NCBI GenBank assembly: GCA_020050835.1 | Contig: JAGVKB010000004.1 | Coordinates: 1-44,281, forward strand | From: Candidatus Obscuribacterales bacterium | GTDB taxonomy: Bacteria; Cyanobacteriota; Vampirovibrionia; Obscuribacterales; Obscuribacteraceae | Direction of reading: 5' to 3' | DNA length: 44,281 nt | Shown here: in pieces, positions 1 to 44,281 of the stretch | Layout of the letters: the number at the start of each line of letters is the position of its first letter | Position numbering within the stretch: the stretch's first letter is position 1 | Notes under the pieces: generated by a model | Database searches by the model: none | What the model was told of the DNA's origin: nothing | Seen by the model: only the letters and a program-made list of their open reading frames with translations | Program-made: the position numbers and the translations under genes

Positions 1-3000
1 AATGGTGGCTCGTTTAATATTTCTGCCAGCTCCGGTGCCTCGATCCTGGGCGTCACGGCTCAGGGGCTGGCTGGTAATTTGAATGCCGCGGTTGACGTTT
101 CTTCGGCCGGGGGCAGCGGAGGTACAATCAATATTGCCGGTGCTCAAGGGGTACTTGTCTCGAGCAGCAGTGGCGGCAATCTGTACGCCAATGGGGTCAA
201 CGGAGGCGCGATTACGCTGGCTGCTTCGGGAAGCTCGGTGGTATTAATGGACGGCAGCAGCAATCGCGGTGGCTTGTTTGCCACCGGAAATGGTGCTTTC
301 ACTGTCGGCGGCACGATTGTAGTCAACTCCTCTTCCGGTACGACAGCTCGGGAGATGGATGTCAGCGGTCTGAATCAAGGTGCAGCTGGTTCTATTACTG
401 TAACCAACTCGACGAACTCAGCAGATGTTTTTGACCTGACAGCCTCTGGTTGGCGTGATTTCGGTGGCACAGGCGACAGCGCTGCTTTCAGCCATGCCGG
501 GTCGATTACGATCACCTCTACCTCCGGGGCGATCATGCTGCAAAATGTTCTCGCTCAATCGGTTGGAACCGCGGCTGCTGCCGGGGCAAAAGGCGGGGTG
601 GTCACTATCACTGCCGGCGCCGGTATAGCCATCACCGGACAGCTCTCCGTCAACGGCAACCGCGGTGGCAATGCCGGTGTAATCAACCTGAGTGCTACCG
701 GGGGTAACATCGGATTAAACGGCGCGACTCTGACAACTGACGGTACTAGCACTACCGGTAATGCCGGCTGGTTGACGGCGAATGTACAGGCGGGCACGCT
801 GACGATCAGCAACACGGTTGATGCGAGCGCATACGGCGGCAGTCAATTTGCTGGGACTATCCAACTAAGCGGGCTAAATGGCGTATCGGCTAGTAACGAC
901 ATTATTGCTCGAGGCTCGCTTGGACCGACGGCTGGTGGCGGCTATGCGACCGGTGGCCGGATTGCATTGAATTCAGCATCCGGGGCGGTGACTTTGTCAT
1001 CCGGCGCCGATCTTGATGTGTCGTCGGCCGGCAACTCGGCCGGCGGTATCGCCGTCTTTGGCGCAACCGGCGTCAACGTCCAGTCCGATCTGCTTGCCTT
1101 CGGGAGCGGGACCGATGATTATGCCGGCTCAGTAATCGTGAAGGCTTCCAACGGTTCAATCCAGGTGGGTTCTGTAAATGCAATTGGGCTGGCAGGGGCA
1201 GTGGGCGGCTCAATCGTCCTGGGTGCCTCGCTTGACGTAATTGCCGGGTCAGCTAGCAGCGTACTTGGATTGTCATCGAGTGGCGATGCTGGCGCGGGTG
1301 CAATTGTGGTCTCAGCCGGCCGGGCTGTGGCTAGAACTACAGGTGGTCAGCTCAACCTCAACGCTTCCTCGGCGGCCGGACGGGGCGGAATGGTGACTGT
1401 TGCAGCCGGCGGCAATAATGGGGTGGTTTCAATCGACATCGATTCAATCAACACATCCGGCATCTCGGGCGGAGACGTCCTGGTCGTTTCCATGGATACT
1501 GGCGCCAGCACCAACAGCGCTAATCTTGGGTCGATAACAGGAACAGCGTCTGGAACAACTGCACTGGGTGGTTCAGTCGGAATTGCTACAAGAGGATTAT
1601 TGAATGTCAGCGGCGTCATCGACACCCGAAATCTTAGCGCCGTCAGCGCAGCACCGGCGCGCGCTGGATCTGTTTTCCTGTCGTCGGTGGTTGGAATTAC
1701 ATATACTTCCATTAATGTCTGGAACTCGGCGAACGGATCAGAGTCGGGTAGCGTCATCCTTGTTTCTGGCGGCAACAGCGCGTCCATTACTCCGAACCCC
1801 ACCAGTAATCCGTCTCCACCACCGAGTTTGTTGCCAGCCAATGTTACGGCCGCCTCCGGAAAGACTGCTGCTTTCACCGGGGTATTTTCGGGAGCGGAGA
1901 CAATCAATTCTAATCGGACGATTAGAGTTACGCCAACCAGTCTCAGCTACAATCCGGCCGGCTATACGAGCATCAGCGGCTCGTTAACTCTCACAACCGA
2001 TACCGGTGGTGATTCTCGACTAATTGTCCCAATTCTGGTGCTTTCAACGGCTACTTCGAGCAACCTGACTTTTGCCAAGACCAGTTCAACGAATGCTGAC
2101 TCATTAACAATTGTCAGCAGATCGACTATCAACTTTTCCAATAGCATCAACTTGTCGGGAACGGCATCAGGCGGTTCTCTCAATCTCATGTCCTTGACCA
2201 GCGATATCATCATGCCTTGTTGCTCCAGCCCAACTTACAACTCCAACGGTGGAGCATATGGTGGCAATATGTCGTTCCTCTCCCCTCTCGGTGCGATTAA
2301 CTATGTGAGTAACAGCAGTACTGCTGGAATGAATGCCTCAGGCACTACTGAAGCGGGCAACATTCTTGTTGTAGGTGGAACAGGCATTACTGTCTCAGGT
2401 CAGCTCAACGCTGGTGCTACGTCAAACAGCGGTAATGTAACCATGCTTGCCGGGCTCGGCAACATCAATTTCAATGCAATGGGCGGGCCTAGTGCGAATT
2501 CGTTCGTAAGCGTGGATAGCACATCGTCACGGGCTGGCAACATTAACATCGTTATCGGTCAATCGGTGTTCGACAATGCCACGCTGGCAGCTGGTCTCTA
2601 TTCGATGTCCGGGTACGGTGCGATCAGTTCTTCGTCCACTGCCGGGCAGGGCGGCCGACTGCTCGTCTCCTTGCTTACCGGCTCCAATTCGGCTAGCGGC
2701 CTTGGCTGCTGTGGCATCTCGAGCGGTGCAATCAAGCTGTTTGCAACCTCGACGAATTCTACTGGTGGCAATATCTCAGTCTTTATGGGCGGTAATGACC
2801 AGAATTTCCGAATGATGGATGCATCAGGGGCCAACGGCGGCGATATCAGCGTTTTCGCCAGTGGATTCCTGAACACCAGCACTCCCAATATCAACTTCGG
2901 AGGCCTGGCCATTACTTCTGCCAGTAGCGGGCAAGCCGGCGACATCACGATTGTTTCGGCTACCGGGAATTTCACTAATTGCCCCACCTGCGTCAACTTC

Positions 3001-6000
3001 AATCAGTGCAGTACGTGCTCCTATGTCGAGGCCAAAGGCGGCACGCTCGGTGGCAATATCGTGATTATGGCTCCGCAAGGTTCTTTGAATTTACAGCAGG
3101 GCGGTAACGCCAGCAAAGATGGAGTATCGACCACTGGGACTTTGCGGGCCGGCACGGTTGGTTTGTATTCGTACACAACTATGTTGATTGGAAGTTACAT
3201 CAACTCCTCCTCGCAGATTGATGGCGGGGATGTGACGGTCGGTGTGTCCAGCGGCAATTTCTATATGCCTAATCTCACGTCAGTGCCCAGCGGAACGCAA
3301 AGGTTTATCAATTCGCAGGGCAACACCGGTAGCGGGGGAGATATCAGCATTTTGATCGGCAAGAGCGTGATCGACAGCACTAACAGAGCCGGCATTATCG
3401 GCGCTAATCAAGCTCCCGGTTTCGGTTTCGAGATCTCTTACAACGCATCATCGAGTTTTGGGCAATCGGGCAATATCTCAATTCAGATCTTGAATGGTCC
3501 GTTGGGAACTATCAGTACGGGCAGTACGTTCGACGGCGCATTTCTCCAGTTGCTGGCATCATCGCAGACTGGAAATGGTGGAGACATTGTTGTAACTAGC
3601 AACGGACAAATGAGATACGAGTGGTACTACAACTCTTCCGGTGCTAGCGCTGGTGATATAACAATTGATGCTGGAAGTGGAACGTTCAGCAACACTAATG
3701 GAACGATTCTGGCTAATGCTACCAGCGCTTATGGCGGCAACATCACAGTTACTGGTTCGGCAATCTCAACCAATACACTGTTTGGAGCGACTGGCGGTTG
3801 GATAGAAGCCAGAGGAGGCGCATTCGGAGGAAATATCTCGTTGAATGCGACTGCCGGCGGTATCACCCTGAGTTCTGTAAACAATCCGCTCGGAAACAAT
3901 CTTGACTCCTCTGCTAATATTCGCGGAGGCAATATCAACTTGACTGCAACGTCCGACATATCGCTGGATAAGCAGATCGACACTCATTCCGGAGTTACCG
4001 GCGGTAATGTAGTGATCGACATTACTGGAACCGGAAATCTTACGTTCACCTCAATCGGCGGAGGCGTCACCAACAACAGGTACATTTATGCGCAAGGTGG
4101 TGCGGGCAATGGTGGCAATATTGAGGTGAGTATCAATCAATCCAACCTTGATTCCTCTGGTAATGGATTTGCTGGACTACATACCGGGCTGACCAATTTT
4201 ACTTCTACTTTACTTGGTTCTTTTGATACCTCATCAACCTCGGCCGATGCCGGCAATATATTCATCGACATCGCATCGGGTGGAACTGGATACTTCGGAA
4301 CGGCCTCATCATCATCTGACAGCCTTCTCCTCAATGCAAATTCCGTTGCTGGCAGGGCTGGCCTGATCTCAGTCTCGGTCGCTGGAAGCATGAATGTCAA
4401 CTGGAGCTATTCATCTAATAGCATCGAAGGCGGCACCATCTCTGTTAATACCGGTGGCAGCTATACGAGTACTAATCGGGCTGGAGTAGGAGTGTTTACT
4501 GCAAACGGGTCGGCTGGCTCCGGCGGAAACATTGTAGTCCTGGCTGCGCAGAATATCGCTTTGCCCGGGGGCAGCGGCAATAACTACCTTTCTGCAACAG
4601 GTACCACCAGCGGTGGAGGTATTGTCTTGTCCAGTGCAGGCGGTTCCGTTTCAATCACTGGCAACGATGGCAGTGCCCACGCCTTGGTAGCTGACGGAAC
4701 GACGAGCGGCGGGACGATAACTGGTCTTGCAAGTTCCGGTTTCAGCTCTACCAGTCAGATCAGCGCTGCTTCATCGCAAGGCATCGGTGGTACCGTAATT
4801 CTGAGCACGCTTGGTACGAATGCAAATTTGACTACCAGTGGAGGGGTTACCGTAGCCGGTGCAACCAGGGGTGGTTCGGTGGCCGAGATTGCCACTGGGA
4901 CTATTTCGGGGGCGATTATCGCCAACGGTACTGGCGCAGGCGCCAGTGGTGGTAATGTCTTCGTTTCGCAGGGCGCCGCGACGGCCTACAGTGTCAATCC
5001 AAATGTTTCAGGGGGCGCAGGCGGTAGTACAGGTATGGCAATCATCAGTTCCGCTGGAAATGTCACAAGCTCGGGCGCTGGTGTGTTCACCTTCGGCAAC
5101 ATAACCAGCAACCTGCTCACTCAGGCATATGTTCTGGCTCATCTGAATGACAACTATCAATATACCGTCAGCTCAATCGGAGCGCCTACAATTACAAATC
5201 TCACCACGAGTGAGACCTTCAATCTTCCTCCGGGCTCTCTTGCCGCTTTCTCGAGTATGAACATCGGTAATCTGGCGTTTTCAATGCCAAATGCAAACTT
5301 TGTCGCTCCGTTAGTCGTCGATGGTGCCACATCCTTCAACGAACTGACTGGTAATGGCTCGGCGATTGTCAGCGTTATCAGCAGCTCCAGTTTAACTGTA
5401 AATTCATCAGTGACTAATTCCTCTTCTTCCGGAAATGCTCCGAAGGTAATGCTGTTTGCCAAAGAGGCTCTTTCTGTTGCTGATTCCATCGATACAGAGG
5501 CGACTAATACAGCGAGCTCAGCCGGCGGCGATGTTGCACTATTTGGTCGGTCGATCTTCATCGGGGGTTCCGTCAACTCATCGGGCGGTGGCTCGAATAC
5601 GACTGCCGGAAATATATTCATGTTTGCCTGGGGAGATTCGCCAAACGCCATCGATCCTCCCGAAGTAGTGGCAGACAGCACTGGGATAGCTGGTGGTGGA
5701 AAGGTTATGATTATCTCGCCTACCGGTGGTATCGAGTTCGGAAGTGTGAGCGCACGTTCTGTCTCCGGCACTGGCGGCACGGTATTGATGCAGGCTCCCA
5801 ATATCAGCCTGACCGGTCAGACCGTTAACGGCAACTCTTCGTCAATCGATGTCACTTCACAAAATGCTAATGCCGGTGTAGTTTATCTCGCTGGTACCGA
5901 TATCTCCATCGCCCACGGATTGGTTGCCAACGGTATCAATGGTGGCACCATCGGCGTTTCTGTGATCAATGGTACATTGGCGGCGCAGGACCTGATTGCG

Positions 6001-9000
6001 ACCGGATCCGGCTTTACTCAAAACATCGCTAATCACGGCGGAACCATTACAGTTAGCGCTTCTGGGAATTCAGCCAGCATTAGTGTAGGCGACGTATCGG
6101 TTGCCGGTCTCACCGGCGCTTCCGCTGGTAGCTTGAGCCTGTTAAATGCTTTTGGCAGTGTCAGTGCCGTTAGTTTGGATGCCAGCGCTGTACAAAATAT
6201 CGCCGGCAATGTGACTGTCAATGGCCAATCGATTCAGATATCAGGAACGGTACTAAATCCAACGAATGTTGATGCCAGCATCGATGTGTCGTCCGGATCG
6301 AATACCGCTGGTGGACTGACACTAGTTGCTGATGATGGCGGAATCTTTGTTAACTCTGATATTGTCAGCTACGGATTTGGAGTGCAGAATCTTGCTGGTA
6401 ATGTAAGTCTGACCAGCACCGGTGGCACCATTAGTGTTGGCAACATCGATGCTCATGGCAGTCTCGGAGCGCGCGGTGGTCAGGTGGTGGTTTCGAATGG
6501 AGCAGGCGCGGTGCTGCTGGGACGCAGTGCTGCCGGCAATGGGTATGTCAATAGCAGCACCGATGGTGAATTGTCAGCTGGCAACGTAGTGATCAATTCG
6601 GGCAGCTATATCGGCGCCAATGCTGCAACGATCGTCGATATCAAGGCATTCAGCACGCTGGGTTCTGCCGGCAATGTAACACTTACCGCTGGTGGCAATG
6701 ATGGGTCAGCTTCTCCGATCTCTATAAAACTCGATGCGGTTAACTCCGCCAGTGAGTCCACAATTAACACAACTGGTTTAGATAATGGTGGCACTGTTCT
6801 AGCGATTAATCTGGATCAGTCTGGTCGCCTGGGTTCCACGTCAGGCTTAGTAAGCCTGGGAAGCATATTGACGGAAGCTGGTAGTGCGACCGGTGCCGGG
6901 GGGTCCGTTGGAGTATCTTCAACCGGAGTAGTCGAGGTCAATGCGATTGATACTGCCAGCACCGTTGTGGGTGCCGATGCTGGTAGTGTGTTCATATCGG
7001 CTTCTGCTCTCATTAAGATACTTTCCGGTATGCCCAATGTAGAGTCCGTAGGCGGAGATCTGGGGGACATCGTTCTCTATGGAGCTGGCAATGTCATCAT
7101 CGGCAGCACGACCTACATCACTGAAACCCACCCAATGCCTAACATCGGTATCTTCCCGAATGTCAACGTCAATCAAAATACGGTATTGTCAGGCAACACT
7201 ACGCTGACCATCACGCCAGTTGTTGTCAGCAACAATGTTGTGCCAGGTGGATTCTTCACCATCCCGTTGTCCAGCAGCTCGCTCTTGATTAACACTGGCG
7301 GCAACGGACGATTTGCTGCTCCGATAGTTTCACTGTTCGGGGGGATCAATGTCAACGCGTTGTCCGGAACACTGACAGGGGCGAATGCTTCCTCAGTCAC
7401 TCTGGCAGCCAGGGCTGGCGTTCAGGTGAACACAACTGTTACCACCAACTCCGGCTTGACCGGCAATGGCGGGAATGTAACGCTTATCTCCAACAGAGGC
7501 TCTCTAACTGTCGGCACATACATAGATTCGACCGGAGATACGGCTCAAACAGGTACTTATGGTGGCGGCGTCAATCTGATCGCCACCCAAGGCCAAGTTC
7601 AGGTTAATAGTAACAATGCCGGAGTCACGATCAACACTCGTGCCGGGTCCATCGGTGGCGACGTCCTGATTGCCAGTGGTACCGGAGTGGCGATTAACTC
7701 CGAGATCTTCACTGGACAGACCGCTCAGGGTGGTGATGTGATCGTTCTTGCTCCGGTCGGAAACATTGCCTTTACGACTAATTCCGGTGGTATTGACATT
7801 GAAACCAGTAGCACCTCTGACTTCGCTGGCTTGGTGTCGCTCAATGTTGGTCTTGGTCAAGACAACGGAATTGTCATGGCTGGCAGCATTCGAGCTCTCA
7901 GCAATGCTTCGCAGGGTGGCACTATACTGCTCAGGCTGCAGCAAGGCGATATCAACTCAACTGCGTCACTGTCCCTTGATGCCTCAGCCGGCGGCTCATC
8001 TGGCACAGGCGGAACTGTCATTGTCTCCTCTTCAGGCAATATAAACATTCCCAATTGGACCATTAACGCGAACGGCCCGAGCGGCGGCAGTATTAAGATT
8101 TCGAGTGGCGGCACATTGCAGGTAAATGCCAGCAATGTTCAAGCCAACGGAGCAAATGGTGGTGTTGGAGGCAGCCTGGAGTTTGTTTCTAACTCGACTA
8201 CTCCGTTGGTGGTTGGATCAGCGACCGGCACAAACTATATAAGCGGTCAGATTTCCATTGGGTCGTCAAATGGAGGAGCTTTCGACGGCGGATCTCTCAG
8301 TATCGCCAATAATCTGGGAGCTGTGCAAATCTTGAATTTCTCGTCGGCGATCGATCTGACAAGCGATGTAACCTGGGATGGAGCTAACTTTTCGGTTAGC
8401 GGCACGACAGTTCAAATTGACGGTGTGGCAGGAAATGTTCTCAGCATGAATGGTGTCGGTATCGGTGATGCTGGCGATATTACGATTAGTTCTTCTGATC
8501 CGCTCAGCCCCTTAGTGATCGGAGCGGCTACGGGAAACAACTATGTCAATGCTACTCTGCAAGCACGCAGCGGCGTGAGTGGCGGAGATGGTGGTGACAT
8601 ACTTGTGAATGCTGCCGCTGGAATTAATGCACTGGCCAGTAGCTTCGATGTAACTGCATTCCGTAATGGCGGCACGATTACGATCGTTACTAACACAAGT
8701 AACCCCCTGACTGTTGATGCGTCTGCTTCTGGTCCAAATACGATTGTAGGCATCCTGACAGCGCGTAGCGGTACGGGCACAGATGGCAACGGGGGTAAGA
8801 TCATACTTTCCAATCAGGGTGGTGCTGTAGTTCTCAATCAGGACAACATAGACGTTTCTGTGCTCGCCACCAATGGCGATGGTGGTGAGATCCACCTCAC
8901 AGGCAGCGAAGTGACAGTCAACAGTGGCTTGACTGCGAACGGCGCTGGCATCGGGAAAGGTGGAAAGGTGATAATCAGGTCCGATGCGAGTCTAGCGACC

Positions 9001-12000
9001 GGGGACCCGCAAGCTGGTGATTCCACAATCGCCGGCACGATTCAGGCTGATGCGGGAACTGATGGCGACGGCGGTACGGTCAAAATCATCGCTGATGGTG
9101 TGCTGGCTGTCGACGCTGGTGGCGTTTCTGTGAAGGCGACTGGCAATGGAAAGGGTGGGACAATTGATCTCGAAGGTTACACACTTAGCTTCCTGGGCTC
9201 TCCTGTTTTGCACGCCGACGGCTCTGGCACCGGGGATGGTGGCTACATCAAGTTGGTAAGTTCGTCTCCAACTAATACCGTGACGATCGCCGGTGATTTA
9301 ACCGCATTGCCCGGAGGTTTGGCTACTGCTTTAACAGCGGGTGGGATAATCGAAGTGCAAGCTGGCTCCGGAATCATCAGTAACTCGGCCAATATAGTGA
9401 CTAATGATGGTGGTGCCGGCGGAGCGGCATCGGGTGGTCAGATAAGCTTCAGTTCCCAGCTTGCAGCCAACCTGATATTGACAAACACAGGAACGATTCA
9501 GGCTCTTGGCTCGAGCAATGTCCAACCAACGGTGATCGTTTTCAGCAGTGCCAATGGCAATGTAGATGTCAACTCCTCATTCAGCTATGCCGGCTCAACC
9601 ATTCAAGTAAGTGGCAATATCGAATTTGCAGTGCCTGTAACCGGCTCAGTATCGGCATTCAGTGAAGTGCTGAATGGTGGAGTCCAGGTGCAGCAGGGTG
9701 TGGACGTGACGGTCGGTGCAGACAGTACAGTAACGCTAGCATCCGTAGATGTTTCCAACAATGTTACAGCAACGAGCTTCCAAAATGACGTTCAGCTCAC
9801 CGGACCAGTTACTTCGACCGGCTCCTCTGGGATGGTTTCACTGACAGCTCTGGGAAGCATTACGGGATCCGGTCTAGTTAGTGCAAATTCAGCTGAGTTT
9901 GAGGTGACCAACGGCGACATAGGAGCCAGCGGGTCCGGCAAGATCAATACTCTAGTCGGCTTTCTGTCCTTGCAGGCACTTGGCTCTGGTTCGTTTGGTA
10001 ATGCATTCATCAATCAAACCGGTGCAATTACCTTGGAGGCAGATGACGTTGATGTGAATAACTTGTTGGACTTAACTGCCTCCAACACGATTACGGTTGG
10101 AACCGGCACCTTGACGGCAGGAGCGGTAACTTTAGAGACAACTGCTGGCGACATTTCTCTAGATGGGAATATTACCGCGACGAGCGGCAATATCGTGCTG
10201 ACTGCAAAGAGCAGCATCGGCGGCGCCGGACTCCTGACAGCATCTTTAGTAGACTTGACGGCAACCGACGGCAACATTGGTTCGTCGGGCGACGCGATTC
10301 AAACAGCCGCAGGAAGTTTATCGCTCACAGCAACCAATACTGCTGCAAACAGCGGCAATGCCTTTATTGAGCAAACCGGAGCGCTGACTCTGGATGGAAC
10401 CGACATCGATGTAGACAAGGTGTTCGATCTGGAGGCGACAGACACTATCACTGTAGGAACCGGAATGCTATCGGCTGGTGCTGTTAACCTGAGAGCAACG
10501 AGTAATGACATTGCATTGACCGGTGCAATTACGGCGACGACCGGAAGCGTAGATCTGACTGCAAACGGGAGCATCAGAGGAGCAGGGCTACTGACAGCAG
10601 ATGATGTCTTGCTGACAGCAACAAACGGCAATGTCGGGGACTCAGGTGCAGCTGTTCAAACTACTGCTGGAATGCTATCGATTGCCGCAAACAGCACTAC
10701 AGCGCTCATGGGTAATGCATTTGTTCATAACTCAAACGAAGTCTCATTAGATTCAACTGCGATTTCCGTCAATAAACAGCTCGACGTGTCGGCCGGTGGC
10801 AAGATTACGACCTCCGGTGCTGGTACGGTGAGTGCTGGCAGTGTGAAGCTAACGGCTGAAGCAGACGACATAGTAGTTAACGCTGCCGTCACTGCCAATG
10901 CGGTAGCAGGAAAAGTCGCGTTGATTGCTGCTGACAGTATTTCTGGAGCAGGATTGTTAACCGGTCATGAAGTGTCGCTCACAGCGACGTCTGGCAATGT
11001 TGGCACTGGAACTAGTGGTCGGGTGCACACTGCTGCTGTAAGCCTGTCGATCGATGCTCAGAGCACTGCAGCTCTGGCAGGAAATGCTTTTATAGATCAG
11101 ACGGGAGCGATATCGCTCGACCCAGCTAAGATTTCGGTTGATAAGACTCTTGAAATCAAAGCTTCAGACACAATTACCACCACCGGAAGCGGGGAGCTCG
11201 AAGCCACTGATTTGACGCTGGAGACGACATCCAACAACATTGTTCTAAATGCTGGGTTAGACATAGGTCAATCGGTAAAACTCGATGCTGCCGGAGCAAT
11301 TACCGTCAGTGCCGGCGCATCTGCTGGAGCAAGTTTCAGCGCAACAGCTGTAGGAGCAATTTTAAATGGAGTTTCTGGTGGAACTCTGAAGGGAACTGTA
11401 GTGACCCTATCTTCTACTGGCGCGAATATTGGTGTGGGCACAGGGTCTGGTGAACGAATCATGACCGATGCATCCACGAGTCTATCTGCTCAGGCCTTGT
11501 CTGATGTATACGTTGGGTCAACCGGTGCCGTCTCGGTTGGACACTCGTTTGCAAGTACCGCGGGCGTGTTTGATCTCGAAACTGCGGCAAACGGTGGTAT
11601 TACTATCAACTCTTTGATGGGAGTCGCTGCTGGAACTGTCAATTTGACGGCTGATGGAGCAGGTGCAATCAAGACCTCGCAAGGGACCGTCAGTGGCACC
11701 AACGTCAATTTAGTGTCTCAAACTGGTGACATAGGAGAAGGGTCAGGACCGAGATTTGATGCCAACACTCATAACTTGAGTGCCAATACCGATGGCAATG
11801 TCTACATTCATGCAATCGATGGTAGCAGCAGCGTTGTCCAATTGAATGACTCGACAGCGGGAGACGCGAAGACCTTCGATGTAATGTCTGGGGGCAGCTC
11901 CGGAATATCAGTGATTGGTTCAATCACAAGTGGGGAGGTCAATCTAACCTCGATGGGGACCGGCAACGTCGCTGGCAATCTGGCTGCAAGCGAAATGATT

Positions 12001-14364
12001 GAGGCCAAGTCAGGTTCTGTAAAGATGACCGCAATGGGCGGAGCTGTGAATCTAAACGTAGGCGATGTAGTTGCCCACAACAACGTCGAACTAACCGGTC
12101 AGAACGGAGTAACCGTTGGTCAAACTGGTGCAGTTTCAGTTCAAGCGGGATCTGTGGATAATTCGGTAGATCCGTACAGCACGGACATCAATGCATACAA
12201 CAACAGCATGATTGCAAGCAATGGCGCGATCAAACTGGCGACCGGAACAAACACATCCAATATCTTATTCGATAACACTAACAGCATTTCCTTCTTAAGT
12301 ATTGGACACAATATCGAAATAATGAGCGGGCAAAATGTTCAACTCGGTCAGCAGACACAAACATTCGCGCAGGGAGCTAACGTAGTTATTAGCGGTATTG
12401 ATGGTCAAACTACGATTCCCAATGGTGCCCAGATAGTCGCGGTTGCTCGCTACATTGATGGTGGCGGTACCGTCCAAATCGGTGGAGAAACTGTCGATGC
12501 ATTCCAGGGTGGTAGCACAGCGATTTGGGCGGGACCAACGCCTGCCGGTGGATTTGATAACTATTTGGACAATCTGCAATTGAATCGCTTGCCGGCCACG
12601 AATTCACCGATCATCAATGGCACCGGAACAGTATCATGGTCTGCCCAGACGACCTTCAGTTTCATTGGAGGTGGATCGATTGTGTTTGATGCTTCTACCA
12701 AAGGCAGTATCAGCCTTACAGGGACAAATCAATTGGTTGCAAATGGTAGTGTGATTGCAATCGATCCAGTCGGCCCGATGACGCTGAATAATGTCTTCAT
12801 CAGCGCATTCGGTCCGCAATTAACTCCTGTCCCTCCCCCGCCGCCGCCTGAGCCTACCGCGCCCGCACATTCGAGTGCGGCCGCTCCGGTCACGATCGTA
12901 AGCGCGCTGATTGAACCAATAGTTCTCGGAGAGCTGCCCCAGCCAACCACGAAGGCGCCGCTGGCAGCAACCGATATCACCCCAACCAAAGACAACAACA
13001 TCGCTACGCAGTCGACAATTCAGCTAACGTCTTGTACTCCGGTTACCTTCCCTGGTGCGGAGGGATCCAGTGAGGAGACCGGCTTCATTGTTTCATCCGG
13101 GCGTTGCCAGCCTTTCGCATTCTCGGGCAAGGACGGTTCGGTCTTGATTGGTGCTGGCGGTACCTCGTTTGCGCCGGAAGCAAATCATACAGTGCTGCTC
13201 AGGGAAGGCAAGCTTGTTGCAGCCAGTGGCGGCAACGGTATGGTGATATCGACCACAAAGGGAAGCATTACGATTCCGGATGACAGCGTTAGCATAGTAG
13301 AGCAGCAACGACCCGGTGTCGTGCGAATTGCCAATCTGGCAGGCGGAGAAACCAAGATATCGGTTTCCGTGAAGGGACAGACGAAGGAACTTACAGCTGC
13401 TGCCGGCGAAGAGATGATCGTTGCTGATGAATCGTTTGCTGAAGAAGATTTGATTCCTGTCGACGGGGTGGAGCGCGAGCCAATTGAAGCCGGTCGCATT
13501 GTTGGCTTGCATATAAAGAAGAGCAAGTTTTCGAAGAAGGAGATGGTCGATCGTGAAGTGCTGATTAGCTGCAATATGGGATGTTTCTCTGTCTCCATGA
13601 GAAGGACGCTCGACAAGCTCATGCAACAAGCAGATAATCCACAGCATCAACCGATTCGCTCATCCCACAAACTACAAGAGAAGAGCAACAAGGTGAGCTT
13701 CGCACCTGTAATTGTTCCGGCTGGGGACAACAGTAATTCCTCGGTAGTACCGGTTGGGTATGTCACTGGCGGTGGTTCGGCTATCGGCTCGGTGATTCAT
13801 ACGCTGACGACTGATACTGCGATGATCAAGCAGACTCGCTCGACTCGCTTGAGCCTTGATAAACCAGGTGCGGTGTCGCTCAGTAGAGGCGAACTGTTGG
13901 TTGCGGCTCATAAGGCTACTGTTGTATCTGCTGATGGTTATGTCGTCACGATCGCCCCAGGCAGTATTGCTCTTATCAGTCGCGACGGCAATTTCGTCAA
14001 AGTGCGGGCGCTTTGGGACAACGGACCGCAATCAATCAAAGCCTATGCAGGCAAGCGGGTAGTCGGGCTTACTTGTGGGGAAGAGATGGTGCTAGCACCG
14101 ACCACTGCAGCAGTTGCCAATATAGTGAAGTCTGATTCGGTCGGTCGCAGACGAATCATGCGTCATGATTTGAGCAGAGAAGTCGGCGTCTTGCGCAGTG
14201 AAGTCTCGCTCGTCTCGCTCATGAACAGCAGTGAACTGCTGCGTGAGCTGGTTAAGAGCAAAGACAAGATGGATCAAAGCCTGACTGGCAAGTTGGTCAA
14301 GATGGCAGCCGTGTTGAATCACGCAACAGGCAGGCATGGTGCGTACTCAAGCATCTCTCCGTAA
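1..14364 (+). CDS. Giant beta-helix surface protein, FecR-like C-terminus (5' truncated)
   Basis: The frame is open from base 1, so the true start lies left of the window; the first start-like codon, TTG at 79, is inside the repeat. At least 4787 residues are visible. About 4270 of them are short Gly/Ser/Asn/Thr-rich beta-strand repeats of the GGxIxIxA type, as in filamentous-haemagglutinin-like right-handed beta-helices. A Pro-rich linker (12826-12855) ends the helix. The C-terminal module (about 12970-14361) holds a FecR-like segment (13180-13420, with GSITIPDDSVSIVE), a CNMGC pair, a second FecR-like segment (13840-14100, with TIAPGSIALISRDG) and a tail with SLVSLMNSSELL. The same module ends the giant protein at 24050-31144. 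Probable role: secreted adhesin or surface fibre. The secretion route cannot be seen because the N-terminus is missing. The stop lies 5 nt from the stop of the convergent kinase gene. Confidence 0.9.
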   Translation, partial: NGGSFNISASSGASILGVTAQGLAGNLNAAVDVSSAGGSGGTINIAGAQGVLVSSSSGGNLYANGVNGGAITLAASGSSVVLMDGSSNRGGLFATGNGAFTVGGTIVVNSSSGTTAREMDVSGLNQGAAGSITVTNSTNSADVFDLTASGWRDFGGTGDSAAFSHAGSITITSTSGAIMLQNVLAQSVGTAAAAGAKGGVVTITAGAGIAITGQLSVNGNRGGNAGVINLSATGGNIGLNGATLTTDGTSTTGNAGWLTANVQAGTLTISNTVDASAYGGSQFAGTIQLSGLNGVSASNDIIARGSLGPTAGGGYATGGRIALNSASGAVTLSSGADLDVSSAGNSAGGIAVFGATGVNVQSDLLAFGSGTDDYAGSVIVKASNGSIQVGSVNAIGLAGAVGGSIVLGASLDVIAGSASSVLGLSSSGDAGAGAIVVSAGRAVARTTGGQLNLNASSAAGRGGMVTVAAGGNNGVVSIDIDSINTSGISGGDVLVVSMDTGASTNSANLGSITGTASGTTALGGSVGIATRGLLNVSGVIDTRNLSAVSAAPARAGSVFLSSVVGITYTSINVWNSANGSESGSVILVSGGNSASITPNPTSNPSPPPSLLPANVTAASGKTAAFTGVFSGAETINSNRTIRVTPTSLSYNPAGYTSISGSLTLTTDTGGDSRLIVPILVLSTATSSNLTFAKTSSTNADSLTIVSRSTINFSNSINLSGTASGGSLNLMSLTSDIIMPCCSSPTYNSNGGAYGGNMSFLSPLGAINYVSNSSTAGMNASGTTEAGNILVVGGTGITVSGQLNAGATSNSGNVTMLAGLGNINFNAMGGPSANSFVSVDSTSSRAGNINIVIGQSVFDNATLAAGLYSMSGYGAISSSSTAGQGGRLLVSLLTGSNSASGLGCCGISSGAIKLFATSTNSTGGNISVFMGGNDQNFRMMDASGANGGDISVFASGFLNTSTPNINFGGLAITSASSGQAGDITIVSATGNFTNCPTCVNFNQCSTCSYVEAKGGTLGGNIVIMAPQGSLNLQQGGNASKDGVSTTGTLRAGTVGLYSYTTMLIGSYINSSSQIDGGDVTVGVSSGNFYMPNLTSVPSGTQRFINSQGNTGSGGDISILIGKSVIDSTNRAGIIGANQAPGFGFEISYNASSSFGQSGNISIQILNGPLGTISTGSTFDGAFLQLLASSQTGNGGDIVVTSNGQMRYEWYYNSSGASAGDITIDAGSGTFSNTNGTILANATSAYGGNITVTGSAISTNTLFGATGGWIEARGGAFGGNISLNATAGGITLSSVNNPLGNNLDSSANIRGGNINLTATSDISLDKQIDTHSGVTGGNVVIDITGTGNLTFTSIGGGVTNNRYIYAQGGAGNGGNIEVSINQSNLDSSGNGFAGLHTGLTNFTSTLLGSFDTSSTSADAGNIFIDIASGGTGYFGTASSSSDSLLLNANSVAGRAGLISVSVAGSMNVNWSYSSNSIEGGTISVNTGGSYTSTNRAGVGVFTANGSAGSGGNIVVLAAQNIALPGGSGNNYLSATGTTSGGGIVLSSAGGSVSITGNDGSAHALVADGTTSGGTITGLASSGFSSTSQISAASSQGIGGTVILSTLGTNANLTTSGGVTVAGATRGGSVAEIATGTISGAIIANGTGAGASGGNVFVSQGAATAYSVNPNVSGGAGGSTGMAIISSAGNVTSSGAGVFTFGNITSNLLTQAYVLAHLNDNYQYTVSSIGAPTITNLTTSETFNLPPGSLAAFSSMNIGNLAFSMPNANFVAPLVVDGATSFNELTGNGSAIVSVISSSSLTVNSSVTNSSSSGNAPKVMLFAKEALSVADSIDTEATNTASSAGGDVALFGRSIFIGGSVNSSGGGSNTTAGNIFMFAWGDSPNAIDPPEVVADSTGIAGGGKVMIISPTGGIEFGSVSARSVSGTGGTVLMQAPNISLTGQTVNGNSSSIDVTSQNANAGVVYLAGTDISIAHGLVANGINGGTIGVSVINGTLAAQDLIATGSGFTQNIANHGGTITVSASGNSASISVGDVSVAGLTGASAGSLSLLNAFGSVSAVSLDASAVQNIAGNVTVNGQSIQISGTVLNPTNVDASIDVSSGSNTAGGLTLVADDGGIFVNSDIVSYGFGVQNLAGNVSLTSTGGTISVGNIDAHGSLGARGGQVVVSNGAGAVLLGRSAAGNGYVNSSTDGELSAGNVVINSGSYIGANAATIVDIKAFSTLGSAGNVTLTAGGNDGSASPISIKLDAVNSASESTINTTGLDNGGTVLAINLDQSGRLGSTSGLVSLGSILTEAGSATGAGGSVGVSSTGVVEVNAIDTASTVVGADAGSVFISASALIKILSGMPNVESVGGDLGDIVLYGAGNVIIGSTTYITETHPMPNIGIFPNVNVNQNTVLSGNTTLTITPVVVSNNVVPGGFFTIPLSSSSLLINTGGNGRFAAPIVSLFGGINVNALSGTLTGANASSVTLAARAGVQVNTTVTTNSGLTGNGGNVTLISNRGSLTVGTYIDSTGDTAQTGTYGGGVNLIATQGQVQVNSNNAGVTINTRAGSIGGDVLIASGTGVAINSEIFTGQTAQGGDVIVLAPVGNIAFTTNSGGIDIETSSTSDFAGLVSLNVGLGQDNGIVMAGSIRALSNASQGGTILLRLQQGDINSTASLSLDASAGGSSGTGGTVIVSSSGNINIPNWTINANGPSGGSIKISSGGTLQVNASNVQANGANGGVGGSLEFVSNSTTPLVVGSATGTNYISGQISIGSSNGGAFDGGSLSIANNLGAVQILNFSSAIDLTSDVTWDGANFSVSGTTVQIDGVAGNVLSMNGVGIGDAGDITISSSDPLSPLVIGAATGNNYVNATLQARSGVSGGDGGDILVNAAAGINALASSFDVTAFRNGGTITIVTNTSNPLTVDASASGPNTIVGILTARSGTGTDGNGGKIILSNQGGAVVLNQDNIDVSVLATNGDGGEIHLTGSEVTVNSGLTANGAGIGKGGKVIIRSDASLATGDPQAGDSTIAGTIQADAGTDGDGGTVKIIADGVLAVDAGGVSVKATGNGKGGTIDLEGYTLSFLGSPVLHADGSGTGDGGYIKLVSSSPTNTVTIAGDLTALPGGLATALTAGGIIEVQAGSGIISNSANIVTNDGGAGGAASGGQISFSSQLAANLILTNTGTIQALGSSNVQPTVIVFSSANGNVDVNSSFSYAGSTIQVSGNIEFAVPVTGSVSAFSEVLNGGVQVQQGVDVTVGADSTVTLASVDVSNNVTATSFQNDVQLTGPVTSTGSSGMVSLTALGSITGSGLVSANSAEFEVTNGDIGASGSGKINTLVGFLSLQALGSGSFGNAFINQTGAITLEADDVDVNNLLDLTASNTITVGTGTLTAGAVTLETTAGDISLDGNITATSGNIVLTAKSSIGGAGLLTASLVDLTATDGNIGSSGDAIQTAAGSLSLTATNTAANSGNAFIEQTGALTLDGTDIDVDKVFDLEATDTITVGTGMLSAGAVNLRATSNDIALTGAITATTGSVDLTANGSIRGAGLLTADDVLLTATNGNVGDSGAAVQTTAGMLSIAANSTTALMGNAFVHNSNEVSLDSTAISVNKQLDVSAGGKITTSGAGTVSAGSVKLTAEADDIVVNAAVTANAVAGKVALIAADSISGAGLLTGHEVSLTATSGNVGTGTSGRVHTAAVSLSIDAQSTAALAGNAFIDQTGAISLDPAKISVDKTLEIKASDTITTTGSGELEATDLTLETTSNNIVLNAGLDIGQSVKLDAAGAITVSAGASAGASFSATAVGAILNGVSGGTLKGTVVTLSSTGANIGVGTGSGERIMTDASTSLSAQALSDVYVGSTGAVSVGHSFASTAGVFDLETAANGGITINSLMGVAAGTVNLTADGAGAIKTSQGTVSGTNVNLVSQTGDIGEGSGPRFDANTHNLSANTDGNVYIHAIDGSSSVVQLNDSTAGDAKTFDVMSGGSSGISVIGSITSGEVNLTSMGTGNVAGNLAASEMIEAKSGSVKMTAMGGAVNLNVGDVVAHNNVELTGQNGVTVGQTGAVSVQAGSVDNSVDPYSTDINAYNNSMIASNGAIKLATGTNTSNILFDNTNSISFLSIGHNIEIMSGQNVQLGQQTQTFAQGANVVISGIDGQTTIPNGAQIVAVARYIDGGGTVQIGGETVDAFQGGSTAIWAGPTPAGGFDNYLDNLQLNRLPATNSPIINGTGTVSWSAQTTFSFIGGGSIVFDASTKGSISLTGTNQLVANGSVIAIDPVGPMTLNNVFISAFGPQLTPVPPPPPPEPTAPAHSSAAAPVTIVSALIEPIVLGELPQPTTKAPLAATDITPTKDNNIATQSTIQLTSCTPVTFPGAEGSSEETGFIVSSGRCQPFAFSGKDGSVLIGAGGTSFAPEANHTVLLREGKLVAASGGNGMVISTTKGSITIPDDSVSIVEQQRPGVVRIANLAGGETKISVSVKGQTKELTAAAGEEMIVADESFAEEDLIPVDGVEREPIEAGRIVGLHIKKSKFSKKEMVDREVLISCNMGCFSVSMRRTLDKLMQQADNPQHQPIRSSHKLQEKSNKVSFAPVIVPAGDNSNSSVVPVGYVTGGGSAIGSVIHTLTTDTAMIKQTRSTRLSLDKPGAVSLSRGELLVAAHKATVVSADGYVVTIAPGSIALISRDGNFVKVRALWDNGPQSIKAYAGKRVVGLTCGEEMVLAPTTAAVANIVKSDSVGRRRIMRHDLSREVGVLRSEVSLVSLMNSSELLRELVKSKDKMDQSLTGKLVKMAAVLNHATGRHGAYSSISP
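9997..11436 (+). repeat. Four tandem ~119-residue repeats in giant protein 1
   Basis: Units begin with the GNAF motif at 9997, 10354, 10711 and 11080, spacings of 357, 357 and 369 nt. Each carries GNAFxxQTGAxxL, then TITVGTGxLxAGAVxL, GxGLLTAxxVxLTATxGNxG and a short SLSIxA strand before the next GNAF. Copy 3 has lost the QTGA part. More diverged copies continue to about 11900. The end given for the fourth unit is approximate. This long period is superimposed on the short beta-helix coil period and marks a separately amplified block within the gene. Confidence 0.8.
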
Positions 14365-14369
14365 GCAGT

Positions 14370-14996
14370 TCAACGAGTTGTGAGGAGACGATCGCGCATT
14401 TCCGCAAACGCCTGAGGCTTCAGACCATTGGTGAGTTTTTCGGCGAGAAGTTTTGCTTCTTGCTGTGGAGTCAAATCGGAGTTGTCGATCCGCAGATCGT
14501 AACTAGTATCCATGTGAGTATATATTTGCGAGCCGCGGGCCCAACCTCTTCTGCGATCTCCTCGCTGAATCTCCCGCTGGGCCAAGATGCGCTCGTCACA
14601 GAACAATCCTACAAAATAGACCTCGTATGGAGACAGTGACTTCAAGCACTCCTCTAACCAGAGACGCTTCCAGATTACGTCATCGGCAATTACATTCAGT
14701 CCGTCTTCGAGATAGGTGGCGATCGCTTTGTACCTTGCGATCATCATGCTATCCAGGATTGGTCCTGGAATGATTCGAAAGTATGGAACGTTATCCTTAG
14801 TCTCCTGAGTCCATGTATAGAACTCGGGATCAACGGTGTCCAGGTCAATTTGCTTTTCTGGCATCGTAAACCAGAAAAGGTCGATTCCCATCAAGAGATA
14901 TGGTTGCGTAAGCTCGTGCTGCAGCGCTTTGCCCAGGCTGGTTTTGCCGGTGCTGGAGCCGCCGTTGATAATGATAGCTCGTCCCTTCATAGCCAC
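14370..14996 (-). CDS. Chloramphenicol phosphotransferase-like P-loop kinase
   Basis: 208 residues, the normal size for this family. The N-terminus has a Walker A loop, GGSSTGKTS, at about residues 12-20. It is followed by the MGID motif, whose Asp (about residue 39) matches the catalytic Asp of the Streptomyces chloramphenicol 3-O-phosphotransferase family. NVIADDV and a later RxxxRGDRRRGWA segment also fit the family. The GTG at 14996 is preceded by AAGGA with 9 nt spacing; an ATG at 14990 is the alternative. The cytoplasmic enzyme presumably phosphorylates a small hydroxylated substrate. Most family members outside antibiotic producers have no shown link to chloramphenicol, so I would not call it a resistance gene. 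It is convergent with the giant protein (5 nt between stops) and lies 81 nt downstream of the oxidoreductase gene on the same strand, possibly in one transcript. Confidence 0.85.
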   Translation of the reverse strand: MAMKGRAIIINGGSSTGKTSLGKALQHELTQPYLLMGIDLFWFTMPEKQIDLDTVDPEFYTWTQETKDNVPYFRIIPGPILDSMMIARYKAIATYLEDGLNVIADDVIWKRLWLEECLKSLSPYEVYFVGLFCDERILAQREIQRGDRRRGWARGSQIYTHMDTSYDLRIDNSDLTPQQEAKLLAEKLTNGLKPQAFAEMRDRLLTTR

Positions 14997-15077
14997 TTAG
15001 GGTATTCCTTGTCCATGCCAACCAAAGTCTAAGATTCGATACTCGAATATTGACCGGTGAGCACCGAGTACGTTCGC

Positions 15078-16169
15078 TTATGCGGTTATGGCTGAGCCAA
15101 CTTCCCGTACAATTACCTGACGCTCAGCCAGGTCGGCTATGATGTCAGCAGTGATCCGTGAATCTCTTCCCAGGAATTCCGGAGGGTGAACGCCCGGTTC
15201 TGTGAATTGCTTACGGGCCAGAACTATTGCAATGGCAGCGGTGGTGTACCCAGTTGTACGACTCATGGCTGATTGACCGTTAGTGTAGCGATCGATCAAG
15301 CGCCAGACCCGTCGTTGAGAACCTCTAGTCGCTTCCACCAGCATTAGCAAAACATCCGAGTATTGAGTATCCGGATAACGTTTAGCAAGTGTGTTTCCGA
15401 ATGCTAGAGTCGATTTCTGATCATCTAGAATTCCCATCTCGCGCAATCCTCTCATGGTATCGAGGTGACCAGGCCAGCGCAGCGTGAGTTCAGCCATGTC
15501 TCTCACATCTGGATAGCTTGTAAGTAACGAGCGTAAACCATCGCTTAAGAATGCTTCCAAGTGACCGAGATCGGCATCAACGTGCTGCTCGGCATCGAGA
15601 TCGAGTGGCGCCGGGGCGATGTCTTGGCCGCCTTTGCGCGCTCTAGCCGGACGGACATACTCAGAGATCAAATCATGAGGGTTGAAGTATACGGCATGTC
15701 TGAAAACTGGAGGCGGCGATTCTGGCATGCCGCCAACCAGGATTTTGACCGAGTCGAGACCTTTCAACTCGCTGTAGGCTCGTCCAATCAAGAGATGGCT
15801 CAAACCTGGCGCGACGCCGCAATCGACCACGCAACAAACACCGTTGCTGCGAGCTGCGGAGTCGAGGTCGAGCGGAGGGTTGGGGGTGAAGCTGACGTCG
15901 GCGACTGGAACGCCGGCTTTAATTAGATTGGCCAGCGCAGCGTGCGAAATAGAGCTGGGAACTGCAAGCACAGCGGCATCAGCGTCTTTAGCAAGGTCTA
16001 CCGCCTGCAGCTTGTCCAGGATATCGGTCTTTTGGAACGTTACATTAGCTGGAAGCGTCGAAGGCTCTTGGATATCGGCAACCACTACCTCGGGCTTCTC
16101 CGGCCGGGCGGCTAAATTCTCCGCTATGACTCGTCCTTGCATTCCGCCGCCCACAACAACAATTCGCAT
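15078..16169 (-). CDS. Saccharopine dehydrogenase-family NAD(P)-binding oxidoreductase
   Basis: 363 residues. The start at 16169 (MRIVVVGGG) is set by an AAGGAG Shine-Dalgarno 7 nt upstream; the frame stays open 53 codons further, but that extension has no family resemblance. Residues 7-12 form the Rossmann GGGMQG loop, with an acidic residue at the end of the second strand (VVVAD) and the family-typical VVDCGVAPGLSHLL segment in the middle. The C-terminal half, including LRWPGHLDTM and YTTAAIAIVLA, resembles the substrate-binding part of saccharopine dehydrogenase and related lysine-catabolism reductases. The exact substrate cannot be told from sequence. It is a cytoplasmic, NAD(P)-dependent enzyme acting in amino-acid metabolism by family analogy. 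The gene is divergent from the repeat-protein gene at 16514. Confidence 0.85.
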   Translation of the reverse strand: MRIVVVGGGMQGRVIAENLAARPEKPEVVVADIQEPSTLPANVTFQKTDILDKLQAVDLAKDADAAVLAVPSSISHAALANLIKAGVPVADVSFTPNPPLDLDSAARSNGVCCVVDCGVAPGLSHLLIGRAYSELKGLDSVKILVGGMPESPPPVFRHAVYFNPHDLISEYVRPARARKGGQDIAPAPLDLDAEQHVDADLGHLEAFLSDGLRSLLTSYPDVRDMAELTLRWPGHLDTMRGLREMGILDDQKSTLAFGNTLAKRYPDTQYSDVLLMLVEATRGSQRRVWRLIDRYTNGQSAMSRTTGYTTAAIAIVLARKQFTEPGVHPPEFLGRDSRITADIIADLAERQVIVREVGSAITA

Positions 16170-16513
16170 TGCCGCACTCCTTGAATTCTTCTGGCTTGTT
16201 CTTGCTAACTGCTCAGCACACGATAATCCTGCTCCCCCAAGCTGTGTGTGGAAGCAGTACAATCGATCCAGCTGCTGACATTTTACTATGAGAACGTGAA
16301 CTGGCGTGTTCCAGGGATATGAGAGCAAGAGATTGGCAAAATGTTATGTGGTGTTGCGGTAACAGGTCTGGGGTGATTGAAGAGGTGAGGGCTAAATTTT
16401 GAGCAAGGTCCGGCTAATCTGTAAACCGTACCCGTAAGACTTGCAGGGGCGAATGGCTGTAGTTATTGCAGTTGAAGGACAATATTGGGACTGCTGATGA
16501 GGATGGCGAGAAC
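16170..16513. other. Divergent intergenic region
   Basis: About 340 bases between the oxidoreductase (-) and the repeat protein (+). It must hold the promoters of both genes unless longer transcripts enter. The best sigma-70-like pair toward the right is TTGCAG (16441-16446) and TATTGC (16464-16469) with a 17 nt spacer, which is too weak to call. No gene, RNA or repeat is seen. Confidence 0.5.
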
Positions 16514-17992
16514 ATGAGTGACAACCGACAACAAGGCGGCGACCAACAGGTGAAGGAAGCCACTGAATCAAATGACCGCGTCTCCGAAGGGGTGCGTACA
16601 GAAACAACCGGTGGCATGGAATCGCAATCGAAGAGCGTTAAGGATTACTACCAGGCCAGGCGTGATGGTATGAGAGATCCTCATACTCAGGAGCTTTTGC
16701 CTCCTCAGCCGACCTTCTTTGACAGTAATAAAGAGTTGGCTGCGGAGTTGACGGTTGATAACAGTGCAGCCATCACTGACAATGCCTCGAAAGGCGGTCA
16801 GATTGAGCGTGATAGCGAGGGGCGCCCGACCAAAATCAGCTATTCCGACGGTAATAGCAACGAGATTAAGTACGGCCCGGACGGCAATCCATCCGAGTTG
16901 CATACCAGAGATGGCTCGACCTGGAAGAAGGAAGACGGTGAATGGAATCGTTACAAAGACGGTAAAAAAATTGATGATGAGGTCGGTGATTTTCAGGTAA
17001 CAAAAGAGGGAGATATCGTTGCCACTAGAAAAGATGGCACTCCCGACATGATTAAACATTCGGACGGGTCAATCACTGAATACGGCAAGGACGGCAAATC
17101 ACAAATCACACGCGATATTAATGAGCGTCCTACTTCGATTACGTACTCGGATGGTACTACCAACAAGATTGCTTATGACGAGGACGGCAATCCAACTGAA
17201 ATGCATACCAAAGATGGCTCTACCTGGAAGAAAGAAGATGGTGAATGGAATCGGTACAAAAATGGCAAGAAAATCGACGATCCGATCGGCGATTTCCAGG
17301 TGACCAAAGAGGGCGATATTATTGCCACGCGAAAGGATGGAACGCCGGATATGATCAAGCATTCGGATGGCTCCATCACTGAATACGGAAAGGACGGCAA
17401 CTCTCAGATAACGAGAGATATCAACGAAAGACCAACCTCTATAACATATCCGGATGGCAGTACGAACAAGATTACTTATGATAAGGACGGCAATCCAACT
17501 GAAATGAATACCAGGGATGGCTCGACCTGGAAAAAGGAAGATGGCGAGTGGAATCGCTACAAGGACGGCAAGAAGATTGATGATGAAGTCGGCGATTTTA
17601 AGGTGACAAAGAACGGCGACATTCTTGCTACCAGGAAGGATGGTACGCCTGATATGGTTAAGCATTCCGACGGATCGCTTACAGAATTCGGCAAGGACGG
17701 AAAGTCTCAAATGACGACGGACATCGACGGAAAGCCAACTTCGATTACCTATCCTGATGGGAGTACCAATAAAGTCATCTATGATGCCGATGGCAATCCT
17801 TCAGAATTGAAGCTTGCGGACAATTCGAGTTGGAAGAAGGAAGATGGGCATTGGAATCGTTATGACGACAAAGGAAACAAGGTAGAAGATACCGAGGGTG
17901 ATTTTAAGGTTGGCAAGAACGGCGACCTCATCTCTCTCAAGCAGGACGGCTCGGTGGATGAAGTTCTTCATAAGGACGGCACTCAGTCATAA
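16514..17992 (+). CDS. Protein of four 101-residue DG-rich repeats
   Basis: 492 residues from ATG 16514; the AGGA 10 nt upstream supports this over an in-frame TTG at 16466. No signal peptide or membrane segment is visible. The first ~95 residues are polar and Gln/Glu-rich. The rest is four tandem units of 101 residues. Each unit contains RPTSITYSDG, a YDxDGNPxE strand, DGSTWKKEDGEWNRYKDGKK, GDFxVTKxGDIxATRKDGTP and HSDGSxTEYGKDG. These resemble the YD/RHS-like strand-turn repeats of large bacterial shell or wall proteins, but no RHS core or toxin domain is present, so I give no function. The style resembles the N-terminal half of the large protein starting at 41625. Likely an all-beta extended protein. 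Confidence 0.85.
   Translation: MSDNRQQGGDQQVKEATESNDRVSEGVRTETTGGMESQSKSVKDYYQARRDGMRDPHTQELLPPQPTFFDSNKELAAELTVDNSAAITDNASKGGQIERDSEGRPTKISYSDGNSNEIKYGPDGNPSELHTRDGSTWKKEDGEWNRYKDGKKIDDEVGDFQVTKEGDIVATRKDGTPDMIKHSDGSITEYGKDGKSQITRDINERPTSITYSDGTTNKIAYDEDGNPTEMHTKDGSTWKKEDGEWNRYKNGKKIDDPIGDFQVTKEGDIIATRKDGTPDMIKHSDGSITEYGKDGNSQITRDINERPTSITYPDGSTNKITYDKDGNPTEMNTRDGSTWKKEDGEWNRYKDGKKIDDEVGDFKVTKNGDILATRKDGTPDMVKHSDGSLTEFGKDGKSQMTTDIDGKPTSITYPDGSTNKVIYDADGNPSELKLADNSSWKKEDGHWNRYDDKGNKVEDTEGDFKVGKNGDLISLKQDGSVDEVLHKDGTQS
16799..17989 (+). repeat. Four tandem 303-bp repeats
   Basis: Unit boundaries are 16799, 17102, 17405 and 17708; the period is exactly 303 nt with no indels. The DGSTW-equivalent codons sit at 16910, 17213, 17516 and 17819. 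Units 1-3 are almost identical in protein but differ at many synonymous third positions; unit 4 is the most diverged (DNSSWKKEDGHWNRYDDKG) and ends the protein. Confidence 0.9.
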
Positions 17993-18015
17993 AAATCGCT
18001 TCTTCCGTTGCTAGC

Positions 18016-18036
18016 CAATAGTAGTGCTTTCTATTG
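18016..18036. terminator. Possible weak bidirectional hairpin
   Basis: CAATAG (18016-18021) pairs with CTATTG (18031-18036) around a 9 nt loop, between the convergent ends of the repeat-protein gene and the small peptide gene. The stem is short and AT-rich and no long T-run follows, so terminator function is doubtful. Confidence 0.2.
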
Positions 18037-18219
18037 ACTGATGGAAGGTCTGGTCGGTTTCCATGATAGTGTGCATACTCCGTCGTGACATTGGCCGCCA
18101 TCGCCTGTCTGAGCATCGTTCTGCTGTTCGTTGGAGCTATCGTAGGATCCAATTATTGAGCTGATATTCAGGACCTTAAGGGACTGACTTTCTTGGATTT
18201 GGTTGCTGCTAATTCCCAT
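18031..18219 (-). CDS. Small Cys-containing peptide with Gly-Gly motif
   Basis: 62 residues. The ATG at 18219 is preceded by AAGGAG with 8 nt spacing, one of the best ribosome binding sites in the window, so it is probably a real small gene. The N-terminal 40 residues are polar with a short hydrophobic stretch (LKVLNISSIIG). Then come GDGG at 39-42 and a C-terminal segment with C44-x4-C49 (QCHDGVCTLSWKP). The layout, a leader followed by a double Gly and a short Cys-containing tail, resembles precursors of secreted or modified peptides, but no modification enzyme or peptidase-transporter gene lies in the window. Alternatives: a small disulfide or metal-binding protein. It lies 152 nt downstream of the zinc-ribbon-like gene on the same strand and may share its transcript. 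Confidence 0.55.
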   Translation of the reverse strand: MGISSNQIQESQSLKVLNISSIIGSYDSSNEQQNDAQTGDGGQCHDGVCTLSWKPTRPSISQ

Positions 18220-18371
18220 TTGTGCCGCTCCTTTAGGTTTTTGTGAACTGTAAGCTCGTACTGTCATAGTATTCCGGCAATCGTGGCTAATCCGTGACTG
18301 TTGAATCGACAGGAGAGAGATTGACGCCTCTGTGATGCAGGCCAGTCACCCCGCACGTTAAACTGTGGCGT

Positions 18372-18737
18372 TTAGTTGTGACCACCGGATAGTTTATAAT
18401 CGCGTACATAACATGTTGGAATTGCGCGACGCAAGTCGGATGCACGAGTTATCTCAACTCCACAGTCCGAACATTTTGGAAATCCGCGCACCCAGTTTTT
18501 GCAATCAGCGGCATGACCCAAATAACGACATGCCGGATAGTACTGTTTCCTGGTTAAGGTGAGGGTCTCTGATATTGTCTTCCCAATCCACTCGAACAGT
18601 ACTCTTATAATAGAAGGACTCTGCACTTCGGACATTGACTGCCTGAGCGCATTACATCGCCTGCTCTCTGGGTCGGTGTCTACCTTTCTATACAGGCTGA
18701 AGGTTGTGTCATTAGCATTCGAGTAATAATCAAACAT
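18372..18737 (-). CDS. Zinc-ribbon-like hypothetical protein
   Basis: 121 residues from ATG 18737, chosen because GGAGGAG stands 8 nt upstream; the frame stays open to 18860 but the upstream part has no start with a good site. The N-terminal half is polar with one amphipathic helix (IIRVLFEWIGKTI). The C-terminal half carries C70, the GH pair at 74-75, C79, and C89-x2-C92 (GFPKCSDCGVEI), a pattern expected of a small zinc ribbon. No family is recognised with confidence. Short C...GH...CxxC proteins are often of phage or accessory origin. It lies upstream of the Gly-Gly/Cys peptide gene on the same strand. Function unknown. Confidence 0.55.
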   Translation of the reverse strand: MFDYYSNANDTTFSLYRKVDTDPESRRCNALRQSMSEVQSPSIIRVLFEWIGKTISETLTLTRKQYYPACRYLGHAADCKNWVRGFPKCSDCGVEITRASDLRRAIPTCYVRDYKLSGGHN

Positions 18738-19408
18738 AGAAAACTCTCCTCCATTCAAATCGACCAGTGGAACTCTCGAGACTCTTGGAAAACTCTTTGC
18801 GAACCGCTGATCACCAGCCCAATCGCGTACGTGTGGTAGATTCAGCGATACTTTCCTCACGCACTTAACTAACTTAACGCCCTGCTCGTGTCCATTGCGT
18901 GACGATCCATAATCGTCAATACGTCAATTCGGTCGAACTGCCGGTTCGCAATAGAACTTGTGCTTGAAAGGAAGCAGGCAATCCTGCCTCATCTTACATT
19001 TCTTAGAATGTTTTCGATGCGACCCCATCCATATTTAGCGAAATCAAAGTCACTTTGGACTTCGGTTGAAGGTGTAATGGCGTGGGAGGCGCATGGACTA
19101 ACCGGTTCATGATTCCTTGATATGCCTCCTCGCTTCTCGAAATCAAACAATCGTTCACTGCGGACCATGCCCCAATCACCGAATCTCAACTTTGCTGAGG
19201 AAGTGAGACGTTGACTGTGACCCACTAGTGAGACCGGTGAATCACCGATGTCATCCGGTTGAGGCATTAATCAGCGAGTCACGCAGTAGACACGCTGGAC
19301 GACTTAGAGTCGGTAGTGTCAGGGTCAGGCAGGGTTGTAGTGGTCGAAAGATGCCACGTACCAGAATTGTTGGATCCAGCACATGTTGCACGAGTGGGGG
19401 TAATGTTG
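18738..19408. other. Intergenic region without a confident gene
   Basis: About 670 bases. A 92-codon minus-strand frame (18989-19267) has neither a ribosome binding site nor family resemblance, so it is not called. A 7-bp dyad, TGACGAT-ccata-ATCGTCA (18900-18918), and a short GC hairpin, GCAGG-caat-CCTGC (18974-18987), are the only structures seen. The region should hold the promoters of the zinc-ribbon gene (-) and of the Tad cluster (+). Confidence 0.5.
18900..18918. promoter_or_regulatory. 7-bp inverted repeat, possible operator
   Basis: TGACGAT and ATCGTCA form a perfect dyad with a 5-bp spacer in the gap between two divergent units, where a regulator site is expected. There is no match to a named operator; a chance palindrome is possible. 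Confidence 0.2.
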
Positions 19409-19984
19409 ATGTCTCGACAAATGAATTCACGTAGCCTGGTTAAGTCCAGGGGCTCCAATGGTAACAGCATGCTAGAGCTTCCCGTTTGCCTGTCTGCATT
19501 GTTGTTGTTTGTCGTGTTTCCAATGATTGACCTAAGCACGATGGGAATGAGAGCGCTCACTGTATTCGCGGCAGCAAGGGATGCTGCAAGGTCAGCAAGC
19601 AGAGCTACTAATTACGAGACTGCGAAATCGAAGGCTGTAGCGGCGGCATACCGCTATAGTTCTCCATCCACCAGGATCAATGCTAATGAAGTAAAGACTA
19701 TTTTCGATCGAACCATCACGAATAGTTATGCAGACTGCAGATCTGGTGAGTATCAACGTCCCGTATCCTCAAACCCATTGAAGACACTTTCCGAATCTGA
19801 ATTGGAGCATCAGAGAGTGCTGTTCACATATGAGTGCGAGGTACAGGTAACCGGAGATGTGGAACCACTGTTCCGGCTTAACTCGGCGTTGTTTGGCAGT
19901 GTCCCAGGGGTTACGGTCCCCTGGAGAATTACCGCTTCGAGTCGAGAGTTTGTGGAGCATCCAGACGGGCTGGCAGCAATGTAA
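19409..19984 (+). CDS. TadE-like pilus assembly pseudopilin
   Basis: About 191 residues from ATG 19409, preceded by a GGGGG stretch 8 nt upstream; ATGs at 19403 and 19421 are possible and the frame stays open to 19316. A basic, polar N-terminus is followed by GNSMLELPV and one membrane segment (about residues 21-43), then AAARDAARSASRA. This is the TadE arrangement: a Glu shortly inside the hydrophobic segment and an Ala-Arg-rich helix after it. The exported C-terminal part has two Cys in the middle region. In Flp/Tad systems such minor pseudopilins are processed by a prepilin peptidase and help assemble the pilus at the inner membrane. It is first of three Tad genes; the next starts 38 nt after its stop. 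Confidence 0.75.
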   Translation: MSRQMNSRSLVKSRGSNGNSMLELPVCLSALLLFVVFPMIDLSTMGMRALTVFAAARDAARSASRATNYETAKSKAVAAAYRYSSPSTRINANEVKTIFDRTITNSYADCRSGEYQRPVSSNPLKTLSESELEHQRVLFTYECEVQVTGDVEPLFRLNSALFGSVPGVTVPWRITASSREFVEHPDGLAAM

Positions 19985-20021
19985 TTGGTTGGCGTTTAGC
20001 GATCTTGGTTGGAGGAACATC

Positions 20022-21416
20022 ATGAGTAAGTCATTCCACTGTAAATCGTCACATTCACTGCGTGATGAGCGAGGAGCATTCTCAGCTGTAGCAGCGGCCT
20101 TCGCACTGTTCGTTGTACTACCTATATCAATGTTTGCTTTCGAAATCAGCCATGCCTTGCTTGTGGAAAAGCAATTGAGAGCGGCCGTTGATTCGGCCGC
20201 ATTGGCGGGTGCTCTGGCTTTGAATGGAGAAGTTGATCCGGAAGGGCATCAGCACGAGCCGCAGGCTAAAGAGTCAGCACTTGGAATTTTCCGCAAGTGC
20301 AGCATCAGTGGTAGCAGCCTTTCGAGCGCTCAAAGTGGTAGTACCCAGAGTGACCCGGGTCCCGGAGCCTGCCGATTTGAATTGAAGGCTGAGCATGGTC
20401 AACCAGCGGCGCCCGGGCAAACGAGTGCACCTCCGCCCAGAACGGTAAGGGTTACAGCTGTCTATGGAATGAAACCGCTGTTCGCTCAGTTTTTGGGGAT
20501 CAGGGATGTACCAATTTCAGTCTCATCTAAAGCTGGCATTCCCGCCACTAAGCGTGACATTGTTTTGGTGGTCGACTGCTCCTTTGGTATGGGCCAGGTT
20601 GCAGCCGGTGGTGGTGCAACAGGAATTGACCTGGCCCGAAATACCATCCACGACCTTGTCGATAAAGTGGCCAAGAGTGGCGACACACGGTTTGGATTGG
20701 TAAGTTATTCTTTCGGTGTACCTGGCGGGCCTGGGGGTGACAGCCCGCTAAGACCGGACCATCCTCTCAGGAGATATCTAGAACCGACCAGTCTGAAAAT
20801 GAACGACTTAGGGGCGGACGCGCATGCAATTCACTCGGTAATCAGTGCTCTTGATTATGATCACACCCCAACAGTAAACGCAGCTTATGGCGGTGCCAAT
20901 ACTGCTGCAGGTTTGGAAAAGGCTTATGCGATGCTTAACGGTGACAAACACCGGGTCGATGCGGAGAAGATTATTATTCTCTTCACCGGTGGGCTACCGA
21001 CTGCCAGATACTACTTCGACCAGGAAATCAATGATTGGGTACTGATTGCAGCAGAACAATTGCCGTACCCGGAGTTCCATGACCCTGCTTCAAGCTCGGA
21101 TCCACCGCGTCGATTCCTGAAAGTTCAGAATAACTCGAAGCAAGAAGTAACTGGCGAGCTTCCGTGGACGGCCATGGCGCACTGTGTAAACGAAAACACT
21201 CATACTTGCTACAAGAACGGCATAACAATGTATAGCATCGGGTTCTTGCGCGGCAATAGTGGTGGCGATCACCAGAACGGAAATGCGATGAATTTCTTGA
21301 AAAATATGAAATTCGGTGCGTGGGGGAGAAGCGAGTCGTATTTTGCCGAAAGCCCTAGAGACTTGCTTCATATCAAGATGGAGTTTTTCAATGACATGGT
21401 AGCTCTTCTAGATTAG
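20022..21416 (+). CDS. TadG-like protein with von Willebrand factor A domain
   Basis: 464 residues. The ATG at 20022 has GGAGGA 5 nt upstream; the frame is open further left but overlaps the preceding gene. Residues 17-60 form the TadE/G-type N-terminal membrane helix (RGAFSAVAAAFALFVVLP) followed by VEKQLRAAVDSAALAGALAL, typical of TadG. A von Willebrand A domain follows at about 176-464 (RDIVLVVDCSFGMG). Of the metal-ion-dependent adhesion site, D185-x-S187-x-G189 and T294 (NTAAGLEKA) are present, but the usual Asp of the third loop is Gly323 (LFTGGLPT), so metal binding may be weak or lost. TadG proteins connect Flp pilus assembly with the envelope and may mediate adhesion. Four Cys in the C-terminal half could form disulfides outside the membrane. 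Confidence 0.85.
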   Translation: MSKSFHCKSSHSLRDERGAFSAVAAAFALFVVLPISMFAFEISHALLVEKQLRAAVDSAALAGALALNGEVDPEGHQHEPQAKESALGIFRKCSISGSSLSSAQSGSTQSDPGPGACRFELKAEHGQPAAPGQTSAPPPRTVRVTAVYGMKPLFAQFLGIRDVPISVSSKAGIPATKRDIVLVVDCSFGMGQVAAGGGATGIDLARNTIHDLVDKVAKSGDTRFGLVSYSFGVPGGPGGDSPLRPDHPLRRYLEPTSLKMNDLGADAHAIHSVISALDYDHTPTVNAAYGGANTAAGLEKAYAMLNGDKHRVDAEKIIILFTGGLPTARYYFDQEINDWVLIAAEQLPYPEFHDPASSSDPPRRFLKVQNNSKQEVTGELPWTAMAHCVNENTHTCYKNGITMYSIGFLRGNSGGDHQNGNAMNFLKNMKFGAWGRSESYFAESPRDLLHIKMEFFNDMVALLD

Positions 21417-21500
21417 AGCCTCATCGAGCCGGCTAACAAACTGGCAGAACGAAATATGGGAATCAGTGGAAGTAATTTGAGTTAACCAGGAGTAAGAACC

Positions 21501-21986
21501 ATGTCTACATTTGTATCAGGAAGAAATCAGGACAGAAAGTACTGTGGACGCAAGGAGCGAGGCAGTATGGTCGCAGAACTTGCGTGTGCGATTCCGCTCT
21601 TCGTGCTGGTGTCGCTGATCGGTTTGAACGGTAGTGTACTAGTGATCGGTTCCTGGCTCAACGATACTGCATGTCGTGAGGCCGCAAGAGTTGCCGCTCA
21701 AGAAGAGACGCAAACGCGAGCCGAAAAGACCGTAAACTACATATTGCAACGCTTCAAATCAAATAGTCCCTTATTGCAGAGTCCAGAATTGGTTGCAATC
21801 AAGCATGATACGAGTATGGTACATGAAGGGTTACCCGATCGGACAGAGGGTGGTCCACTTGTGTCTGTAACGACCCAAACTACGGTAACATTACCGGCTC
21901 CAATTCTAATCGGTGCTGATCCAAAAGTACGGTTAGCTCAAACTTACGTGTTTCCGATCGTTCGGATCGACCACCTCAACCGATAG
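21501..21986 (+). CDS. TadE-like pseudopilin
   Basis: 161 residues. ATG 21501 has AGGAG 8 nt upstream. The N-terminus is basic and ends in RKERGSMVAELACAIPL, then a membrane segment (about residues 24-50) and CREAARVAAQEE, the TadE pattern with Glu near the start of the helix. The rest is a short exported beta-rich domain (VSVTTQTTVTLPAP). It closes the tadE-tadG-tadE run (84 nt gap after the TadG-like gene) and probably shares its transcript. Prepilin-like processing is inferred from family knowledge. Confidence 0.8.
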   Translation: MSTFVSGRNQDRKYCGRKERGSMVAELACAIPLFVLVSLIGLNGSVLVIGSWLNDTACREAARVAAQEETQTRAEKTVNYILQRFKSNSPLLQSPELVAIKHDTSMVHEGLPDRTEGGPLVSVTTQTTVTLPAPILIGADPKVRLAQTYVFPIVRIDHLNR

Positions 21987-22259
21987 ACGAGCTATAGGCT
22001 AGCTGCGCAGCCGGAGTTAACGAAGTTCGCATTGTTGAAGGCTATCATTCCGCTAAACTGTCACGCTGTCGCCACGGAGCAACGTTTACGCTTGAAGTAA
22101 GCGAGCTAATCTGGCTGTTTGGTGACACCAATGGCGGTACTCATACCGGTAGAACGGGACAAGAAAGCCAGAAGCTCAACATGGTTGAAAGATCTGTCCG
22201 TTGGAAACATTCAAACTTAGTAGCACACATCGCCGTCGGTAGTGCAAGGGGGAACACAA

Positions 22260-23285
22260 GTGAATACTCAGAACAATTACCAGAGCAGCCTATTCCACCA
22301 AATTCAGCAGTCCAGGTCTTCTCAAGATAGCTTCTACAGAAATGCTCACGCTAACTCTATCAGTAATGCTCAGGAGGAAGCTTCGTTGCATGATTTGAAT
22401 GAAAGACGTAGAATCGCTATAAGTGAACAGCTTCAAGCTGGTGCCCGTGATATCAAGCCAACACAGCAACAAGTCGTAACTGTACCAACATATACGAAGT
22501 TAGTAGCCAGGCAGAACTATTCCGGCTGCTCTGCTGCCTGGAATGGGCTTCCTGGGGACCATAGGGTTCGCTGGAGTGCCTCGTGCAATCATTCAATTTA
22601 CGATGCTTCCGCCATGAGCGAGGACGAACTTCTATCGCAGATCTGGTTTCGCGAGGGAATCCGGCCGGTAGTATTGTATAAGCGGAAGGATGGAACAGTT
22701 CTCTCAAGCCATTGTCAATCAGCAGTACAAAAGGTGCGTTTGATGCAATGGACTGCCGTGGCTGTGTTAGGTTTAGTTGTGATTGTGTGGTTGTTCAGCA
22801 TGGGGTCAGTCAAAGATTCTGGTTCAGGAGTAGGAACTCCGGTCGCAGACAGCTCTGCCCGCCATGCATCGAATTTCAACGGAACGGACTCGAAGGAAGT
22901 AGAGCTGAACTCATCTGTGCAGTTCGATAGCGTGCCACAGGTGCCGGCAACTCCTATTCATCAGTATCGACCGGAAAACGCACAGATGATTCAAGATGTT
23001 GAGCTTTCTTCCAAGTTCGCTCCCGCGGAGGCTAGTTGCAGTAATTTCACTTCTCGAATGGAGTTGCCAAACCAAGTCGGGTTGGAACTTCCAAGAGATG
23101 CTCAATACGATAGACAGAATCAGCTGGCGTCCTCCGCTCCGTCAAATTTATCACTGTTCAATCACAATAATCCCAATGACGAGGTGGTTCAGTCTCCTTC
23201 ACCAGCTGGGAGCTCGACCATGGATGACGATCAGTTCGCATCAAATTCAAGAAGAAGTCATATTTGGGAAGCCTGTAGTCAATAG
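22260..23285 (+). CDS. Cys-domain membrane protein next to Tad genes
   Basis: 341 residues from GTG 22260, with AGGGGGA about 6 nt upstream; the open frame from GTG 22242 lacks such a site. Order: a polar Gln/Ser-rich N-terminus (1-75), a Cys-containing domain (about 85-155), one membrane segment (about 164-183, TAVAVLGLVVIVWLF), and a low-complexity Ser/Asn/Pro-rich tail. The domain has C90-x3-W94, R104, a single Cys at 109 where its paralogue has CxxC, a Tyr-containing strand, REG, then YKRKDGTVLSSHC152. It aligns with the protein at 36773-37807 (C-x2-QW, FRICRQC, REG, YRRKDGKFL, NCPVG). I know this domain as a recurrent uncharacterised cytosolic Cys motif. It follows the Tad run by 273 nt; a regulatory or assembly role in pilus biogenesis is inference. 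Confidence 0.75.
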   Translation: MNTQNNYQSSLFHQIQQSRSSQDSFYRNAHANSISNAQEEASLHDLNERRRIAISEQLQAGARDIKPTQQQVVTVPTYTKLVARQNYSGCSAAWNGLPGDHRVRWSASCNHSIYDASAMSEDELLSQIWFREGIRPVVLYKRKDGTVLSSHCQSAVQKVRLMQWTAVAVLGLVVIVWLFSMGSVKDSGSGVGTPVADSSARHASNFNGTDSKEVELNSSVQFDSVPQVPATPIHQYRPENAQMIQDVELSSKFAPAEASCSNFTSRMELPNQVGLELPRDAQYDRQNQLASSAPSNLSLFNHNNPNDEVVQSPSPAGSSTMDDDQFASNSRRSHIWEACSQ

Positions 23286-24049
23286 TGCGACCATTTGCAC
23301 TGATTTCATGTCACCGTAAGTGGTGCCGGTATTCGGGTTTGTCTTTTGGATACATGCTGAAGGCAAGATGGCAATGCCGGTAGGGAGCTTCCTGATCGTC
23401 ATCGCCTTCTTCCGTGACTATCGTTCGATCCTGGCGAGCACCACATTTGTAGATTCAAAATTCCATTTGGAGTAACGAGTAGACCAGGGCGATCACAGTC
23501 TGGCTCAGGCAGGCTGTCTGCAGATCAGGTAGGAAAAGTCGCGTTAATTCAATCAGCTGATTGCTCTTGAGGCAGCCCGGCCCACTGGAGAGCAAAGAAT
23601 GGCGTGGGATCGCTGCCAGCATCAATGTTTACGAAAATGGTCACGCTACCGCCACGGTTGCCTGAGTAGGGTGGTTGAGGTGGTCGACAAGGTGCTGGCT
23701 ATGACGCTTCACGGGTTTGTAAAACGGTCGGTAAGGGTAAAGATAACGGGGGGACTGAGGTTTGGACAATAGCTGGTCTCGTTGTGATACCCCTGGCAGC
23801 ATGGGTTGCCTCAGTGGCATTCGAGCGGCACTACTGTCCGAAGAATTGATGCCGGATCAGTTCACTAAGGGTAGATGCGTGTCCACGCTCAAGAGAGATC
23901 GGTTAAGCATAGTTGTTTCGGTGAGAGCAGTCAGCTTGCCTAGACTGGTACGTGCGGGTTTCTCAAGCTCTGGTGGTATTGATGACCGAACTGACCAGAA
24001 AGGTGTTAAATGTCTCCTGACTGGGCGATTGAAACGATCAATCAGGCGA
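23286..24049. other. Intergenic region before giant protein 2
   Basis: About 760 bases. The frame of the giant protein is open from 23762 but its upstream part lacks a good ribosome binding site. A 35-codon plus-strand frame (ATG 23368 to stop 23475, GAAGG 5 nt upstream, hydrophobic stretch VGSFLIVIAFF) could be a small membrane peptide but is too short to call. A minus-strand stretch near 23555-23695 reads as protein-like (GGSVTIFVNIDAGSDPTPFF) but has no start codon and an in-frame stop upstream; it may be a gene remnant. No RNA or insertion sequence is seen. Confidence 0.45.
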
Positions 24050-27000
24050 ATGTCTCCTGTCATTTCGGCTCATCTTGGTTTCGTTCGGATGATTGCGTTG
24101 CTGATTGTTCTTGCTATTATCAGTCAACCGGTGGCAGTATGGGCACAGGAAGTGCCCGCTTCATCTGAATCGGCGGTCGCGGCTCAAATCTCGCCTGTAC
24201 TTGGCGCCAATCATTTGGACCTGCACTCTGAAACCGCCAATATTGCGGCAAACAACACTCATCCAGCTAACATAGTGATTGGCGGGGAGCTCGGGACAAC
24301 TGGCACTGTGACCGGAGGTGAAAGCTATTCGGTCAATCCTGGGCAGCTCGTGACTCAAGCACAGTATCTTGCTCTTCAACAAGTGCTGGCGACTGGTAGT
24401 CAGACTTTGTTAATTGGAGGAAATGGAGCTGCCTCCAGCGGTTTTGCCACACTGACGCCAGCAGCTACTGCCAGTCTAGCTTCGTTGAGCATACCCGCCA
24501 ATGTCGCTGTTCACTCGATTGGATTCTCTGCTGACAGCCCATTCAATGTCACTGGTTCGGGCAACATCCAGGGAGCGCTGTATGCCATGCAAACAGGTGC
24601 AGGGGTCTCTGCAGTATTGAATTTTGGCAGCCTGAACGTTGGAGCCAGCGGGTTGATCTCCGGATATCTACCATCGGTGCTCGGATCGAACTCAAGCTTC
24701 TTTGCCTCAAGCGGTTTAGACATCAACGTTGTTCACAATCTAGTCAACTCTGGCACAATCACCACTCCTGGCACATTGAGTGTCAACACTGGCGGATCAA
24801 TCTTCAACCAGTCACTGGCAGGCACCCAAGCGGTAATGAGTGCTGAGAGTATCAACCTGGCAGTTAACATGAGTAGCCTGGTTAACACAGGGCTGATGCA
24901 AGCATTGCAGAATGTGAACATTACGGGAGCGGCAACTGGTAACTTAAAGATTGACAATACTGGTGGCGTGTTGCAGGCACTCAACGGCAACATCAATCTT
25001 AGAGACAAGTTGTTTAACGGTTCTGGCAATACAGCGTTCCTGGGCGGTGATGTTTTATCGAGGGAATTGAATATGTTTGGTGGCGCTGGCAATGTACTGC
25101 TTAACGCCAACAATGTGTCTGGGCTAGTTAGCGCCTCCGGATACGGTATTCAACTCCATGCCGAAAAGCTAACTACTGCCTCACTTGTTGCAACTGGTGA
25201 TCCTCTGATCACAAGCAACACTTCTCACACAATTGCGGGTGACATTGTCACCAATGGTAATCCCCTCACTATTATCGCTAAACAAGATATAAGCGGTGGA
25301 GCCGGCTTCAGGATTGACACCAGTGCTGCAACAGGAAGTGGAGGCGAAATACTGCTTGTAGCGGGTGCTGAGTTTCAACCGGGAGCAGCAGCTGATACTC
25401 TAGAGATTACCGGACGCTCTGGGTTAGGCGGCAGTATTAATCTGCCAAACCTGCTTGCGTTTGACTCGCGCGGCGGGACTGATGCAGGTACGCAAAATGC
25501 CAATGGCGGCAATCAGACCTTGATTGCTTATGCCAACTCGCCTGGCGGTACTAGCGGTGGCGAGATCACAGTCACCCCGAAAGACCTACTCACCTTTTTC
25601 CCGCTGACGACCGGCGGGGATGGCACAGGGACTAACGGTAACTTGCTCATTATAAGCGAAGGTACAAACACTCTCGGTAACCAGAATGATGTGACAGTGC
25701 CGCACATTAATACATCTGGTGGCTCAGGTGGCGGTGGCACGATCACTATAGCGACCGCGACACCGGAAATTAGTGGGTTCGTAAATCCAGTAATCATCAT
25801 CAATGACTGTCCGGCATGCGCTGAGCAAGGAGCCATCATTAGCGGATCCTTCAGTCCTGACTTTGCATCGATCACGAATTCCAGCATATTTGTTCGGGAG
25901 TTCGTTTCGAATGGCGCAAACATAAGTGTTTTTGCTGGCGACGGATTCAACCTGTTTACTCCGAGTGGATTAAACACACTGGTGAGCGCTAGTCGGGTCA
26001 ACGGTGATGGCCCTGGTGGAAACATCCTTGTACTTGCTGCTCTATCGGATAGCGCTACTGACCGTCAGCTCGGACAGGATGATATCGAGTTTCTGGCAAA
26101 TGCGAATGGCGCTGGTGCTGGCGGTAACATCAATCTGATCTCTAGAGCTGATATAGATTTTGACCATGTTGTATCAATCGGAGCGGATACCGGCAACGGG
26201 GGCGAAATATTAATTGTAGCCGGAGCCGAAGTTGCCGTAATGGCAAGCACAGTGACAATCACAGGACAGTCATCTTTTGGCGGGGACCTGGATGGGGATG
26301 GCTCTCACCCAACACTGGGAACGACAGTGCAGTCACTAGGTGGTACCAGTAATGGCAGCGGAGGGGATATCTCGCTGATAGCGTTTGAAGGTATGACTGG
26401 TGATGCTGATTCAGGTAGAATCAGAACGCATCCTGGAGCGTTTGTCACATCCAATGGACGTGGCATCGGCAGCAATGGCAATATTGTCCTTGCTGCCGGA
26501 GACGATGATGCCGGCCCGCCTGTGTTTAGTATTGATATTGGTTTGCTTGGTTCCGGTCTTGCAGCAAGCACTGCTGCTGGCGGAGCAATTCGAGTTGCTA
26601 CTAGCACTCCTCAAATCGTAGGTGGCAGCGTAGTTATCAGCGCATTAGACGGTAGTTCAGTCGGCTCATTCGCCATAGACACGTCTCAGTCGGCCATCCA
26701 GGCAGCAAGTGTGCGACATGGACGACAGTTTAGTAATGGCGGAGACATAACGCTCATTGCCGGGGAGAATATCGTTTCCCGGGCGGGGTTCACTGATAAT
26801 GATTTGAAAGCAACGCGTACTTTCGGAAGCGGATCAGGCGGGAATGTTCTTGTGCTGGCTGGCGCTGCCTCAGCTGCTACAGAAGGAAATATTGCACTGG
26901 GAGGCGCCGCGTCCTGGACGGCGAGTGCTGGAGCAGCCGGAAAGATTAATATCATCGCCCGGGGTAACCTTCAACTCGCCAATACGGTCTTTGGTCAAGC

Positions 27001-30000
27001 CAATCAGGTAATCGACGCCAACAATTATGGCAGCGGGTCTGCCGGTGATGTCCTACTACTTGCCGGCGCCGAGTTTACAACTAGCTCTACGATTGTGACA
27101 ACAAGCGGACCGTCGGCGATTGGCGGTTCAGTCATTTGGACTCTCGACAAGGAGATTAGAGCAGGAAAGGTCGGTGGTAGTGGCAATGGTGGAAGTATTC
27201 AATTCATTGCTTACGAAGGAAGCGGGCTGAACTCAGGGCAAGTAAAGGGCCCCGGCTCTCCCACTTCCGTCATAGATGTCAGCGGCGCAGGTGCTGGAAG
27301 TATGGGCAGCGTCATCATCGCTGCTGGCGACGATGATGCCAGCGGAGCCGATTCAATAAATATTGGTTCGGTGAATTCTTCTGGCGGTTCTGGTTCAGTC
27401 GGAGCAATCGATATTGCTACTTCCACCCCGCTTATGACCGCAGCAACCGTCCAAGTTGACTTTTCAAATGGCGTTAACACCGGCGGATTTGCAATCAATA
27501 GAAATACAGCGGCAATTCAAAATGCCTCGATCAATATGCAATCGCTTGTCTCGAATGGCGGTAGTGTAGTAGTTTTTGCCGGCAATAACATCACGGCTCT
27601 ACCGGTGGGGACTAATCCAAAGGTGGACAGCAGCCGTAGCACTGGGTCCGGCTCGGGCGGGAGCATTCTTATGGTTGCAGGGGTGTCGCCGCTTTCAATC
27701 AGTGGAACTGGTCTTAACATAAATATCGATGACGCTGTTGCTGCCAACGGCAATGGCACTGGAGCGCGAAACGGCGGTAACATTTCAGTCGTTGCCAGAG
27801 AAGGGATTACCTTACGCTCGCTATCGTCCAATGGTGCTGATACAGGTTCAGGCGGGCAGCTAAATATTGTTGCTGGTGCCTCATTCACGGTCACCAGCAC
27901 GAGTGTTAGCGTCAGCAGCCAGTCGCAAGCAGGTGGACTGATAGATATAACCGGGGGCGGAAATCCTGTAACGTCTCTGGGCGGCGCAAGCAACGGTAAT
28001 GGAAACAACCTGTTCCTGATAGCCTTTGAGGGTACAGTCGGAACCGTCAACTCTGGCGGTGTTCGAACTCATCCCGGCGGCACAATTATTACGGAAGGGC
28101 AGGGCAGCGGTAGCAACGGTAATGTAGTGATTGCGGCAGGCGATACTGATGGACCGGGCGGAACACCGGCGATCAGGATTGGCCTGATTGACACAGGCGG
28201 TGGAATTGGTGCTCAGGGAGGCACCGGTGGTGGCGGCACAATTCGCATTTCGACAGCTACCCCGGTAATTGTCGGTGGCACCGTTACGATCAGTCAATCT
28301 ACTGCAGCCATTTCATCGGGCACGTTCGACATCGGCACGAGTGCCGCGTCTATTCAAAATGGTAACTTTAGCAGTCAGAGCCTGTCCTCCAACGGTGCAG
28401 ATATTACTATAATTGCCGGAAATGACATTATCACTCCCGTAACAAATAACATTGTCGCCAGCCGTGCAGCAGGCACCGGTGGTGGCGGTAGCCTGTCCTT
28501 GACGGCCGGCGCGGCAGTTACGCCCTCCGACGGCTCTGCAACTATCTCCTCTATGAGTTCGGAGGCTGCCGGTGCCAGTGGTTTCTCTGCAGGCAATATT
28601 TCGGTTAGGGCCAAAGCTGGAATTGCAATTACTGGAACGCTTCCACCTGCAGGAACCAGCTCTATACTGGCCAGCGGCACAGGCAATGCTGCCGACGGTG
28701 ATATCAGTTTGCAAACTTTAGCTGGCGGCGTTTCAATTTTCGGCGATGTGATCGCCAATGGATTCCTGACCAGTGGGTCTGCAACCGGTTCTGGCGGAAG
28801 CGTCACTTTGACCAGTAACTCCGGTAGTGTCAGTATAGCGGCTACAAGGAGCGTCAACGGCTCCGGCAATGTTACTCTGCAAGCTGGAGCTGGTATCACA
28901 GTGGGCGACGGTGCTTCAATTGACGCCGGACGACTAACTGCCGCCGCCGAAAGCCAGCTGACGTTGCTCGGTGCAGGCACTGTCTTGCGTTCCGGATCTA
29001 TCGGCTTGGACACGTTTGTCATGGGCGGGGGAAGTGGGGATATCGAGATTGGCAATAACGTCAAAGCGACCTCGCGTGGTGGGTCAATTGGTGTACTTGC
29101 GTCGGTGGACATTGCGGTAGGGGCAAATGCGATTCTGAGTGCTCGGGCCGGTTACCTTTGGCTTAGTGCTGGTGACGACATCGCAATAGATGCTGGCGCT
29201 CAGCTGCAGTCGATTGGTAAGTTAAGTGATGCCGGTGGTTCGTTCACGACTTCAAATGGGGCCAGAATCGCTAACTACCAGGGTGGAGGAATTGGCGTCT
29301 ATGCTGGAATGTTGGCTACCAGCGTTCCGGATGCACTCAGTGCACAAATCGGTCAGCGCTCTACTGCAAACTCAATCTCGGTTGTGGGTACTTCTTTCGA
29401 CCAATCACTTCCGAGTTTGTTTGGTGGCTCCAGCATTGTGGGGCAGTTTACCTCCTTGAGCAAGAACTCTTTACTAAATCCGAGTCCATCGGATATAGAC
29501 CCGGCAAATGGCAACATGTATACCTTAAACGGGGGAGTGATCTCACTTGATCCTCCGGATCCGTTTAACAGTATTGTATTTACCGGAATCAGTCTGCTTT
29601 CAATCGGCCCCATCGCCTTGCCAGACGTGATAACGCCAACCATTGTTGACGCTGGCGGTAGTGGTGTCAGACCGGTTCGCGGTTTCGTCGTAGCCAGAGA
29701 GCAGTTGCCAACGAATGGACTAGTGCCGACTGATCTCACTCCCAGGGATGTTGGGCCGATCAGCCAACTTTACACCTACTGCCAACCGCGAACACTCTTG
29801 ATGCCGGTCAGTGCTAGCCAGGTGAAGGAGAGTGGTTGCGAGAGTTGGCGAGTGGCTGCCGGTCCCTGCCAGCCGTATTACATGGAGAACAGCTCCGGAG
29901 TTGCTATCATAGGCAGCCATGGTGCAACGCTTGCTGCGACCGGTCCAACTTCCGTTTCACTGCAAAGTGGAAAGATTGTAATCGTAGCTTCGGGCAAGGA

Positions 30001-31144
30001 AAGGTGCACAATTGAAACGGAAATGGGACAGATAACAGTTCCCAGCGAATGTGTCGCGATTGTTGAGAAGGCGCCCGGTGAGTCGACCCTGAAGGTGACA
30101 ACGATAGCAGGTGAGGCTGTTCAAGTCGCTCTATCGACTGGAGGGGGAACAACTGTTCCGGTTCGAGCTGCTTACGAGCTGTCATTTAACTTTGCCAAGC
30201 CAAAGCTTAATAGCATTGATGAACTGACGCATCAATCAAGTACAGACCGCAAGGCAGATAGTGCGGCGATCGGCATTGACCGGCGCAAGATTGATCCCTA
30301 CAGTGTTATGAATGACTTCGAGGCGTTCGAATGTAGATTTAATTGTGTGGAGTCTTTGAAAGGTGCGGAAGACGGTTCTTTGAAAGACTTTGTTTCCAAA
30401 CACTGGGGAGTTACAAGAGCAAGCTCGATGCTACCGGTTGAGTATCGTAACACATCGCTTCGACAGGCAGTCTTGTTGAGTTCCGAGGAACTAGACTGTT
30501 ATCAGCTGAGCGGTGCTGGCAATGACGCCGGCATGTCCCCGAATCATGCCGATGTTATGCGAACGTGGATCAGCGATTCCGCAGAGATTCGTTATCTCGA
30601 GCCGGTCAACCTCTCAATCGGTGAGGAAGCATCATTTACGATTGGGTCCGGTGAAGTCCTTGTATTGGCTCGACAGAAAGTAATCCTCAAATCTGGCAAT
30701 CATATTTTCTCGATAGCACCAGGAACAATTGCTCTAGTTAAGCATGATGGAGAGCTGACAAAAGTTCGAAATCTTTGTGAAACGAAGCTAAAGTCGATCG
30801 AAACCACAGTATTCAATCGCCGAGTACTCCTAACGGCGGGAATGGAGATAATTTTCGGGAACAAGCACTCTGACTTTAGCAAACATATCGGTGATGCTAT
30901 GGCTCGACGTGACATTCAGAGAACTGATTTTAGCGATGGTCAGGCAATCATGGTATCGGATATCAATCTAGTAACTCTCATGAACAACTCTTCTCTGCTC
31001 AAGCAGATCATTAACAGCCGGGTGAAATCAAATCGTGCGGTTTCTGAACGAATTATGCTTATGGCTGCTTGCTTGCATCTAGTAACTGGCAAGCGCGGAC
31101 CATACATGACTGCTCCTTACATAATGGCAACCAATCCGCGGTAG
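24050..31144 (+). CDS. Giant beta-helix surface protein with signal peptide and FecR-like C-terminus
   Basis: 2364 residues from ATG 24050 (MSPVISAHLGF). The hydrophobic core at residues 14-28 and VWA-QE at 30-34 make a signal peptide; no strong ribosome binding site is seen, and in-frame starts at 23762, 23849 and 24089 remain possible. A first exported domain (about 35-160) is followed by ~1700 residues of Gly/Ser/Asn-rich beta-helix coils, including four ~275-residue long-period repeats. I see no clear TPS (two-partner secretion) motif. From about 29160 the sequence matches the end of giant protein 1: the last coil (QGGGIGVYAG), a VISLDPP junction, GPCQPYY, a FecR-like segment (GQITVPSECVAIVE), a second one (SIAPGTIALVKHDG), and the tail NLVTLMNNSSLL. 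A CPAC pair lies at 25808-25819. Probable exported surface adhesin. The histidine kinase follows after 66 nt. Confidence 0.9.
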   Translation: MSPVISAHLGFVRMIALLIVLAIISQPVAVWAQEVPASSESAVAAQISPVLGANHLDLHSETANIAANNTHPANIVIGGELGTTGTVTGGESYSVNPGQLVTQAQYLALQQVLATGSQTLLIGGNGAASSGFATLTPAATASLASLSIPANVAVHSIGFSADSPFNVTGSGNIQGALYAMQTGAGVSAVLNFGSLNVGASGLISGYLPSVLGSNSSFFASSGLDINVVHNLVNSGTITTPGTLSVNTGGSIFNQSLAGTQAVMSAESINLAVNMSSLVNTGLMQALQNVNITGAATGNLKIDNTGGVLQALNGNINLRDKLFNGSGNTAFLGGDVLSRELNMFGGAGNVLLNANNVSGLVSASGYGIQLHAEKLTTASLVATGDPLITSNTSHTIAGDIVTNGNPLTIIAKQDISGGAGFRIDTSAATGSGGEILLVAGAEFQPGAAADTLEITGRSGLGGSINLPNLLAFDSRGGTDAGTQNANGGNQTLIAYANSPGGTSGGEITVTPKDLLTFFPLTTGGDGTGTNGNLLIISEGTNTLGNQNDVTVPHINTSGGSGGGGTITIATATPEISGFVNPVIIINDCPACAEQGAIISGSFSPDFASITNSSIFVREFVSNGANISVFAGDGFNLFTPSGLNTLVSASRVNGDGPGGNILVLAALSDSATDRQLGQDDIEFLANANGAGAGGNINLISRADIDFDHVVSIGADTGNGGEILIVAGAEVAVMASTVTITGQSSFGGDLDGDGSHPTLGTTVQSLGGTSNGSGGDISLIAFEGMTGDADSGRIRTHPGAFVTSNGRGIGSNGNIVLAAGDDDAGPPVFSIDIGLLGSGLAASTAAGGAIRVATSTPQIVGGSVVISALDGSSVGSFAIDTSQSAIQAASVRHGRQFSNGGDITLIAGENIVSRAGFTDNDLKATRTFGSGSGGNVLVLAGAASAATEGNIALGGAASWTASAGAAGKINIIARGNLQLANTVFGQANQVIDANNYGSGSAGDVLLLAGAEFTTSSTIVTTSGPSAIGGSVIWTLDKEIRAGKVGGSGNGGSIQFIAYEGSGLNSGQVKGPGSPTSVIDVSGAGAGSMGSVIIAAGDDDASGADSINIGSVNSSGGSGSVGAIDIATSTPLMTAATVQVDFSNGVNTGGFAINRNTAAIQNASINMQSLVSNGGSVVVFAGNNITALPVGTNPKVDSSRSTGSGSGGSILMVAGVSPLSISGTGLNINIDDAVAANGNGTGARNGGNISVVAREGITLRSLSSNGADTGSGGQLNIVAGASFTVTSTSVSVSSQSQAGGLIDITGGGNPVTSLGGASNGNGNNLFLIAFEGTVGTVNSGGVRTHPGGTIITEGQGSGSNGNVVIAAGDTDGPGGTPAIRIGLIDTGGGIGAQGGTGGGGTIRISTATPVIVGGTVTISQSTAAISSGTFDIGTSAASIQNGNFSSQSLSSNGADITIIAGNDIITPVTNNIVASRAAGTGGGGSLSLTAGAAVTPSDGSATISSMSSEAAGASGFSAGNISVRAKAGIAITGTLPPAGTSSILASGTGNAADGDISLQTLAGGVSIFGDVIANGFLTSGSATGSGGSVTLTSNSGSVSIAATRSVNGSGNVTLQAGAGITVGDGASIDAGRLTAAAESQLTLLGAGTVLRSGSIGLDTFVMGGGSGDIEIGNNVKATSRGGSIGVLASVDIAVGANAILSARAGYLWLSAGDDIAIDAGAQLQSIGKLSDAGGSFTTSNGARIANYQGGGIGVYAGMLATSVPDALSAQIGQRSTANSISVVGTSFDQSLPSLFGGSSIVGQFTSLSKNSLLNPSPSDIDPANGNMYTLNGGVISLDPPDPFNSIVFTGISLLSIGPIALPDVITPTIVDAGGSGVRPVRGFVVAREQLPTNGLVPTDLTPRDVGPISQLYTYCQPRTLLMPVSASQVKESGCESWRVAAGPCQPYYMENSSGVAIIGSHGATLAATGPTSVSLQSGKIVIVASGKERCTIETEMGQITVPSECVAIVEKAPGESTLKVTTIAGEAVQVALSTGGGTTVPVRAAYELSFNFAKPKLNSIDELTHQSSTDRKADSAAIGIDRRKIDPYSVMNDFEAFECRFNCVESLKGAEDGSLKDFVSKHWGVTRASSMLPVEYRNTSLRQAVLLSSEELDCYQLSGAGNDAGMSPNHADVMRTWISDSAEIRYLEPVNLSIGEEASFTIGSGEVLVLARQKVILKSGNHIFSIAPGTIALVKHDGELTKVRNLCETKLKSIETTVFNRRVLLTAGMEIIFGNKHSDFSKHIGDAMARRDIQRTDFSDGQAIMVSDINLVTLMNNSSLLKQIINSRVKSNRAVSERIMLMAACLHLVTGKRGPYMTAPYIMATNPR
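25637..28930 (+). repeat. Four ~275-residue repeats in giant protein 2
   Basis: A landmark strand (GNIVLAAGDDDAG in copy 2) recurs at 25637 (diverged), 26477, 27305 and 28118; spacings are 840, 828 and 813 nt. Each unit also carries IATSTP, a GGDITLIAGENI-type strand, GSGSGGNVLVLAGA and a SLGGxSNGxGxxxxLIAFEG strand. Copies 2-4 hold an acidic GDDDA or GDTDG turn that could bind a cation. The outer boundaries are approximate. Confidence 0.75.
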
Positions 31145-31210
31145 GAGTTAAGGTAGAGTCTGAGAGATGTACTGGCCGGTTGGTGCGGTGCACGTAATCA
31201 CAATGGGTCA

Positions 31211-33427
31211 ATGAATGCGTTTTGGAGGTACGGTAAGCTGACAAAGGCGAAACCACAACTGCAGCTCAAGCTGGCTCACAAAGGATTGATACTCGTTTGC
31301 TTACCGTTGTTTTTCGAGTTGGTCTTCGTTGCTGTGCTGGGAATGCTTCTCGAGCAGGCTGATAATGCTCGCAGTAAAGAAGTCCGCTCGAAATCGATCA
31401 TTGCTCAGGCAAGTGAGCTGATAAAGCTCTCGCATGATGCTTCCTCTGGACCGGTGAATTATGGATTTACCGGCGCTCAAGAGGTATTGGAGTCATATGA
31501 CAATGCAGTGAAAGAGTTCCCAGTTTTGTTTAGAACTCTCAAGGAGCTTACTAAGGACAATCCGGTCGAACTTGCGATGGTAACGGCAGCTGAGACCGAT
31601 GGAACTAAGGCTGTGTCGATGCTTACTGAGTATCGGAGCTTGATCGAAAATGAAGACAGGGTCGGACTGATGCGCGAGATCGAGCTAAAGGGTCCCGCAA
31701 TCCGCAAGCTGCTCGATCGTTTTTCAGTGGATCTAAGAAGCTTGATGAGCTTGGAGCAGCAGGTTGAAAAGGCAAGCCCCGAAGCGGAGTCACACTGGCG
31801 GGCGCTGGTCAGCAAGTGCCTGCTGGGTGGCACGTTTGTAAACATTGCGCTGGCAATGTACATGGCAATCTTTTTCATTACTAATGTGGTGAACAGGCTT
31901 CTCACTCTTACCGACAACTCCCTGAGACTGGGCAAAGGGGAGAAGTTGAATGTGCCGCTGCAAGGCAACGATGAGATCGCCATTCTGGATCGATGCTTTC
32001 ACGAAATGGCTAGGGAACTGGCCGAATCAGATGAGAAGGAACGCGCAATTCTGGAGAACACGCTCGACGTAATCTGCACGATCGACGCCGAAGGCAAGTT
32101 CTCGAAGGTGAGTCCGACTTCCGAAAGGGTTCTTGGATATACTCCCGAGGAGCTGATCGGCACAAGTTACACGAGTTTGCTGGTGTCTGAGGAAGTTCTG
32201 AGGAGCCAGAGTGAAATGGAGAAGGCGATGAAAAGCAATAGTCGCGTCTCGTTTGAAAACACAGTGATTCATAAGAGCGGACTGCGGATTAACGTACTGT
32301 GGTCGGTCTATAGGTCTGTGCAAGATCAGTCGGTATTTTGTGTGGCTCACGACATTACGACACGAAAAATGGCGGAGAATGCTTTGCGGGCAAGTGAAGC
32401 CAGGACGCGGGCCATACTAGAAGGAATGCCAGCTGGATTACTCATTTTGACTCCCATCGGAGTGATCGAGCAGACTAATCCCAAAGTCGAAGAGATGCTT
32501 GGTTATAGCGCCGTCGATCTAATGGGAAAGGGCCTTGTATGGTTGCTACATAATCATCCGAATCAAACCTTCTCCGGCTTCATGAATGCGCTCCGGCAGA
32601 AGGAAATTGATGGCATCAGCCATTGGGCGTTCATTCGTAGCAACGGATCGCTGCTCTCCACTGAGATGTCGATCAAGGAGTTTGCGTCCAGTGACGGTCC
32701 ACGGTTGCTGGCTATTATTCTGGATGTGTCTGAGCGGCAGAAGTTCGAGAAGCTCAAGAAGGAGTTTGTTTCGATGGTAAGCCATGAACTCAGAACACCT
32801 CTTACATCGATTCGTGGATCACTAGGCTTGGTCAATGTTGGTGTTTTTGGTCAAGTGCCTCAGCGCGCTAGCGAAGCCATTCTCGAAGCTGAGAAGGCAA
32901 GCGTCAGGTTGGTCAATCTGATAAACGACCTGCTCGATCTGCAGAAGCTGGAAAGCGGTCAGTTCGAGATGCACTTCGACAAAGTTAAGATATCTTCGGT
33001 GGTCGAGCGTTCATTGGAATCAGTGCGTGGCTTCGCCGATCAGCACAATATCAGAATTGATGTCGATGCGGCGGAGTCAAGCGTTCAGGCGGATGAAGAC
33101 AGGTTGGTTCAAGTGCTAGTCAATTTGCTGTCAAATGCAATCAAGTTCTCACCGGCTGGAGAGCAAGTTATGGTAAAGGTGGCGAAAATGGACGAGTCAG
33201 TGCGCTTTCAGGTTCAGGACCACGGACGAGGAATTCCAGCTTCTCATAAAGACTTGATTTTTGAACGTTTTCAACAGATCGAGCAGTCTGATTCGCGTGA
33301 GAAAGGTGGTACTGGCTTGGGTCTGGCAATATGCAAAGAGATTATTGAACGCCATGGCGGCGTTATTGGCGTGGAAAGTGTGGAAGGGAAAGGAAGTACC
33401 TTTTGGTATCAGGTTCCCGGAGCTTAG
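31211..33427 (+). CDS. Membrane sensor histidine kinase with two PAS domains
   Basis: 738 residues. Membrane segments at about 25-47 and 203-225 enclose a ~155-residue extracytoplasmic helical sensor domain of CHASE3-like look. Then come HAMP (226-278), PAS (279-387, ICTIDAEGKFSKVSP), a second PAS (399-509), HisKA with phospho-acceptor His525 (SHELRTPLTSIRGSL), and the ATPase domain with N-box (LLSNAIKFS), G1 (DHGRGIP, 670-676) and G2 (GGTGLGLAI, 699-707). There is no receiver domain of its own. The ATG at 31211 has only a weak ribosome binding site. The stop overlaps that of the convergent OmpR-type regulator by 4 nt. It is the natural partner of the CheY-HPt-OmpR operon on the other strand, which is inference from position. 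The gap from the giant protein (66 nt) allows co-transcription with it. Confidence 0.93.
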   Translation: MNAFWRYGKLTKAKPQLQLKLAHKGLILVCLPLFFELVFVAVLGMLLEQADNARSKEVRSKSIIAQASELIKLSHDASSGPVNYGFTGAQEVLESYDNAVKEFPVLFRTLKELTKDNPVELAMVTAAETDGTKAVSMLTEYRSLIENEDRVGLMREIELKGPAIRKLLDRFSVDLRSLMSLEQQVEKASPEAESHWRALVSKCLLGGTFVNIALAMYMAIFFITNVVNRLLTLTDNSLRLGKGEKLNVPLQGNDEIAILDRCFHEMARELAESDEKERAILENTLDVICTIDAEGKFSKVSPTSERVLGYTPEELIGTSYTSLLVSEEVLRSQSEMEKAMKSNSRVSFENTVIHKSGLRINVLWSVYRSVQDQSVFCVAHDITTRKMAENALRASEARTRAILEGMPAGLLILTPIGVIEQTNPKVEEMLGYSAVDLMGKGLVWLLHNHPNQTFSGFMNALRQKEIDGISHWAFIRSNGSLLSTEMSIKEFASSDGPRLLAIILDVSERQKFEKLKKEFVSMVSHELRTPLTSIRGSLGLVNVGVFGQVPQRASEAILEAEKASVRLVNLINDLLDLQKLESGQFEMHFDKVKISSVVERSLESVRGFADQHNIRIDVDAAESSVQADEDRLVQVLVNLLSNAIKFSPAGEQVMVKVAKMDESVRFQVQDHGRGIPASHKDLIFERFQQIEQSDSREKGGTGLGLAICKEIIERHGGVIGVESVEGKGSTFWYQVPGA

Positions 33428-34113
33428 GACTTGTCTAGGTCGCCAGATTCGAGCATATACCCCAGGCGTGACACAGTGCTAATTAACGATGGTTGTCCGG
33501 GACGATCCGTCTTCTGTCTAATTCGCTTAACGAAAGTACGAACACTGTCCGGAACTATCATCGACTCCGATGGCCATACTCTCGCCGTTAATGCTTCGGT
33601 GCTGAATACTTGGTCTGGGTGCCGCATGAAAAATTCCAGAAGAGTAAACTCGGCCGGCTGCAATTGAACATGCTTGCCTGCAACGGTCACCTTGAACATC
33701 TTGGGGTCGAGTTCGATGTCGCGAATTTTTAGCCTGGACTCTGTCAATTCCGGCTGTCTGCGGAGCAAAGCTCGAATTCGTGCAGCTAGCTCTCTAGACT
33801 CGAATGGCTTAGTGAGATAGTCGTCTGCTCCGGCATCAAGACCGGCCTCTTTGTGTTCTAGTTGGCTCATCGCGGTAAGCATTAAGATAGCCGTCTTACC
33901 CCCTGAAGCGCGATACTGCTTCAGTACATCTACTCCGGGTAGTCCTGGTAATCCCCAGTCTAGAATGATCAGGTCATACTCGTTAAATCTCAGCTGCGTC
34001 AGAGCTTCGTGCCCGTTCGGAACCATGTCGCTAGTATGGCGCATCGATGCCACCACTTGTCTAATCAACTCGGTGAAAAACTGATCATCCTCAACAACAA
34101 GTATCTTTGCCAT
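33424..34113 (-). CDS. OmpR/PhoB-type response regulator
   Basis: 229 residues. The receiver domain is at 1-120, with acidic pocket E8-D9-D10, phospho-acceptor Asp52 (LIILDWGLPG), the switch Thr at about 80 and Lys102 (DDYLTKPFE). A winged-helix DNA-binding domain of OmpR type covers about 130-225 (EFTLLEFFMRHPDQVFS, RTFVKRIRQKTD, STVSRLGYML). It should activate or repress genes when phosphorylated. It is the last gene of a three-gene minus-strand operon, 36 nt after the HPt gene, and is tail to tail with the histidine kinase. Targets are unknown; the neighbouring surface-protein genes are obvious candidates. Confidence 0.93.
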   Translation of the reverse strand: MAKILVVEDDQFFTELIRQVVASMRHTSDMVPNGHEALTQLRFNEYDLIILDWGLPGLPGVDVLKQYRASGGKTAILMLTAMSQLEHKEAGLDAGADDYLTKPFESRELAARIRALLRRQPELTESRLKIRDIELDPKMFKVTVAGKHVQLQPAEFTLLEFFMRHPDQVFSTEALTARVWPSESMIVPDSVRTFVKRIRQKTDRPGQPSLISTVSRLGYMLESGDLDKS

Positions 34114-34149
34114 CTTAGACCACTCAATTGCTCGCGATAAGTCGGAACG

Positions 34150-34476
34150 TCAGCATTTATTACTCTCGGCTGATTCGACCTCTGCCTTGAGACGATCGAG
34201 TAGCGTCTGCCAGGCAGAAATCATTCTAGTGTCCGGCGTAGTCTCGTGCTTCTTAACGGACAGACAGATTCTCTCGCAAGCTCGTCCCAACTTCGATATC
34301 GTCGGGTAGCCGCAAGTGCCGCCCGCTCCTGCGAACCAATGAAATCGGTGGATCATCTCTTCGACGTCGTCTGGTTGGGTCGCCGCGGACTTCATATGAT
34401 TCAGGCAATCCTCGGTTTCTTGACAGTAACGCTTGGCTTGACTGAAGAAGAGGTCCACTAATTGTTTATTCATCAT
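34150..34476 (-). CDS. HPt (histidine phosphotransfer) domain protein
   Basis: 108 residues, a single HPt four-helix domain. The active motif is H46-W-F-A-G-A-G-G-T-C-G-Y, matching the HxxxGxxGTxGY pattern of HPt proteins, followed by the ISKLGRACE helix. The ATG at 34476 has GGAG 9 nt upstream; a second ATG at 34473 is possible. It would shuttle phosphate between receiver domains, here most simply between the CheY-like protein encoded 37 nt upstream and the OmpR-type regulator 36 nt downstream. It is cytoplasmic. Confidence 0.85.
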   Translation of the reverse strand: MMNKQLVDLFFSQAKRYCQETEDCLNHMKSAATQPDDVEEMIHRFHWFAGAGGTCGYPTISKLGRACERICLSVKKHETTPDTRMISAWQTLLDRLKAEVESAESNKC

Positions 34477-34513
34477 AGACTTTAACTCCAGTCAGTTTAG
34501 CTGACTTGCTTGA

Positions 34514-34882
34514 TTAGGGAGTGGCAAGCAAGTTCTTGAGCGCTCCAGGCAATTCACGCGGGTCGAATGGCTTGACTAAAACGCCAACTGCCCCCAATTC
34601 CTTGAGCCTGTCTACTTCGCTCTTCAATACTTTGGCGGTCAGAAAGACGATTGGAATGTCCTTTGTGCTGGCTTCGCTTCTCAGTGCAGCCATTGTAGAC
34701 ACTCCGTCCATAACTGGCATCATCACATCTAGAAGAATTGCATCAGGCTTTTCCGATTGAGCGATTGTGATGCCAACCTCGCCACGATTTGCTTCAACAA
34801 CTTCCAAACCGCCTATCTCGGAAAGACTTACGCGTATGATGCTCCTAATGACGTCATCGTCCTCGATAACCAGTATCTTCAT
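34514..34882 (-). CDS. Single-domain CheY-like response regulator
   Basis: 122 residues from ATG 34882 (MKILVIEDDD); the frame stays open to 34930, but the longer form adds a non-conserved stretch. There is no clear ribosome binding site at either start. The receiver has E7-D8-D9, phospho-acceptor Asp52 (ILLDVMMPVMDG), Thr82 (FLTAK) and Lys104 (VLVKPFDP). No output domain is present, so it acts by phosphotransfer or protein contact. It is the first gene of the CheY-HPt-OmpR operon and divergent from the YbjQ-family gene. Confidence 0.92.
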   Translation of the reverse strand: MKILVIEDDDVIRSIIRVSLSEIGGLEVVEANRGEVGITIAQSEKPDAILLDVMMPVMDGVSTMAALRSEASTKDIPIVFLTAKVLKSEVDRLKELGAVGVLVKPFDPRELPGALKNLLATP

Positions 34883-35077
34883 TACGATAAATACGTGTCT
34901 CTCTGCTATTGTCCCTTGATTCTGTACCACGTATCTGAAGTCTTGAAACCCCGATACTTATACGCCTGAAGGTCGGGCGCTTTAGTTCAAATGCTGTCGC
35001 CTCGAGTTTTACTTGGTCAATCTTCCGGGCACATTGGCGAAGGATGCTGAATCATTTCGTTTCATTGGAGGATTGTC

Positions 35078-35593
35078 ATGGACAAGAGATTGCTGGCAGT
35101 GGCAGTGCAGCTCTTGGTGCTGACTTCGGTTCAATGTGCGTTTTCGAGACCTGCTGTCAGTAAAGGCACACGCGCGATTGCAGATCAATCTGACGAGTCT
35201 GCAACTGACGTGACACCTGCAGTTATTACACCAGCTACACAGACCTATGTGCTAGCAACCACTACGCCCAGTATCGATGGTTACCGAGTGAAGGAATACA
35301 AGGGATTCGTCAGGGGTGTAATGGTAAGACAGCCAACCGTCGGGCAGGGACTTGCTGCCAATTTAGAGCGAATCGTAGGCGGTAAAGTCGGAGCATATCT
35401 GGCGATGTGTGATACGGGGCGGCAGCAAGCATATGATCTTTGCGTGGAGCATGCCAGATTGCTGGGAGCAAATGCGGTGCTAGGCATGGCCTACGACAGC
35501 ACGGCATTTGAACATGGCGATGATCTGGAAGTCGAGATTGTTTGCTATGGGACCGCAGTTGTGATTGAGCCTATCAACAAATCCTCGAAATAA
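35078..35593 (+). CDS. Exported YbjQ/UPF0145-family protein
   Basis: 171 residues. ATG 35078 has GGAGG 6 nt upstream. A hydrophobic N-terminus (LLAVAVQLLVLTSVQC) looks like a signal peptide; the Cys at 20 lacks a canonical lipobox. A ~35-residue Ala/Thr-rich linker leads to a YbjQ (DUF74) domain at about 58-166: TTPSIDGYRV, KGFVRGVMV, then HARLLGANAVLGMAYD and a final VVIEP strand. Family members form small pentameric rings and are usually cytoplasmic proteins of about 105 residues with no settled role, although a heavy-metal-binding label is used in databases. An exported version is unusual. Divergent from the phosphorelay operon. Confidence 0.85.
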   Translation: MDKRLLAVAVQLLVLTSVQCAFSRPAVSKGTRAIADQSDESATDVTPAVITPATQTYVLATTTPSIDGYRVKEYKGFVRGVMVRQPTVGQGLAANLERIVGGKVGAYLAMCDTGRQQAYDLCVEHARLLGANAVLGMAYDSTAFEHGDDLEVEIVCYGTAVVIEPINKSSK

Positions 35594-35731
35594 TACCGGC
35601 ATCTTTGGCTGTATCATCGTGGTTCAGTTGGACTGGCATCGCCCAGTTCTTAGTGACATTATATGTAGTATCAGCTCTTGGGCAGTGTCTTTGCTTGCGG
35701 TGCTACCGGCAGCGGCAATTGGAGCTGCTGC

Positions 35732-36535
35732 TCATTTGTTGTACATACAGCATCCAGGAGTGCTGCCTACGGATGCAAGCGGTTGCTCGGCGCCGCCTGG
35801 TGCATTGTAAGCGTCATGTGGGGCATATCCGCTCAAAACGACATTGACAGTTCCAAATCCGTTCGAGTTTGGAACATTGCCCATGCGAGGAATGCCAGGC
35901 AGCTGCATACTGTCGTTGGCCTCGCTGTTCTGTCCGGTGACTTCGTTGTTTTTGACTATTCCGTAGAGCGGCATGTAAAAGGCGGCTGAATCGCTTGGGT
36001 TTCCTGGATTGTAGAAGTAGATGGATCCTACTAAATTTGCTTTTGATTCTGATGCATTGCTGGCGATTCCTGATGCTCTCAATGTGATACCAGTCGGGAA
36101 TACCCCTCCTGCCAACATGAGTCCGCCAACTCCGATGTCTACCCGCGCGATGTTATAAGTCCTCGCGTCGGCGCCGGTTCCAGCCGTCACGGTGCCGGGA
36201 GTAACCTTAAAGCCGGCTTCTCCCGGCAGTGTCTTTCCCAGCCCGACTGCGTTTAGCATGCCGTCGGCAACCGCACGAGCGTGGGCTGCCGACTTGGTAG
36301 GGTCGTAGTCCCGTCGTTCCATTCCGAGCCAATATTGATCGGTCACCATGTATTTGGCTGATTCGTTGGCAATGATGTGGAGCTTCTCGTAGTAGCTACC
36401 CATAATCGTCGTGTTGAGAATTAGCAGCAACATGCCTACTCCCAGGCAGGTGAGCAGAACCAGGGTGGCGGTGCCTTCGGCTAACGCCTGACCAGACGGG
36501 TTGCGGTCATGCCGCAATTTAGGTGAGCACGTCAT
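35732..36535 (-). CDS. TadE/TadG-like pilus assembly protein
   Basis: 267 residues from ATG 36535, chosen for GGAGG 7 nt upstream; the frame is open to 36556. The basic N-terminus is followed by GQALAEGTATLVLL and a membrane segment (about residues 15-42), with Glu at the start of the helix as in TadE/G minor pseudopilins, then SYYEKLHIIANESAKYM. The exported domain (about 60-267) is Gly/Asn-rich with no recognised fold; a CC pair lies near the C-terminus (TPGCCMYNK). It lies 237 nt downstream of the Cys-domain membrane protein gene on the same strand. Confidence 0.75.
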   Translation of the reverse strand: MTCSPKLRHDRNPSGQALAEGTATLVLLTCLGVGMLLLILNTTIMGSYYEKLHIIANESAKYMVTDQYWLGMERRDYDPTKSAAHARAVADGMLNAVGLGKTLPGEAGFKVTPGTVTAGTGADARTYNIARVDIGVGGLMLAGGVFPTGITLRASGIASNASESKANLVGSIYFYNPGNPSDSAAFYMPLYGIVKNNEVTGQNSEANDSMQLPGIPRMGNVPNSNGFGTVNVVLSGYAPHDAYNAPGGAEQPLASVGSTPGCCMYNK

Positions 36536-36772
36536 TTCTGTTCCTCCCCTGACCATGCGATCTCGTTCCAGTGAGCCGAAAGTATGTGATGCTTCCCAAG
36601 CACTCCAGGGTAGGTACGGCTAGAGTGTAAGCTACCGAGAAATGGATGTCTGATAACTGGTGATTGAACCATCAACTCTCTACCATCCTACCCGGAGTTG
36701 TTATTGTTGGACGTCCAGCGAGCAAATCACATTGCCAGTTGCAGGCACGATGTCATCGGGAGCGACGAAGGG

Positions 36773-37807
36773 CTACCTGTATTCCTTAACGTAAGGATTT
36801 CCGGATGGTTGAGGCGTTTCAGATGCTGGTTGTTGAGCTTGTCCGGTCGAAGATTGAGCTGGAGCTGCAAGCTGTGTTTGAGTTGTGTATGAAGTGTCAT
36901 TGGTCGTTACCGGTGCGACACGAGTTTCAGCAGCCGGAGGGCCGACGAGTTCATTCGGCTGGAAGGTGTTCTCAGGGATTGTGCCTTTAGCAGATTGACT
37001 CGGGATTTCGGTTGCAGCAGGTAATTCCGGCTGTATTTCCGGTTGGGGTGTCGGCCCCAACCTAATTGTTCCTTGGCGCAAAACATTGGATGGACCGCTG
37101 CTGCGAGCCGGCGTAGCAGCGGTAGTCTTCATTGCGCCAATTGCTGCATGAACTGTCTGAGGGGCAACTGAGTCTGACTCAGCCGGTCTTGCATCGTTTG
37201 GTGTGGAGATAACTACCGGCCGCGGTGGCGGAGCCAGTACGGCTATTGCAATTGCAATGATTGCCACGAGTACACCAGCTGTAATGAGTCCCGCAGTCGT
37301 CATTGATTGTTTCACGCCGACTGGGCAATTGCTGGTAAGAAACTTTCCGTCTTTCCGCCGATAGAAGCTCTGATTCTCCTTTCCTTCTCTTTTAATAACC
37401 AGCTCTTTGGCGTCGGCGACGTCAATGCCTGCGAAATTGTAAACATGAAGACCGCACTGGCGGCAGATCCGAAATGCTTCTGTTCCAGACATGTCTTCCC
37501 ACTGGGCCCGACAAGGTGCGGCATTCTTGTAGTCGGCGATCGGCGATATCTTCTTGAAGGCTTCAGATGGAGCTGTTAGGACTATTTCCTTTTGCTCCTC
37601 CTTCTTGGCCGTCGTGTCAGCGGCTACCTTCCGGCAAGCCTCTAGATCGAGCGTAGTCCGCAGGCACACTCCATCCAGCTTCTTAAGAGTACGGTTCACC
37701 GCTCCCTTCAGGGCCCTGAAGTTTGCCGGCGGCGGTGGCGGCATAAAGTCAGCCGGATTAACCTTGGAAGCGTCCGAGTCAGAAGCTGCTGCTTCCCCGT
37801 CAGCCAT
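36773..37807 (-). CDS. Cys-domain membrane protein with Pro-rich tail
   Basis: 344 residues. ATG 37807 has AAAGGAG 8 nt upstream. Order: acidic and Pro-rich N-terminus (FMPPPPPANF), a helical stretch with two Cys (C48, C58), the Cys domain at about 95-167 (C99-x2-QW, FRIC115RQC118, VYNFAG, REG, FYRRKDGKFLTSNC161PVG), one membrane helix (about 171-192), and a ~150-residue Pro/Gln/Thr/Ala-rich outer tail. The four Cys, two of them as CxxC, could bind a metal ion or cycle redox state. Its paralogue at 22260 has lost the first Cys of the pair. Both genes sit beside TadE/G-like genes, so a role in Tad pilus assembly or control is suggested but unproven. Confidence 0.8.
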   Translation of the reverse strand: MADGEAAASDSDASKVNPADFMPPPPPANFRALKGAVNRTLKKLDGVCLRTTLDLEACRKVAADTTAKKEEQKEIVLTAPSEAFKKISPIADYKNAAPCRAQWEDMSGTEAFRICRQCGLHVYNFAGIDVADAKELVIKREGKENQSFYRRKDGKFLTSNCPVGVKQSMTTAGLITAGVLVAIIAIAIAVLAPPPRPVVISTPNDARPAESDSVAPQTVHAAIGAMKTTAATPARSSGPSNVLRQGTIRLGPTPQPEIQPELPAATEIPSQSAKGTIPENTFQPNELVGPPAAETRVAPVTTNDTSYTTQTQLAAPAQSSTGQAQQPASETPQPSGNPYVKEYR

Positions 37808-38098
37808 GATGGATTCTCCTTTGCGACCATATTGGTGCGGGCGAAACTCCCTGGCATATACAAAGTAAGTCAGTTACGCTGTCTAGACTTGAGCTAGCAT
37901 GTTTCTACGGGCCTACTGCCAGAGACGAGGACCAAAAGCCGCCTGACCGAGACATTTAATTGAGACACCATGCTCTAGTGTACCAAAAACCCGGATCGGC
38001 AGAACTGCACCATTGCTGACCAGGACAGGCGAGGGTTTGTGGCATAGCCAGATTGGGTAGAGATCAGCAGGGACTTGCCCATTGCGGCGAAATTGAAC

Positions 38099-39430
38099 AT
38101 GGCGAAGATTCTATATGTCGATGACGATGCGGACCTGGCGCTCATTACAGCAGCGTCATTGATGGCCGAGAATCACGATGTCACTGTTATTAACGAAGGT
38201 CCGGAAGGGTGGAGTATTCTCAAATCCAACCAGTATGAGCTGGTGATTTTGGATTGGGATATGCCCAGTTTAAATGGGATCGAAATTCTGCAGTTGATGC
38301 GCACTGCCGGTGATACTACGCCGGTAATAATGCTCACAGGCCGAACTAGGCTCGATGACAAGATGCAAGGGCTGGATACCGGTGCCAACGATTACCTGAC
38401 CAAGCCATTCGAAGTTGGTGAATTGTTGGCCAGAATTCGTGCGGCATTGAGAACAAAAGTGGCAGCTCCTCCTCCTCCTAAACCACTCGGTGCCAACAAC
38501 GAACATGTACTGAACCGAGCCAATCTTACCGGCACCGCTCTTGCCGCGCGCTTCGAGTTCGTCGATGTGCTCGGTGAAGGTGGTGTCGCGATTGTATTCA
38601 AGGCCAGGCATCCGCAGTTGGATAAATTTGTGGCCATCAAGATGCTGCAAGGCTCAGAATTGAGTGAAGAGGATAAAGCTCGTTTCGAAAGTGAGGCAAG
38701 AATTGTAAGTAAGTTAGATCATCCCAACATTGTTACTGTTTACGATTACGGAGTAACCGAGCGTAAGCAACCATATATGGTGATGGAGCTTGTAGACGGA
38801 CCCAGTCTCAGGGCTATTTTGGAAGAGCACGAATATGTTACCGTTGACGAGGCTCTGCCCATTCTGCTGGCAATCACGGAAGGGTTAGCCTATGCTCACG
38901 ATTACGGAGTGCTTCATAGAGATATCAAACCGGATAATGTCGTACTGAAGCAAGAATTAAACCATCAGCCGATTCCCAGAATCTTGGATTTCGGACTGGC
39001 TAAACTCTTACAGATGAATGCGCCAAAATCGGCCAATCTAACGCAAGCTCAACAAATCGTCGGTAGCCCAGCATATATGAGCCCCGAGCAGGTACGCTTG
39101 CAGTCAGTTGATGAGCGATCCGATATCTATTCATTCGGGTGTCTGATGTTTGAGGTCTTGACCGGTTACGCTCCGTTCTTGGGAGATAATCCGCTCGAAA
39201 TCGCGCTCAAACATGTCGAGGAAAACCCACTTACGTTAGGCGAGGTGCGGCCGGAGCTGGTTACGACATTTCCTCCCGTTTTAGAACACTTGATCGGGCG
39301 GGCGCTCGAAAAAGACCCTGCGAAACGCTTTCAAACAATTCGGGAGCTGCAGGAGGAATTACAGAAGTCGTCACTGCCGCCGCCGGATTCTTCACTCTGG
39401 AACCGTTTGCGGAAGTTCAGGATTTTTTAG
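38099..39430 (+). CDS. Receiver-Ser/Thr protein kinase fusion
   Basis: 443 residues from ATG 38099; the frame opens at TTG 38075. An N-terminal receiver (1-120) has D8-D9-D10, phospho-acceptor Asp52 (LVILDWDMPS) and Lys102 (NDYLTKPFE). A Pro-rich linker (124-130) leads to a complete Hanks-type kinase (about 152-425): glycine loop LGEGGVAIVFKA, Lys181 (VAIKML), HRDIKPDN with catalytic Asp275, DFG at 297-299 and SPAYMSPEQ. There is no membrane segment or sensor domain. It probably phosphorylates Ser/Thr targets in a way gated by Asp phosphorylation of the receiver, linking two-component and eukaryote-like signalling. The receiver is closest in style to the OmpR-type receiver at 33424-34113. No histidine kinase is adjacent. 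Divergent from the Cys-domain gene. Confidence 0.92.
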   Translation: MAKILYVDDDADLALITAASLMAENHDVTVINEGPEGWSILKSNQYELVILDWDMPSLNGIEILQLMRTAGDTTPVIMLTGRTRLDDKMQGLDTGANDYLTKPFEVGELLARIRAALRTKVAAPPPPKPLGANNEHVLNRANLTGTALAARFEFVDVLGEGGVAIVFKARHPQLDKFVAIKMLQGSELSEEDKARFESEARIVSKLDHPNIVTVYDYGVTERKQPYMVMELVDGPSLRAILEEHEYVTVDEALPILLAITEGLAYAHDYGVLHRDIKPDNVVLKQELNHQPIPRILDFGLAKLLQMNAPKSANLTQAQQIVGSPAYMSPEQVRLQSVDERSDIYSFGCLMFEVLTGYAPFLGDNPLEIALKHVEENPLTLGEVRPELVTTFPPVLEHLIGRALEKDPAKRFQTIRELQEELQKSSLPPPDSSLWNRLRKFRIF

Positions 39431-39955
39431 TAGGTGCAGCAATCAGGGTGAGGGTTTTTGGTCGCTTTCGCCGATCAGCTCTGGCATGTGTTGCGCCTTC
39501 TAGAAGGCCATCACAATCCTGGAGTAATCCTCAATCGAGAGGAAACCCTTCGGATGTGATGGCCAGGGTAGGATGTTAACGGTACTTTCGAAGGGGATTT
39601 CTCTTGGATGGGTGTCGAGTCCGTCCTTCCAGCAGTACCAGCATGCACTTCGGTCTATTTGAATAACTCCTTTCCTGTCATTGTTACGTTGGTGTTCGTA
39701 ACCTTCGACCTGTACCTAACTTATCCAACATCGCATCAAAGAAACGTAAAAGTAGTAACCAGGTGGACAATAGCTTTACAGAATTACTTGCAGGCTATCC
39801 TGACGCTGTCCTTCATCGCCTGAGCGTTCGCCAGCAGTCCAGCGCTGTTCGCATTTAGGCATAGTAGTCGGGAAATTATCTACAGTGACAGGTGCTTCAG
39901 CTGGGTATATTTCATCTGATAAAGGCTGAGACTGGGTGGCACGGGAGCAAATGCA
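39431..39955. other. Intergenic region
   Basis: About 525 bases with no confident gene. A 71-codon plus-strand frame (39608-39823) has a hydrophobic stretch (FPVIVTLVFVTFDLYL), but the nearest purine-rich site is 11 nt from its ATG and its composition is unlike the neighbouring genes. No hairpin with a T-run follows the kinase gene. Confidence 0.5.
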
Positions 39956-41335
39956 ATGTTACGGTCAGGTCGCGACCCCCAAAGGCTTCGAGTACGTCTA
40001 GCAGAACAGCAATCTATGCCGGAAGTGCCTGATCTCTATCGCCTCCTGGGAGAGGCGGAGCGCTTGAGCGGGAGGATAATCGAACAGCCCTGGTTTTTGA
40101 TGGACACCTTTCAGACGTTCTCGTTGACTGTTGAGTTTGAGCCCAGCCAGAAATCTCCGATTTGGACATTGTGTGAAGCACTGGATGACAACTATCGATT
40201 AATCTGGACGTGTCGCGATACCGATCTCTACCTGCTTCATGACATTCTAAGTATGTTCATGTCGCAGTCTCAACCCAGAGCACCTGGTGAGAGGCAAGCA
40301 AACAGGGCAAAATCAAAAGAGGCTCAATCGCAAACCGCTGAGCCCCAGTTTAGCCTGAAGGAGAAGCTTGAATCTCTTCCTTGTGAGAATTCTGAGCCGG
40401 CTGTACCGAGCGAAGTCTCAGACGCTGCTGAGGGCAGTGATAAAGAGTCGACTGCAGATAGCAACAGTAAGGAGGGATGGGAGGGTGACGACAGTGCTAA
40501 TCTGACACAGGATGCGCAGGCGCAACCACCTCCATACGATTCGGCTGAAGCGCCGGCTACTGCTTCTGTCGAACAGCCGGTTCTAGCTCAAGAGTATGCT
40601 GACGAAGTCGATAAGAATGATTGGGTAGAGCCGGCCACGCAACTGCAAGAGTCGGCTACACAACCGCACGAGTTAGATGGAAAGCCAGTTGTCGATACCG
40701 CAGCAGCGGAAATGCATGGCGACGGATCGGTAGTTGCGGCTGCCAGCAAGGCAGACCAGCAGAACGATACTGCCGCCGGCAAGCCAAGTTATTTCGACAA
40801 TATCGGAGCGAGCGAGCTTAAAGAGCTCAAAGAGAAGCCGAATCTGCTTCTGGGCCATCTGCTGGTAGCGTCGGGGGCCATTCCGGAAGGTCTGCTGGAT
40901 GCTGCCCTCAAATTACAGGAGATGGTTCGAACGGAATCACTTACTCCCAATCAGTCGATTGATGCGATGCGTCGTGCCTATCACAGGACAGCTGCCGATG
41001 AGAAGACCGTGCATACCGGCGATGCTTCAGATTCTTCGGAAGGGAAGCTGGTGAGTGAGCTATTGTACGAAGCTGGGATTGTGAGCAGGCAAGACATAGA
41101 GGCTGCTACGAAGCTTAAGGTGAAACGAGGGGGTGAGCTCGAGATTTTGAGATCTTCTGGTAAGGTCGACAAGCTTTTGCAGGAGTCGGCATTCTCATGC
41201 CTCAAGTTGATGCTGGGTGGCCGCATTCGGCACGAACAGGCGATCATCGCTCTCAATTATTGCTATCGAAGCCGAGTCGAGCTCCGCGAAGCATTCATAG
41301 ATCTGGGGTGGAATTACCCGTACTCATATCACTAG
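39956..41335 (+). CDS. Protein with two GspE-N/MshEN-like helical domains
   Basis: 459 residues. ATG 39956 has GGGAG 8 nt upstream. The N-terminal ~105 residues are a folded domain I do not recognise (WFLMDTFQTFSLTVEFE). A long acidic, low-complexity linker (about 105-290) rich in Glu/Ser/Ala/Gln follows. The C-terminus has two helical units, LLLGHLLVASGAIPEGLLDAA (about 296-345) and GKLVSELLYEAGIVSRQDIEAA (about 363-410), ending in a third related helix pair. These resemble the N-terminal domain of type II secretion/type IV pilus ATPases, but there is no P-loop or ATPase domain. In those systems the domain contacts membrane platform proteins or binds cyclic di-GMP. A link to pilus or secretion control is inference. 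Confidence 0.75.
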   Translation: MLRSGRDPQRLRVRLAEQQSMPEVPDLYRLLGEAERLSGRIIEQPWFLMDTFQTFSLTVEFEPSQKSPIWTLCEALDDNYRLIWTCRDTDLYLLHDILSMFMSQSQPRAPGERQANRAKSKEAQSQTAEPQFSLKEKLESLPCENSEPAVPSEVSDAAEGSDKESTADSNSKEGWEGDDSANLTQDAQAQPPPYDSAEAPATASVEQPVLAQEYADEVDKNDWVEPATQLQESATQPHELDGKPVVDTAAAEMHGDGSVVAAASKADQQNDTAAGKPSYFDNIGASELKELKEKPNLLLGHLLVASGAIPEGLLDAALKLQEMVRTESLTPNQSIDAMRRAYHRTAADEKTVHTGDASDSSEGKLVSELLYEAGIVSRQDIEAATKLKVKRGGELEILRSSGKVDKLLQESAFSCLKLMLGGRIRHEQAIIALNYCYRSRVELREAFIDLGWNYPYSYH

Positions 41336-41624
41336 CGAAGGCCGCACCCGGTCTTTGACGTTTTCAAAAACTTTTAAATTCTGCGACTAAGCTGTCGGAT
41401 GTCCTCGGATTGGTGCTTCACTGCCAAGGGTATATAACTCAGGGCCGTCGGCGCAACGATGGAAAGCGTGAGCTTGGAATGTTGAACTTGCGCAGGAAAG
41501 TACGTTTACCCGGTAACCTATTTGACAATGAAGCTTTGCTAGACCGACAGAGCGCTCGAATCCATGTGCCAGATTAGTTATTCAGAGTACCCATAGAATA
41601 ATATTTGACTGTCAAAGAGGACTG

Positions 41625-44281
41625 ATGAGCTTACCTGACAATGAGTTGAATAAACGTGAAGTCGAGCCAGAGAAGGTCTCGGAAGAGAAGACCACTGGCA
41701 ACGACGCGACCGAAGCTCAAAAGTACATGAAGGATCTCGTAAAGCGGGCGCATGATTCTCGGGAATACCAAAGGAACACGGATGGGAGACCTACCGGTCC
41801 GGCCACGAACAGTTTCGGACGAGTAGAGATTCATGATGACTCTAAAGTGATAGTCAAGGGAGCTCCCTCAGCCACAGATGCAGCCGGAAACCCTGTCAAG
41901 AGACCGGAGCAGATGTCTGCCAGTGAGCGAGTGGCTGCAAAGATAACTGAGTACACGGATGCAGGCACGCAGACTAGTTACAAGTTCGACCTTGCCGGCA
42001 GACCGGTCGAGATTTCAAAAGACGGTGGCATAACCAGACTGGCTTACGACGGCACATCTGAGACTCCAAAGTCCTGCACCGTCAGTGATAAGAATGGCCA
42101 GCAAATCGCCGAAGGCAAGGACAACCTCAGCTTCGATTTGCGCACTGGCTTAGTACATCAGAAGGTGAAATTGCCGGTCTCAGAGGCAGGAGTATCAAGG
42201 ATTGAGACTAGCTTCTCTCCCGAGGGCAAGATTCATGTAACAACACTCAATGAGGCTGGACTACGTCTCCAGGAGACGAATGCGCAGGCTGAGAAGAACG
42301 GTGCGAAGATACTGTCAGCAATCTCATATACATATTTGGGTGCAGACGGTAAACCGGTCGCCAGCGCCGATCAAGTGAAGCAAGCGCTGAGTGAGGTGCG
42401 CGACGAATCAGGTAAAGTCACTGATAGATATTTCTACGGCAGTAAGGAAGAGGCTCGAGCCGGCAGAGCTGTCGCCCGAGAGCACATTTCATACAGTGAG
42501 GATTTGGAGAAGCATACGAAGACCGAACGGCACGATACTTTTAGAAGCCCAGATAACGTCAAGGCCGCTTTCTCCATTGCCAAGACTCTACATTCGGACA
42601 CCGGAGCAGTCGAGCTGGAACAAGCGATTGCTGGTGGCAATTCCCAGAAAGTCAGTTTCGATAAGAACGGCAATGTGACGGGTTTTGAGCGTTACGAGGG
42701 TAAGGACAGTTACAGGGCGGACGTTAAGGACGGTGTCATCCAGGTAGTTCTCAAGAATGGTCAAGAGATTCCTGCTGAGAACGCGGACCCGGTCAAGCAA
42801 ATAATTGCAACGGAAATTCAAAATGTTCGAGCATCTGTCCTTTCTGAAACTCAAAGTCGGACGGACATTAGAGATAGCGCAGAACGTGCGACTATCAAGG
42901 AAGTCTCCGGACCGACCGGAGATCTCTACTGGAAAGATGGAGACCGAGTTCAGCACGTCCAGGCAGACAATGGGGTGCTCAAAGATAAGGGCGGGAGGTC
43001 AATTGGCACCATCGATAACAATGGCGATGTTGTACTTAGTAATAAGTCATTCAATATTGGAACATCGACGGAAGGAGCCTATTTCCGTGGCACAACCTCG
43101 GATCGTCAGAGCTTCAACATAGCTTCGGAACCGGAAGCATACAAGTGGCAAGGAGTGATCAAAGGTCCGGACGGCAAAGAGATCTACACCGTTATTAACG
43201 ACAGAATCTACGATCAAGATGGAAAGTATTACGCCTATTTCAACGCCAAAGGACAGGTCGCGTTCGATGGCGGAAAACCGCCGGCTACCGATTTCAATAG
43301 TTTGATGCCTGAGGGCACGCGATTTGAAGGTTTGCAATATGGAGTTACTCGCGTTTTTGCTGCAGATACGGATAGTGCTAGTGGAAAGATTTTCTTCCCG
43401 GACGAAAAGACCGGCAAGGCGGTCGAGTATGAAGTCTGGATGGGAATGATTCTCGACAAGAAAACTCACGAGCAGATCGGTATTCTGAAGTCTCCTAAGG
43501 CGTCCGCCAGTGGAGAGTTGGAAGGCGGGTCGATCATATTGATGAACTCCAAACCACCAGGGCAGGAGCGTCCGCTCAGAGATTTTACAAATGCAGTTTT
43601 TGATTTACATTTGTTAGGACAGCGTCGAGATGTCGAGCTGAAAGGGATTGCGATTGGACCGCAATCTGGAACCGAAGGGGCCGGCGGGTTAGTCAATATT
43701 CAACATGTTCGTGACTTGCAGGAGAAATCTTATCGAGCAGCAGAAGACCGTTATAACGAATGGCATTCACACTGGGGAATAACCAAACACTTTGATTTGC
43801 ATACGACGGATGAAGCTGAAAACAGCCTCTACGATTCGGCGAAGACCTCCCACAACAGCGTCAACGCAGTCTTGGACGATATTTTGACTACCGGTAAGGT
43901 TACTGACATAGAGGTGAGCCGTCTTGGATTTAAGGAATCCCACGAAAAGGCTGCAAGTATTGGTGACCCGCTTATTCGCGAAAAGCAGAGACTAGATGAT
44001 GACAACAGGAAACTCGAAGACCTTCCAAGAGACTTATCGACACTCAACGGTACAGTCAAGCTTGCCGATTTGAGCACCAATCCGCCGGGGCACCGTACCT
44101 TGCAGATTCGCAGTGGCGAGATCATCGGTGCTGACGGCAAGCCGGTTGGAAAGATAATCGATTCCAAAGGACACATTTCATTCCAGGGGCAGGAAGTTGG
44201 CATAAAGGATCTTGCCGGCTCCGTCTGGCATATGGAGTATCCCGGTGCAGCTGGTTCGACCAGGAAAGTTGACTGGGTTTC
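41625..44281 (+). CDS. Large DG-repeat protein (3' truncated)
   Basis: From ATG 41625, with AGAGG 4 nt upstream, the frame is open without a stop to the window edge: at least 885 residues. No signal peptide is seen; the first ~60 residues are charged and helical. The N-terminal half carries loosely repeated strands such as FDLAGRPVEISKDGG, LAYDG and VSFDKNGNVTGFERYEG, like YD/RHS-type repeats and like the protein at 16514. The middle has IGTIDNNGDVVLSN and GKYYAYFNAKGQVAFDG. A helical charged stretch follows (about 43720-44040). The end has IRSGEIIGADGKPVGKIID, faintly like DUF3659-type strands. No toxin, peptidase or enzymatic motif appears in the visible part. Every long frame on the other strand here is a shadow of it. 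Confidence 0.85.
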   Translation, partial: MSLPDNELNKREVEPEKVSEEKTTGNDATEAQKYMKDLVKRAHDSREYQRNTDGRPTGPATNSFGRVEIHDDSKVIVKGAPSATDAAGNPVKRPEQMSASERVAAKITEYTDAGTQTSYKFDLAGRPVEISKDGGITRLAYDGTSETPKSCTVSDKNGQQIAEGKDNLSFDLRTGLVHQKVKLPVSEAGVSRIETSFSPEGKIHVTTLNEAGLRLQETNAQAEKNGAKILSAISYTYLGADGKPVASADQVKQALSEVRDESGKVTDRYFYGSKEEARAGRAVAREHISYSEDLEKHTKTERHDTFRSPDNVKAAFSIAKTLHSDTGAVELEQAIAGGNSQKVSFDKNGNVTGFERYEGKDSYRADVKDGVIQVVLKNGQEIPAENADPVKQIIATEIQNVRASVLSETQSRTDIRDSAERATIKEVSGPTGDLYWKDGDRVQHVQADNGVLKDKGGRSIGTIDNNGDVVLSNKSFNIGTSTEGAYFRGTTSDRQSFNIASEPEAYKWQGVIKGPDGKEIYTVINDRIYDQDGKYYAYFNAKGQVAFDGGKPPATDFNSLMPEGTRFEGLQYGVTRVFAADTDSASGKIFFPDEKTGKAVEYEVWMGMILDKKTHEQIGILKSPKASASGELEGGSIILMNSKPPGQERPLRDFTNAVFDLHLLGQRRDVELKGIAIGPQSGTEGAGGLVNIQHVRDLQEKSYRAAEDRYNEWHSHWGITKHFDLHTTDEAENSLYDSAKTSHNSVNAVLDDILTTGKVTDIEVSRLGFKESHEKAASIGDPLIREKQRLDDDNRKLEDLPRDLSTLNGTVKLADLSTNPPGHRTLQIRSGEIIGADGKPVGKIIDSKGHISFQGQEVGIKDLAGSVWHMEYPGAAGSTRKVDWV

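Follow-up and report, generated by a model that had tools for sequence, protein, structure and literature searches.

The Kil/Tad pilus of Myxococcus xanthus has four paralogous TadEFG-like complexes (KilLMN Tips 1-4) that can replace one another as its tip; by what means a tip is selected is described as still unclear (PMC12075869). FHA proteins are over-represented in the same system (PMC8460266). The canonical tad/flp locus, for its part, unites tadZABC, rcpC and tadV with tadEFG. The order Obscuribacterales comprises little-studied, non-photosynthetic relatives of cyanobacteria; a search of the literature on the pili of Melainabacteria yielded nothing on point.

Here we analyse a stretch of 44,281 nucleotides from a Candidatus Obscuribacterales bacterium (assembly GCA_020050835.1, contig JAGVKB010000004.1), called the window below, in which two genes for cysteine-domain membrane proteins lie beside TadE/G-like genes. 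Common to this genome and the Kil/Tad system are several paralogous minor-pilin clusters and a TadG-like large pilin with extra domains (PMC12075869), as well as FHA proteins around the system (PMC8460266). In contrast to Myxococcus, there are Ser/Thr kinases nearby and modules with a single pilin, and most modules are paired with a Cys-domain membrane protein that occurs in about 25 copies, whereas no such partner is mentioned in those passages of the Myxococcus report that were searched (PMC12075869). As in the canonical tad/flp locus, there is one core set of genes, located on a separate contig (C114); unlike there, the TadE/G-like and Cys-domain genes lie outside the core locus.

Results

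A four-cysteine domain in front of a membrane helix

The open reading frames of both Cys-domain proteins (Table 1) were found where the original prediction had placed them, and the domain of about 70 residues that they were said to share is indeed homologous, with a BLASTP match of protein 1 to protein 2 over the domain at E 5e-5. With protein 2 as the sole query against the whole genome, protein 1 is retrieved at E 1.6e-5 together with 23 further copies, and members of the family are also recovered when the Cys domain of protein 2 is expanded into a profile. The shared core reads C-x3-W ... R-x-C-x2-C ... VYD/N ... E ... R-E-G ... Y-[KR]-R-x-DG ... C-P-V-G. Numbered along the modelled stretch, C66, W70, C85, Y90, R118, D120 and C128 do not vary among 63 aligned relatives, while C82, which stands second in the cysteine quartet, is retained in 61; the four conserved cysteines follow a C..CxxC..C layout, each being present in 61-63 of the 63 sequences. 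In protein 1 the position of C82 is taken by Ser (RWSASC), as in only one other aligned sequence.

A single membrane helix directly C-terminal to the Cys domain, also part of the original prediction, is seen in hydropathy as well as in the predicted structure. Since basic residues precede this helix and none follow it on average (mean net charge over the family +2.8 just before and -0.2 after), the Cys domain is predicted to be cytoplasmic and the tail to lie outside. AlphaFold2, run on the 63 sequences, yielded a model with a mean pLDDT of 91.4, in which residues 22-45 form a helix, about 60-126 the Cys domain, small and of alpha/beta type, and 129-158 the membrane helix. Neither window protein has an accepted match in Pfam or NCBIfam, nor do the 63 relatives in Pfam, and a sequence search of the PDB with the Cys domain gave zero matches. 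A known fold was not assigned: the best Foldseek hit (E 1.0) and the main VIA fold matches of the domain, to kinase N-lobes (Z at most 3.8, rmsd 3.8, 67 aligned), were both treated as chance.

The four cysteines probably form a structural zinc site, judging from their conservation; a zinc-ribbon fold was not confidently matched in PDB sequence and fold searches. That four cysteines are near-invariant also speaks for the metal or redox sensor that the original prediction had envisaged at the cytoplasmic side of the pilus. However, the near-invariance of all four fits a structural site better than sensing, protein 1 carries Ser in place of one of them, and redox or metal genes are not among the recurrent neighbours of the domain genes. 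As what favours a sensor ends with the conservation of the cysteines, we have dropped it as the leading reading and consider it highly improbable.

The outer tail often ends in aromatic residues, as in GVWQRPR, PYVKEYR, GxFWxF or YVWDA. In 59 tails, aromatic residues make up 8.4% of the last 22 residues and 3.3% of the rest (P 4e-14), and tryptophan is 7-fold enriched at the tail end (P 2e-12), both values treating relatives as independent. With one helix, a Pro-rich periplasmic stretch and a conserved C-terminal element, the overall architecture resembles that of TonB-like envelope-spanning proteins. It differs from these in the cytoplasmic Cys domain and in the short aromatic motif that replaces the folded TonB C-terminal domain; Pfam detects the latter in neither window protein, and in one relative of the classic form described below (L062).

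Table 1. Positions of the features discussed, counted from the first nucleotide of the window
Feature	Position	Strand	Evidence
Cys-domain membrane protein 1	22260..23285	+	genome BLASTP and profile; divergent type, second Cys is Ser, lacks T-x-L-D, tail end SHIWEACSQ
Cys domain, protein 1	22518..22733	+	profile match, 94 bits
Cys-domain membrane protein 2, DGKF subfamily	36773..37807	-	genome BLASTP and profile
Cys domain, protein 2; four Cys, W, Y, R, D (near-)invariant	37307..37525	-	profile, 115 bits; AlphaFold2 pLDDT >90 over domain
Membrane helix, protein 2	37226..37288	-	hydropathy; predicted helix, 129-158 of modelled stretch
T-T-L-D of protein 2, conserved T-x-L-D motif and candidate pTxxD FHA site	37646..37657	-	motif kept in 52/58 DGKF-type proteins
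PYVKEYR, C-terminal aromatic motif of the outer Pro-rich tail of protein 2	36776..36796	-	aromatic enrichment in last 22 residues of 59 tails, P 4e-14
TadE-like minor pilin, tip module 1 (GNSMLELPV... helix)	19409..19984	+	Pfam TadE E 0.19; NCBIfam TadE_Rv3655c E 0.0013
TadG-like large minor pilin with VWA, tip module 1	20022..21416	+	Pfam Tad E 4e-5, VWA E 5e-8; start codon inferred from sequence
Second TadE/F-like minor pilin, tip module 1	21501..21986	+	NCBIfam TadE_Rv3655c E 1.7e-5, below cut-off
Single TadE-like minor pilin, tip module 2 (SGQALAEG...)	35732..36556	-	prepilin-type signature common to 19 aligned relatives; predicted pilin-like layout
Response regulator fused to Ser/Thr kinase, divergent neighbour of protein 2	38099..39430	+	Pfam Response_reg E 3e-26, Pkinase E 4e-54
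Signalling genes of module 2: CHASE3/PAS histidine kinase (+); OmpR-type regulator, Hpt, receiver (-)	31211..34930		Pfam

Two putative tip modules in the window and a separate Tad core

TadE/G-like genes do stand beside both proteins, and the window holds two putative tip modules: one with three pilins, including a TadG with VWA, and one with a single pilin, the domain gene being on the same strand as the pilin genes in each. The first is identified by Pfam matches to Tad, above cut-off, and to VWA, the TadE matches there being weaker. The product of the second has no match to any Pfam or NCBIfam model; its likeness to TadE is limited to the signature, a prepilin-type site (G|QALAEG) with its helix, and to the predicted layout, a 54-residue helix leading into a beta-sheet head, with low confidence over the C-terminal 75 residues. 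In a fold comparison, this predicted minor pilin aligned with the pseudopilin 2ret_A over 84/84 residues (Z 4.8, rmsd 3.7), with unrelated chains ranking higher.

The Tad-type core of this genome on C114 comprises RcpC-like and TadZ-like proteins, TadA, two single-domain T2SSF proteins (TadB/C) and a TadV-like prepilin peptidase, the names other than TadA and T2SSF having been assigned by reading the sequences. There is no TadE/G-like gene among these core genes and no domain gene in the surrounding 20 kb. A TadA relative was found in 52 of the 53 Obscuribacterales genomes, mostly at about 80% identity; a second relative, at 45-50%, is present in many. As the core tad genes are found apart from the TadE/G-like genes, the latter have the appearance of scattered tip modules that serve one or two machines.

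Classic and DGKF forms of the family

The four-Cys membrane domain is widespread and carries no name in the profile libraries searched. In this 7.01-Mb genome it occurs in 25 copies, two of them the window proteins; it is found in 41 of 53 Obscuribacterales genomes, and relatives are contained in records of Verrucomicrobiota and Myxococcales. In a phylum-wide sample it is present in only 2 of 292 genomes, this one included, so that its pairing with Tad genes can be tested in one order only. A wider database search with a tightened domain alignment returned six loci only.

Most of the domain genes collected (61 of 76) are of what we call the DGKF form, which starts with a long N-terminus and a T-x-L-D segment and continues through the Cys domain and the helix into a tail rich in Pro, Ser and Ala (median 130 residues). 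The classic (DGT) form is shorter, at times in tandem and variable in its outer parts, with fusions to TonB_C (L062) and SAF (L068). The domain of Verrucomicrobiota and Myxococcales and of classic copies in our genome (L028, L029) shares with the DGKF form the four cysteines, the W, the Y and the R-x-DG core followed by a membrane helix. It differs in usually having DGT, in mostly missing T-x-L-D, in outer parts such as TonB_C or SAF and in the absence of Tad neighbours. With classic forms in other phyla, the wider family is not Tad-specific. Protein 1 forms a small divergent group with L030 and L031.

Pairing with one clade of TadG

Blind BLAST clustering of the surroundings of 71 domain genes brought out, as recurrent neighbours, TadE-like and TadG-like proteins, FHA proteins, a small secreted protein, receiver/kinase proteins and histidine kinases. 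A lack of Tad association in other genomes was not seen: 42 of 56 DGKF genes, from 23 genomes, have a TadE/G-like gene within 4 kb (14/18 in this genome, 28/38 in foreign ones), as compared with 2 of 12 genes of the classic type, both of which (L016, L060) are DGKF-like in other features. Genes of the type of protein 1 have such a neighbour in all three cases; about a quarter of the DGKF genes have none in reach. One copy of this genome, L011, was dropped by the ORF filter and left out of these counts; inspected by hand, it has a TadE-like gene, a receiver-kinase and T-L-L-D. In an independent test with Pfam profiles, this genome has 19 separate TadE/Tad sites, 8 of them no further than 5 kb from a domain gene where 0.7 would be expected (P 1e-7).

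The pairing is sharpest for one TadG clade, which we defined by at least 560 bits to a profile (A4) and which has 29 sites in the order. A domain gene lies within about 6 kb at 25 of them; two of the others are cut by contig ends and two lack it, leaving 25 of 27 intact sites, as against 0 of 9 loci of other TadG types, which were picked by the analyst from the same search. All 27 genomes with this clade carry the domain, and none of the 12 domain-less genomes has the clade (Fisher P 4e-5, uncorrected for the relatedness of the genomes). It is therefore well supported that, within Obscuribacterales, the DGKF subfamily has a genetic link to the dispersed modules of TadE/F/G-like minor pilins.

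Could the two families merely hitch-hike in expanded and shuffled gene clusters, without a common function? The genome is large and has many paralogous families, and the divergence of domain protein and adjacent pilin is only weakly coupled in this genome (Mantel r 0.16, P 0.04), the same comparison across genomes being confounded by species. However, the pairing persists through about a dozen genera, and it holds specifically for one subfamily and one TadG clade, the classic subtype lacking it, which makes hitch-hiking very unlikely. What stands of the dedicated pilus partner in the original prediction is thus an association that is repeated, specific to subfamily and TadG clade and far above chance; it has to be narrowed, however, to tip modules rather than the core tad locus, and to a part of a domain family that is otherwise not linked to Tad.

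A conserved threonine motif among kinases and FHA proteins

About 45 residues N-terminal to the Cys domain, T-x-L-D is found in 52 of 58 DGKF proteins, with 1.6 expected after shuffling, and most of the exceptions are cut by contig ends. In the AlphaFold2 model the motif falls into a lower-confidence stretch just before the predicted helix. Phosphorylated pT-x-x-D is the ligand class of the Rad53 FHA1 domain (PMC3146460); alternatively, the Asp of T-x-L-D could be a simple helix cap, given its modelled position. Of the 73 Ser/Thr kinases in this genome, 13 have a domain gene no more than 4 kb away (P 4e-7); the same is true of 10 of the 27 that have the size of receiver-kinase fusions (P 4e-9), related sequences being treated as independent in both tests. 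In foreign genomes an FHA gene (Pfam FHA E 2e-18) is located within 4 kb of 18 of 38 DGKF genes; none of the 20 FHA matches in our own genome lies within 4 kb of a domain gene.

Such surroundings would also suit a membrane-anchored regulator, whose tail senses the tip pilins or the envelope and whose Cys domain acts on transcription or on a kinase, switching the adjacent tip genes. Signalling genes adjoin the domain genes, and in many loci domain gene and pilin genes diverge from a common intergenic stretch. This orientation is not constant, however, as both window clusters illustrate, and the Cys-domain protein has no helix-turn-helix or known DNA- or RNA-binding fold, with PDB fold searches remaining without a match. 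We regard this explanation as rather unlikely, though still live.

Alternatively, the protein might be a tip-specific assembly factor or chaperone that holds or docks the minor pilins at the membrane without any signalling, kinases and FHA proteins being bystanders in a kinase-rich genome. This would account for the close bond with a single TadG clade and for the conserved end of the outer tail, but a conserved cytoplasmic T-x-L-D and Cys domain would then be superfluous, and the clustering of kinases exceeds even the high background of this genome. We rate it, too, as rather unlikely but live.

Discussion

What can be concluded about the role of the Cys-domain proteins? While the pairing is well supported, the mechanism can only be outlined. 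As a tentative leading model, which we place somewhat short of probable, we propose a tip-dedicated inner-membrane adaptor under the control of Thr phosphorylation. Each module would encode a tip that the one or two Tad machines of the cell can exchange for another, and the Cys-domain protein of the module would be the inner-membrane adaptor of that tip. On the cytoplasmic side, the protein would expose the four-Cys domain, probably with a structural zinc site, and the T-x-L-D segment; the single helix would anchor it, and the Pro-rich tail would extend into the envelope, where its terminal aromatic motif might touch the tip pilins or the assembly complex. Histidine kinases and the fusions of receiver and Ser/Thr kinase could relay a signal that leads to phosphorylation of the conserved Thr, and FHA proteins reading the phospho-Thr may then free the tip for, or keep it from, assembly into the pilus.

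This adaptor model draws its support from the DGKF/TadG pairing, the Tad core that lies apart from the modules, the conservation of T-x-L-D, the clustering of kinases, the FHA neighbours in foreign genomes and the parallel of the Myxococcus tips. It is weakened by the distance of the FHA genes in our own genome, by the quarter of the DGKF genes that are unpaired, by the weak co-divergence and by protein 1, which has neither T-x-L-D nor the full set of cysteines. Moreover, the Asp of T-x-L-D may be a helix cap, and the wider domain family does other things.

Tips, Tad machines, control by FHA proteins and kinases, and Cys4 domains are each of a known kind. The tie of an unnamed membrane protein with about 25 copies to specific tip modules was not found in the literature searched, which covered few subscription papers. 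In its widest form, our proposal would amount to a new class of tip selectors for type IV-like pili, in which some 15-25 interchangeable Tad tips per cell each have their own putative adaptor, whose conserved Thr would receive phosphate from receiver-Ser/Thr-kinase fusions and be recognised by FHA proteins, such that environmental signals choose the tip; at present this extension is doubtful.

A family that tracks particular tip genes, spans the membrane and bears a candidate phospho-switch nevertheless renders the question of tip selection testable, and the Cys-domain protein may be the missing device that controls which Tad tip is used. With about 15 partner-bearing modules in a single genome, the order appears to have an unusually large repertoire of tips, which is relevant to attachment or predation.

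Genomic surroundings and outer modules

Both giant ORFs in the window (see table) lack a Pfam match at E 0.001; Gly/Ser/Thr repeats are abundant in the longer one, whose product looks surface-exposed. Elsewhere in the source genome, a single open frame of 17,447 codons on contig C138 contains four FHA-domain matches (42474-55610), and its predicted protein is exceptionally large.

Features of the window
Feature	Position	Remark
Giant ORF, 4761 aa	79-14364	Flanks first TadE/G-like module
Repeat protein, 508 aa	16466-17992	Pfam RHS_repeat match
Giant ORF, 2460 aa	23762-31144	Flanks first TadE/G-like module
YbjQ_1 family protein	35078-35593	Pfam E 2e-25

The 508-aa protein is built of long near-identical repeats (YKDGKKI... 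DGTPDMIKHSDGS). The YbjQ_1 family protein, putatively heavy-metal-binding, has a signal-like N-terminus and is encoded between the pilin gene and the regulator genes.

Among Cys-domain proteins of the classic, shorter DGT form, the outer module is SAF, also matched by the CpaB pilus model, in tandem copies of one genome (L068:5947-7441), and TonB_C in a protein of a different genome (L062:5636-6316).

Modules of the TadG clade, whose sites mostly carry a Cys-domain gene, are repeatedly adjoined by a small secreted protein (L085:9659-10249), which forms a conserved family with 13 relatives (neighbor-gene cluster 8) and may be an additional component of these modules.
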